NCBI GenBank assembly: GCA_024196135.1
Contig: JAMQCK010000045.1
Coordinates: 1 to 64,000 of the forward strand
From: Pleurotus ostreatus/Saccharomyces cerevisiae fusant
Taxonomy: Eukaryota > Opisthokonta
Length of the DNA: 64,000 bases
Reading direction: 5' to 3'
Shown in pieces: positions 1 to 64,000 of this stretch; position 1 is the stretch's first letter; every line of letters starts with the position of its first letter. The notes beneath the pieces are model-generated. The model was not told the origin of the DNA. It searched no databases and saw nothing but the letters and a program-made list of their open reading frames with translations. Both the position numbers and the translations under genes were made by a program.

Positions 1-690
1 TGCCCTCGCATAGCATCGCCGACCTGCCGCCCCGTCCTAGCATCCCAGATTCGAAGTGTATTGTCGTGCAGGCCGGCTACAATCTTCGTGCCGTCAGGCG
101 AGTAAGCAACGGAGTAGACCTTGTCCCCAGCTTGGATCACGAGAGTTTCGCCCGGTGGCCACTGTTTCTCCTGCTCGTACCCCGAGATCTCAATTGGGCC
201 GGTGATGCAATGACGGTAAAGTCGGGAGACATGCGAATTGACTGGGGCGAAGAGCAGGCCGGTGATGTAGACCTGCGGTGGCGATCTCGAGATGGCCTCA
301 CGGTATCGCTTTGCGAACAAGATGAAGTCCGATACGAGGGGCGCTGAGTCGATGTTGTCGTGCTTCTGGCGAGAGCACATCAGTTATCTGGCTGGGAAGA
401 TTGCGTAGGAATTTTTTACCTTCACCCATTCGAGCATATCTTGGAGAACATCGCACGGCTCGTACCCCAGCCAGCCGCACGCTTCGACCCAAAAAAGAAA
501 GCTGATGTGTAAAAACCCCTTCAATGCGGACACGAGGTCTGGCGTTGTTGTCAGTAATGGGTGCGAGAGGACTGGTGAGTACATTACCATCCGCATCGCT
601 GGACCGACTGCGCGATAGGTGCGCCGAGACTTCTCGACAGGCATACCGAAGTGTGGTGATGGGATCGTACACTCTCCGTAGAAAGACGCA
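1..690 (-). CDS. WD40-repeat protein of the NACHT-WD (NWD) type, 5'-truncated and running off the left edge
   Basis: Three exons can be read on the minus strand: 690-588, 538-420 and 365-1. The introns between them (539-587 and 366-419) have GT/AG ends, and the frame continues through both. The first two exons resemble the helical linker that follows the NACHT ATPase in basidiomycete NWD proteins: an LRYAC segment, then FLFWVEACGWLG and a VLQDMLEWV helix. Exon three has a PPQVYITGLLF segment typical of the linker just before the propeller. It then enters a first WD40 blade with VYSVAYSPDGTKIVAG and LRIWDARTG, and continues out of the window. The family acts as STAND/NLR-like signalling ATPases with a WD40 sensor. 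No P-loop or NACHT sequence was found in the 1.2 kb upstream, and the first exon is preceded by in-frame stops. The gene may therefore be a 5'-truncated relic, or its 5' part may be too diverged to see. Confidence 0.72.
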
Positions 691-1912
691 CTAGTCTGGA
701 TAGATGATCCTCACAACCACAACACAACCGCACAATATGTGACTGGGCGTCCTTAGAGGGGAGTGACCGAGTTCGATATATTTTTATTGCTAGGGGATGT
801 TTCTACGACTTCAAACGTCGCTATTGGGCTTGTTCGCGGTCCGCGTAGAGCCTCAGACGAGCTAGGTCCTTGCGAGCAAAGTGCAGGCGAGCAGGAGAGC
901 GCTCTGGACTTCTCAAGTATTTCTCAGGTTTTCTTTAGATCTCAGAGGCGGTTAGGCACTTTGAGTTCAGGCGTTTTTATGATGATATGCACGCTGGTAG
1001 CGCGGTGGTTTTAATTGATGTGGTGTGGGATATACTATGGCTCTTCTGCGTGGGCGGAAAAGTCCCCGAATCGTATGTAGGTCGCGGTATATAACGGAGC
1101 GCGTCGTCTTCGGCAATCCAGGCCGGGCGGTAACACATAAACCCTATCTCTGAGTCAAAGTCCAACTATAACGCCTATCCACGCGTCTCCTGGTCCGAAT
1201 AATCGCGCAATAGCTGCGGTTCCTGGCGGTAGAACGGGTGACTGGTCGGGTATCCTCCTGCGCCGCGATGCCGGGCGCTATTCCACACTTGTTGATGTTT
1301 ACCAAGGCAGTGCCGGCCTGGTTTCCACCGGTCCCTGACGCGCGGAATGGCCTCAGAGGCCGCCGCTTCGCGGGGTACGCGTTCTGGACTGTTGATACGC
1401 GGGGAGCGAAGCCCTTCCCGAGACGGACGGTGCTTGGCAGCACCGGCGCTCGGTTCGAAGTTCGACTCGGCGATGTCCGAGCTCGTGATCTCGGGTCCGA
1501 AGTCACGTGTAGTCACGGTGATGGTTCAAGTTCCGCGGTAACGGTACTCTGCGTGCTTCCGCATGACGGCGAGCGGCAGGAAGGCTTGTCCGAGCCCCAA
1601 CAATATATCCAGAGTCTTGACGCAGTGGGGCAAGCGACTGAAGGCGTGAGTACGCTAAGAGCGCAGCTACTTGTAATAAGTAGGGCCAGCTAGAGGACTC
1701 GCAGGATGTCATCGACGACGCGCAGACTCGTGATCAGGCGCCGAAGAGCTCGCTGCTATCCCTAGTCAATCGTTGCGGGTGGGTAACACCGCACCTCTAG
1801 GTGAATTGAAGGTTAGGAAGCGTGGCTTTCCTGTTTCTCTGTGTCATAAAATACCCCCGACGCGCCCGTTGTACAGTCACGACGTCGGTGCAGTATATAC
1901 GGAGCCATCCAT
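691..1912. other. intergenic stretch, no gene recognised
   Basis: Only short overlapping ORFs on both strands, none with a recognisable motif or a credible splice chain. In particular no NACHT or P-loop coding was found that would complete the neighbouring WD40 gene. The right edge of this stretch is sequence not shared with the inverted copy at 37 kb. Confidence 0.6.
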
Positions 1913-3274
1913 ATGATCCAGACTATTGTGGCTATATCGCCTATTTGTGTATGTTTTTCCGCGTTTTTCAGCCGTAGGGCGTATCATCATAAGCGCGAGG
2001 GAAGCGATGTGGACGAGGCTTCCCTCCTTGGGATTCAGCGCCGCATATCAGCTCAGCTGCATCTGCATCGCTTGCTCGTGACGCCGGTCCACCGTCTTCC
2101 TTCTGAACTTCTCTCTGAAGTCTTCCTCCACTACCATGACGCCCTCGTCGACACTCGAGATGAGCTCGACATTCTCTTCAAGATCGAGTTCACGATCGTT
2201 TGCGTGTGCTCATCCTGGCGCGCGGCGGCGTATGGGACCCCTCAGCTGTGGACGCGTCTCACGAGCCCGCCGGCGAAGATGTTCCTGGAGTCATACGTGC
2301 ATCGCTTCCTTCCTTTGTCCGGGACTCTCCCTATTCACCTCAACTCGCGCTCTGCGGATGGGATGCTGCATCACTTCCTACTTCTCTTGCGGTCTCACGC
2401 GTTCCGATGGGAATCCGCCTGCTTCCGGGGTAGGACGAGCGATCTCAAGGACTTCGGACCTGTGGACGTTCCACTGTTGCAGCGACTTGACCTTGAGTTG
2501 ACGGAAGAAGGATATGCGGAAATGAAGGAGCCTCTCAGATTTCTGAAGACCGCCCCTCAACTCAAGCACATATCATTTCGTGCGCCGGCTATGTCTTCCT
2601 ACCTCTCGCTAAGGCCGGTGTCCGCACTCACATCTCTCCGTGTGCACATCACGATCTCCCGCACGCAGGTCATCATCCTGGCGTTGCAAGAGCTTGCTGA
2701 TACGTTGGAGGACCTAGAGTTCAGCGTCTTTAGCGATCTGTCTGTCAACCACGCGCCGTCCACATTGCCAGTCGAGTTACCCAAACTCGAGCGCATGCGC
2801 CTGCTCAATCGCTCGTGCGCTGCGCTTGACTTCATCACTCCCCCGAGGATTGAATGTCTCACTCTCGACGGGCCCAACAAGAAGGCGCCCGGCGCTTTAC
2901 TTCGCTGCCTCGTGCGCGAACCGCAAGTGACCGCTGGTCTCCGTCGCCTAGACCTGCGGGGACGCGACATGATTAGGAACCTTCAAAATCTAGAGGATCT
3001 CATAAGCTGCTTCGAGCGCTTGACTGGTCTTCGCGAGCTGGTCTTCGCCCATCCCCCTCCGCTTGCGATCCTGGAGGTCCTCCACGTGCGCGGGGATGTG
3101 CGGCCCCTACTTCCGAACCTGCGCGATGCGAACTTCAAGACGACGAGGGAGACGGTGGAGGCGTACATGAACTTCAGGAAGTCGAGGGCCGAGCAACGGA
3201 TGGTGCGTGGTGTCCATGTGGTCGCGCTGAACCACACCGCGGCGGATGATCCTCGTGAGTGTCTTCGTGTGTAG
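1913..3274 (+). CDS. F-box protein (LRR-like C-terminal part), 5'-truncated duplicate
   Basis: A 453-codon open frame. From about residue 26 it is a close paralog of the complete gene at 35,646-37,190. The F-box (PVHRLPSELLSEVF, about residues 57-97) is followed by an about 350-residue region that has the leucine-rich look of fungal F-box/LRR receptors. The first 25 residues come from unrelated flanking DNA. Homology with the complete copy starts abruptly near 1,988, at the sequence encoding HKREGSD, so about 85 N-terminal residues of the parent, including its helical leader, are missing. The ATG at 1,913 belongs to the new flank. The protein ends with ECLRV and a stop, where the paralog runs nine residues further. 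It is convergent with the coiled-coil gene downstream (275 bp gap). It is either a pseudogene kept open by chance or a re-promoted short isoform. F-box proteins recruit substrates to SCF ubiquitin ligases; the target is unknown. Confidence 0.7.
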   Translation: MIQTIVAISPICVCFSAFFSRRAYHHKREGSDVDEASLLGIQRRISAQLHLHRLLVTPVHRLPSELLSEVFLHYHDALVDTRDELDILFKIEFTIVCVCSSWRAAAYGTPQLWTRLTSPPAKMFLESYVHRFLPLSGTLPIHLNSRSADGMLHHFLLLLRSHAFRWESACFRGRTSDLKDFGPVDVPLLQRLDLELTEEGYAEMKEPLRFLKTAPQLKHISFRAPAMSSYLSLRPVSALTSLRVHITISRTQVIILALQELADTLEDLEFSVFSDLSVNHAPSTLPVELPKLERMRLLNRSCAALDFITPPRIECLTLDGPNKKAPGALLRCLVREPQVTAGLRRLDLRGRDMIRNLQNLEDLISCFERLTGLRELVFAHPPPLAILEVLHVRGDVRPLLPNLRDANFKTTRETVEAYMNFRKSRAEQRMVRGVHVVALNHTAADDPRECLRV

Positions 3275-3548
3275 TCAACGCATATGCTTACTTTATAAGC
3301 AGTTGAGACGTCGGAGTCGCGCGTTAGGGATTGGCTAGCGGGGATGTTTTGAGGTAGGGCGGCGTGAAAGAGAAGGTTGCGGGGAGAGATAAAAGGGTGC
3401 AATGGAGGTTCGGTTTGCAGATAGGATATGTATCAGACAGTTGAACTGAAAGACAGAGCGCGCTGAAATGCTTCTGCGAACGGGTTGAGCGGTAGCAAAT
3501 GCGGGACTGGCAGCTTGGTCAAGAAATGCTCGAAGCAATATACTACGC

Positions 3549-5330
3549 TTAGCGATGCCCGCGTCCCGTCGACACTGGACTCCCTCTACCTCGTGGTGTG
3601 CCCCTACTGGCACCTCCCCTGCTTCCGCCTCCCTCCTGCGGGCGTCCAAATAGGGCTCCGATATGCTGAGCGACGAAGGGAGGAGGGGCTGGGCCGGCGT
3701 AGCGATGGTATGGTGCCGGACGAGGACCGCCCCAATTGGGAGGTGCCATACTGGCAGGTCGAGGCAGCGGGCGCGTCGAGCCATGCCCCCATTGATGCGG
3801 CGGTCGTGGTCTGCAAGGAGTGCGTTAGAGCTGAGCACTAGGCTTTGACGAGAGGACTCACCCATTCGCCTGACTCTGCGGCTGGCTCCGTCTTTCCAGC
3901 GCCTCATTCTGCGTAGTCAGCGAAGCGAGCTGCCCCTTCAACGCCTTCACCTGCGTCTCGAGGGTCCGCACCTGTACCTCCGCGCCCTCCGCCCTCTGTG
4001 CTAGGTCACCTGCGCGCTGCTGCAGTTCTCCCATACGGCGCTCGTCGACCTTGATGCGCTGCTCCCGAGCGGTCGCTTCAATGGCGCGTGCCTCGGCGAT
4101 CTGAGCACGCTTCAGCGCATCCTGCAGACCCTTCTGGGCCAGATCAGCGCATCGCATGGCGTCCTGCAGCTGCTCGTGGGACTCGGCGTTGCGTCTCTCC
4201 GCCGCCAGCGCACGCTGTTCCACCTTCTCGAGCCGGGTATCGGCGACGACGAGACGATCTTCGAGCTTTCTAATGGCGGCCGCATAGCTCTTCGCCTGCG
4301 ATTCGGCATACTTCGCGCGTGCCTCAGCGGCGGCGAGCGCCGAGTCCTCTCCAGAAAGATGAGCAGGGTCACTTCCAGCGCGGTCGTCCGCAGCGCGAGG
4401 GCGAGTCGCGCTCGTCGAGAATGCTAAGCCCAAGAGTGTGTTGTCCTCGTCTGAGCGGTGCGCAGTTCTGTCTTCGAGCTCGCCCGCGAGAGCTTCGACC
4501 TCTCGGGTACGCTCCTCGGCCGCATGCGCGCGGGCCTCTGCCGCTCGTAGACGCTCTTCGACCTCCCTCAGGCGACTTCGCGCGCATGTAGCGTCCTTCT
4601 CGGCGTCTTCGGCGCGCGACTCTGCTTGTCGAAGACGAGCATCCGCTGAGCGCGCGCGTGCTTCGGCGTCCTTGACCTGCGCCGACGCGGCAGTGGCCCG
4701 ACCAGACGCCTCCCGAGCAACAGACACGGCCGTCGCAGCGCGCTTCTCCGCGCGCGATGCCCTCTCGTCCGCCTGCCGAGCCATCTCCAGCGCGGCCTCC
4801 GCCCGCTGCTCTGCCGACCATAGCTGCCCCTCGGCCCGCTCCGCACGCTTGTCAGCATCCTCCGCCCGCGCGCTCTCCGAGGCTGTGTATTTCTGCGCGA
4901 GCCTGGCGCGCGTCTCGGCGTCGCGCATCCACGTGGTCGCCTGAGCAGCCTGCTGCCGCGCAGTCGCCACGCTCTCGTCGGCCTCGAGGATCGAGGCTTG
5001 CGCGTCAAGTAGCGCACGGGCGAGGCGTCGCATGCTACATTCTGCGTCCGAGAGCTGCTGCTCGACGAGTTGAAGGCAGCTACGCGGGTTGGTTGGCCAA
5101 TCGGATGGGGTAGCGAACACGGGTGTAGGTGTCAGGGACTCATTGGTCGACTCGGATGAGATGGAGGAAGACGCTGGGGATGGCGCGCGTGCGGGGTCAA
5201 AAATCTCCTCCGTCCTGCCATCGGAGGGGGAGCCCGTGACGCAGTGGATACTGGCGCTGGAGAGTCAGTTCTAGGTGAACCTTTGCACAATTAGTTATAC
5301 GCACCTCAGGCGAGACGCAGGACAGGACAT
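3549..5330 (-). CDS. alanine-rich coiled-coil protein with RGG/proline tail, copy 1
   Basis: Three exons: 5330-5305 (only eight full codons, MSCPASRL), 5250-3862 and 3810-3549, giving 558 residues. After a Ser/Thr/Pro-rich leader come long AEARAxxAE-type heptads at about residues 65-270. A non-helical acidic linker follows, then a second coil to about 465. The last exon encodes a tail rich in Pro, Gly and Arg with RGG and RGR motifs, as in RNA-binding or phase-separating tails. The start is supported by the second copy at 33,612-35,396, which keeps the same tiny first exon, identical exon 2 length (1,389 nt) and the same splice phases. The large frame alone would suggest a 420-residue protein starting at 5,120; the conserved splice sites argue for the longer one. 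I do not recognise a named family. It could be a scaffold or RNA-granule protein, but this is inference. Confidence 0.78.
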
Positions 5331-7239
5331 GCCAACTCGAAATCAACAAAAATGCAAAGGATTCGGGATACAGGGATGGGAAAGGAGAGAGTATGTGCAC
5401 AATACGGCCGGCCGCAGGACTAGGAACAGGGACGGTGCTGAGGAGTACTCCCTAGAGCGTGATGAGCGTGAGGGTGATCGAGTGCAACGTGCTGAACATG
5501 AGCTTCTTTTGTCATAATGGGAACTCGACTTCGTTCTTACGCGCGTGAAGTGCTGGCTACCGGCTTGCTCTGTGTCATTCGTGGTTAGCAACACGACAGT
5601 GTCTGAGGTAGGATGTTTACCTTCCATCGGTGCAGTGAATACGATCATCATTGCGAGGAGGGTAAGGTCGCATTATATCATAGAGTGATAGGGGTTCCTG
5701 GTGAGTTCTTAAATTCTATGGTTCTAAGTGACCGACCGCAATGGGCGACATGGTGGTCACGAGCAAGGCTGCGAAGACGTACCATGGGAGGCACGTGGGT
5801 TCCACGTGCACGCCTCGCGAGCGCAGTGGAGGTCCTCCGTCCCCTCTTGCGATGTTCTCCGTACATGTTCCGCTCCTTCTCCGTCCCCGAATATAGCTAT
5901 ATCATCAATTGCAGAGGGGAGAGAAATGCTCCTCAATATCACTCACCCTGGCGAACACGCGGCGCGATTATCAAGGCTTTCGAGCCCAATCAAACCGCCA
6001 TCAGCGAACTTTCCGACGTCTCGTACGCCGCTTTCCATTCCAGGCCCCACAAAGGCAAGGTCGTGCTCGTCAATACGGCCTCGAGGCGCCCCTCGCGTTG
6101 GGCGGCTGCATAATTAGGCTTCACGTCGGTAAGGTTACCTGGTTTCCGCCTCTCATATGCGCCTCCATAGCATCACGCCTCGTGCTCGTATCCTATCGCA
6201 TATCTCGTCGACTGTGCATTCCATTGGGTCTCAATGTCGCCTTCCAGCCGGTTGCGCGTCTCTTCGGATCTTGGTTGCCGTACCTGTACAACGCTCATTA
6301 GCCTCGCGTACTTCACGTCGCACTCAAGCTCTCCGCCGTACGCATGCTGGTCGACAGGAGCCCCGCGTACCTGCTGCGTGGCGAAAGCATCACCCTAATG
6401 CTCCTGCGGCCTGACCAATTGCGGGATAATTGTACATTCGCGCTCAAGCCTCGAATCGAACCGACGGACACAAGGAAGGAGAACATGGCAGAGCGGACTC
6501 GTCGAGCTTGACAGCTGGAGCCCGTGCCTACGGCGTTCTTAAGCGCCACCAGATACAGAGGAGGGGCATAGCGAAGCCTTACCGAGCGTAGCGGTTCCTG
6601 CTTTGCAAACGAGTTCCACAGATACTTGTGAGGCGTTTGAAAGGCGGAGTCATCGTCGACTGACGTTGCTTGTAGGAGGAAGACCGGCGGCTGAGATAGG
6701 AGACCTTCGAATAATTCCAAGCTCACGGCCTGATGCATCGCGCGTTGGAATGGGAACGCCGAAGCGCGAGGTTGTTGTAAGTAAGGGCAACATCTACAGG
6801 ACCAATTGCGATACATCGTCAAAGAGACAGAACATAGCCCAGACGCCGTACCTCTGCTATGAAGTCGGCATGAAATCGAGCGCGACCATGATAGTGGACG
6901 CGAGACTCGAGCTTGATGATATCGTCCTGGAAGGTGGGCGTAGGACCTCACGGTCACCTGGACCTACGGGTACGCATAAGCACACGAGAAGAGTATATCC
7001 CCAACCAAATCTTACGAAGCACGTCTCGTGAGGCCGTCTTCGAGACAGCGCGAGAGTGACAACATGAGCGCGACGGCGCCCGCGCCAACCGAAGACCTCT
7101 CGAATCGGGAAGTCTGAAAGAACGCGACCACCCGCACGCGCTCCGCACGGAGAGGGCGTTGAGCGTCCTCGCCAACGCGCCACAGGCTTAACTCCCCATT
7201 GAGCCACGGTTTTCCTTCGCCGACGTGCTACGGTCTCCT
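5331..7239. other. non-coding stretch: end of IR1a plus about 800 bp unique to the left arm
   Basis: Positions 5,331 to about 6,420 belong to the inverted duplication and contain one copy of a dispersed repeat. From about 6,420 to 7,240 the sequence has no partner in the right arm. Short open frames exist, but none has splice or motif support. Confidence 0.55.
5950..6260 (+). repeat. dispersed repeat R1, copy 1
   Basis: A block of about 300 bp present three times in the window: here, at about 32,545-32,800 in reverse orientation as part of IR1, and at about 40,140-40,425 outside both inverted duplications. Copies 1 and 2 keep an open frame containing FEPNQTAISELSDVSYAAF; copy 3 does not. It could be the remnant of a mobile element or of a duplicated gene end. 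No terminal repeats or transposase were seen. Confidence 0.6.
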
Positions 7240-7359
7240 TCAACAATGCACCGCGGACTCCTTCGCCAGTACGTGACCACCGCCTTCGCTGATACGTCCC
7301 GAGCGTCCTCCCCGATACCCTCCGGCCTCCTTTACCCAAGGAGTCGCCTGCGAGCGGCC

Positions 7360-8965
7360 TGCTGATTGAGAAGCTGTGATGCGAGCCGCATGTTGCGGGA
7401 ACACTGATCTTGCGAGTCGCATGGGGCGGGCGCCCACAAAGACATGGGCGTGAGAGCGTATCGAGCGCCGCGCGATAGAGTTTGCTGCGAGCGACGGCCG
7501 GTGGATAGAACTGAGGGCGGAAACGGGCGATCTTGTCGAAGGTCAGCAAAGGAAAGGAAGGGAGGAGGTTGGCGTAGCTCACCAATTCGGAAGCGCGATG
7601 AACATGAGCTCGGCGAGATTAGAGACGGTGAGCTTCTCGGCACGACCTACAAGCAAGCGATGAGCGAAAGGAAAGTTTGATGCCGATACCCACGCTTGAT
7701 AGAGTTCACCCAGAATACAAGGCAAACGATCTGAGGGTGCTTCTACAGCGAATCGGATAGCATATCGCTGACGTTGTTCTGATTGCTCACCTTGCGCCGC
7801 TTCACGACTTCTGCCGGCGGCTGATTGCCCGGGACCTACAAAGCGCGTCCAAGCTGAAGCGTCCATAATAGGACCCACCATAGGGTGTGAGCCCAATGCG
7901 TCCCGCCCGCAAAGGCGCGAGAAGCAGAAGAGGGACGCGTTACAGCTGATATTGTCGTGAGAGGTTCGCCGTCAGTTGGAACCCCGAAATAAGAGTCTAT
8001 GTTGAGAAGAGGGTGCACGCGTCAGCGATTTGCCCATCTAATAAGGCAACCTGAAAGCCCACCTTGACGCTGCGTCATGCACCGGTCCGCCTTCTCACGC
8101 AGAATAATAGGTCCTGGGAGGGGATCAGTGATGCGAACCGCATGTCGACCGAAGCAGGACCTTGCGAGCCGCATGTTAGTAGAAGCTCGATCTTGCGAGC
8201 CTCATGGTGCGCCCACAAAGGAATGGGCGTGAGAGCGTGTTGAGCGGACCCTGGAAAATAGGGAGAGGGCGTATGTGGTCATTATCCGCGGAGAGGAACA
8301 TGGGACCATAACAACAAGAGATCGCTCAGTAAAGCGCGAGTACGATAGGAGAGCCCGACTAGAAAACCGGCGGACAGTCTACAAGAACGAAGTCAGCTGA
8401 AGGTCGCAAAGTCAACGCTAAGTATCAGTACCCACCATCGACATCGTCGTCGCGCTCCCGCAATACAAGACGAAGCTTTTCTGGTGCGCTACATTCAGCG
8501 AGTCGGATAACGCCCCGCCAGAGAAAGAGTGCATGCTCACCAGTTCATTCTTGTGGCTTCTGCCGCCGGCCGGTAGCTGAACTTCGATCACCAGCGTGGA
8601 CCTACAGAGCGCGCCCATTTTCATTCAAATATGGTGAAACCCGCGTATGGAGGTCAATCGAACACCAGCGCTCGCCGAAGCCGCGAAAAGCAAAAGGATA
8701 CATCAGAGCTTTATTGCCGTGAGAGCCGCAATCGTCGCAGAGAAGTCGAGTACATGGGCATGGGCGTACGATGTGGGTGATTGGCAAGAAGCAGGAGGAC
8801 GCGTCAGCAAGATACGCTCGCAAAAGGAAACCCGAAAGCGAACCTTCGTACCTCGCGCCGTCTTGACCTTCGGACCGCCTTGACCTTTGTACCCCGGTTA
8901 ACCTTCTTGCCCAGAAAGGAAGGTCCTGGGAAGGATCAGTGATGCGATCCGCATGGCGAGCGGTA
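7360..8965. repeat. tandem repeat of about 780 bp carrying GCGANNCGCATG motifs, left copy
   Basis: Similar passages start near 7,371, 8,130 and 8,937. Each has TGATGCGA followed by CCGCATG, and the second and third are preceded by a shared AGGTCCTGGGA...GGATCAG string. The first two units continue into CCCACAAAG...ATGGGCGTGAGAGCG. The third unit is cut short. The motif is nearly self-complementary and occurs at least five times. Nothing indicates protein coding. The mirror copy lies at 25,060-26,610. Confidence 0.6.
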
Positions 8966-9429
8966 GGAGTTAGCTTGTAAGCTTTGCAAACAAGGGTCCT
9001 TAGGCATCGGATGCTTAGGCGCTTAAACGGTCTGTCGATGTTGAGGTGGTCCAGAGCTCTTGAAATGCTTCAAGATCGAGAACTACGAGCGAAAGAAAGA
9101 ATAACGAGCTCTATTCGACGCTTCAGTACACATCATCTGCTCGGCACGTCAGAAAAGGAACTCCATCCGCAGAATACGAAGCGCCTACCACATAATCTAG
9201 ACCACATCTTCGCTATCCCTCGACAATCCTGCCCAATCGCATCCTCCACCCGGCAAATATTCCGCGCGTCGCGATACCCTACCGCTCCATCTTCAACGAT
9301 ACACGCGGTCGAGGGCGCGCCGCATGCGCTAGAGAAAGTCACGAGTAGCGCGAATGATCAGGAGCGAATGCGATGGCGCTGTGAATGAATTCATCAGCAA
9401 AAGAGCGTAAGCGGTGGCGCGGCGACTAT

Positions 9430-9515
9430 CCGGATGTAGGCGAGATATTCCGCCGTGGGCGAGGTATCCGGTTGTGGGCGAGATATTCGGATATGGGCGA
9501 GATATTCGTCCGTGG
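9430..9515. repeat. minisatellite, GTGGGCGAGATATTCGG-like unit
   Basis: At least four imperfect copies of a 17-18 bp unit in a row, with a further diverged copy near 9,600. It lies inside IR1b. Confidence 0.6.
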
Positions 9516-9754
9516 GTGTACCAGAGCAAGTGGTGGCGTGACGACTCAGGAGCACGAGCGGCAGCGCAGCAAATCAGAAGCGTAAGTGGTGGCGCGGCAG
9601 TGGGCGATATATTCGGCTTATAGGGGACCGCACTCCTTGTGGGTAATGATACCCGGACGGAGGCGGCCGTCGACCGTCCTCCTTGCGGAAGTCCGCTTCG
9701 CGGTGATCTGCTTGTGATATGTGATCGTCCGATTGCCGCCGCGCAAAAGGAAAG

Positions 9755-9900
9755 ACGGATGCGCACGAGGGGAGACGGATACGCACGAGGGGAAGACGAA
9801 GACGCATACGCACGAGATGTGGCGAGTACTCATGAGGGGCGACAAACACGCACGGGATCTAACGAATCAGCAGGGGAAGCAGCCGATGCACATGAGGAAC
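9755..9900. repeat. minisatellite, ACGCACGAGGGGAGACGG-like unit
   Basis: Five or so imperfect copies of a unit of about 18-25 bp. The right arm carries a differently spaced version near 24,300-24,400. Confidence 0.55.
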
Positions 9901-12109
9901 AGCGAATAGGCACGGGATGTGGCGATGGTGGACTAGTTCACAAGACAAGCCCGCAGGGACTAGTGTATGAGAGAAGCCCGCAGGAGATTATCCGCGGAGG
10001 ACGTCGTCATGTTCGAATAATCGCGCTCAACAAGAGGTCAGTTGATGGTCAGGCGTTGGCTACGTATGAGCGGCTAGCGTACCAAACAGACGGCTCTCAA
10101 CGGTCGTCATGCCTCAACGGTGATCTCGGGTTCTTCAGCGTTGGTCCTTGGCTCTCCAGCGTAGGTCTTCGGCTCTCAACGTTACCTCAAAGGCCATCAT
10201 CGCGCATTCGCCCGCGCCGTATCCGGTATCAAGCTTGCCGTGAGAAATCGACGAGGGCCGCATGTGCCGACGACGGGCTCGCCAGCACAACATGTGATAT
10301 CAAGAGGGAGAAATCACGTCATACCGCTGAGTGAGTAGTCGTTATTCGTCCTCCAGCTGTGGCTGTCCGAAGTCCCCGGGCGAGGAGAACAAGAACCGTC
10401 GCGGAGCACAAGAGCGGTAGCGGACCGGGGCCCGACGCGCGCGTATAGCACCTGCGATAGAGTTCACCGGCACGCAAAACAGCAAATCGGAGGATATACG
10501 CACGGGCAGGACCAGGTAACGGTGGCGCTTCCTCGCCCACGATCAGGGTCGACGAGCGAGGGCGGGAGGTGTGCGCGTGTGGGTGCGAGCGATGGTGGCG
10601 CTGGGCGAACTTCCCCTTGCTCCGCCGTGGGTGCGTGCTGGGCGGCAATCGGGGGAAGCGCGGTCTCACTCGGGTTCCCAGGCGTTTTCGTAGAATATCA
10701 GAAACTCTCGGCAAGTCGGTCAGTCGCCCTCTGTGGACTCACAAATTCGTCCACTTGCAGGCCCTGAGCAGGAGCTTGGAGGTTGAGGGTGGCAGGATAT
10801 GCATCATGTTTCGTCGCTGAAGAATATATTGCGAGCTAGACAAGGTAGGAATGGTCTGGCTATCGGCGAGGAACGGCGGTCGGGGGGCTGATGGCCGGGA
10901 TGATGGGAGAACAAGGCAAGCAGTATGTGGCGTCGTACGGCTTTCGCCGAGACACGCATGACGCGTTATGTCACGTCACAGATCACGAAGTTCAACTTCT
11001 GCGATGAACACGTCGAGGTCTTCCTCGCAGGAGCCGGGAGCTTATGCTTTCCTAACAGAGCAAGAAGTATTCACATTGAGACGCCTCAGAGCTACTGTGT
11101 ACAGTACAGCTCTTTGTTTTTCCTCATTTACATACTCATGACTACTTCACCGCGTAGACTCCGCCACCCACGCCGTTCCAAGCATTTTGAAGCCCGCGCA
11201 AAGTTCTATATATCATCTTGTGAGTCGTGACGTGCGACGCGTATCTTGGCGTTTTACGGCCCATATGCTAGTCCCCCTACTCTACAACGACCCATTGTCC
11301 TCCCCGCCACCTCAAACCCGCCTCCCATCCATATCCGTGCGCAATGTTCCATCCTCCAACTCCCATGCTATCCATCGCGCATCTTATTCATTTGACTGAC
11401 TCGGATACTATACACATTGTGCGTGCTCATTGCATCGTACATCCCATCCCGCGCGGCGCGTCCTTCCCGATATGGCGGACAATGGCTGGAGATAGAGTAG
11501 ACGCCGCGGGGTGAGCCGCGTCTATTCCACTCTTCCGCGTGAGAGTACAATGTCTCGCTATATAGTCGAACGGGCTCTGGGGGAATGGGTGTAATGAAGC
11601 GTGAATGATGACCGATGAGAGCGAGAGTAGAAGGCGCGGACCAACGATGGACGCTGGGTCTATATCGAGGGACAATGTTCAACGCATATATTGTCCATTT
11701 CGGAGGAGGTATACAACGCGACTACCTGCTACCTACGTCTTATAGCCACCACGGACGCGTCCTATAGCCACCGCTGGCTACGCTCTATTTCCACCGTTAC
11801 GAGTCGGACGATGGCGAAGGGACAATGCGAGTACTATACGTGATGACAGCGCGAATAGACCGTGAGTGTCGCCGCCGTCAGTCGCGTCGGGACCGCGCGT
11901 TAAATGACTCGTCGGTCGCGCAGATGAAGTCTACGGTCGCGTATACGATCTTGCTTCGTCGCAGGCTCCCTAAGGCCGAGGGTGAGAAGGATGGCGGACG
12001 AGGGTCAGAAGGACGGCGGATAATGGGCCGTCAGTATTGACTGCTGAGACGCGGCGCCATTGACTTCTGGGAGTCGGCGCTGTCTGTTGCACTGATTCGA
12101 CGCCAGAGT

Positions 12110-12262
12110 ACAATGAGTCGACGCTATAGAGTACAATGAGTCGCTGCGAAAGATCACTGAGTTGCTGCGAAGGATCACTGAGTCGTTGCGAAAGGTCAAT
12201 GAGTCGCTGCTATGGACTGCATGAGTCGCTGCTATTGACTGCATGAGTCGCTGCTATTGACT
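12110..12262. repeat. minisatellite, GAGTCGCTGCNA-based unit
   Basis: Imperfect tandem copies of a unit of about 23-26 bp beginning AATGAGTCGCTGC and ending GACTGC or GATCACT. The last three copies are almost identical. Confidence 0.65.
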
Positions 12263-12332
12263 GCACTGACCGAAGGCCAGGGGAACTCACTGAATAGCGG
12301 TCATGTGTATCCATCGACTTACAGATAACATC

Positions 12333-12405
12333 GACTCGCAGACAACATCTACTTACTGACAACATCTACTTACTGACAACATCGACTTACTGACAACATC
12401 GACTG
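12333..12405. repeat. 17-bp tandem repeat
   Basis: Four tandem copies of GACAACATCTACTTACT with one variable base (T or G at the ninth to tenth position), flanked by one diverged copy on each side. Confidence 0.75.
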
Positions 12406-12464
12406 GCGGACAGCACCGAGTCAATGCACACATATGAAGTCGAGGTACGCGCCGGCTGCGAGAG

Positions 12465-12625
12465 AAGGGGCGCGTAGAGAAGCGCGAGCTTCCCGGCGAG
12501 AAGTACCCTGCGAGGATGAGAAAAAGATGCAGAGACGGCGAGAGGTACGCGTCAACGCACCCGGCGAGAAGTATGCGCAAACGCACCCAATGAGAAGTAC
12601 GCGTCAGCGCACCCGACGGCGGTCT
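12465..12625. repeat. minisatellite, GAGAAGTACGCGTCAACGCA-like unit
   Basis: Three to four imperfect copies of a unit of about 33 bp, followed by related fragments up to about 12,800. It makes long but meaningless open frames on both strands. Confidence 0.55.
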
Positions 12626-13159
12626 GCGAGTTCGGTGAACGAGAAGCGGCGAAGGCGTAGACAGTGGAATGGACTCACCTTCGGCGTCGAGTCAAGGTAC
12701 GCGCTCGCTGCCGAGCGAAGCGTCGTGGGGATCGCTGCCGGGCGAAGTATCGCAAGGATCGCCGACTCTGCGAGACGATCACGCCAGTAGCGTACGCGTC
12801 GGCCTCTGCGGGATAGTAGCCCACGCGCGCAGAGGAATGGGCGGCTGCGTCGGTAGCATACACGACGCGCCAGTAGCGTACGCAGCCAAAGCATCTGCCC
12901 TGGGAGCTGACCCTTGTTCTGGATCCGGGAAGCATGAGCCGGGCACGTCGCCAGGTCCTTCATTCCTCGGGTGCGCTGGTCTGCATTCCTGCTTGACGCT
13001 GCGGGGGACGTCGCGAAGCACGGGTCTGCTATCGAGCACGGGGCCGCCATAGAGCTCGGAGGCGCCACGCTAGTCAGCGCGCGCGCCGCCCTACCCCCGC
13101 GTCGGCCGAGGCGCGCGACGCCCCCGACATCCATCCGTGACCTGCCTCGAGGCGCGGGC

Positions 13160-13250
13160 AATGTTGAGCAATGTTTAGGACGTACACGGTATTATCATGG
13201 ACGTACACGACAATATCAAGGCCGTACCGGTCAATACTTCCTCGACGGCC
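13160..13250. repeat. short tandem repeat, GGACGTACACGACAATATCA-like unit
   Basis: Three to four imperfect copies of a unit of about 22-24 bp upstream of the HMG-box gene. Confidence 0.5.
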
Positions 13251-15076
13251 TCGAGGCCGGACGCAGCACATGCAATGAGCGCATCCTTCCCCGCGGTGCG
13301 TACTTCCTGCCCGCCTCGAGGCGCCGAGCAATGTCCTCTGCAATGAATACTCTGAGCACCTGGTCAATGTGTCGCGCGCCTGGCTCTCTATCTTCCGCAC
13401 CGGGTTCCCGCGGGGGGAATGGATGGATGCGCTGGCTGTGAGTCTGGACCGGCAGGCGCGAGGCAGCGATGGGAATGATGGGGGCGATGAGAATGGTGGG
13501 GGCGGTATGGGCGAGGGGCAGAGCGGCGGGGCGTAGGGTATGGCGGGGCGACGGGAGCGACGGGCGTATGCGACTCACAGCATTAAAATGAATATTCCGC
13601 CCTCCGAGGACTCAGCGATGGGAGCGATTCATTGCGCGCCCGCCTCGAGGCCGGCGGGATCATTCCCAGGGCGGCCGTCGCCCCTGGCGACGATGACGAG
13701 CTCCGGGGCGTAGCGCCGTGCCCAGGGAGGCGGACATGAAGGCAGATAGACGGCAGATAACACAGACATGTAATATCGGTCTGACATAGAGGATAAATCG
13801 ATGGATTTGGGTGGCGCGTACAATGAATCGATGCGGGCGCGCGCGTGCGGAATGAATTGCAGGCGCGTGATTAGGTGTACGTTGGGTGGGCGTGGGGGGG
13901 TGCGTCGGGCTGTCCCGGGCGACGCTGAACGCGTCTGCTCGACGGCGCGGAAGCAAAGAACGGCGGCGGAGGCAAAGCGGAGGCCGGTCCCGGCGGCAAG
14001 TGCGGCACGTTGCGGCTGCGCCACGTGATGCGCGCCGTTTGAATTTTGCGCTCTTGTCCTCGCCCTCGATGTCTCAGCCGCGTGTAACGGCGGCGCGCGA
14101 ATGTCTGATGGAAAGCAGCCGCGGGCGATTGCGAGAATAATACCCCGGAGAACAAAGCAGGTCTCGCTCCCCGCGGGAATCGACCCATGCCGTTTACTCT
14201 GTGCCCCGCGCGCACCCTCCGACGATGCCAGGCGCGCGGAAGAGCGGGGGGAGAAGGGTCGAGGCAAGGTGCGCGGCGGGACGCTCGCACGGCACAGCGC
14301 TGGGGTTAGGGTCGCGCGGAAAAGGAACTTTCAAGGACACGCGATGGGAGCTTTGATATGAGCTCTTCAGATGCGCTTCGATGCACTTTGTCTGAGGGGG
14401 ATGGGATGGTGCGTGGTCCTTCATTCACTGTGGATACGCGTCTGACGTTCATGCAGATCGACCGAGGCGGTGCTGGTGACGACGAGCAGGCAACGCGCAA
14501 CGAGGACGACGGCCAGCAGCCAGCCGCCCCCGCACCGACGCACCGGCGGAGAAAGGGCGGGAGCGTCTATGCCATAAGACGATAAGATCGCGCACCGGCA
14601 GCTCGGGCGGTCGGCGGCCAGAATGGGGAAACAAGACAATAACCGGCGACGGTGATCTCCATTTTGATCCTGGCGAGCGCGTGCGCGGCGGTGACTCGAG
14701 CCCTTGATCTGCGAAGGATCTCTCCTCCTTCCGATTTCGTCTTATGCGTCAATTCCGGACAAGACAAAGACAACGAATCGCGCCGCGCGGGCAAGCCGCG
14801 TGCCTCCCCGCCGGCTCCGGGTCGACTATAAGAGATCGGTCCTCTATTGTCTTTCGCCGCCACCTCCCGCTGCGTCCCCGTTGGCTCCCCCGGCTCCTTT
14901 TTGTCATCCGTGCGCACACAGAAGAGAAAACCAGGACACCCGCGCTAGGAGAGCATTCCTTATTCTCTCCCTCCCCCAACGCGCGTAGGAGCTAATTCCG
15001 CGGACGAGCGTGCTCTCCGCCTCTCCTCTCCTCCTTCTCTTCGTTCTACGATTCGTTCCACGACCGATCAGCGATC

Positions 15077-17194
15077 ATGCCCGTGCTGCGCACCCGCGAT
15101 ACCTCTTCACGTCGTACGTCCCCGCGCGCATCGGTCAGGATCCCCCCGCTCATCGTTCCCCCACAGCCCTCGAAGTCACGACCAACGCCCCCGAGGTCCC
15201 GACTTTAGCGATAGTCTCCCCCACGCCTCGCGCGGTCACCGTCCCCCCTGACAACCACCTGGACGACAGCCCGTACTCGACGCCATCGTCGTCCCCCTTC
15301 GAGCCCGAGCTCTCCCCCTCCCAGCGAACCTCCTCGCCCGCCTCCTTCCCCTCCGCCTCAACCTCGGCGACCCCCGGCCCTGCCCCAGCTTCCCTCCCTC
15401 CCTTCGGCGCCGTCCCCATCCCCTCCCCCTCGCGCGCCCACCAGGTCCATCGTCGCCAGGTCTCCGACTCCAGCGTCGATCGCCGCCCCAAGAAGGGCGA
15501 TGAGGACTACATCAAGCGCCCCGAGAACGCCTTCATCCTCTTCCGCCGCAAGTGCGTCGAGGAGCGCGCCCAGCGCGACCCGAACGGAGCGCCGCTGCCC
15601 AAGAAGCAGCGCCAGGCGGACCTGAGCAAGACCATCTCCGCGCAGTGGAAGGCGCTCTCCTCGGACGAGCGCCAGTACTGGGAGGCGCTCGCCCGCGAGA
15701 AGAAGCGCGAGCACGAGCAGCAGTACCCCGGCTACGTCTACCGCCCCCAGCGCGTTCCCAAGCGCAAGACCCTCGAGCGCCGGCGCGCCGCAGCGGCTGC
15801 TGCACAGGCGCAGCAGACCGGCAAGCACTCGGGCGACGACGACGACTACGTGCCGCCAGCGGCGACGGGCAGCGTGCGACGGTCCGAGAGCAGCGACGCT
15901 GCGCTCCCGACGCGCTACTCGTTCGTCGTCCCCATGCGCACTCATGGGCGCAGCGTGAGCGCGCCGACGCCGCCGCCGTACCAGTCCATCACGGTCCCCC
16001 GCGTCTACGCGCGCACGCCCGACGCGAATGCGGACGCGCCCAGCCTGCTCCCTCTGCTCCAAGGCCGGCCAGGCTTCGACTACGTTCCCCCCAGCTTCGG
16101 GCAGGCAGCGACGCAGTTCGGGCGCCCGCCTCAAGGTTTCGAGCCTCAGGTACGTCTATTGTCTTTTGCTATGATAGAAGCGCGTGCTGACGGTCCTTCT
16201 ATAGCTTCCGCAACCACTACACCAGCATCAGTGGCCGCAGGCGACGACGTACCAGGTGCGCGCGCTTCTATTGTTCTTTCTCACACTCGGGCTCACGTGA
16301 TCCCTTGTTCAGGAGCCCACGTATACCTCAATGCCCCAGGAATACGCGCCGCCAACGCAGGAGTACCACCACAACGGGTGGGGGCAGGACGCGCCGATGC
16401 TCTCGCCTGCGTCGTCGACGGGTCCGGCGACGCCGACGTCGCAGCATCACGTCTCGGACTTCTCGGAGGACAAGCGCCGCGCCGACCTCGACTCGCGCCT
16501 CGAGCAGCAGCTCACTGCGCAGGTCCAGCAGCAGCAGTACGCGGGCCAGACGTACGAGCCGTACCCCTTCACCAACCCGTTCGCGCCCGAGAACCAGCAG
16601 CCGCCGCCGCCGGGCTTCGACCTCGCGTCCGTTCCCCCGAACGAGCAGGCGCCCTTCGCGCAGCAGCCCGCCGACCAGTTCTCGTCGGCGCCGGCCTACT
16701 CGTCCGAGCAGCCCTTCAACGGCGCGGAGAACTTCAACACCGCCGACCCGTCGTCCTTCAACTCGTGCGACAACGGCCAGTTCTCCAACGCGTACCCACT
16801 GCACGACTCCGCGCTCTTCGCCAACGACGGCTCGTCCTTCCCCGCCGACGGTCCCGGGTACAACTGGTGGCCGCCGTCGTCGGACGTCTTCGCGCCGGAC
16901 GACTTCGACATCAGCGCGATCCCGGGCGTGCAGCTCGACGTCAGCCGCTTCGACGACGGGCAGCCCGCGTTCGGCGGCGAGGCGGCGCAGTTCGGCGACG
17001 CGGGCTTCGGCGGCGGCGAGTTCAGCGTTGCGGGCTCGAAGGCGGCGTTCGCGTCGGAGTGGGGGCAGCAGGACATGGGCTTCGGGCAGGGGCAGGAGCA
17101 GTACCAGGCGGAGTGGGCGACGGAGCAGCAGTACCACGGTCAGGAGTATGCCACGTCGCCCGTCGCCGCCAACGCGCCCACCTCGGGCGTATAG
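15077..17194 (+). CDS. HMG-box transcription factor
   Basis: Four exons: 15077-15113, 15167-16149, 16205-16255 and 16313-17194, giving 650 residues. The short first exon (MPVLRTRDTSSR) joins through a 53-nt GTACGT...CACAG intron to PLEVTTNAPEVPTLAIVSP. This corrects the frame and is preferred over the in-frame upstream ATG at 15,010, which would translate leader-like sequence. The HMG box covers about residues 128-208. It has RPENAFILFRRK in helix 1, KTISAQWKALSSDE in helix 2 and EALAREKKREHEQQYPGY, then YRPQR, as in the sequence-specific MATA/fungal HMG class. A basic stretch and an alanine run follow. The C-terminal half is Gln/Pro/Ser/acidic-rich, consistent with an activation region. It is a nuclear DNA-binding regulator; targets are unknown. 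It is single-copy here and sits in the spacer between the IR1 arms. Its open frame is noticeably GC3-rich compared with flanking DNA. Confidence 0.9.
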
Positions 17195-18418
17195 AAACTA
17201 TCGAGTGCGCGCGTCGTCTATATACCCCGGCCCCCCCGCCGGCTAGTCGCGCGCGCACCCCTACATCGAGGGTGAATACCTTTTTTACGACTTTACACAT
17301 GACAATTTCCCCACCATCTCATCTCTCATCTCTCCATCTCCTCTCATCTGCCTGTTGTTTGTTCTTTTTTCACTTATTGTACTTCATGTATTGCTACCTA
17401 CGACGCGCGCGCCCTCTGCCCCGACTCAGGCTTGACGCCGAATTGTACTTTTCTCAACCCCTTCATTGACGTGTTTTCCCTTACCCATCCATTCACACCC
17501 ACACGCACGCCTCCGCCTCATCCATACCATCACCGCCTGCCTTGACTTGTCTCTCAATACATACGCTTGCATCGCATGCTCGTCCGGTGCGGTCTCGCGC
17601 AGCATGGTTTTTTGGATACATACCTGCACTACTACCCTTGCATTCACGCCGTGCGGCGTTTGTATTACTAAATCAATGCACTTTGGAAAGGAACGCTGGT
17701 CGTCTCCAGTCCATCCTCGGTGTGACTTGAGTCGGAGCGGGTGAGGGGATCGCGTCGTACTAGACGAAATCGAACTTCGACGTGCACAAAAAATGCCCCC
17801 GCCCTGTGTGCCTGTGTTTCGCTTCGTCCCCTTGAGGGTACGTGTGGCGTCCGCCGACCCTTGCCCTCGACTCTCATCATCGTTCCCATCGCCGGACTGG
17901 TCGTCATCTCGCTTTGCTAGTGCTGAGTCCTTCTGGAATTAATGTACTCGTCGTGCTGCGCTGAGCCTCGTGTACCGCGGAACGCGGTCCCCAAAAATTC
18001 GAACGACAGTGTCTCTCGCCACCCCCCAGTATATGACCTCGCGGCGGTTCACTCAGCTCATTCAAAACACGAGGTACATGGACAATGGTCAACGATAACC
18101 TGGCTGTATCGGCCGATGTACGGGATGCTCACCTCTAGCGGCGCACGTTGCGCGTTTAGTACGCTACGCGTCGAGTCACGCTCGAGTATTATGGATAATA
18201 TCCAGCGATATGCCAACTGCCTACGTTATCTCTGAGATTATACGCTATCCTGAAAGAGCGTGTATCATCACGCGTCCGCTTAGCAGCTGTCGGTAAGTCG
18301 CCTTGAGGATTATATTCCTTTCGCGTGCTCATTGATGTTTCCTTTCTAAGCGCGCATACGCGATTTGCGCAGAGGGTATCTACGCGGCAATCGGCATCTC
18401 TCGTATACCTGCGCTGAA
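17195..18418. other. HMG gene 3' region and intergenic DNA
   Basis: Pyrimidine-rich, lower-GC sequence, probably the 3' untranslated region and downstream spacer of the HMG-box gene. Open frames are short and lack motifs. Confidence 0.5.
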
Positions 18419-18730
18419 GACAATGGACATCCGGTATGCTTCCCTCGGCCCTCTCGACAGCGCGGCGCTCATCGTTGGTGGTCTTCAAACGATTCGCCGC
18501 CGCCCTCTGTCAATTCAGAATTTCCCTCCTGCATGGTTGTCGATCGACGTCCATTTCCTTGAGCTCCCAATGCTCGAGTTTAAGCGTCTGGCTCGCCTAC
18601 CCAGGCTGCCGCTTTAGGAAGCCTTTGTCGAAGAGGCGCTCAAACGCAATATGCCAAAGACCCTGCGCCACGAGGCGCTCTCCCCAACGCCCGACTTGAA
18701 ATGCCCTGGGCATGTATCCGGTGAGTATCT
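18419..18730 (+). pseudogene. possible degenerate F-box/LRR-type gene end
   Basis: One frame reads an ATG and about 64 codons (including WLSIDVHFLELPMLEFKRLA), hits a TAG at 18,615, then continues sensibly in the same frame with EAFVEEALKRNMPKTLRHEA up to a possible GTGAGT donor at 18,720. The layout resembles the C-terminal end of agaricomycete F-box/LRR hypothetical proteins. The stop could instead be the tail of an unrecognised intron. I could not identify an F-box or an intact start. Low confidence. Confidence 0.3.
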
Positions 18731-20646
18731 ACGCGAAGGCTCCAAACCTCCTCGCTCGTAGCGCATGCAGATCAGGACATTCAGACTTTGACCGCGTCGA
18801 GGGAAGTACAGTGCGTGCTGACGTCACCGCCAGTATGCCCGATGTACCGCCATCGATCCGACTCCTCGTCCTCGAACTTCCATTTCCGGGACTACAAGGC
18901 AGCGGCCGCATATGCACAAGTCGACCTTGTCCCGCCTCGAGGCTCCCTCCTCAAGGTTAGCCTCCGCGGCGGGCGCGATAAGCTCCCGCGGGCGAAAAGC
19001 CTCCATCATCCTGCGCGGCTGCCCGCCCGCCGTGCTCGTCGTCGTCCTCGCGCGCGCGGCGGCGAATGATGCCGCGCGATGGCGATTATCGTGTGCCGGT
19101 GGACAGCTGATTGACGAGGAGAAGTTCATTTCCGCGCGCGAAGGTCTCGCGCAAGCGTGTCATATCAGCCAGGTGCGCTCTCGGTCTTCATCTTACGGAT
19201 GATACGCGCGATGAGAGGTGTCACTGGGACGGTTGGGCTCTATGACTCTCATGGAGGCCGCTAGCAACGCCGGAGGGTGTCAGCGCGTAATCTTATCCAC
19301 GTCGATGTGGATGATTTGATGCGATAACTGGGCTTACGTCCAGACGACATAGAAATCTTTTCTCGGGGTGTTCGGGTCATGCACGTTCGTTCGGGTGAGT
19401 CCGAACATGATTTTTCTTTCGCTTCGCCGCACACTCATTTATTCTGTTTGCAGTGTCGTTAGCCGAATCCGGTTATGTATAGCGCATGCGACCATCGGTA
19501 GATGCCATATCCTTCTTTCGTTAACGAACAATGTCTTCGGCAATGTGCGGGGTGACCTTCATCCAGGCAAGTACTTTGCGTCTTCGTTGACGGCGCAGGA
19601 CCCTGAGAATATCCGCGGATGATGTACGACGCGCGCGATGACCGTGACTCCAGTGGTGGTGCGCATTACTACGCGATACAAGTGAAAAATTGGACGCTCG
19701 ATCGACTAGAACACGTCAAGTATCCCCTCCTTCGCGTGAGCCATTCTTCAACGTTGACATGAGGGCGTCCGTGCGCATTGCTCACGATGTCTACAGGGTA
19801 CGCGCCGCTTTGTCCAGTACCTCGGCTCCTCCCGAAGTTGTAGGTCCCGTCCTTTCCTCTATGTGTAGCAGGCGCTCCCTCGTGACGAGTTGCCGTTACC
19901 TCCTCTCACCCTTCTACCGCCCCGGTCGCCTTTTCTCATGGGATAGGAGCAATGTTCGCCTCGCGCTGCGATGCTAGCGCCGGAGAGGTCTGGTGATATG
20001 ACGGTCTCGTAAGTCCCTTGATCTTGTACGCCTTCGCGTCGGCAGTATGTGCTCGAGGCCTCCGGAGGAAGCTCTCGTCCCTCTCGCGTGTGCGAGACAT
20101 ATGGGAACGTTGGCTCGTTCACCGTGCTCAATCCTCTGCGCGCTGCGCTGACCGACGCATGATACTCTCAATCCTTTCTTTCCCTCTCGCACCCCATCGC
20201 TTAGCCCAGTCCAGGGCCCTTCCCTTTGCCCTCTCGCTGATGCTTCTCGCAGATATGAACATCGCGACCCGGATGGTGACGCGCGTCTAATCCGACGGTA
20301 CCCATTTGTCGACAACTGTATTCGAAGTTGCCTACTTGGGGACGTATTAGCCCATATGGACGATCGCTTCTCCGGCGTATGGTGAGCTCTATGGGTTAAA
20401 CTCACGCATGCGCCATCCTACTCGCTCAAGATATCGTAGATGAGACTTCTTGTGTCGCATGCCGTCGAGGTTCTCACATCTTTCTACAGTGCGCGGGTCT
20501 CGCTAGTAGACCCCGGTCGACGCTGGATAGAATAGATTGCATCCGAAGCCAAACCGAGCGACAAGAGGTCGGGAATAGGCTGTACATAAACGGTCCCTCT
20601 CTGCGCGTGCGTACGTAGGCTGAAACACATAGACAAACAGAATATA
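18731..20646. other. intergenic stretch, no gene recognised
   Basis: Several short frames on the plus strand between 18,790 and 19,200 are leucine-rich (for example PSIRLLVLELPFPGLQG) but switch frame repeatedly. They may be the remnant of a spliced gene continuing from the fragment at 18,419. Nothing else is recognisable. Confidence 0.4.
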
Positions 20647-22513
20647 CTAACCGAGTTGGAAAGGAGTAAAGTCAGGCGCGTACGCTGCCTTCAACATAGG
20701 CAGAGGCGCGTCAAGGACGTGAATCAGTTGTTGCTCCGTCCCCCCGACCGCATACACCTGCGCGTAAAACTCCACCTTCGCCTCCGTGACCTCCGGGTGT
20801 TCGGGGAAGGCCACCGAGACCTTGCACGTCGGCGGCACTGTAGTCATGTCGATGGTCAGGACGTATCTCGGGACGCTGGTTGACGTGCGCGGCCCAGGGC
20901 CATCCGGCTCGGGCTTCAGTTGGAGGATCCGGCGCATGTGGGTCCCTAGGATATTGTGGGCGCAGAATTTCGCGAAGCGGAGGGAGGACCAGGAGGATTT
21001 GCCTGCGGGGACTATCTGGTCAGCATGGGTTGGACGGATGGTGGGCGAACCTGGCACGTACCGTACCGAAGGCGTGCACCCTCGGAAGTAGTATGATGGT
21101 TTCGAGCTGGGCACCTCGCTTTATGCCGAGGCCACGCTTCGCGTTGGCAATCTAGCGAGCAGTAGGGAATGCTGCAGCACGCGGAACGATGCTTGCGAAG
21201 CGGCGGTGTCGTGCCGTCGCGCGGGCACTGCGAGTACGGTTAGCCGTCCGAAGCTCAGAGATCGCCAGACGCCACCTCACCCTCTCGTTCTCGCAAGTCG
21301 GGACCGGATACGACTTGTATACCCCACAGTGCTCCTCGATGCAACCGCGGATGCGCAGAACATCCGAGCTCGTCTCCTCGCCGTCCAGCCATAGATCTCC
21401 GGCCGCGCACAGGGCGCGGATGACGGGGATATGAGTCGCGCGCGCAGCGATGTACCAGAGCGCCTCGACCCAGGTCTTGTCCGGCCTCTTGCGATGCAGC
21501 GAGTGCAGCACGGGGACGACGCCGTCTCGTACCGACCACGCCACCGAGCGCCCGGTCTCGTCCGCGAGCCACATGCCCGACAGAATGCTGAAGGCCGGGG
21601 ACGCGAGTGCGTGCGAGCAGGGCTGGTCCAGGATGCCTCGCAGAATATCGACTATGCATCGTATCGCATCGCGCGGCGGGCGGCGAATGGAGAAGACGCT
21701 GTTCGCAAATAAGAAGATCACGTTCAGGTATGTGTTGATCAGCTCGTCGGAGCCGCCGTTGATGAGCGCTTGCACGATATGGAGCGCGCGACGAATGAAC
21801 TGGCGGGGCTTGAGTCCGGGCAAGGACGTGAAGCAAGCGACCGAGTGGTTGTCGATGACAGGTGGTCTGCCCGTCGGCTTCCAGTCGGTAGTCGCACCGC
21901 ATAGCGCGCGAACGAGAGTTGAATGAAAGTCCTTCGTCCACTCCCCCGGGCCCATCGTCTTCGAGATGTCCTGGTCGATCCAAAGCTTGATCAGAATATC
22001 GTAGATGCGCGGACAGGCGGCCAGCTCTGCAACAAGCTCGTACTTGAGCTGAAAGATGAGGCAGAGGATTCTGGCGTGCACGAGTCCAATGGTGTATGTC
22101 TGTGAATTCGGAAAGGTGTACTCATGCGACGGCAAGAGGAAGTCCAGCCAATTGACGATACAATGGAGTTTCGAGCGTACGACAGCGACTATGTCGGCCT
22201 TTGCTGCCGTATCGTGCCAGTTGACGAGATCACCGAACGTGCTGAGCGCAAAAAGATGAGAACAGATCTTGATCATGCCCGAGGCATCTAGAGACGTCTG
22301 TCGCTCCCCGAGAAGATGAAACGGGTTGAGCTTAAGGCAATCGAAGGGGTCGTCAGATCGCAGTAGGTTGCTGATCTTGCCTAGTCGTATGTTGCGCTGA
22401 GCTTCGCTTGCATGCGTGAAGCTTTCTCGCTCGAGAAGGATTGCGAGGGCGTCGCGAGAGCCAGCGTTGCGGCGGGAGAAGGGCGCTTTGCGGTCGCGTT
22501 TTGGAGGCGCCAT
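20647..22513 (-). CDS. MYND-type zinc finger protein
   Basis: Three exons: 22513-21281, 21227-21062 and 21002-20647, giving 584 residues. The first exon encodes about 410 mostly helical residues with no named domain. Its open frame runs through the first intron, which hides the finger. Splicing out 21,228-21,280 (GTGAGG...CTAAC...CGCAG) joins TCENER to CPRDGTT and creates a MYND finger at residues 407-450. The ligands are C407, C412, C428/C429, C434 and C438 (YCSLDCQ), H446 and C450 (HKARC). MYND fingers are usually protein-interaction modules. This arrangement, a long helical N-terminus, a C-terminal MYND finger and a short tail, is common among uncharacterised agaricomycete proteins. The exact donor of the second intron is less certain. 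The gene is single-copy and lies inside the IR1 spacer. Confidence 0.8.
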
Positions 22514-23094
22514 AGGTCTCGGGATAGCGATAGAGTGTGCTGATGAAAGTCCTGTGCTAGGCGGGCGCGGGGTAGGACTCCTGGAGGTTCAGACGCGAAT
22601 GGCGAGACGCAGTACAGTCAAACGCCTCTCACACGCGAAGAGTGCGAGAGGAGTAGACCGCGGAGGGACAAGAGCGTCCGAAAGGGCGAAAGGGCGTATC
22701 TAGGTAGCCGCGCTCGAGGGTATCCGGGAGATTGTGAAGGTCGAATGCAAGATCTGTTCTTGTGCGCGCTACGGCGGGCGCTGCCAAAAGCGGAAGGTAC
22801 GATCGCGGCCTGCGCCGGTCCAAGCGAAGGCGCCTGGCCTCAGCCGTCATAACTAACTGATGAGAAATATAACACTTGAATGCACGATTACAGTGAATCT
22901 GCATGCGTGTGTTTTTATGCAAAGCCCCGCGGTGTCTTCAAGATGCATCACTGCCGTGTATGCCGATGCTTGGGGGTTGAAGTAATCCGCACACATAATC
23001 GGTGTTGAGTAAGCTGTACAGTTCGAAGTAGTGCGGGGCCCTTCAAAGATCCTACACATATCATGGGAAGATGGTAGCCTCAGCTGCTGCGTCG
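22514..23094. other. MYND gene upstream region
   Basis: Contains the presumed MYND-gene promoter (transcribed leftwards) and the inner junction of IR1b. No additional gene was recognised. Confidence 0.5.
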
Positions 23095-23904
23095 CATGGT
23101 CGTCGCAGAAGTTGAACTTTGTGATATGTGACGTGACATGAGGCGTCATGCGTGGCTCGGCGAAGGCCGTACGACGCCACATACTGCTTGCCTTGTTCTC
23201 CCATCATCCCGGCCATCAGCCACCAGACCGCCGTTCCTCGCTGATAGCTAGACCATTCCTGCCTTGTCTAGCTCGCAATATATTCATCTACGACGAAACA
23301 TGATGCATATCCTGCCACTCTCAACCTCCAAGCTCACGTTCAGGGCCTACGAGTAGGCGTCCTTGTGGGTCCATAGAGGGCGACTGACCCACTAGCCGAG
23401 AGTTTCTGATGTCCTGCGCAAATGCCTGGGAACCCGAGTGAGACCGCGCTTCCCCCGATTGCCGCCCAGAACTCACCCACGGCGGAGCAAGGGGAAGTTC
23501 GCCCAGCGCCACCATCGTTCGCACCCACACGCGCACACCTCCCGCCCTCGCTCGTCGGCCCTGACCGTGGGCGAGGAAGCGCCACCGTTACCTGGTCCTG
23601 CACGTGCGCATATCCTCCGATTTGCTGATTTGCGTGCCGGTGAACTCTATCACAGGTCCTATACGCATCGGGCCCCGGTCCGCGACCGCTCTTGTTCTCC
23701 TCGCCCGGGGACTTCGGACAGCCACAGCTGGAGGACGAATAGCTGGTCGAGGACGAGTATTCGGTCAGCGGCATGACGTGCTTCCTCCCTCTTGATATCA
23801 CATGTTATGTTGGCGAGCCCGTCGTCGGCACATGCGGCCCTCGTCGATTTCTCACGGCAAGCTTGATACCGGATGCGGCGCGGGCGAATGTGCGACGACG
23901 GCTT

Positions 23905-24070
23905 TCTAGGCGACCCTGAGAGCCGGGGCTAACCTTTGGAGAGTCGGGAATCAGCCTCGGAGAGCCGGATACCTACGCTGGAGAGCCGGAGAACTGACGC
24001 TAGAGAGCCGAGGACGAACGCTGAAGAGCCCGAGATCACCATTGGAACATGACGACCGTCGAGAGCCGCC
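23905..24070. repeat. minisatellite, GAGAGCCGGA...CTACGCTG-like unit
   Basis: At least six imperfect copies built around GGAGAGCC with 18-25 bp spacing. The left arm at about 10,100-10,185 has only about four copies, so the array differs in length between arms. Confidence 0.6.
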
Positions 24071-24130
24071 TGTTTGGTACGCTAGCCGTCTGTTTGGTAC
24101 GCTAGCCGTCCGTTAGGTACGCTAGCCGCT
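24068..24130. repeat. 20-bp tandem repeat, three copies
   Basis: Three tandem copies of TGTTTGGTACGCTAGCCGTC (the third with a TGTTTGG to CGTTAGG change). The mirror position near 10,075-10,095 in the left arm has a single copy, which marks an expansion or contraction after the arms formed. Confidence 0.7.
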
Positions 24131-24211
24131 CGTTATAGTCAACTTCTGCTCATCAACTGACCTCTTGTTTAGCGCGATTTTTCGAACATGACGGCGTCCG
24201 CCGCGGATAAT

Positions 24212-24305
24212 CTCCTGCGGGCTTCTCTCGTACCCTAGTCCCTGCGGGCTCCTCTCGTGAACCAGTCCCTGCCGGCTCCTCTCGTGAACTAGTCCCTGCG
24301 GGCAT
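24212..24305. repeat. minisatellite, GGGCTCCTCTCGTGAAC-based unit
   Basis: Three copies of a unit of about 30 bp containing CTAGTCCCTGCGGGCT. The left arm (about 9,930-9,985) has two. Confidence 0.6.
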
Positions 24306-25059
24306 CCACCCTCGCCACATCCCGTGCGTATGCGTCTTCGTCCTCTCGTGCATATGCGTCTTCGTCTCCCCTCGTGCGTATTCGTCTTTCCTTTTGCGCG
24401 GCGGCAATCGGACGATCACATCACAAGCAGATCCCCGCGAAACGGACTTCCGCAAGGAGTACGGTCGACGGTCGCCTCCGTCCGGGTATCATCACCCACA
24501 AGCAGTATCGGTCCCCTCTATATCGCTCACTGCCGCGCCACCACTTGCTCTGGTCCACCCACGGCGGAATATCTGGCCCACATCCGGCCACTCGCCGCGC
24601 CACTGTTGACGCTCTTTTTCTGAGGAAGTCACCCACAGCACCACCTGATTATTCGCGCGCTACTCGTGACTTCCTCTGGCGCATGCGGCGCGCCCTCGAC
24701 CGCATGTATCGCTAAGGATGGAGCGGCGGGGTGTCGTAACGCGCGGGATATTTGTCGAGTGGGGGATGCGATTGGGCGAGATTGTGAAGGGATAGCGGAG
24801 ATGTGGTCTAGATAATCCGGTAGGCGCTTCGTATCCCGCGTATGGATATCTCTTGCTGACGCGCGGGGCAGATGATGTGTACTGAAGCGTCGAATAGAGC
24901 TCGCAATTCTCTATTTCGCTCGTAATTCGTGATCTTGAAGCGCTTTCTGGACCACCTCAACATCGACAGTTCTCGCAGACGACTGTAAGCGCCTGAGCCT
25001 CCTGCGCCTAATGACCCTACTTTCCAGCGCTTACAAGCTAATTCCTACCGCCCGCCATG

Positions 25060-26610
25060 CGGATCGCATCACTGATCCTTCCCAGGACCTTCCTTTCTGG
25101 ACAAGAAGGTTAACCGGGGTGCGAAGGTCAAGGCGGTCCGAAGGTCAAGGCGGTGCGAAGGTCAAGGCGGCGCGAGGTACGAAGGTTCGCTTTCGGGCTT
25201 CCTTTTGCGAGCGTATCTTGCTGACGCGTCTTCGTGCTTCTTGCCAATCACCCACATCGTACGCCCATGTACTCGACTTCTCTGCGACGATGCGGCTCCC
25301 ACGGCAATATAGCTCTGATGCGCCCTTTTTTTATACAGCCCGGGCGAGCGCTGGTGTTCGATTGACCTCCATACGCGGGCTTCACGATCTTGGAATTAAC
25401 ATGGGCGCGCTCTGTAGGTCCACGCTGATTATCGAAGCTCAGTTACCGGCCGGCGGCAGAAGCCATCGGAATGAACAGGTGAGCAAGCACTCTTTCTCTG
25501 GCGGGGCGTAATTCGATGCGCTCAATGTAGCGCACCAGAGAAGCTTCGTCTTGTATTGCGGGAGCGGAAGAAGGATTTTGAATGTGGGCGCGACTCTGAG
25601 CACGAGTCTTTGTTGACCTCGTATTTGCGGACCGTTTCAGAGACTTCGTGCCCAATCCTTTGTTGAGGCTTCTCGGTCCACGCGCGACTGACTTGGCCAG
25701 TTCTCTTTGTCCTCGTATGATGACCGCAGTCACTTTCAACCCATTTTCTGAGCACCGCCCGATGCTCTCTCACGCCCATTCCTTTGTGGGCGACCCATGA
25801 GGCTCGCAAGATCGAGCTTCTACTAACATGCGGCTCGCAAGGTCCTCCTTCCCTCGAAATGCGGTTCGCATCACTGATCCCCTTCCAGTACCTGCCTTTC
25901 GGAACAAGAAGGAGGCCCAGGGTACAACGAAGCGTCAAGGTAGTCTTTCAAACTGCCTTATCGGATGCGCGAATCGCTGACGCGTCCTCCTTCTTCTTGA
26001 CATAGACTCAATTTTTGGGGCTCTCATTGACGTCGTACCTCTCACGCCAGTATCAGCTGTGACGCGTCTCTCGTTCTCGCTTCGGTGGGCGGGAGGCATC
26101 CGATACACACGCAACTTGTGGGTCCATGTACCCCTGAACTTGGACGCGCTTTGTAGGTCCCCCGCAGTATTTAGCGCCGGCAGAAGGCGTGAAATGCAAG
26201 GTGAGCATTTAGAACACCCCCAGCGGCATGCTATCCGATCTGCTGGAGAAGTACCTTCGGATTTTTCGCCCTGTATTATGGGTGAACTCTGTCGAGTGTG
26301 GGCTTCCGCATCCTTCTAATTGCTCGTGTCCTGCTTTGAGGTCGTCTTCGAAAGCTCGCCGTCTATATCCTCGCCGAGCTCATGCTTAGCACCTTACTGA
26401 GATCGGTGCGCTTCGCCTACCTCATTCCCCCCTCTCTTTCGCTCACCTTCGACAAGATCGCCTGTTTCCGCCCTCAGTCCTATCCACCAGCCGTCGCTCG
26501 CAGCGAAGTCTACCGCGCGCCGCTCAATACGTTCTCACGCCCATGTCTTTGTGGGCGCCCCATGAGGCTCGCAAGCTTCCCCTTCTCTCAACATGCGGCT
26601 CGCATCACGG
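25060..26610. repeat. tandem repeat of about 780 bp carrying GCGANNCGCATG motifs, right copy
   Basis: Mirror image of the repeat at 7,360-8,965. ATGCGGNTCGCATCAC motifs occur near 25,060, 25,860 and 26,590, and the shared CACGCCCAT...CTTTGTGGGCG passage follows in reverse orientation. Confidence 0.6.
25118..25186. repeat. 17-bp tandem repeat, GAAGGTCAAGGCGGTGC unit
   Basis: Three to four copies of GAAGGTCAAGGCGGTNC in a row. The left arm at about 8,863-8,895 has about two diverged copies. Confidence 0.65.
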
Positions 26611-26745
26611 CTTCTCGATCAGCAGGCCGCTCGCAGGCGACTCCTTGGGTAAAGAAGGCCGGAGGGCATCGGGGAAGACGCTCGGGACATGTCGGCGAAG
26701 GCGGTGGTCACGTACCGGCGAAGGAGACCGTGGTGCATCGGTGAG

Positions 26746-27310
26746 GGAAGTCAAGTCGGAGACGAAGTTTACCCCTTCCCCGTAGTGCGCCACTTCTGTC
26801 GCCTCCTTCGCAAGGCTGCTGGGCTCTATGAGGTACTACTCGCCTTCTCGTCCGATGATATACGGCGTCTGGCCCGCGTCTGATGACTTGTCTGGCAGTG
26901 GCGTTGTGCTAGAGATCTTGAATGGCATGCACTCGACGCAGTCGACGATCGCAATATAGCTTCCTCAATTCATCATTCTCGGACTCGGGAATCGAATCTG
27001 TTGTCACTTCGATACGAGCGCGAGCTAGACGTACCCCTTTGTTATAAGAATACCATAAACGAGCTTCGCACAAATGAGTGTGCACAATGGGAGCGAGACG
27101 CCCGCGTGACCGCGGAAGGATCTTGATACGATTGGAAAAGTGCACAAGACAGGGTCAAGCCTGCGGTTCGTACCATTTCCTGATGGCAAATCTGGTAGAG
27201 GAGTCCGGGCTTCGTGCTCAGGTTTCAGGTGCACGCTTGACCTCAGTGGTTTCCCTTCGCCTTCAATATCTCCTTCCGCCTTGAAATGAAAGTAAACCAC
27301 GATTCCTTCG
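26746..27310. other. junction between IR1b and the inserted F-box block
   Basis: About 560 bp with no partner in the left arm of IR1 and no recognisable gene. It contains the 3' end region of the F-box gene that follows on the minus strand. Confidence 0.5.
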
Positions 27311-29744
27311 TCAGGACTTTAGTTCGTCCACACTCCTTGGCATCTTCGGGGATAAACTCACCTCCTCATTGAATACTAGATCCTCCTTCTCGTCGGCATG
27401 CACGGCCTGCCAGACAAATCCTCCGGTCAGCATCGATATACGAAAAAAACATCTGTTGAGAACGTACGTCCTGGAACTCTATCCCGTGGGGATGATGTTC
27501 ATTCCAGATACTCTCACCCACTGGCGAATATCGAGCGCCCTGCATGTCCTCCGGCGTAGTCGTCATCGGGTCCAGCCCCGCCAACGTCACTAGCCGAGCC
27601 GCCAGGCGGAGACGATCAGGCCTGACAATGACCGCCTCCGCGGACCACGCGCGCTGGCGTACGATGCACTGCGGGTCGTTGGGGTCCGTCCTAGTAGTCG
27701 GCCAGCTCCAGAAAAAATTGGAACGCCGCAGGACACCCGGATACCTTCTGAGACACATGTCCCCGTCGTCGAAGACCGCTGTCGCGAGGCAGAGGTCCGA
27801 CACCGTAAACGGGCGCGCGCGGTGGGGGTCCGCGGCGTTGAGCTTGTCGACCAGCACGCTCCGGCACGACGCAAGCCACGCGTCGAAGCGGGCGGGGGAA
27901 AGTTTGTCGATGAGCGCGCGCATGTCGTCTTTCGTCAGGGGCTGTTCGACCGGCGTGCCCTCGATGAGGTCGGCGACTTCTCTGAAGGTGACCAGATCGC
28001 CGATTCCTGGATGCGTACAATCTACGCCGCACCTCGAGTGGCCCAGAAATTCATTGTATGCGTCTTTGAGTGCAAGGTATCGGGCCTTCAATGTCTTGCG
28101 CCTTTGAGATGCTGCTGCCGCATGAAGCAGCCAGGCTCGTATCGGAATCCAATCTAAAGTGGTGGGTTACCGAGCATGAGATCTCCGTACATTTTAGACA
28201 ATCATCAGGGCGTACCACCGTCTGAGAGCCGTTCGCACTTGTGGATGAGATCGTAAATCTCGTCAGGGATACTGTAGCAGCCACCGACGCCCTCCGTGCC
28301 CCGGAAATACCGTTTGGCGTGGCCGTGGAGAAGCTGCCGCGCCAGATCATCCTTGGCAGCAGCAGGGTCATCACACTCGATCTCAAGCTCGCGCATTTTC
28401 TTCGTAATCCTGTGCGCCGCCAGAATATCAGCCAACAGCGCGCTCGTGAAGTAAATTCTGGGCGCACTCTCTGACTCTTTCCTCCCGTATCTCATTCTCT
28501 CTGCTTTGCTTCTTGCATCGCTGCTCCAGGTCCCAACTGTCGCAGATACGGGCGTGCTGCTCGACGGCGAGTTTGATGAGTTGTGCAATGCATGCCACGG
28601 GAGCTATCAGACTTGTACCTTGACTAAACTCTCGTGATCCTTCTCCTTCTGGATGATCCACGCCTTTTTATCCGCGGCCAGTGCGAACTCAGCAACAAGG
28701 CGCTCGATATGCACACGCGCGTAGTAATTCTCGAACGCGGCAGAGAAACCTATCATCACGACATCAGTGAAGGACAACTTTAGCGAGAATGTCTGCAACT
28801 AACGGTCGACGGCCGGGAGGACCTTGTCAAGGGGGTAACCGCCCCCAAGGCAGCCCTGGATCTCGCGAACTTTTGGGAGTCTGTTCATTAATTTTTCGTC
28901 GATTATCTGCCCGCTATTGTAGGCGGGGTGAGCAAAAATGCGTAGTCAGGCGATACTTTTACACACCTGTGATAATAGCACTGGGTGCAGCACTTGATGC
29001 GCGCAGCCCATGCCCTGACAAAGTAATCCTTCGGACCCGGGGATGCATGACAAAACTAGAAGGTGACTGTTAGCTAGCAGGCTTGCGCGCCACTGAACGA
29101 TGACGTACATCACAGACCCGGTCGACGAGGAGACTGAGGAATTGTGGCACGGTCATGTCGCTTGGCGCCGGTGGCAGTCCATGGTCCGTGTTACCGTAGC
29201 TCGCCCTCCAGATCCAGTCCGCGCGAGGGCCCGTGAGGGTGTCCCGTAGAGCTTGTGACGTCCGGGATACGTGTCGGAGGGACATGGGGTCGACGTGGGT
29301 GAGGATCTGAGGGACGAAGAGTGAGCTCGAAGTTGAATATGGGATCGTGCGAGAGCTAGCAGAGGATGAGGCGCTCGGAGACGGCGAGGCGCTCCAAAGC
29401 GGCGAGACGCATAAGACGGGTGTTGCACTCCGAGACGACGAAGCGCGACAACGTACCTCGAGGAGCACGTCGAGAGGCAGATCTAACAATGCGCTGCCGG
29501 GCGCGCCCAAGTTCGACGCTGATATCGCTTGGTCTCCTCCGTCCTCGGTCTTCTGGCGCTTTCGTGGCGGCGATTCGTGGTCGAGTGACGGCGACTCGTG
29601 GTCGAGTGGCGTGTGGCCCTCTTCAGCGGCAGCGACCGTGATGTCGCTTTCTGTACGTTTCGGAGTCATCCGCGCGGGCGAGGCGTCGAGACCAGGGCAT
29701 GCATCGAGACTAGGGCAGGCGTCGAGACTAGGCGAGCAGCTCAT
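27311..29744 (-). CDS. F-box protein with CxxC/CCxxC motif (gene F), probable chimera
   Basis: Nine exons: 29744-29457, 29306-29109, 29055-28967, 28913-28804, 28749-28619, 28556-28468, 28409-28216, 28153-27468 and 27406-27311, giving 626 residues with an unbroken frame. The leader carries a PPRKRQKTE nuclear-localisation-like motif. The F-box (LDLPLDVLLE / ILTHVDPMSLRHVSR) spans exons 1-2. The cysteine motif is C161, C164 (CDFC), then C184/C185 and C188. Exon 8 holds the conserved DLVTFREVADLIEGTP...LNAADP...RQRAWSAE...LAGLDP block. Exons 1-2, the promoter and the first 29 nt of exon 3 are nearly the same as gene B. Everything after about 29,027 is strongly diverged, so the gene looks recombinant. 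The exon 7 donor could be three bases away. Predicted role: SCF substrate receptor; the target is unknown. Confidence 0.78.
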
Positions 29745-31796
29745 GGCGGGGTGGCGAGTGAGATGTCGATGGTCGCAGTTGAAGGTCAAGATGAGGTAGA
29801 CGGTCCATGCGCCCATGCTTCCGGATTGTTGTCTAACATGGCCAAATCGGCAGATGCCGAACTCTATTGTTCTCGATTTGTCAGCGAAGGCACAGGAAAC
29901 TGGACACAAAAAGGGAAGGGTGACTGAGCGCTGCGAAACAGGCGAGTGGGATCAAGAACGAGGGCGCGAGTAATGAGAAAAAATAGAGGCCCGCGCGCTG
30001 ATTCTATCGCATACCTCGAAGTCTTTTCATTATTTCTCGAGGTCTTTCCACCACTCCCTGAAGACCTACCCACAGCCGCTGCCGATGCGAGCAACGTCGA
30101 AGGACGCTTCGTCATCGAGCAGCGGCAAGCTGGGCGGGAGTGCGCAACTGAACGATGCCAGATCTTCAACGAGCGCGGGGGATGAAGACCTGAGTGCAAG
30201 ACCAGAAGGCCTGCTCGCGAGGCAAGAAGCGTGAGCGCGAGGCCCGAAGAGCTGAACACGAGGTCAGAATATGGACGACCGAATACCTATAAGCAAGCTC
30301 ACGATGTGGAAAAGGATCAATTCATGCGAGGTGCTTCAGTCACGGATGCACATCTCGACGCATGGCGACGTCGAGCCATGTGCAACGGCGCCGGCGATGG
30401 CGGTTCGCGTATAGCTAGAGGCAGAGCGAGGCGGCCCCGACGGAGCCCCTGCGTATTCCCGGGGCGTGCGTACTCGGGGTTGTGTTCGTCCATGGAGTTC
30501 AGAACGCGCCTGTGGGAAAGGTGTCAATGTAGTCGTGGTCTTCCATGCAGGCGCGATTGGCGTGCAGTTGAGGACGCGCGAGTCATACAAGTCAGCTTGC
30601 GTGGGGTGGTTGGAATCGCAATGAGGCTAAATAGCGGTGACAATGACCGATGGACACGACCAGGACCAGGACACGACAAGAGCGGATGGTCATGTCGGGT
30701 GGACGGTTCCGCGCTTTTTGGGGGGTGGGATGGCGGCGGACGCCGTCATGACAGCCGCGCTTGGCATAGCTCCTAGCTTCGGGCCCGAACAGAGGGGAAG
30801 AGGAAGGGCTAGCGAGTATCTGAAAGCGCGATCCTGCTCGCGGTCGCGGCGCCATCTCGTCTCCTTCCCGCCTCCCAATCGCGACGCAAGCGCCACAGAG
30901 GTCGACTGGAGCTGAAATAAATGCAGAGTGTGCAGCCTTGGTGCAAGAACGAAGGGAGTCGAGGGGTATGGCTATTCCGCGGGATGGGGGGATGTTGAGC
31001 GCGCTAAAGCTGGAGATAGCCGCGGCAGCAGTTCTGACGGCAGCGACGAAGTCGGACATGAGCATGCATGAGGAGCGCGCGTTGGGAGCGCTTTACTGTG
31101 GTATTGTCGTTGGTGGCCGCCGCGCGAAGGGGCGCGGATGAATCGGCGAAGTTCCAGACATCTTCACGCAGGTGCGGCGTGCTGTGCGAGCTTCAGCAAT
31201 AGCTTCGCCAGCGTAAGCTCTAGTGACGCACCATCCAGAGACATTCCCCCTATGCAAACTGCAGTTCTCTGTAGTGCACCTCGGTATCGACGTCTCTCGC
31301 AAGCGCATTCGTATGGGTGTTCAAGTTCTCTTGGGCGTTCGCGCGTTCGTCCTTCTCGCCTGAGATCCCCGCCCGCTCAACCGGGCGTCATCCGTCAATA
31401 GATCTCTCTCGAGACTGCCGAGGCTAGGTATCGATAGTCGAGTGTTTACAGCCAGAGCGAGGGGGGATGATGGAGGCCGGGAGCAAGGGGAAATACCTCC
31501 GCATCACTGCCATCAGCGGGCACTGATCACTGCGCCCATCAAGCCAAGCAGAGCCAAATATGTGTATCCACCGCGTTCATTCCCTTGCGCGATTCTTCTA
31601 CTACGACCGATGACTACAGAGTAGCCTTCACTTTAGCTCACCTAGGAAACTGCATAATATCCTAAGGACTCAATCAGGCCAGCAATTTCTACATCAAGAT
31701 GAAAAGACCTTAAATCAATCGGACCAGCACACAACGTAGCGCATGTGGTTCCTCCAGTTGCCTCTTCAAGCTCAGTATCTAGAGTCGGACCCGTAT
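29745..31796. other. duplicated intergenic region between F-box genes F and G
   Basis: Inverted copy of 47,997-50,038. It contains open frames of up to 181 codons that are also open in the other copy. Because the duplication is recent, this is weak evidence for a gene, and no motif was recognised. The part next to gene F should contain its promoter, which is shared with gene B. Confidence 0.5.
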
Positions 31797-32138
31797 TTAG
31801 CCATATTACGAGCACGAGCGAATCTGTCGAGGAGCTGATGGATACTGGTATCCTCTGACGCGGGTGGCTGACCGTGATCCGTGCTGGCATAGCTAGCCCT
31901 CCAGATCCAGTCCAGCGATGGGCCAGTGAGGGTGCCTCGCGGGGCTCTCGACGTCCTAGATAGGCGCCGGAGGGATAGCGGGTCGACGCGGGCGAGAATC
32001 TGCGCAATGAAAGCGGGAGTTGGAGGGAAAGAATGACTGTGGGTTGGGGGAAGAAAAGGCGACGGGCAGCTTACCTCAAGGAGAACGTCGAGAGGCAGGG
32101 CAAAGAGAACGCCTGCTTGCGCCAGCGCATCAGTATTC
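31797..32138 (-). pseudogene. F-box pseudogene G: gene A copy with 5' truncation and internal deletion
   Basis: Retains the last part of exon 1 (TDALAQAGVLFALPLDVLLE), the first intron and most of exon 2 (ILARVDPLSLRRLSRTSR...WIWRASYASTDHG). It then jumps directly into the last exon of gene A (the sequence encoding FARARN followed by the stop region). Compared with gene A it misses the start codon, the end of exon 2, exons 3-8 and about two thirds of exon 9 (gene A 46,121-47,966). It cannot make a functional F-box receptor, though it could encode a short F-box-only fragment if transcribed from a new start. Confidence 0.82.
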
Positions 32139-33611
32139 GCTGAGTCCCAGAGCATACCTGCAAGACGAGAGCCGCAGGATTACATTCGGTAAGCCTTTTG
32201 TATGCCACTTCTGTCTACCGAGCGCTGCTCATAGAGGGCTCGAAACTTGACGGCTATATGGCGAGCTTCTGTCGCGTCCTCCTTCCTCATGTCCGTCGCC
32301 TCAGCTCGAATGCTTGCGCTGACCTTCTTCAGACCGCCGGGACATCAGAGTGACCCTTTCGCCACGCAGCAGGTACGCCGGGCGCCTCTCGACCAGCATG
32401 CGTGCGACAGAATTCGGGCGCGACATGAGGCTGACGAGCGATGCACAGGTACGGCAACCAAGATCCGAAGAGACGCAACCGGCTGGAAGGCGACATCGAG
32501 ACCCGATGGAATGCACTCAACGAGGAATGCGATAGGATACGAACACGAGGCGTGATGGCTATGGAGGCGCATATGGGAGGCGGAAACCAGGTAACCTGAC
32601 CGACGCGGAGCCTAACTATGCAGCCGCCCAACGCGAGGCGCCTCGAGGTCGTATCGACGAGCGCGACCTTGCCTTTGTGGGGCCTGGAATGGAAAGCGGC
32701 GTACGAGACGTCGGAAAGTTCGCTGATGGCGGTTTGATTGGGCTCGAAAGCCTCGATAATCGCGCCGCGTGTTCGCCAGGGTAAGCAATAGACTGTATTT
32801 GCAACGGGGGTTTTCGGCCTTTTTCCCGTTTTGCTAGCGGGCACCTGCCATATTCGGTCGACCTTCATCGCCCAGCCCTCTGCCTTCCCCTCCGAATTTC
32901 GCAGCGAAACCTGGTATATGAAGTCATTTCTACTTCAGATGGTTGCCTGATTTTTCTCGAGGGCACTCGAAGACGAAGAGGTTGCGCGGAGGCGGGAGGA
33001 TGGAATCGTGGGAATATATTGCTAGCGGAGCTGCAAATACACTCTAATATCGAGGAGCATGTCTATCTGGTATGCAGCTCATAACATAACCATATTCAGG
33101 TACGGAGAAGGAGCGTATTACACGAGGGAGCAGTTCGCGAGGCGTCCACGTGCAGCCACGTGCGCCTTGGTTCGACTTCACATTGACAACCCTGGTTATG
33201 ACCGCCATGTCACCAATCGCGATCGCTCATATGGCTCTCTGAAGCCAGGGATAACTCGCTCCACTTCAACCCAAGGATGCGAAGCCAACTATTCTACAAC
33301 GATGCCCGTATCAACTGAAGCAGACGCATGGTAATGGTTTCTAGCTCGAAAGACGACGGCATTGCTGACAGTAAACTATCCAGTGTATGGTCGTGGCGAG
33401 ACCATCGCTAGGTTTAGTACGAGACTGAGCGCCCTCTATGACTCAATCAGCTCATGTTTAGCACGTTGTGCTCGATCAGCCTCACGCTTGGCACGCTCTA
33501 GGGAGTACCGTCCCTGTTCTTAGTCTTGCGGCCGGCCGTATAGTGCACATATTCTCTCCTTTCTCATTACTTTCATCTCACTCCTGCCCATCTTGTCGAC
33601 CTCGAGCTCGC
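32139..33611. other. junction and non-coding part of IR1a right arm
   Basis: The first about 170 bp are unmatched junction sequence. From about 32,310 the sequence mirrors 5,331-6,420, including dispersed repeat R1 copy 2 at about 32,545-32,800. No supported gene. Confidence 0.5.
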
Positions 33612-36600
33612 ATGTCCTGTCCGGCGTCTCGCCTGAGGTGCGTAGAGCTATATGTCCAAAGACTCACCTAGAACTAAATCGCCGCCGTCAGTATCCACTG
33701 CTCGACAGGCACCCCCCACGACGGCATCACTAAGGAGCTTTTTGAGCGCACACGTGCGTCGTCCCCAGCGCCTTCCTCCATCTCATTCGAGTCGACCAAT
33801 GATCCCCTGACACATACACCCGTATTCGCCACCCCTTCTGTGTGGCCGACCAACCCGCGTAGCTGCCTTCACCTCGTCGAGCAGCAGCTCTCGGACGCAG
33901 AATGCAGCATGCGCCGCCTCGCCCGTGCGCTGCTCGACGCGCAAGCCTCGATCCTCGAGGCCGACGAGAGCGTGGCGACCGCGCGGCAGCAGGCGGCTCA
34001 GGCGACCACGTGGATGCGCGACGCCGAGACGCGCGCTAGGCTCGCGCAGAATTACGCAGCCTCGGAGAGCGCGCGGGCGGAGGACGCTGACAAGCGTGCG
34101 GAGCGGGCGGAGGGGGAGCTATGGTCGGCGGAGCAGCGGGCGGAGGCAGCTCTCGAGATGGCTCGGCAGGCGGATGAGAGGGCATCGCGTGCGGAGAAGC
34201 GCGCTGCGACGGCCGTCTCTGTTGCACGGGAGGCGTCTGGTCGGGCCACTACCGCGTCGGCGCAGGTCAAGGACGCCGAAGCTCGCGCGCGCTCAGCGGA
34301 TGCTCGTATTCGACACGCAGAGTCGCGCGCCGAAGACGCCGAGAAGGACGCTACAAGCGCGCGGAGTCGCCTAAGGGAGGCTGAAGACCGCCTACGAGCG
34401 ACAGAGGCCCGCGCGCATGCGGCCGAGGAGCGTACCCGAGAGGTCGAAGCTCTCGCAGCCGAGCTCGAAGATAAAGCTGCGCATCGTTTGAACGAGGACA
34501 ACACTCTCTTGGGCTCAGCATTCTCGACGAGCGCGACTCTCCCTCGCGCTGCGGAAGACCGCGCTGGAAGCGACCCTGCTCATCTTTCTGATGAAGACTC
34601 GGCGCTCACCGCCGCTGAGGCACGGGCGACGTATGCCGAATCGCAGGCGAAGAGCTACGCGGCCGCCATCAGGAAGCTCGAAGATCGTCTCGTCGTCGCC
34701 GAGACCCGGCTCGCGAAGGCAGAACAGCGTGCGCTGGCGGCAGAGAGACGCGACGCCGAGTCCTACGAGCAGCTGCAGGCGACGAAGAGATGCGCAGAGC
34801 TAGCCGAGAAGGGTCTGCAGGATGCACTGAAGCGTGCTCAGATCGCCGAGGCACGCGCCACTGAAGCGACCGCTCGGGAGCAGCGCATCAAGGTCGACGA
34901 GCGCCGTATGGGAGAGCTGCAGCAGCGCGCGGGTGACCTAGCGCAGAGGGCGGAGGGCGCGGAGCTCCAGGTGCGGACCCTCGAGACGCAGGTGAAGGCG
35001 TTGAAGGAGCAGCTCGCTTCGCTGACCGCGCAGAACGAAGCGCTGGAAGGACGGAGCCAGCCGCAGAGTCAGGCGAATGGGTAAGTCCTCTCGTCAAAGC
35101 CTAGTGCTCAGCTCTAACGCACTCTTCGCAGACCGCGAGCGCCGCATCAATGGGGGCATGGTTCGACGCGCCCGCTGCCTCGACCAGCGAGTATGGCACC
35201 TCCCAATTGGGGCAGTCCTCGTCCGGCACCATACCATCACCGCTACGCCGGCCCTGCCCCTCCTCCTTTCGTCGCTCAACATATCGGAGCGCTGTTTGGA
35301 CGACCGCAGGAGGGGGGCGGAAGCAGGGGAGGTGCCGGTAGGGGCACACCACGAGGTAGAGGGAGTCCAGTGCCGACGGGACGCGGGCATCGCTAAGCGT
35401 AGTATATTGATTCGAGCACTTCATGATCTCGCACCATGTCCACCTTTGCTACTACTCAACCCGTTCGCAGAAGCAGTTCAGCGCGCTCTGTCTTTCATTT
35501 TCACCGCCTGATACATCTCCTGCTGTCGACTCGAACCTCCATTGCACCCTTCTGTATCTCCCCGCAGCCTTCTCTTTCACGCCGCCCTACCTCAAAACAT
35601 CCCCGCTAGCCAATCCCTAACGCGCGACTCCGACGTCTCGGCTGCTCATAAGGTTAGGATCTGCTTCAAGAATACACGAAGACACCCACGAGGATCATCC
35701 GCGGCGGTACGGTTCAGGGCGACCACATGGACACCACGCACCATCCGCTCCTCGGCCCTCGACCTCCTGAACGCCATATAAGCCTCCGCCGTCTCCTTCG
35801 TCGTCTGCAAATTCGCATCGCGCAGGTTTGGAAGCAGGGGCCGCGCGTCGTCGTGCACGAGCAGCATCTCCAAGACCGCGAGCGGTGGAGGGTAAGCGAA
35901 GGATAGCCCTTCGAGACCGGTCATGCGCGCGAAGCACCGCTTGAGGTCCTGTGAGCTTTGGCTATCCCTCATGATGTCGCGCCCTAAGAGCTCGAGATGA
36001 TGGAGATTGGTTGCGACAGGCGCTACGCGCTCGAGATACTGAAGCAGAGTGCGCGGCGTCTTCTTGTTGGGTCCGCCAAGTGATAGTTCGACAATCCCCG
36101 GGGCCTGTATATGGTCGAGCAGAGTGCATGTCTTGTACACAAATCGCAACCGCTTGAGTTGGCGGAGCTCGATCGGCATCATATCCGGCGCGTCATTCCT
36201 CAAGAAGCCGTTAAACACGCTGACCTGCAGGTCCTCCAGGGTGTTTGCGGATTCAAGCAGTACAGATCTGATGTTGGGAAGGAGAGCAGACTGGACGTGT
36301 ATACGCAGAAATGTGAGCGCGGATGCAGGTGCGAGCGAGCGGGCGGAGAACATCGACGGCATCCGGAGGCGCAACTCGCGGAGCTGAGGCGCGCTACTCA
36401 GGAATTCCAGCGGAACTTCCACGTCTTTGAGTAGATGGAGCTCCATCCGCCGAAGGAGCGGGACGTCGACAGGTTCGATACTATTGAAGTCATCCCAATC
36501 ACCCGCCAGGCGGGCTGACTCCCATCGGAACGCGTGCGGGCGCAGGAGGTGCAAGAACGGCTGTAGCACGCCGTCTGCCGAGCGCGAATCGAGTGTTAGA

Positions 36601-36940
36601 GGCAGATTGCCGGACAATGGAAGGAAGCGGTGCACGTATGACTCCAAAAACATCTTCGCCCGAGGGACTGTGAGCCGCGTCCACAGATGGGGAGTCCCGT
36701 AAGCCGCCGCGCGCCAAGACGGGCAGACACGGACGATATTAATTTCGAGCCTGAACAGAACATCGAGAGCGTTGTTGTCCCTGACGAGGGCATCCCGGTA
36801 GTAGAGGAATACTTCCGAGAGAAGCTCAGATGGCAGGCGGTGCACGGGCGTAACGAGTAAGGTATGCAGATCGAGCTGAGTAGCAACGCGACGGTGGAGG
36901 TCGAGGAGAGACGTTTCATCCATATCGCTTCCCCCGCGCT
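32310..36940. repeat. IR1a, right arm of large inverted duplication
   Basis: Reverse-complement partner of 1,988-6,420. Includes the second coiled-coil/RGG gene and the 3' four fifths of the F-box gene at 35,646-37,190. The homology ends inside that F-box gene near 36,940, at the codons for AHKRGGSD. Confidence 0.88.
33612..35396 (+). CDS. alanine-rich coiled-coil protein with RGG/proline tail, copy 2
   Basis: Exons 33612-33637, 33692-35080 and 35132-35396, giving 559 residues. The protein is a close paralog of the minus-strand gene at 3,549-5,330, with one extra histidine in the tail. The leader (about residues 1-60) is more diverged than the coils: copy 2 has PHDGITKELFERTRASSP where copy 1 has a PSDGRTEEIFDPARAPSP-like stretch. 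Two coiled-coil blocks (about 65-270 and 320-465) are separated by an acidic, Ser-rich linker containing SDEDSAL. The last exon encodes the Pro/Gly/Arg tail ending PTGRGHR. Both copies keep frame and splice sites despite scattered substitutions, which suggests both are functional. It is convergent with the F-box gene at 35,646. Function unknown. Confidence 0.8.
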
Positions 36941-37190
36941 TGTGAGCAGAGAGCACTAACGAGCGGACTGCGGCGAATACAGTACGGCGTTTGGCCGGAG
37001 GAGTGGCGACGGATGGCTGTAGTTTCGACAGGCGCTTTTCGATTCGCCCAAGCTCCTCCTCTAGCAGTCCAGAGAGTTGGTTGATTTCGGCGAGTGTCTC
37101 CTCAGGTAGAGAGCGTCCACTCCGAATCATGACCTCAGTGGCGACAGCCTCAGCCCGCTCCAGAACATCATGGGCGTTGGGAGGGGGCAT
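35646..37190 (-). CDS. F-box protein with LRR-like C-terminal part, full-length copy
   Basis: A single coding exon of 514 residues starting MPPPNAHDVLERAEAVATEV. This start is chosen because the neighbouring paralog begins MPPNATQVLQTATDALREAQ at the same alignment point. A GTAAGC...CTGAT...CGCAG intron (37,234-37,192) ends just before the ATG, indicating a spliced 5' leader; the open frame itself extends to 37,334. An N-terminal helical region is followed by the F-box at about residues 115-155 (PVHRLPSELLSEVFLYY) and a long leucine-rich region with recurring L-x-x-L-x-L spacing, as in fungal F-box/LRR receptors. It is the likely parent or sister of the truncated copy at 1,913-3,274. The neighbour at 37,503 is in the same orientation and about 310 bp upstream. 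Predicted role: SCF substrate receptor; the target is unknown. Confidence 0.82.
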   Translation of the reverse strand: MPPPNAHDVLERAEAVATEVMIRSGRSLPEETLAEINQLSGLLEEELGRIEKRLSKLQPSVATPPAKRRTVFAAVRSLVLSAHKRGGSDMDETSLLDLHRRVATQLDLHTLLVTPVHRLPSELLSEVFLYYRDALVRDNNALDVLFRLEINIVRVCPSWRAAAYGTPHLWTRLTVPRAKMFLESYVHRFLPLSGNLPLTLDSRSADGVLQPFLHLLRPHAFRWESARLAGDWDDFNSIEPVDVPLLRRMELHLLKDVEVPLEFLSSAPQLRELRLRMPSMFSARSLAPASALTFLRIHVQSALLPNIRSVLLESANTLEDLQVSVFNGFLRNDAPDMMPIELRQLKRLRFVYKTCTLLDHIQAPGIVELSLGGPNKKTPRTLLQYLERVAPVATNLHHLELLGRDIMRDSQSSQDLKRCFARMTGLEGLSFAYPPPLAVLEMLLVHDDARPLLPNLRDANLQTTKETAEAYMAFRRSRAEERMVRGVHVVALNRTAADDPRGCLRVFLKQILTL

Positions 37191-37502
37191 TCTGCGAGAT
37201 TTATCAGCGCGATAATGATATCTAATCAGCTTACCGACTCTGTAATCAAGGTTTGGGTCGAAAGGCAATCTGGGAGGAAGCAAGGAGCGGGTGGCCGCAT
37301 ACGGGTCAAACGCGGCAAGAGCACGAGGCGTCACATACCGTCACGGTCCTCGTGGCGGACGACGCTGCGACCCTTGCGACCGTCGTTCATCTTGCGCACC
37401 ACGACTGATTCTTTTTCCTAGACGTAGCATGAAAATTTTGTGTTCAAATATACAAAGGGCAAGTACAGAATATAAGATAACGGTCACTGCTTCGAGCTTG
37501 GA

Positions 37503-38945
37503 TCAGAGTTGGCTAGCCAGCCTCTCATGTAAATAGTCCCTCAGAAGGGCAACTACAACCTTAACATATAGTCCACGGTCCCCCGCGTCGAATGGCTCGA
37601 AAAAGTAATCGGGTACCCTTGAACCACAGAACCTCAGCTCCTCCAAACCCGCCGCGTGCAGCATGCCGACGCTCCGCGCTAGGTGAGCCAACTGCTCCAA
37701 ATCGTCCAAGCCGTCCATCCACACATCAAGGTACTTGATCGTCTCCCGGGCTGACGGCACGCGGACTATGAATTGTTGCAAAAGTTCAGGCTTCTTATCC
37801 GGCGCCTGAGCGTCGTGGAGAGTGAGCCGCTCGAGCGCCGGTGGGATGATGTACGCGAGGAGCGGGCCCGCCTCGCCCGCCAGCCGCAGATCTTTCAACA
37901 AGCGGAACTCGTAGACCACGACCGCGTCGCTGCTCGGGAGATTCTTGCCAACGCTATACTCGAAGATCTCCAGGTTGCGCGCACACACATACAGAGGCGC
38001 CAAAATCGCCGCCGCCGGGTACATCGCGACGTGGACCACGAGCTCCGTGAGCGCGGAGAAGGGCGGGAAAGATATCAGCGGACTCTTGCACTGGACCTTC
38101 AGATGCAGCCTCCGCAGATACGGCGCGTCCTGGAAGAAGCGCAGCGCGACGGACTTGGTCTTGTGGTCCTCGAGGACGACGATGGATGCCTGCTGGAGCG
38201 CGGGCGCGCTCACGGGATCGAGCTGAGACAGCGCGCTCGTGGTCGCCTTGAACGCGACGGAGTGCCACCTGGCCGCATGCGGGCGGAGGACGTCGAGGAA
38301 CGGCACCAAGCTCTCGAGATCTCGACCAGAGGACCACTGCAGCGGATACCCGCCGGAGAGCGGGAGGAAGTGGCTCGTATACGGCTCGACGTGGTCGCTC
38401 GCCGGCGCAGATATATAGGCCCACAGCCGCGGCGTGATGCGCGCAACGAAGCGCCAGTGCGCGCAAACATGGGTAAGGACGAGCATGCCGGCGACGACGT
38501 CCTCGCACGACGCGCGGTCCTCGACGAAGGACTCAAGGATCCACTCGAAGACCTCTTTGAGGAGATCGACCGGGAGACGACGCACGGGCACGAGGACGCC
38601 GCGATGCAGAGGTATCTGCGCCGCTATCCAGTGGCGGAGGTCGAGTAAGCCATTCAGTGTCTTCCCGGGGTCGACTTCGAGCTTCAGTCCCGCCAGCGCC
38701 GAATGGAAGGCACGGTACACGAGTCCCCTTTGTTCTCGTGCGGAGCAGAGTTCTTGTTGGTCGTAAATCGCATCGTCCACGCGCGCGAGCTCGAGCTCCA
38801 AGGAGGATGTCTGCCGTCGTATGGCGAGTACCCCGTCTTCATCCGGGAAGAAGCCGCTGCGCAGGACTTCCAGATTCGCGATGGCCTGAGCTTCACGTAG
38901 CGCATCTGTGGCGGTTTGAAGGACTTGAGTGGCGTTCGGTGGCAT
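37503..38945 (-). CDS. F-box protein with LRR-like C-terminal part, diverged paralog
   Basis: A single-exon gene of 480 residues starting MPPNATQVLQ. Residues 1-70 form a predicted helical leader like that of the 35,646 gene. The F-box lies at about 119-160 (PVRRLPVDLLKEVFEWIL), followed by WRFVARITPRLWAYI, which matches the conserved post-F-box WRxxAxxTPxLW pattern of basidiomycete F-box proteins. The C-terminal 300 residues are leucine-rich (for example LEIFEYSVG and LERLTLHDAQ), compatible with solenoid repeats. It shares family membership and orientation with the 35,646 gene but lies outside IR1 and has no copy at the left end. So the IR1 duplication took in only one member of this pair. 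Confidence 0.85.
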   Translation of the reverse strand: MPPNATQVLQTATDALREAQAIANLEVLRSGFFPDEDGVLAIRRQTSSLELELARVDDAIYDQQELCSAREQRGLVYRAFHSALAGLKLEVDPGKTLNGLLDLRHWIAAQIPLHRGVLVPVRRLPVDLLKEVFEWILESFVEDRASCEDVVAGMLVLTHVCAHWRFVARITPRLWAYISAPASDHVEPYTSHFLPLSGGYPLQWSSGRDLESLVPFLDVLRPHAARWHSVAFKATTSALSQLDPVSAPALQQASIVVLEDHKTKSVALRFFQDAPYLRRLHLKVQCKSPLISFPPFSALTELVVHVAMYPAAAILAPLYVCARNLEIFEYSVGKNLPSSDAVVVYEFRLLKDLRLAGEAGPLLAYIIPPALERLTLHDAQAPDKKPELLQQFIVRVPSARETIKYLDVWMDGLDDLEQLAHLARSVGMLHAAGLEELRFCGSRVPDYFFEPFDAGDRGLYVKVVVALLRDYLHERLASQL

Positions 38946-39559
38946 GGAGGTCAGAAAATGCGCCCGAAAACAAGGCGAGGAACACAGTGCGAGAGTGAGA
39001 GCGAGAGCGCGCCACCAAAGATGCCCAAGGATGCTTTATACCAGATGAGAGCGGTAGTGGTGCAAGAAGGCGAGCGTACCACAGGCTGTATAGAGGAAGC
39101 CCCTATCCATTCCCTTTGTTCTCTTGACAAAGGTCAGCGCGGGTCTGGGCGCCCGCTTGCGAGGACTGCATCGAATGATCGACATCAAGAGGCGCAAAGG
39201 AAGCACAGTATTTTCCCCTGGTCTGAGCAGCGGACGTTCAGGACGAGCCGCAAGGGCGTCGGGTCCACCCACGTCTTCATCCGACGCGCTTGCGGTACTG
39301 CGAGAATCTTGTCATGCACGACCCTATACCATGCATAAGATACGGCCGATAATCAATGTTCTGTACGTGCATGACGCCAGCGTCCTTACCGTCAAGGACA
39401 TCGCGGAAAACCCCGCTCGCAGCGCGTAAACACGTCAAATACGGAGTTATTGACGTTAGTAGGACCTGATAATTCGCGGTCAGCGGCGACGGCATGCAGG
39501 AAGAATAGACGTACTCACCAGCGATATTTCCACGGCCAGATAAGGGAATATGAAAGACG

Positions 39560-39745
39560 ACATGAGGGCGAAGACGTAGGAACATGGATGGGAAGCCGTA
39601 GGAAAATGAAGTGGAAGCCATCGGGAATACGAAGTCGAAGACGTACGAGAAATGAAGTCGAAGCCGGGGGATATGAAGTCGAAGACGTAGGAATATGAAG
39701 TCGAAGACGTAGGAATACGCAGTCGAAGACGTAGGACCCACGTAA
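39560..39745. repeat. minisatellite, ATATGAAGTCGAAGACGTAG-like unit
   Basis: About seven to eight copies of a 21-24 bp unit. The last three copies are nearly perfect and earlier ones are progressively diverged. It is purine-biased on the plus strand. Confidence 0.72.
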
Positions 39746-40139
39746 AAGGCGATTATCGCGCCCAATCTTCTCTTGCACGCTTGATCTTCCGCGCTCGCCG
39801 CCGGGGTTCGATCGTCCGTGCAGGACTTCATTAGTCGGCCGTCTTCCCCGCTTCGGACCTCGAAGTACAAGACAATGTGACCCAGGAGATGAACTCATTG
39901 TCCTTGTCCTTGCGGAACGGCACGACGAGCCGATAAGAGATGAAGTACCCGTGCGGTCGCCGTGACGGCAGCGGGCTAGAGCGCTTGAGATGAACTACGT
40001 GAAGTCAGGAGATGGGCACCTGGTTGACGAGACGCGATGTCGCCATCGCTAATAGTGCTCGCGAAGATCCGGCCAGACATCGTCGAGCTCGAGCATCGAG
40101 CGGTGAAATGCACCGTCGACGAGGAGAAGAGCATGACCC

Positions 40140-40425
40140 GCGCACGATGCATGATGGCTATGGACGCGCATACGGGAAGTAGACACCAGGCAATCTAATC
40201 GTCGCGGAGCCTAACCTACCGGGCGCCTCGAGGCCGACGAAGGGCCGGTGGGGAGGCCCCGTGATCGCATCGTCTCGCGCGGCCGTTGTACTTTGTGGGG
40301 CTCAGAATGGAAGGTTGAATACCGGCGGGTTGGATAGTTCGATGCCGGCTTGATAGTTCACTGATCGCGGCTTGATTGGGACTGGGCTACCGCGATTATC
40401 GCCTCGCTTGTCCGCTTCAAGTGGC
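40140..40425 (-). repeat. dispersed repeat R1, copy 3
   Basis: Shares ordered blocks with 32,545-32,800, including TGATGGCTATGGA, CGCGGAGCCTAAC, GCGCCTCGAGG and TTTGTGGGGC...GAATGGAA. It is more diverged than copies 1 and 2 and is not open. This copy lies outside IR1, so R1 existed or spread independently of that duplication. Confidence 0.65.
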
Positions 40426-41214
40426 TAAATTGAGGGGAACAGGTGCCGGAGCTCATCGTATAGAGTTCTCGGCGTAGTATGCAGGGGAATAACAGCGGAC
40501 TGCATGAGTACGAGAGAAGCAACGCAGCGATGATGGAAGTTCAAGTCAAGAAGTAAGACTTTGTGGCGCTTCCGGATGAACCCGGGAGCACGTGCTTCCG
40601 CGTGGCCAGCCGAAATTCGAACTTGCGGATGACTCAACTCAAACTTCCACCGTCGATTTGTTGCGCTGGCGCCCATCGTTATACCAGTACAATATCTCCT
40701 GCGACTGATCTGATATGCATACCTTGGACAGAGACTATGCTCGGACCGCTACCTTTTCGCGCACATTGCAATGAACGCTTGCGCTTCTAGCGTACGCGCT
40801 GGTGTGCTTCGTCGAGAAGGTACAAATGCACAATGCGCTTCGCTCAGTGCGCCCCTTGCTATCTTCATCCACTCTTGTGGCGCCATTTGACGCCCGCCAT
40901 ACGGTAAGCGCCGACTCTCCCCTCCCGCGGTCGACAATGGCTCGCACCTCTTCCGACCCGGCCGCTTCTTCCATCCCTCGAAAGTTCTGTCGTAACCATC
41001 CACCCCCCTTCCCTCGCTATACGCCACGACCTTCACCAAATCGTCCGTCCCCCACCCCACTTCACAGCATCTTGAGAACGTCGCGGTCCGGTGACCGCCC
41101 CTTCGCGCGAATCGTCTCTAGCTGCACATGGCTCCGGTCCATGCCAATGCCCTCGATATTTTACGGTTCGATCTCGTCTCAATAGACCTTCGAGCTTCTC
41201 TCAATGGGATCGGA

Positions 41215-41345
41215 GCCTTTTCAAGGACAACGACGTCGAAGTCATGGACGACCGCGCCGTATTCTTGGACATCGGCGCCGTATTCATGGACGACCGCGCC
41301 GTATTTGTGGGGATCAGCGCCGCATTCCTGGACATCAACGCCGAA
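41215..41345. repeat. minisatellite, GCGCCGTATTCATGGACGAC-like unit
   Basis: Five imperfect copies of a 24-bp unit that alternate GACGACC and GACATCG variants. The length is a multiple of three, so it gives repetitive open frames on both strands. Confidence 0.7.
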
Positions 41346-41489
41346 GCCCACAATGCGCAGCCCTCCATCTGCGCTATACATCCCCTCGATATGAAGCCCA
41401 TTCAGCGGTGCGTATGGCCCGGGACTTTGTGCGCGGGAAGTACTGACGAAGCGATAGGTCGCCGACTTGCCTCCTCCGGTGGTCGACCA

Positions 41490-41612
41490 GCAATCCGGCA
41501 GGCGACCAGCTTTCTGGCACGCGACCAGCACTCTGGCACACGACCAGCACTCTGGCACGCGACCAGCCCTTTGGCACGCGACCAGCTTTCCGTCACGCGA
41601 CCAGCGTCGCAC
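41490..41612. repeat. 20-bp tandem repeat, GGCACGCGACCAGCACTCT unit
   Basis: Six near-identical copies with about 20 bp period, each containing GCGACCAGC. Direct tandem copies without unique spacers. Confidence 0.75.
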
Positions 41613-41734
41613 CTCCTCATTGTCGGCTCGGCAGAATCGGCGCCCTCGAACCTAGCGGGGCTTGTCGCCGGCTAGCCTTCATCCGTGGGTTAGAGCTCCG
41701 TTCTCGGATACGAATGTCGACTCAGGGCACGCTT

Positions 41735-41825
41735 CCGCCTCTTCGCGCCCGACTCGAGTCTTCGCTCCCAATTCGAGTTTTCGCGCCCGACTCGAGTCTT
41801 CGCGCCCGACTCGGGTCGTCCGAAT
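41735..41825. repeat. 20-bp tandem repeat, TCGCGCCCGACTCGAGTCT unit
   Basis: Four copies of a 20-21 bp unit with a central CTCGAG palindrome. Confidence 0.7.
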
Positions 41826-43784
41826 ACAACTTCCTATAGCCATGGACTTCCGATACAGGCGCGCGCGCCATATGTGGTACGGAGCGCGATTCAGGGCGTC
41901 AAACGGTGAAGGCCGGACTGTCAGTTACTAGAGGAAGCGCCGGCTGCGCCCGGCGGAGACCTTGCTTGCGAGACAAGATCAGGGTTCGAACTGAGGTAGG
42001 TCAAGCGTTGTTTGTGTGTGTGTACTAGAAATCCCGTAGAATAAAGGGTCTGCAAGAGACCTTGCAAGCAAGGTGACTCATGGTGACTCGCCTCATCCCA
42101 GTCGACGAGCGGCACGATATCGACGAACCCGCCCATCGAGCAAGCCTGCACTGGCACCGTAGTCCTCGACGACTTCCTGCGCTGCTTCGTCTGTCGGTCG
42201 ACACGAATCCATGACTGTCCCGACCTCTCTATGACCCCGCTGATAGCCCTGGCTGTCTATGCCGTCGCACTCACCATCTATCGCCAGAACGGTCGGGGTT
42301 CGAATGACGACGGAAGCAGACGATTTGCGGCGGGATTCGGAAACTGCCGAGGCACCGCCGGCCTGCTCTCGACGTTCCGCGCTGCGTGCGCCGCCGTACC
42401 CGGCGGCTCGCCCTTCGCTCTTTGGACCTGTCCGATAGGTGTGTATGCTATCTCGTGTACGTGACATGGTCGATGACGAACTCTCAAGAACCGCCATAGA
42501 CCAAACCTCGCCCGAGCGATGAGGTCCCCGCAATCTCAACCATGCATCTCGATGGTTCTGTCGTATCCACTGACGCAGCCGCCGAGGTCTGCGACTGCTC
42601 CTGCGTGAACCGTCAACGAGAGAGCGATCCACTGCACCGGTATTAACATCGCGTCCGCCGGCGCCGCCAAAGTCGACAATTTACCTCCAGAACACCGCCC
42701 GCTCGCTCGCTCGTCTTCTCATCGTACTCGTACCGAAGAGCCTAAATATGCGACCAGCCCATCGCCTACTACGGCTACGCTGTCAGCGCGATAGGATCGG
42801 CCTCCCGCGCGAGATTCCTCGCCGAGGTATTCCTATCTCTCGTTTGCGGTAAGAATGGTATAGACTTGCCGCTCGTAGAGGAACGGTCGCTCTTATATAC
42901 ACTCCCCGGCGTCAGGTCGTGTGTATCCTTCGTCGACTCGGCTATCTCGTGTTCTACGAACTCGAGCAAGGCGCCGCCTTCTGGGATTCAATGGCGACAA
43001 GCAGCGTGTTTGACTCGTCACATTATACGGCAGATTCAGGCTACATCGGCATCGTGCAATCCCGCCCGGAGATGGAGGTGATGCTTGAGGAAGTGGATGC
43101 GGCGCTCGGAACCATGGCCTTGGTGAGCTCATATCCTCTTCTCTGTGGGGATCTATTTGACGACTACTCAAGCAAAATATTAAAATGGCGGTCTCCGAAG
43201 GATTCATAGACGGAATGTGTGAGGGATACCTGCGCGATGCGAGCTTGATTCCACTGGATCGGTCTGCGACGTCTCCTGTTCATACACATGTCGCATGTCA
43301 CGTAGCTTTACTGCTAGAAATGTGTCCTGATGAGAAGCTGCCCTTGAGGCACTCGCTGAGTGCTCGTCCGTCGCCTGCAATTGCTCAATGCTGGCGCCAC
43401 ATGAAAACGGCGAATGCCGAACGACGCCACAAATAATATTTTGCGCCAGGACAGTGGCGCTTCTCGCTCTTGACCCTCATCATGAGTTACACCGACGCCT
43501 ATGTTTGCTTATTGGAAATCCTCAGTTCTGCTTTCCTACTGTGGCGTTTTCATCCTACAACGGCAAATATCCAGGCTCAGGGCGAGCGCACCGGCGTCTG
43601 GAATTTTGCGACTTTCCCATCGCTTCTATGTTCTGGGCCGAGAAGCTTTCGTTGAACTATCGATTGCTCATTGCTTCCTATCTGGGACTGGTATGCGCCT
43701 GTTCATCGATGATGAGACTTTGTTTGTACAAAGTCGATGCCGATCGACGGTTGGGCAGGTCTATCTCTCGCACGACCTGCGACC

Positions 43785-45048
43785 ATGACCTCCTTCCCGG
43801 AGTCCGTTTGGGATCCTGTATACGGCGACCCTCCTCCGGGCGACGGCAACCTCGCTTGCTTCTGCTCTCCTCGCGAAGTCTCCGACGATTCTGGCCGCCC
43901 GTTGGAACCTCTAAAGGTCGGGGACATCCGCGGTATCAGAGCGCATCTTCTATATCCCTTGAAATGCGTCGTAGAAGAGAAGTATCGCGACGAGATCACG
44001 AAACTGCGCGGCAGGTCAGCCAAGCGCTCGAGCGCGCCTGCGTCTCGTGCTTCATCTCGTGGTCGCCCCAAGAGCGCACGCTCTGCGACCTCTCAACGAA
44101 GTGGCTTCAAGAAGCACCGCCCTTGCGTCATATGGGACGTGACGCACCTTAAGGAGGGCGACGTGGATGTCTTCCTGATGGGCACCTTCGACGGCTCATC
44201 TTTTGATAACCTGCCCGAGGCCGTCAAGAATTATGTGGTGGGCGTATATGTTGGAGAACACGTCGACGACTATAGCGAACTATATCACATCCACACCAGC
44301 CCTCCATGGGGCGCACCCTCGTCTTCATGGCTCATCCCTCTGCGAGTCACTGTATCTGTGGATCGCTTGGTCGTCTACAACAATGACTGGATGGACCAGT
44401 CTACTATCGGACCCGATAGCTGTCCGTACATAAACGCTGAATCGATGAAGGTGCTTGGTACATATCACTCGGACACTGTAGAGTATATGGACAAGGTTAT
44501 GACCGATCCAGAGAGGCTGGACCGCGAGGCCTATCTCCTGTGGGAAGGCACTTGGATAGTGAGCGTGTTTTCAGCACCCTGACATCTATTAATCATGCCC
44601 ACAGAAGCGCTTGTTCACGAAGGAAGGCGCAGAGTACTCTGCCGAGCTTCCAGCGCAGCGCACAAAATGGGCTTACGTTGGTGTGCCGTCGAGCAACTAC
44701 CAGAGCGGCAGCCGTAGTTCGTCGTCTCGATCCAGCAGCGCCTTTGAGGGCCGTAGGCGCTCGGGCGGCTCCTTCGCATCTGAGTGGCAGTCCATCGAAG
44801 AAGGGCACGCGGACGCCTACGCCGAACAAGTCGAGCTCCAACTGGCGGAGCACCTTGAGTCTCTGAACACGGAGGCTCAGCCAGCGGAAGAAGCCCCGGA
44901 CGGAGATGGATGGACGAAGGTGGAGAGGAAGTCCAAGAAATCTGGCAAGTGGCAGAAAGGCTGGAAGAAGCTCACGCGTCGCGCCGAGGCTGGGCTTCGT
45001 AAGGCTGCCAGGAAGTTATCTGTAAGTCATTCTATTGCGCGCTCGTAG
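43785..45048 (+). CDS. conserved hypothetical protein of basidiomycetes
   Basis: Two exons, 43785-44558 and 44605-45048 (intron 44,559-44,604, GTGAGC...CACAG), giving 405 residues. The start MTSFPESVWD has a good context (GACCATGAC); an in-frame ATG 48 nt upstream is possible. Residues about 70-105 are rich in Ser/Arg/Lys. Residues about 110-250 contain CVIWDVTHLKEGDVDVFLMGTFDG followed by a Tyr/Trp-rich region. This pattern (a short CVVWD-like strand, a [LI]MxTF strand, then a LP...hhF helix) recurs in uncharacterised agaricomycete proteins. The C-terminal third has Ser-rich repeats, an acidic segment and a Lys-rich end (KVERKSKKSGKWQKGWKKL). No catalytic motif is visible. The last eight codons could be replaced by a further exon, since GTAAGT occurs at 45,020. 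Confidence 0.7.
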
Positions 45049-45630
45049 TGCGACAGTTTCTCACATCGTCAAAAGCCCAATCGCGATAATAGACCGCTTC
45101 CTTGAAGGCGAGACTGTTCGCAAAGTGTATGATTCTCAAATCGTTATTTTATTCAAATCTTCGTCGATATTCCAAGTATTGACTTGACGTCTTTGTACGA
45201 CCTCACGTGCGTCTCAAACATCCCAATACCGATCCGGATCAAGAACAATAGACTAACATAACCTGCTTTGTCGACATGCTTCTCGAGGTACGTCGCGCCT
45301 CGTCGTATCGGGCAAGTCGACTTCACGACTGAGGCTCACGCTTCTTCTCGCAGATCCTAGCCCATGTCGACTGAATGTCCCTTTGCCACGTTCTAAGCCG
45401 ATAACCCGACCGTCACCCGACCGTACTGTGAATTTCCTTCATGGAAGATCGCATTCTGAACAATAACCTTATTGTCGACTGTCCGGCATCCGCCGCTTTT
45501 TGTTCGTCCGGGACCATACATGATTTACAAACGCATTGACCACGCCTTAGACCCTTATAAGCGCACGACAACGACCTCGTCAGCCCTCAGCCTCGACTAT
45601 CACAAGGACTCGACCTGGAATCAGCCCACA
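45049..45630. other. intergenic region upstream of gene A
   Basis: Contains the F-box fossil listed separately and the presumed promoter of gene A. No other feature seen. Confidence 0.5.
45263..45371 (+). pseudogene. fossil fragment of an F-box gene: exon 1/intron/exon 2 junction
   Basis: A short stretch reads like the most conserved junction of the A-F family. The sequence CATGCTTCTCGAG is followed by a GTACGT donor, a CGACTGAG branch-like site and a TTCTCGCAG acceptor, and then ATCCTAGCCCATGTCGAC. Translated across the intron it gives MLLE then ILAHVD, aligning with VLLE / ILACVD of gene A. Neither flank continues the homology. It is best explained as the last recognisable piece of a deleted array member. 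Confidence 0.55.
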
Positions 45631-47996
45631 ATGAGTCAGCCTTCGATTATCTGTGACACTCATGCCAAGACAACCTCGATTCGCTCCGGGAGCGTTGCGG
45701 CCTCTGGAAGGACCAACAAAAACAGCACGCCACTCAACCTTGATGCCGCGGCGCTGGAGTCTCCACCGCCTGAAGACCTGAAGCTCACGCACGAGGCTGC
45801 GGGTACTGATGCGCTGGCGCAAGCAGGCGTTCTCTTTGCATTGCCTCTCGATGTTCTCCTCGAGGTGAGCTGCTAGTGGCCGTCCTCCCCGACCAACAGT
45901 TGTTCTCTCCCTCTAACTTACGCAATCTCGCAGATTCTCGCCTGCGTCGACCCGCTATCTCTGCGGCGCCTATCCAGATCGTCTCGAGCCCTGCGAGACA
46001 CCCTCGCCGACCCGTCGTCGGACTGGGTCTGGAGGGCCAGCTATGCCAGCACGGATCACGGGCTGCCGCCGGCGCCGGAGGATATCAGTATCCCTCAGTT
46101 CCTCGACTTGCTTGTCGACCGAACCTGTGATGTGCGTCGCCCTTCACTCATGAACTGAGCCCGCCGACTGACGCAGGTCCGCTTGCTAGTTCTGTCACGC
46201 GCTCGTCAGTCCCGAGGACGAGTTCGAACGGATGTGGGTCGCGCGCATGCGGTGCTGCGGAAGGTGTCTCGAAGATGAGTACGCTTTATTTCGACATCAG
46301 GTTCAGGGCGTCGCTCACAACTTTGCAGCACCAATATCACCGTCGAGAAGAACATGCGCCAGCACCAAATCGTTCGCGAAGTCCACAAGTACTTCGGGCG
46401 CGACTACGAGCTGAAGCTTCTGTTCCCGGCGTCTGTATGTAAGCGTGGGACATGTGTGTCTCCCTGGTCCAATTTGCTGATTCTCGGATCGTAGACAACT
46501 ACCCTTACGGGTCAAATAAGTTCTTGCGGGTGCTTCTCTTGCGCCTCGCCGCCGAATACGCGTGCGACAGTCAAGGCAAGTCTTCAGAGGATAAGAAGGC
46601 TTGGATGGTACGACGGGCAGAGAAACATGCAAGTGTGCGCGCAGTACGTGGATGATAGCCGTTTACGGCCCCATTGACTGACATCTCCCAACCGCCTTTT
46701 GATAGCATGCCGATACGTGCTATCGATGGGACTATATGAAGCGAAAGTGGCCGAAAGTGTTGACTGAGTGGGAACTACAGAAGGAGAGACGCGAGGCGTA
46801 TGTCTCATGACCACGGGGCTTTGGCAGCTGCTGATTGTACGCTTTCAGGATTCAGGAGAGACTGCAGAACCTCGAAATCGAGAGCGATCGTCTTTACTAC
46901 CCTCGAAGCTTGAAGGAGATCTTATACGAGCGTCTCAATTCACGGCCTAAATCGAGGTATGTCCCCGGTGTGGGCGACGTGGACTACAGGGTGCCGGTGC
47001 ATAGCACTCCCGTCGAGATCTTTGACCTTGTTGAGAAGGCCGAGCTGCTTTCGGAGGAAGGTGAGTCAGGTAGTCAGCGTGCACGTTGCGTTTTCGATGC
47101 TCACCGCCCCGCTTATCCCTTGCAGACTGGTCGAAGATGCGCGACTGGCTTTTTGAAGCTGCAAAGGCAGAGAGCAAATTGACGATCTTTGAGAGGAGGT
47201 TCTGCGCGCTTCGGCAAGCCTATACGCAGTTACTCGAACACAAGTCGGAAGCGGAGACACGCACCCTTCCGTCCGTCATCTGCTTGGCCAACTGGGAGGA
47301 GGTCGTCAGCCTGATTGAGGGCACGCCCATTGAGCAGCGGTTAACTGTAGAAGACATGCGCGCGTTCATCGACAGTCTTGCAGAGACGCGCTTCTCGGAG
47401 TGGCGAGCGGCTTTCGAAGACGAGCTGGTCGAGAAGCTCAACGCTGCCGACCCAGTGCGCGAGCGTCCAGCCACCACTGCGAATCTTGCACTCGCAACTT
47501 CGGTTTTCTGCCCGTTTAAGGAGAACGTACTCTGGTACGACAAGATCCTGCGGTGGGAACCCATTCCGTGGGGGTCTGGTACTCAACAGAGCTCGTATCA
47601 TGACGTGCGCCAGCAGGTACCGTGGTCGGCGCGCGAGATTTGCGTCGAAGGCTGGCGGCTGCGTGTGGCCGCGCAATTGGTATCACTGGCGGGGCTCGAT
47701 CCGGCGACGGCGACGTATAGCGATATGGACGCTCGCCTCCTTTGGTTCGCACTAGCAGACGACGTGCCGCTGATACACGAAGGAAAGAAGGTATACTTAC
47801 TCCGCTGGCGAAATGCTGTACGTCTATCCTCACAGCCGGGATCTGCTCTCATTTTCTGGCTGGCGCTGACAGCGTGCTCGTTCGACAGGTCAACTTCGCG
47901 GAGGAGGACGATGAATATGTTGTTTTCACTCAAGAGGGTGTGGATCTCGCCCGCGCATGGCTAGCAGATTCGTCCGCGCTCGTAATCTATGGCTAA
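45631..47996 (+). CDS. F-box protein with CxxC/CCxxC motif (gene A)
   Basis: Nine exons: 45631-45864, 45934-46131, 46190-46278, 46329-46438, 46495-46643, 46706-46797, 46849-47060, 47126-47817 and 47889-47996; 627 residues. The F-box is split between exons 1 and 2 (ALPLDVLLE / ILACVDPLSLRRLSRSSRALR), followed by DWVWRASYASTDHGLPPAPEDISIPQFL. The cysteine motif is C143, C146 across the intron, then C166/C167 and C170 (RMRCCGRC). Charged helices fill exons 5-7. Exon 8 holds the family block (LIEGTPIEQRLTVEDMRAFID, KLNAADPVRERPAT, VPWSAREICVEGWRLRVAAQLVSLAGLDPATATYSDMDAR). The final exon ends DLARAWLADSSALVIYG. It is the first gene of a head-to-tail array with B-E. Likely an SCF substrate receptor with a zinc-binding module; zinc binding is inferred from the cysteines only. 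Confidence 0.86.
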
Positions 47997-50697
47997 ATAC
48001 GGGTCCGACTCCCGATACTGGGCTTGAAGAGGCAACTGGAGGAACCACATGCGCTACATTGTGTGCTAGTCCGAATGATTTAAGGTCCTTGCATCTTGAT
48101 GTGGAAATTGCCGGCCTGATTGAGTCCTTAGGATTTTGTAAAGTTTACGAGGTGAGCTAAAATGAAGGCTACTCTGTAGTCTTCAGCCGTAGTAGACGAA
48201 TTGCGCAAGAGAACGAACGCGATGGATACACCTATTTGGCTCTGCTTGGCTTGATGGGCGCAGTGATCAGTGCCCGCCGATGGCAGTGATGCGGAGGTAT
48301 TTTCCCTTGCTCCCGGCCTCCATCATCTCCCCTCGCTCTGGCTGTAAACACTCGACTATCGATACCCAGCCTCGGCTTTCTCGAGACAGAGCTATTGACG
48401 GAGGACGCCCGGTTGAGCGGGCGGGGATTTCAGGCGAGAAGGACGAACGCGCGAACGCCAAAGAGAACACCCATACGAATGCGCTTGCGAGAGACGTCGA
48501 TACCGAATTGCACTACAAAGACCTGCAGTTCGCATAGGGGGAATGACTCTGGATGGTGCGTCACTAGAGCTTACGCTGGCGAAGCTATTGCTGAAGCTCG
48601 CACAGCACGCATGCTCGTCCCGCACCTGCGTGAAGAGGGTCTGGAACTTCGCCGATTCATCCGCGCCCCTTCGCGCGGCGGCTACCCACGACAATACCAC
48701 TGTAAAGCGCTCCCAACGCGCGCTCTTCATGCATGCTCATGTCCGACTTCGCCACTGCTGTCACAACTGCTGCCGCGGCTATCTCAAGCTTTAACGCGCT
48801 CAACATCCCCCCATCCCGCGGAATAGCCATACCCCTCGACTCCGTTTTTCCTTGCACCAAGGCTGCACACTCCGACTTCAGTTTAGCTCCAGTCGACCTC
48901 TGGCGCTTACGTCGCGATCGGGAGGCGGGAAGAAGAGGAGATGGCGCCGCGACCGCGAGCAGGATCGCGCTTTCAGATACTCGGCAGCCCTTCCTCTTCC
49001 CCTCTGTCCGCGGCCGACGCTAGTAGCTATGCTAGGCACGGCTATCATGATGGCATCTGCCGCCATCTCACCCCCCAAAAAGCGCGGAACCGTCCATGGC
49101 CATCCGCTCTTGTCGGGTCCTGGTCCTGGTCGTGTCCATCGGTTATTGTCACCGCTATTTAGCCTCATTGCAACTCCGACCACTCCACGCAAGCTGACTT
49201 GTACGACTCGCGCGTCCTCAACTGCACGCCGATTGCAACTGCATGGACGACCACGACTACATCGACACCTTTCCCACAGGCGCGTCCTGAACTCCATGGA
49301 CGAACACAACCCCGAGTACGCACGCCCCGGGAATACGCAGGGGCTCCGTCGGGGCCGCCTCGTTCTGCCTCTAGCTATCCGCGAACCGCCATCGCCGGCG
49401 CCGTTGCACATGGCTCGACGTTGCCATGCGTCGAGATGTGGATCCGTGACTGAAGCACCTCGCCTGAGTTGATCCTTTTCCGCGTCGTGAGCTTGCTTAT
49501 AGGTATTCGGTCGTCCATATTCTGACCTCGTGTTCAGCTCTTCGGGCCTCGTGCTCATGCCTCTTGCCTAGCGCGCAGGCTCTTGCACTCAGGTCTTCAT
49601 CCCCCGCGCTTGTCGAAGACCTGGCATCGTTCAGTTGCGCACTCCCGCCCAGCTTGCCGCTGCTCGATGACGAAGCGTCCTTCGACGTTGCTCGCATCGG
49701 CAGCGGCTGTGGGTAGGTCTTCAGGGAGTGGTGGAAAGACCTCAAGGAATGATAAACAGACTTCGAGGTATGCGATAGAATCAGCGCGCGGGCCTCTATT
49801 TTTTCTTCATTACTCGCGCCCTCGTTCTTGAACCCACTCGCCTGTTTCGCAGCGCACAGTCACCCTTCCCTTTTTGTGTCCAGTTTCCTGTACCTTCGCT
49901 GACAAATCGAGAACAATAGAGTTCGGCATTCGCCGATTTGGTGCTGTTAGACAACGATCCGGAATCATAGGCGCATGGACCGTCTGCCTCATCTTGACCT
50001 TCAACTACGACCATCGGTATCGCAATCACCACCCCGCCATGAGATGCTCGCCTAGTCTCGACACCTGCCATAGTCTCGACGCCTCGCCCGCGCGGACGAC
50101 TCTGAAGCGTACAGAAAGCGACATCACGGTCGCTGCCGTTGAAGAGGGCCACACGCCGCTCGACCACGAGTCGCCGCCACGAAAGCGCCAGAAGACCGAG
50201 GGCGGAGGAGACCAAGCGACATCGGCGTCGAACTTGGGCGCGCCTAGCAGCGCGCTATTGGATTTACCTCTCGACGTGCTCCTCGAGGTACGTTGTCGCG
50301 CTTCTCGGAGTGCATCACCGTCTCAGGCGTCTCAACGTTTTGGAGCGCCTCGCCGTCACGCGGCGCGCCGTCTCCCACTTCCCGCCTCCTACCGCGCTCA
50401 CAATCCTTCTCCTAGATCCTCACCCACGTCGACCCCATGTCCCCCCGCCACGTATCCCGGACGTCGCAGGCCCTGAGGGACACCCTCACAGGCCCTCGCT
50501 CGAATTGGATCTGGAGGGCGAGCTACGCCAACACGGACCATGGACTGCCACCGGCGCCGGACGACATGACTGTGCCACAATTTCTCAGTCTCATCGTCGA
50601 CCGGGTCTGCGACGTACGTCATCTCTCGATGGCGCGCTAGCCGTCTGGCTGACGCGAGGTTTCTGTAGTTTTGCCATGCATCCCCGGGTCCGAAGGA
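45805..50697. repeat. IR2, right copy
   Basis: The complete version of the block inverted at 29,027-32,138. It runs from the 3' part of gene A exon 1 through the rest of gene A and the intergenic region into exon 3 of gene B. Confidence 0.85.
47997..50038. other. intergenic region between F-box genes A and B
   Basis: About 2 kb, duplicated at 29,745-31,796. Open frames on both strands (the longest on the minus strand at 48,878-49,558) have no motif or splice support. The last few hundred bases should contain the gene B promoter and leader. Confidence 0.5.
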
Positions 50698-52479
50698 ACG
50701 AATCGAGAGAATATGGGCCGCGCGTACCAGATGTTGCAGCAACTGTCTGTCCGACAGGTGTGGAAATATCTCGTTGGGCCATGCATGTATCCTCGCTGAT
50801 CTCGCTCGCGCTAGCAAATGCATAGTGCAAGAGAAGGATATGTGGATGTTTTATACGGTCCGCCGAGTACAGCACCACTTGGGGCCCAATTACCCCTTAT
50901 ACAAAATGTTCCCAGCTTCGAAAAGTCAGAACCGGATATCCTCCTGCTCATCGCTGCCATTTCCTGACTACATGATTACAGGGTACGGCATATGTTGGTC
51001 CTATCCTCGAGTGCACATCAACCGTATTGGCCAAGACTTTGTGCGCGATAATATGCTCGGCGAGTCCGGAGATGTTCAAAAAGCCTGGATAGTTCAAATG
51101 GCAGAAAAGCATGAGACCGTGGTCAAGGTATGCATAAGGCGTCCTTCTACGTGTTTTTATCTTCGCACTTATTGACAACTTGCCATCGTCAGCATGCTAA
51201 AGCGTGTCACAAATGGGAGATGCAGGAACAACAGAAACGGTGGAAAAAAGAGGAAGAGATTCGGGGTGAAAGGCTCAAGGCGTATGTCTCTCGCATACGA
51301 CAGTGTTTACTGTCAACGCTAAATCTCCCCCTTTCAGGATCAAGCGAAAGCTAAAGGACTTCGACATCGACATCGACGAGCCCCAGAAATTTAAGGCACA
51401 ACTATGCAAGTGTCTCACAGAACCACCCGCATCGATGTACTATAAGAGAGACAAGTATCCCGCAGCGCCGGTGCATGACGCGCCTATGGAGATTTACCAC
51501 CTTGTGCAGGAAGCGCGGCCGCTCACAGAGGAAGGTGAGACGCTATGATTAGCACTCACGCTGCATCCCATGTGCTCAAATACCAAGTAGACTGGTTGAT
51601 AATCCGGGAATGGCTTCTTGATGCCTCCAAGGCGGAAAAAAGGCGCCAGATCCTTGAGGGCCGATACTCTACGTTCAAGCAAGCCTATCACGAGTTCCTG
51701 GATCGCGAATCTTACCGTGAGAAGCACCTGTTTCCCAGTATATGCACCGTGGCCAATTGGGAGGAAGTCGTCGACTTGATCGAGGGCACGCCGCTCGAGC
51801 AGGATCTGTCTGCGGAGGATATGCGCGTCTTCGTTGACGGGATCGCGCAGACGCGCCTCTCCGAGTGGTGGGCGGCCTTTGAGGCCGAGCTTGTCGCGAA
51901 GCTGAACGCCGCCGACCCAGAGCGCAAGCAGCCGGCGACCGCGGCGGACCTCGAACTCGCGACGTCGGTATTCTCCCATCGAAATTCGGCCTCGGATGTT
52001 AATATGCGGTACCCAGAGCTGCTGGGGTGGTCACCATTGTTGTGGTTGTCATGCATGTCATATCGCCCGGATGGCTCATACTATGCCGTGCGGAAGTGCC
52101 CGCCATGGTCGGCGCACGAGGTCCAGGTCGATGGCTGGCGGCGGCGCTTGGCCGCCCGGCTGGTGGAAATGACGGGCCTGGATTTAGCAACAGCGACATA
52201 TGCTGATATGAGCACTCAAGCCATCTGGTTCGCGCGGGCGGACAAGGTGTCAATGGTCCACAGCGGGGAGCGCGTTTACCTGCACTCCTTCGACATGACG
52301 GTACGTATCCAGGGTTTCTTGCAGCTTGCGAGTGAGCTCCCGTCGCTGATACCAACGGCTTCTATTCACAGATGTACCTCGCACGGGAGGATGCCAATGA
52401 ATATGTGGTTTTCACTGAAGAAGGTGTAGAGCTAGCCCGGGCATGGCTGCCAGACCCGTCCGCAATCGTGCTCAGTTGA
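50039..52479 (+). CDS. F-box protein with CxxC/CCxxC motif (gene B)
   Basis: Nine exons: 50039-50287, 50416-50613, 50669-50757, 50815-50924, 50982-51127, 51193-51281, 51338-51534, 51591-52300 and 52372-52479; 631 residues. The leader has a SPPRKRQKTE nuclear-localisation-like motif, then the F-box (LDLPLDVLLE / ILTHVDPMSPRHVSRTSQALR). The cysteine motif is C148, C151, C171/C172 and C175. Exon 8 is the longest in this gene and contains EEVVDLIEGTPLEQDLSAEDMRVF, LNAADPERKQPATAADLELATSVF and PPWSAHEVQVDGWRRRLAARLVEMTGLDLATATYADM. The exon 4 donor (AAAAGTCAG) is weak but gives the same exon length (110 nt) as gene A. Upstream and early exons are shared with gene F. Predicted SCF receptor; target unknown. 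Confidence 0.83.
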
Positions 52480-52998
52480 GGACGGCTTTGGACACCCATG
52501 CTGGCGATTAAGGTCAGGCTGGAGCGGCCATACAGTAGGCTTATTGTCGACTCCCGCGTCTCCTCCAGTCTACGTATCATCTCGTTAGCTTTCGCGATGC
52601 CGCCGCAAATAAAGTCATTGAAATTGTCCCTAGCACCCATGCTTTGACTCAGGCTCGTCAAGTGTTTACTCTACGAAACACCTCGCTTGCGCGACTATCC
52701 CCTCCGACATTTGAGAGGCCTCGGGAGGTTGACATACCCCAAACCCGCGCGCGAGCGCCAAACCATTCCCGGACAGCAGCACAAACTTGGCCTTCCTCAC
52801 GTCCTCGGAAGACGGAGGCCGAACCAGATGTAGGTGCTGTCGCAGTCAAGCCGGATGATTGTCAGCCAGACATCCTACAATGGTTGTCAGTCATCCTACC
52901 TGAACAATTCAGTCAACGATAAACTATCCGGACACGAGAAACCCGCTCACCGCTGACCATCGCATGCCCCCTCATCATCCCCTGATACGTGCCGCGCT
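52480..52998. other. intergenic, no feature seen
   Basis: The spacer between the convergent gene B and pseudogene H. It has no open frame with motif support. Confidence 0.5.
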
Positions 52999-53700
52999 AG
53001 GCTCCATCTCGACCCGTAGCTCCAGTCCCACTAGCGGGACGACGCGCTGCGCCTATCACAGCCTCGCGCGCTCGACCTTGAACGCCTCCACCGACCACGC
53101 ACTCCGAGCCAGCACCTGCGCGGGCGTCAGGGCCTCCACTTTAGCAGGAATGAGGACACCCGCTTTCCGCGCGGTATACCTATCGCGGTAGTCCGTCCTC
53201 GAACGCTCCGCCAGGACGGCGGGATACGGCACTCGCCCCTGTATCCGGCTCGCGGACACATCGCGCACGAGCGAGGACACCGTCGGCACGAGGTGGAGGT
53301 CGGCGCCGGGTCCGCCGCATTCAGCAGCGCTACTGGCGCAGCCCCGCACCGCGTCGAAGCGAGTTTGTCAACGCGCGCCTGCGCGAACGGTACAATGAGC
53401 GCGCGCCTGTGCGCCTCTTTTTGCTCCTGATCCACGACCGTGCCCTCAATAAGGTCCGCAGTCTCTTCGAGGGTAACCAGATCGTCAGCTTGCAGACCGC
53501 GAACCGCTCGCAACGCCCCATTTGCGGACGTTCCAGATGATCCCTGCTGCCTTGTTGTTCTCCAAGGGGCAATGCAGAGCGAGAGCGAGTGAGTGTAGAC
53601 GTTACCGAGATGTCGTCTGCCACTGGTTGCAGGCCCGCGGTGTACCGCTGCTTCCATTGCCAGAACATGCTATTCAAGCACCCCGGCAGCATGTCGCGCA
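52999..53700 (-). pseudogene. F-box family pseudogene H, remnant of the exon 8 block, opposite strand
   Basis: On the minus strand the family block is still readable: LVTLEETADLIEGTVVD, then a KLASTR...ALLNAADPA stretch. After a one-base frameshift it continues with ADLHLVPTVSSLV, YPAVLAERS and ARSAWSVEAFKVERARL. Two adjacent stop codons follow before a further remnant (VVPLVGLEL) matching the family LVxLAGLDP motif. The F-box, the cysteine-motif exons and the last exon were not found. It is the only family member in the 45-63 kb array on the minus strand. Confidence 0.72.
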
Positions 53701-55498
53701 AGAGTTAGTTGAATGACGGGCACGATGCGCAGTGGTGGAATATTTCAGATATAGACAGCAGCATCTTAGATTCCCAAGGTCCTATTCATGTCTGTTGACT
53801 ATGTGAATTTGGACGTCGGAGGAGGAGGAGAGAAATCAGACACAGTCCGGCCACACGGTCCGGCCACACGTGGCTTGGCGGTAATGCGCTGCGGTGCGAA
53901 TTTTCCGCCTGTTCATCGCTGACCTTGGCCAGCGCGCGAACAGCTTCAAACACCTGCAAGGATGCTCTCAAGTTATTCGAGAACCATCCATACAACGCCG
54001 CACGCCCCGAGCGCGTCGACGATCGCAGCGGACTGCACCACCGGGAAATCGCCTTTCCGCGGAGGAGGCGAGCATGCGCGCGACGCGTACACTCACGATC
54101 GGCTTCGCCGCAGTTCGAGGGGCGCTGAGGCTGCGTCGAATGTGTGCAGCCGTAAGGAAGCTTTATGAATAGCAGGAAGAAGGCACAGCCGACAGGGGAA
54201 GAGGATCGCTTGCGTAGGTGCGTCACAACTTCGTGCGTCGCTTATGTTCGTCCCAATGTGCAGCATCAAGCCTTTGGCTGGTGACCGCTCGATCACACGA
54301 GCCGCTACTGCTGAAGCCCCGGATTCGATGCGCTTGCCCCTCAAGTCTAGCCATACCGCACCTTCTCCGGCATACCCACAAACTCTCCTGCGCAAGATCG
54401 ACTACATCATCCAGATTCCCTCCCTCTCAAGATCACACCGTTGGCTGCCCCCTACGCCACTCAATCCCCTCGTATATACGTTGGCTGCATCCGCGAGCTT
54501 CACGCGGAGTGACGGTGGCGATCTTCGCGAGGAATGTCGACGGCGCACGCGCTAGCTTCGAACCTCGGCGTTGTACATCTTGCAGCTTGAGCCCTGGCTG
54601 GCTCGCTCGATCAAAGACCACCTTTGAACACCATTATGGATTGAACACGAGCCTCAGCGCGGACTGGCGTGCGCCGTTGTCAGTGGCGAGCACGATCGCC
54701 TTCCGAAAGCTCGTCCTTCTTCACTTCGACGCTAATCGTGCCCCCAGGTATCCGCGCATCAACTTTTCCATAGTCGCGGCCCTCCGAGGCATCCGAGCTT
54801 GACCTATCCCCCGGTTTACCATCAGAACCCTGCCAACGTCACTCCCTCCCCCTTACGTTTCCGCTCTGCTTGCCGCTGCCCGACGGACGAGGCGCCCGTA
54901 GGCGCCGTTTGCGTCGACAGCGGCTGTGGACAGCGTCGTAGGCGCGACAAGAGGGCCTTCTGCATAGGTCGAGGGAGGCGGTCCACCTTATATGGCAGCA
55001 GCTGTGCGACGATGGCAGCGGCCGTCCACCGAGCCAGTGAACTGAGTGCAGGTGAGCTCTCCGGCATACACCCTCAAGTGATAGCTCTTACGCTGCCAGT
55101 CAGAGAGGCAGGCATTGAGCAGGGCGAGGCGGGTCCTCTCGGGGTAGCGCCTGGCAGAAAAAATTGCTGCCTCTGCCCGACATCGTTGAAACCGGAAGGT
55201 ATGTTATCCATCGTTGTCACAGCCTTTCTGGACCCGCCCCATCAGCTAGAGTACATGCAATCAGGCTATGACCCTACTCCCCATGTCTCTGTATCTGCAT
55301 CGAGAATGATTTTCTGCCACATCGAGGATGGTTTGCGCCCCAGCGTGAAGAAGTCGCGCTTTGGCCAGAGGAAATCGAAGGAAGCTATTGTGCTGACGTT
55401 ATCATATCAGGTGACCGCCACGTTCAGCGCGACATCAAAAAGCGGATTCTCCGGTGGCGTGGCCACTCAACCGCGACCGCCACCACGCGCCGCGCAAC
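53701..55498. other. intergenic region upstream of gene C
   Basis: Open frames of up to 241 codons exist (54,799-55,524, plus), but none has a recognisable domain, and the longest overlaps the start of gene C in another frame. A highly diverged 5' part of pseudogene H could lie at 53,700-54,400; I could not align it. Confidence 0.45.
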
Positions 55499-57817
55499 AT
55501 GGCTCGAATGGAGAGACTGTCTGAGGGTTTAAGGGGATCAGAATGCCCTTCTGACGCTCATAGCACACAGATCTCTAGTAGGCCACAGAACGCACTCAAT
55601 GCGCCACCGAGGCGGGTTACCAATGCGCCGGCGCGCAAGCGACAAAAGACGAAAGAAGTAGCATACCAGGCGCTCCCGGACGCCGAAGACAACTCCTTCT
55701 CATTCACGGAGATGCCGCTGGACGTCCTTCTCGAGGTGAGTGCACTTAGCTGTTCACAAAGACCGCCCCGATCATAACCTAACGCCCTCCGCGCGCAGAT
55801 CCTCGGCTACCTCGACCCCATCTCTCTCCTCTATCTCTCCCATGCCTCCAGCGCCCTACGAAACACCCTCATGAGCCGCTCGTCCCGAAAGATGTGGACC
55901 ATGAGCTACGCCGAGGCGCAGCACGGCCTTCCTCCCGTGCCCAAGGGCATGTCGATACCGAAGTTCGTCGCCCTCGCGGTGGATAGCTTCTGCGATGTGA
56001 GTTCTTGTTCGCTCATCATATAGCGTTTGTCATGAGCGTCGACGTCGAAGCTGACCGTGCCCTCGACCTCCTTCGCTAGTTTTGCCTCGTGTCTTTCCCG
56101 AAGGAAGCGCTCATCATCCGGATTTGGACTGCACGGCTTCGGTGCTGCAGGGAGTGCATGTATGATAGGTGCGCGAGTTGAGTCCCGCGCATTCCGCATC
56201 CGCTCACACTATCTACTATAACCTAGCAAGCACATCCTCGTCGAAACACACCTGAGCGGACGAGCCCTCGTCGACGACTTCTTCTGCTACTTCGAGCGCG
56301 AGCGCCTCGATGACCTTATTCCGGGATTTTCTGAATGTGCGTGCTGTTTGCGCGCTACACGTTTGGCACTTGCCCGTCGCATCCCCCATTTGCTGACCGG
56401 CATCTCCTCAGATGACTCCGAGTATAGCCGCCGCCGCTTCCCGCGCGCCATCGTCGAGGACTTGGGCGCCGAATATCATCGCGACAACGACGGCAAGCCC
56501 GACCAGGAGAAGAGGATGGGGCTCGAGCGGAAAATGGACGAGGGGAGAGAGATTAGGAAGGTATTTGGCGGTTCTGCGACCGAATCGGACGCTATCACCG
56601 CGGGCGTGAGTGAGCTCATAACGTCCTCATTGTCTAGCACGCGAAACTCTGCGAGAACTGGGAGAAGAAGCAGGCGGAGATGGCGGAGAGGATGCGGGAG
56701 GAGAGGCGGGAGGAGTAAGTTTTTTTCCGCGTCATGCTTGTGGCGCCGTGGGCGCGCTGACGCGTGTTCTCATCGCAGTATTCTCGCGCTATTGAGGCAG
56801 GCAGGGTATGCCCAGGAGGTGAAGGATTGGGGAGAATGGCAGTCCTTCAGGATGAATGCCTTTGTCAACAGAGCCCAGCCGCTCATGAAGAAAGGTGTGT
56901 CATACCAGTAAACATTCATGTTGTATCGAATTGCTCACCCTCTTCTCCAATTCAGAATGGAGAACCGAAGGAGGCACCCTGATCGCGCTCGCCGAGCAGA
57001 CGAGAGCCAAACGACTGGAGAAAGCAAGGCGATCTATCCTCAAGACCCGCTATCGCACCGTCGAGCAGGTCTACAAGAACTACCTGCGCGGCAAGTCTGC
57101 TGAGGAGCAAGCCCTCCTCCCAGGTATCGGCGACGTGGTGACCTTCAAGGAGGTCAAGCGCCTCATCGAGGGCGCGCCCGTCGAGCGGAAAATCACCGCC
57201 AACGTCGTGCGCAGCCTAATCACCGAGCTCGAGAAGACACGCTTTCCGGCGTGGCGCGCGGCGTGCGAGGCCGCTCTCGTCAATCTGCTCATCGCCGCCG
57301 ACGCAACCCGCGCTCGCTCGGACCTCGACCTCGTCACTTCGGTCTTCGTCGACAAGGACTGCGGGTGTACCTTATGGTACCCCGAGGTGCTCAACCACCG
57401 CGGCTCGCTGGCCGACTTGGAGCTCGACGACCCGCAGGCGCTCGTGCGCCAGCGCGCGTGGTCGGCGGGGCAGTTCTGCGTCGAGATCGATGTGGTGCGG
57501 AAGGCGGAGCGGCTCGTCGAGTTGGGCGGGCTGGACCCGAAGATGGCGACGCCGGAGAATATGGACGAGCGGGATGCGTGGTTCGCGCGCGCTGGAGATA
57601 TGGTGAAGCGGAAGGAGGGATTGTGCGTGATGATGTGGCGGGAGGCGGTGAGTTTCGTGTTGTTGGTCCTATCGTCTGCAGAAGTTGGTGCTAATGACTT
57701 TGCCAGATGGATGACAATGAGGAGGACCTTGATACTCTCGTTCTGGTCTCAGACGAGGACACCGCGCTGGCGCGCGAAATGCGCGCGGACTGGCGGTCGG
57801 ATAACTTTCCAGGTTAG
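55499..57817 (+). CDS. F-box protein with CxxC/CCxxC motif (gene C)
   Basis: Nine exons: 55499-55735, 55799-55996, 56080-56168, 56227-56336, 56412-56560, 56638-56714, 56779-56894, 56956-57647 and 57707-57817; 592 residues, the shortest family member because exons 6 and 7 are short. The leader contains PARKRQKTK. The F-box is MPLDVLLE / ILGYLDPISLLYLSHASSALRNTLMSRSSR (in two exons). The cysteine motif is C144, C147, C167/C168 and C171 (RLRCCREC). Exon 8 has DVVTFKEVKRLIEGAPVER, YPEVLNHRG, RQRAWSAGQFCVEI and ELGGLDPKMATPENMDERDAWFARA. The end, LVSDEDTALAREMRADWRSDNF, matches the terminal motif of many agaricomycete F-box proteins. About 360 bp separate it from gene D. Predicted SCF substrate receptor. 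Confidence 0.86.
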
Positions 57818-58177
57818 CTGAAGGTCTCGTCTTCGATGCTTACAAAGACTGTCAAGAAGCAGAGGCGGCGGGGTGTAGCTTAGTTTGTCGATACCACTGC
57901 CAATCTCGTTGGGATGGATGAGTATATCCGACTTGTCCTGATCAATTTGTATACTGAGAAATAGACTAATATATAATATGATCTCTGTCATCGTATCTGA
58001 AGGCAATGACGACCGTACACTAGCAATCAGCGATGGCGCACATATGTGGCGAAAACGAACAATGGTCGGCATTTGCCGAATCAACAAGATCAGGTGATGG
58101 GCGCGTTGCTGGCATCATCGCATCAACAGAGTTTCCGCGACTTCGTCTTGAACCACGACGTCCATCGGTAGTACAAC

Positions 58178-60524
58178 ATGAGCCTCAGGAGATCCTCTCG
58201 GCTTGCAGCCTCCAAAGAGACGACTAGTCCTGCCGCCCCCAAGGAGATAGATAACGCACAACTCGGCCGCAAATCGCAGGCGGAGAATACGCAACCACGC
58301 AAGCGTCGTAAGACGGCGGCAAGCAATGGCAAAAAGGGTCGAAAGGCAGGACGAGCGCCTTCTCCGACGCTCCCCCTTCATGATCTGCCTCTCGACTTAC
58401 TGTTCGAGGTGCGTGGTCCGAACCCTCGTCGACCTCCCCATGCTGATCGCCACTCCTTGCAGGTTGTCGGTTACTTGGATCCTACGTCCCTTCTTCACCT
58501 GTCCCGTGTCTCGCGGGCATTACACAGCACGCTCATGAGCCAGTCCTCGCTATGGCTGTGGAAGAATAGCTACGCCAATACCGAGCACGGGCTCCCACCG
58601 ATGCCGGACGACCTCACCATTCCGAAGTTCGTAGGTTTCGTCATCGACGAAGTCTGTGATGTTCGTTCCCTTCCCTGAATGTTACTCAACTGATAACTGA
58701 CGGTGACCTCCTTGAGCAGTTCTGCCGCACGCTCATGCCGAAGAAAGCGAAGGTCTCGAGGATATGGCAGGCGCGCATGCGGTGTTGCGGCGAGTGCCTC
58801 GAAGATGGGTGCGTGTCGTCGAGATTCAACCCATTCATGTCCCTCACGATCTTCAAGGGAGCACTTCGTGAATATCAACAATTTAGGCAAGATCAAATTT
58901 ATTCAGGACGTCCTTCGGTGGATGGGCAAGGACTTTTCCCTCAACACCCTGCTCCCGGGGTCGGATACGTCGGGTGCGGGACGCTTTACGAATGCGACGC
59001 TCATATACTTACCTTATCGCAGGCAGCAACTATCCCACGAAGCATGACGTGCCGTTGGTCGTGATCGAGCGGCTTGCCAGCGACTTTGCACGCGACAACA
59101 AGCGCAAGTCTGCGGAACAGAAGAAGAGGTGGCTTATGGACAGGGTGAGTGCGCTGGACAAGGTGAAGAAGGTACGCGAGACATGCTATCCGTGCGTCAC
59201 TGGTCTGATGATATGTGCGTATTGACCTTCAGCACGCCAAGCTCTGCTGGACATGGGAGGGAGATGTGTGCTGCAAGCAGCTAGAGGAAATGATGGAGCT
59301 GAGGCACAAGAGATTGAATGCGTGAGTGTTCGTAGTGACGCTCGATCATGGCGACGAGCTGACGCTCTTGGCGGGTCTTAGCATCCTCGACAAGATGATC
59401 GTCCTAGGATACGAGGAAGAGGCCGAAAACATTTGCAATCGGAGCGCGTTCTCTGAGCATCCGCTCGTCAAGAAGGTAGAGCCACTCACGAGCAGAGGTA
59501 CGTCCCGCCCACGCAACCTATTGAGCATCGCTGCTCGCGAAGCCGTTCTGAGCTCACTCGCGACCTGCAGAATGGTTTCGCATACGCGACCCGCTGCTTC
59601 GCTTCGCGAAGGAGCTTAGTGCGAAGGTCGCAGCAGAAAATAGACGCAGGGCGTATCAAGATCGCTACCGCGACATCTGGCACGCCTATGAGGAATACCT
59701 AGATGGAAAGTCGCGCCAGACGCATCCGAGCATCGGCGATCTGGTGGAGTTCAAGGAAATCGCCGCCCTCATCTACAAGACGCCCCTGGATAAGGACTTC
59801 TCCCCGCTTGATGAGGAGGACATACGCGCAGCCATCGACGAAGTCGCTCGGACGCGGTTCTCCGAGTGGCGGACGCGGTGCGAGACCGCGCTGGTCGCTT
59901 TACTCGCCGACAAGTTCGAGAAATGGGACCGGGAGGCGACCGCTGCCGATCTTCATCTCGCGATTTCGATCTTCTCGAGCGAAGACGACAAGTGGCACTG
60001 GTGGTACCCGGAGGTGCTCACGATCGACGGTCGGCCGCTTGACATGCATATGTGGGCGTTGACAGAGGAAGAGGAGGAGGACCTAATGCCTGGACGGAGG
60101 CAGACGGACGTATTCTCGGCGGACGTTTTTCACGTCAACGCGGATCGCGTGCGCAACGCGGCACGGCTGGTGAAGCTAGCCGGGCTGCATCCGAGCACGA
60201 CGACTGTCGAGGAGATGGACGCGCGCGACCCATGGTTCGCGTGTGCATACAAGAAGCGCGATCGCAACAAGTATGGCCTACACGTGATGACGTGGAGGAA
60301 AGCGGTTCGTGCCCAGCAGATATTCATTCGAATAAAGTCACTGACGCGTTCTATGTCAGGCGCAAGAGCTTTGGGGCCCTCAGGACATCGTTCTGGTCTC
60401 GTCCAAGGATACTGACCTGGCTCGCACAATGCGTGACGAATGGCAAGCACAGAGCAGTAGACCTTTCAAAGGAGTTTTGCGTCTGCCAGCGGTAGAGAGG
60501 AAGGATAAGTCACGAGGGCATTGA
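58178..60524 (+). CDS. F-box protein with CxxC/CCxxC motif (gene D)
   Basis: Nine exons: 58178-58408, 58463-58660, 58720-58808, 58858-58973, 59023-59171, 59233-59321, 59382-59497, 59571-60304 and 60360-60524; 628 residues. The basic leader (RKRRKTAASNGKKGRKAGR) is a likely nuclear-localisation signal. The F-box is HDLPLDLLFE / VVGYLDPTSLLHLSRVSRALH. The cysteine motif is C142, C145, C165/C166 and C169 (RMRCCGEC). Exon 8 carries an acidic insertion (LTEEEEEDLMPGRRQ) before the conserved C-terminal block (RVRNAARLVKLAGLHPSTTTVEEMDARDPWFA). The last exon has LVSSKDTDLARTMRDEWQ and then a longer tail than its neighbours. Lies between genes C and E in the same orientation with about 300-360 bp spacers, so each gene probably has its own promoter. 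Confidence 0.86.
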
Positions 60525-60820
60525 GAGAACAGGGTCCTGACAGTTTGCTTCGTGCTGGTGTAGTTTATATATCACAATGTTGGTGTCGAACGAGGGCGTA
60601 GCTCTGAATGAGGATGTGTTTAGAGGTTAAAAATACGCGAGAGGCCCCGAAGGGGACTATGCGGCAGACCTAGGTGCACATAAACTGGCGTTCGGTAGAT
60701 TCAACATCCTATGCGTAATCAGTCAGGTGACTGCCACGAGGTCGAAGCACGTTGTCAGTCCCAAACAAGGCGCAACTGACTTTGGTCCTACCACCACGTC
60801 CTCTAATTCGACTACAGGAC

Positions 60821-63097
60821 ATGGCGCGCAAGTCGAAAGGCTCTGCTTCCTCGAAGCGTCTCCCGGCTTCTCGCAGAGTGAAGACGCGTGATGAGCGACT
60901 TGAGTCCACGACGGCAAGCGATTCACCGCCGCGCAAGCGCGTCAAGAAAGAGGCTGCTTTGGAGACGGCGGGAGCCGACACAGAAGTCAAGCAGGGTGAG
61001 GAAGCCCTGAGCTCTCCCTTGACTGACCTGCCCCTCGAGCTGGTCCTTGAGGTGCGTTGTCAGTGCATCCTCCCGTTCTCAGCTGACAGAGTCGCGCCAC
61101 TCACAGGTACTCGGCCACCTCGACGCACCTTCTCTCCTTCAGCTGGCGAGGACCACGAAGTCTCTTAGGAATCTCCTTCTGTGTCGGTCCTCGATTAAGA
61201 TCTGGAAGAGGGGCTACAAGAACACGAACCCTGCTATGCCTCGACCGCCCAGCGGCGTTTCGATCCCCTCCTTCGTAGCATTCGTCGAGGACGAGATCTG
61301 CGATGTGAGCTACAAGTTTCTCGTGCTTGTCATTTGAATTGACCTCGGTCGCCGTCGCAGCTCTGCGGCAAGTCACCTGACGACAGCGTTGTGAGGGTGT
61401 GGGGCTCGCGGCAGCGCTTTTGCGAGGGGTGCGCGAATAACGGCAGGTGCGTTCGACAGGTATACCTCTGCAGCTGCTTTCTCACGCACTCAAAGGCTCG
61501 TTCTCGTATCAGACGAGTGCATCCGCGACTTTCACGTCATCAGAAAGATTCTCCGCTTATGCGGCCATGCGTACAAGCCCGTCGACCTACTCCCTTCCGT
61601 CGTTCTGAAGGGCATGTGACTAATCTCTTTCTGCTGCCGATACCATAGCTCATATCCATCCTAATCTAGTACATGATGGGAATCATGGCCGTGCAGGTAG
61701 ACGGTACCCGCTATCAATGTATTACCCTCTGGCGATGGATTTCCAGAAAGACACCGCGGGGAAGCCAAAGGAATTCAAGAAAGAGTGGGTCGCGACCTGG
61801 GTAGGAAACCATAGAAAATCCTTGAAGGTGCGCTTAGTTCATGGCGCGATCGGCAGTATACTCACGTTGTCTTAGCATGTCAAGGCCTGGGAGAGATGGG
61901 AACGTAAAAGACAACAGAGAAAGGAGGAGGAAAGACGCATAATCCGCTGTCAGAGGCTCGAAGAGTGAGTCGCGCCGTCTTTCTCCCCTTTTGAAAGCGA
62001 CTCACGCAAATGCCAGGATCTTCCGTCGACTTCGCGAACTGGGCTGGGCTGATGAAATAGCGAAGACGGCTACATACAACCACCTCTGTAGCCACAAACT
62101 CATCGACAAGAAGAAACGGCTGACTGAAGAAGGTAAGGGCGCTAGTGCTGTCATGGTCAACTACTGCTGACGGTCTCTCAGAGTGGGCTTTGATTCGTGG
62201 GCCGCTCCTTGACATTCTGCCGGAGCTGCGCGACAAGCGTCTGGAGCAGGAGCGGCACGTCATCTTGCAGGAACGGTACCGGACGTTGAAAGAAGTGCAC
62301 GAGGACCGCATCCGCAACAAGACTCAACAAGAGCGCTGCTTCATGCCCGGCGCCGGCGAGCTCGCAAGCCTCAAGGAGGTCACCGACGCGATCGAGAACA
62401 CGCCAGTCGATCGGGAGCTCACCAAGGCCGATCTACAATCCATCATTGAAGCCGTTCCTCAAGCGCGATGGGATAAGTGGAACGCCGCGCGCTCAGCAGC
62501 CCTAGTGGACATCCTCAGCCATGCCGAAGCGTCGCCGATGCATGGGCAGCCCGCGACCGCAGAGGACCTTCAGCTCGCGACCACAGTGTTCACGTACGGC
62601 TACGATTTCTACCTCACCTATCCTGAGGTTCTGAGCCACCGCGGCACAGCGGGGACGTCGCAAGTATCGATTGCAAGGGAGTGGTCAGCCAAGGATTACA
62701 GGGTCCAGCTAAGCCGGCAGCGCATCGCGGCGAGGGTTGTCAGACTGGCCGGACTCGACCCCAAGACGGCGACGGCTGCGGACATGGACGCGCGAGACGT
62801 GTGGTTCGCGACGACGCAGAACGTTCGAGCGAGCAACCACGACCTGTTCGCGATGACCTGGAGAGGCGCGGTAAGCCCTCGATTGCCTGGAACCCCCGAT
62901 ATGCGTTGAGACTGACCGATCTGAAGATCATGGAATGCTATCCGAACGACGAAATTGTAACGCTGCCTGCTAAGCGCGTCGCCCAAGCTCAGGAGCTGCG
63001 TGCGCAAAAGAAGTGTGGAGGCGACTGCCCGATCTTATACGTTCACATTCCGCGTGGGAGGAAGACATCGAACAAACTTGAAGGGGGCAGACGATGA
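60821..63097 (+). CDS. F-box protein with diverged cysteine motif (gene E)
   Basis: Nine exons: 60821-61051, 61107-61304, 61361-61446, 61496-61615, 61701-61827, 61876-61964, 62017-62132, 62182-62870 and 62927-63097; about 608 residues. Leader with SPPRKRVKKE. F-box TDLPLELVLE / VLGHLDAPSLLQLARTTKSLRNLLLCRSS (in two exons). This is the most diverged array member. The cysteine motif is C142, C145, then C164 and C167, with FCEGC replacing the CCxxC of the others and one residue fewer between the pairs. The exon 4/5 junction is uncertain: a GT-AG solution is given, but a GC-AG intron would restore the phase used by all paralogs. Exon 8 keeps TDAIENTPVDRELTKADLQ, YPEVLSHRG, AREWSAKDYRVQ and VRLAGLDPKTATAADMDARDVWFA. 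The C-terminal exon is longer and Cys/Lys-rich. Confidence 0.8.
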
Positions 63098-64000
63098 TAG
63101 TAGATGGCGGAGCAAATCGCGCTCTAGACTCCCGCCTTGCACGAGTTCGCTAGAGATATTCTAAGTCCATATGTTAGACATGATCGACAGATCATTCCTT
63201 CGTGCGGAGATACCGACAGATCGAGCTGCGGGCCATTGGTCCAGCAAGTGAGAACACGAGCGCGCTGTTGGCATGCATCGGCGAGAGCATGCAGCGTAAG
63301 GTACTGCACGTCCCCGCCCCAGTCGATATCCACCTGTCCGCCTCAGAGGGCGAGTTTCGTATGTAAGGTCCGAGTAGATACAGCGAACTTCATGGTGGTC
63401 CTCAAGAAGACATCGCAGCAAATGCAAAGGATGGCGGCAGCCTTTCGAATGGCCCACGGAGCCTCGAGTCGAGTAGAAGGTCGCCGGAGCAGCAGAGATA
63501 GCGCCGAGTTCGTGGACAACGGAAGTGCTGCATACGGAGGATGGCGGAGTTCACGAATTGTTGAGGGATGGATTGTCTTATTACAGACGACTTGGTATGC
63601 GAGAGTTGTCTGTTCTCAAGCCTCGGAGAGACGCGCAGGAAGGACATAGTCCATGGACAAGAGTGAATGCATGTATCTGTAGGAAGGTCTCCGGAAGCGA
63701 GCGCGGTGATGGGATGACGAGAAGCCTGAAGGTGATGATGATCGGCTGTAGCGCTGACGCCCCTGCTCTTCCGCACCCATCACGTCCCCTTCCCTCGCAT
63801 CCGCTCTCGCTTCCATTTCCAGCCAACTATAATCAGAAGATACTCTCTTAGCTGCAAAACGCTAGCTGCAATCCTCTCTTCAGCGCCAAGCAGATGATCG
63901 GCCACGAAGGCGAGGACGACACAAGTGTGGGGATGGATGTAAAGAGTGCCTCGGTCGTCAGATGACGAGGCACGTCTGGATAGGTGCGTGGCTCGCTCAA
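63098..64000. other. intergenic right edge, no gene recognised
   Basis: Overlapping open frames on both strands (the longest is 170 codons at 63,137-63,649, plus) lack domains and splice support. No copy of the F-box family was seen here, so the array may end at gene E or resume outside the window. Confidence 0.5.

What the first reader, a model, noticed from the sequence alone, without database searches (positions are those of the whole stretch)
1988..36940. Giant interrupted inverted duplication (IR1) enclosing single-copy HMG-box and MYND genes
The blocks at 1,988-6,420 and 7,240-11,010 reappear in reverse complement at 32,310-36,940 and 23,095-26,745. This places two single-copy genes (15.1-17.2 kb and 20.6-22.5 kb) in a 12 kb spacer between arms of roughly 4 kb each. 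Recombination between the arms would flip the spacer without losing genes, changing the orientation of a transcription factor relative to its flanks. That could be a natural structural polymorphism between nuclei of a dikaryon.
Basis: partly seen in the sequence, partly recalled or inferred. Interest (0 to 1): 0.78.

Follow-up and report, generated by a model that had tools for sequence, protein, structure and literature searches.

The report
Inverted paralog blocks in F-box cluster
A stretch of a split-gill mushroom genome really does contain large mirror-image gene copies around two unrelated genes; they look like old gene duplicates that have overwritten each other in patches, and whether the middle part ever flips is untested.

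Summary
Blocks A (1987-6414 / 32329-36945) and B (7236-11010 / 23097-26748) are inverted copies around a 12,086-bp spacer with an HMG-box gene and a MYND gene. The genome is Schizophyllum commune or very close (HMG gene 95-98% identical to strain Loenen D). Arm A is not two joined haplotypes: another S. commune strain has a separate orthologue of each arm's F-box-like gene (94.6% and 92.5%), while the two arm genes are 60% alike. The arms belong to an F-box gene cluster of about 120 kb on a 140,053-bp contig, whose repeated blocks are mostly inverted: 19 inverted against 5 direct matches of 200 bp or more. Divergence is mosaic: in arm A the F-box-like gene has dS 1.03, the neighbouring coiled-coil ORF 0.19 (Fisher P 5e-12). 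I read this as ectopic gene conversion on old inverted duplications; serial duplication is the main rival. Nothing here shows that the spacer flips; inversions between S. commune strains are mentioned in print without details. Arm A1 ends at a dispersed repeat and the contig end, so its true length is unknown.

The parts
1..1987 (.). dispersed repetitive DNA: WD40-coding piece (about 1-656, - strand) followed by an element with a sharp end at 1986-1988; the contig starts here
   Evidence: 45 rows including the window; C757:1-1987 100% rounded; PF00400 33.0 bits on 3-383 -
1988..6414 (+). arm A1 (inverted copy of 32329-36945)
1988..3271 (+). F-box-like gene of arm A1 (within ORF 1850-3271), 5' end cut by the repeat; orthologue of EV715DRAFT_213476
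   Evidence: PF12937, 20.6 bits, below cut-off 24.3; 405/428 = 94.6%
3100..5180 (.). high-identity tract of arm A (91.2%) against 33762-35844
3861..5264 (-). coiled-coil ORF of arm A1, 468 aa (Tropomyosin model 36.1 bits, below cut-off 38.6)
5926..6387 (.). second large high-identity tract of arm A (92.6%) against 32356-33060
7236..11010 (+). arm B1 (inverted copy of 23097-26748); gene content unclear
15157..17191 (+). single-copy HMG-box gene (two exons; some relatives are named ste11-like or ROX1)
21045..22588 (-). MYND-finger gene (finger at 21045-21239), one close copy in the genome
23097..26748 (-). arm B2
27369..29951 (-). F-box gene; N-terminal and F-box part lies in block C1, C-terminal exon 27369-28166 is a divergent paralogue (one-gene model inferred)
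29027..32135 (.). block C1, inverted copy of 45804-50697, sits between B2 and A2
32329..36945 (-). arm A2
33678..35081 (+). coiled-coil ORF of arm A2, 468 aa (Tropomyosin model 32.1 bits, below cut-off)
35649..37340 (-). F-box-like ORF of arm A2 (no Pfam match itself; homologue of the A1 gene); orthologue of EV715DRAFT_213478
   Evidence: 393/425 = 92.5%
37506..39035 (-). third paralogue of the same F-box-like family
45804..50697 (+). block C2
47074..62906 (+). run of F-box family C-terminal exons (47074, 51539, 56889, 59552, 62124; all +) whose nearest relatives lie on the - strand further right in the contig

Best explanation
The arms are old inverted segmental duplications inside a fast-evolving F-box gene cluster of Schizophyllum commune (SHOWN: inverted copies, in such a cluster). 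The arm A duplication predates the split of at least two strains (SHOWN for its F-box-like gene; not tested for B and C). Patches of the arms, chiefly the coiled-coil ORF and its flanks in A, parts of B and most of block C, were later homogenised by ectopic gene conversion between the inverted copies, while neighbouring stretches kept diverging (INFERRED from mosaic synonymous divergence). In block C this left an F-box gene whose F-box end resembles a neighbour about 21 kb away while its C-terminal exon, presumably substrate-binding, is far more divergent (divergence SHOWN; gene model and function INFERRED). The HMG-box and MYND genes are bystanders between the arms.
For: Orthology: A1 F-box-like gene 94.6% to P0123, A2 92.5% to P0122, A1-A2 60%; of 417 aligned columns 133 support orthologue pairing alone and 1 paralogue pairing alone. 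Mosaic rates inside one 4.4-kb arm: F-box-like dS 1.03 (76/165 four-fold sites differ), adjacent coiled-coil dS 0.19 (37/250), Fisher P 4.9e-12. Two-state segmentation beats one state by about 193 (A), 56 (B) and 58 (C) log-likelihood units. Coiled-coil copies are 87.8% alike but each about 78% to the only other-strain homologue found; 47 sites A1=A2 against 12 and 13 uniting one copy with it; no third close copy in this genome. Block C: N-terminal part dS 0.13, F-box exon 0.36, upstream ORFs 0.05 and 0.06, C-terminal exons 1.49 and 2.06. Crossing-over between parents 14% apart is documented in this species, and its authors say this predicts ectopic recombination (PMC4209137: abstract, one section and passages).
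Against: Conversion was not observed; mosaic divergence could come from duplications of different ages. The only other-strain coiled-coil homologue (P0121) is partial and may not be an orthologue; one search scored a capped candidate list. Four-fold counts use only codons whose first two bases match, which favours conserved sites. The F-box exon in block C (dS 0.36) is not as young as the rest of the block. A1 ends at a repeat and contig end, so one breakpoint is missing. B ORFs show dN/dS of 0.5 to 1.1, so their gene content is unclear. The cited cross studied reciprocal crossovers, not conversion.
Confidence: 0.62

Rival explanations
1. Serial duplication without conversion: the F-box-like gene pair arose first and the coiled-coil, B and C segments were copied later, in separate inverted events, next to the older pair.
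For: Different blocks have different ages by dS; block C1 looks like a copy of 45804-50697 with an internal part missing.
Against: It needs later copies to land in mirror order beside older paralogues in both arms; short unlike stretches lie inside the like ones (5505-5925, 57.5%).
Confidence: 0.25
2. One reading: crossing-over between inverted arms flips the 12-kb interval (through B) or about 26 kb (through A), giving a standing inversion polymorphism for the HMG-box gene.
For: Arms are inverted and seem to have exchanged sequence; 294 inversions between two S. commune parents are mentioned, data not reported.
Against: No strain with the other orientation was seen; longest exact runs in the arm alignments are 90 bp (A) and 64 bp (B). 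The unequal gaps show other rearrangements. Not exclusive with the best explanation.
Confidence: 0.2
3. Assembly artefact: two haplotypes of one locus joined head to head.
For: Allelic divergence in this species is large (pi 0.20 USA, 0.13 Russia at neutral sites: PMC9187340 passages). The assembly holds contig pairs with matches at the same or nearly the same coordinates (C866/C722 and C708/C573; C537/C699 and C1219/C1226), as if parts were assembled twice. I raised the odds from 0.03 to 0.05 for that.
Against: Each arm A F-box-like gene has its own orthologue in another strain, both listed with a 64,720-bp contig; the HMG gene is found once; no exact repeat of 125 bp or more within the contig that could mislead an assembler; inverted paralogue pairs recur across the contig.
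Confidence: 0.05

Closest known systems
Inverted segmental duplications with gene conversion between arms (for example sex-chromosome palindromes; recalled, no call)
   Same: inverted arms, patchy homogenisation, unrelated unique spacer
   Different: arms here are only 81-84% alike over aligned columns, with tracts near 90%; several interleaved pairs in one cluster
Inversions mediated by inverted repeats (PMC3961182 is a human example; search listing and start of abstract only)
   Same: inverted repeats around unique genes
   Different: no alternative orientation has been seen here
Clustered, fast-evolving F-box gene families (recalled for plants, nematodes and mushrooms, no call)
   Same: many F-box paralogues with a recognisable F-box (PF00646 in two examples) and a divergent C-terminal part, in one cluster
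   Different: nearest relatives mostly lie in inverted rather than direct orientation (16 of 18)

Membership tests
Inverted segmental duplication | two reverse-complement copies at separate places | tested here: met
Inverted segmental duplication | arm A copies are paralogues, not alleles joined by the assembler | tested here: met
Inverted segmental duplication | arm B copies are paralogues, not alleles joined by the assembler | not tested
   no protein search was left for B; its ORFs have no Pfam match where scanned
Gene-converting inverted repeat | uneven synonymous divergence along the arm | tested here: met
Gene-converting inverted repeat | copies within a strain closer than orthologues between strains | tested here: inconclusive
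   coiled-coil ORFs 88% within against 78% to the only other-strain protein found; that protein is partial and its position unknown. The F-box-like gene of the same arm shows the opposite
Inverted-repeat-mediated inversion polymorphism | both spacer orientations occur in the species | not testable with these tools
   no other strain's DNA held; only protein records
Inverted-repeat-mediated inversion polymorphism | long near-identical stretch able to recombine | tested here: inconclusive
   longest exact runs 90 bp (A), 64 bp (B); most crossover tracts in this species are under 35 nt
F-box protein family | F-box domain above Pfam cut-off (two-exon type) | tested here: met
   two spliced exon pairs, PF00646 26.8 bits each against cut-off 20.5; splicing inferred
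F-box protein family | F-box domain above Pfam cut-off in the genes of arm A | tested here: not met
   PF12937 20.6 bits against 24.3 for the A1 ORF, none for the A2 ORF; a paralogue at C669:119984-121444 23.3 bits: called F-box-like only
Mating-type B locus | STE3 pheromone receptors in the region | tested here: not met
   31 STE3 rows in the genome, none on this contig (the tool scores best candidates only)

The most novel reading that the evidence does not exclude
In this hypervariable fungus, where recombination must tolerate very different alleles, paralogues in such blocks are hardly more different than alleles. Direct repeats in F-box clusters are then lost by unequal exchange, leaving mostly inverted copies that persist, convert each other in patches, make chimeric F-box genes with a shared F-box end and private C-terminal ends, and sometimes flip the single-copy genes caught between them.
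Probability: 0.2. Interest if true: 0.75.

Novelty: new member of a known kind. Interest (0 to 1): 0.42.

Why it matters
Seplyarskiy et al. 2014 (PMC4209137; abstract, one section and passages seen) point out that a species whose recombination is not prohibited by such divergence should show a potentially huge rate of ectopic recombination. This locus offers a concrete, mappable place to test that: inverted paralogues with sharp identity steps, single-copy genes between them, and recognisable orthologues in another strain.

Tried and rejected
Joined haplotypes: rejected for arm A by separate orthologues in another strain; not tested for B and C. Mating-type B locus: no STE3 row on the contig. 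RNA genes: 0 tRNA, 0 Rfam matches at gathering scores. Extension of arm A beyond the repeat: the search with 36900-45800 gave 17 rows, namely itself, 14 rows on other contigs confined to a repeat of about 150 bp, and 2 short ones on this contig, so no continuation of A1 was found. Spacer DNA search: it listed only two 57-bp matches and not even the window itself, so it says nothing about copy number; protein searches were used instead. Pfam: 52 ORF or peptide queries in the six calls answered (8, 9, 28, 30, 55, 65) named few genes. Inverted excess as a general rule: in three other partly fetched F-box-like clusters the nearest same-contig relative is on the opposite strand for 5 of 6 ORFs (C553), 3 of 3 (C408) and 0 of 4 (C702), together 8 of 13; in the fetched C702 piece all four ORFs lie on one strand, so it could not have shown any, and + strand copies elsewhere on C702 were not fetched. 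The permutation P of 0.0068 ignores that neighbouring genes share strand and ancestry.

Full report
What is there. The window is C669:1-64000 of a 140,053-bp contig in a 40.05-Mb, 1277-contig genome. The HMG ORF is 98% identical (best local stretch) to K525DRAFT_273774 of S. commune Loenen D and 87% to S. fasciatum; its exons match the Loenen D protein at 97 and 95%. The species is therefore S. commune or very close. The stated blocks are real: A 1987-6414/32329-36945 and B 7236-11010/23097-26748, inverted; DNA searches of the whole genome listed each only on this contig (the tool scores best candidates only). The spacer holds one HMG-box gene (15157-17191 +; next best match 33%) and one MYND gene (21045-22588 -; finger partly matched; one full match and 31 divergent rows at 21-44%).

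A third inverted pair, C (29027-32135/45804-50697), has its left copy between B2 and A2. Self-BLAST of the whole contig shows more nested inverted pairs, starting at 51.1/75.3, 60.6/80.9, 65.1/83.9, 69.7/78.1 and 108.3/113.4 kb. Counting matches of 200 bp or more and over 1 kb apart, 19 are inverted (19.3 kb) and 5 direct (2.2 kb); several of the 19 are pieces of one block. All 469 pairs of exact 40-base repeats are inverted, none direct; they too fall in few blocks.

What the genes are. ORF clustering shows that the two largest repeat groups look like exons of one F-box family. Its F-box is spread over two exons (PF00646, 26.8 bits, cut-off 20.5, for two spliced examples), and it has a C-terminal exon, mostly of about 250-320 aa, without a Pfam match where scanned. 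I compared 18 C-terminal exons on this contig. A genome search with one gave 33 rows, 21 of them on C669. A second family is F-box-like (PF12937 just below cut-off) and includes the arm A genes; a genome search gave 77 rows on many contigs, only the arm copies being close. For the 18 C-terminal exons the nearest relative is on the opposite strand in 16 (9.4 expected by shuffling strands, P 0.0068). Those at 47-66 kb are all + and those at 74-92 kb all -, so this may reflect few events. In three other F-box-like clusters, only partly fetched, the counts were 5 of 6, 3 of 3 and 0 of 4; the last had all four ORFs on one strand.

Not an artefact, for arm A. A database search with the A2 ORF (capped candidate list) found two close S. 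commune proteins, EV715DRAFT_213478 and 213476, both listed with a 64,720-bp contig, so presumably on the same one. Aligned, A2-213478 is 92.5%, A1-213476 94.6%, A1-A2 60%. Of 417 columns, 133 unite orthologues alone and 1 paralogues alone. Each database cluster stands for 7 member sequences, suggesting both copies are widespread, though I could not see the members. So the arm A duplication predates these strains. B and C were not tested this way. Against a clean haploid assembly, several contig pairs carry matches at the same or nearly the same coordinates (C866/C722, C708/C573; C537/C699, C1219/C1226).

Mosaic divergence. In arm A the F-box-like gene has dS 1.03 and the adjacent coiled-coil ORF dS 0.19, dN/dS 0.33 (four-fold sites 76/165 against 37/250, Fisher P 4.9e-12). 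Segmentation gives high-identity tracts 3100-5180 (91.2%), 5380-5504 (90.4%) and 5926-6387 (92.6%) between stretches of 57-74%. In block C the N-terminal part of the F-box gene has dS 0.13, its F-box exon 0.36, two ORFs upstream 0.05 and 0.06, and the C-terminal exon 1.49 and 2.06 against two candidate partners. The coiled-coil copies are 87.8% alike but 77.6 and 77.9% to the one other-strain protein found, GGG16DRAFT_66046, with 47 sites where A1=A2 differ from it and 12 and 13 uniting it with one copy. That protein's only strong matches in this genome are the two arm copies, 77% each. Conversion between the inverted copies explains this best. Duplications of different ages remain possible.

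How it could work. S. commune has pi of 0.20 or 0.13 within populations at neutral sites and dS about 0.34 between them (PMC9187340, passages only). A second paper gives 0.06 and 0.05 as average pairwise dissimilarity within populations and 14% between its two parents (PMC4209137). Crossovers occur between those parents, and the authors suggest a tolerant mismatch repair and note that this predicts ectopic recombination (one section read). Coding tracts with dS 0.05-0.19 are thus about as alike as alleles at neutral sites, though the tracts' overall 7-10% difference exceeds the lower within-population figures. That makes conversion between arms plausible, and occasional flips too. The same paper mentions 294 inversions between its parents, data not reported. 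Nothing in my calls shows this spacer in the other orientation.

The outer end of A1. Bases 1-1987 are dispersed repeat (45 rows with the window itself): a WD40-coding piece and an element that ends at 1986-1988 in many rows. The homology A1-A2 ends there, and the A1 gene lacks its upstream part, the first residues of which 213476 shows. So the repeat cuts A1, and the contig begins within it. No continuation of A1 was found elsewhere.

Literature. Searches for S. commune with F-box and gene conversion (2 papers), ectopic recombination (5 held, 4 listed), segmental duplication (19 held, 10 listed) and F-box, paralog, cluster (3 papers) listed nothing that, by title and abstract start, describes this cluster. 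on F-box expansions and inverted duplicates gave nothing on it either (listings only). Only open-licence papers are held.

Verdict. The arms are part of an F-box cluster built largely of inverted blocks that have probably converted each other. The proposed flip is untested. Interest is moderate, higher if conversion or flips are shown in strains.

Noticed in passing
G000 contigs C866/C722, C708/C573, C537/C699, C1219/C1226: Pairs of contigs carry matches at the same or nearly the same coordinates, as if some regions were assembled twice or duplicated; this weakens any claim that the assembly is purely haploid.
   Followed up: no
window 1-1987: WD40-coding piece next to a dispersed element with a sharp end at 1986-1988; 1-1986 matches the start of contig C757 at 100% rounded.
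   Followed up: partly
window 41927-42076: A dispersed repeat of about 150 bp, up to 99% identical, with 14 matching rows on other contigs.
   Followed up: no
window 43716-44579; C669 67998-69302, 129116-131197, 132001-133143: Another family of paralogous ORFs on the same contig without a Pfam match where scanned.
   Followed up: no
C669 136914-136997 / 137435-137352: An 84-bp inverted repeat, 98.8% identical, with about 350 bp between its arms.
   Followed up: no
window 11977-12762: Several short tandem arrays (periods 17-42) near the left edge of the spacer.
   Followed up: no
contigs C553 and C408: Other F-box-like clusters also hold inverted nearest-paralogue pairs.
   Followed up: partly
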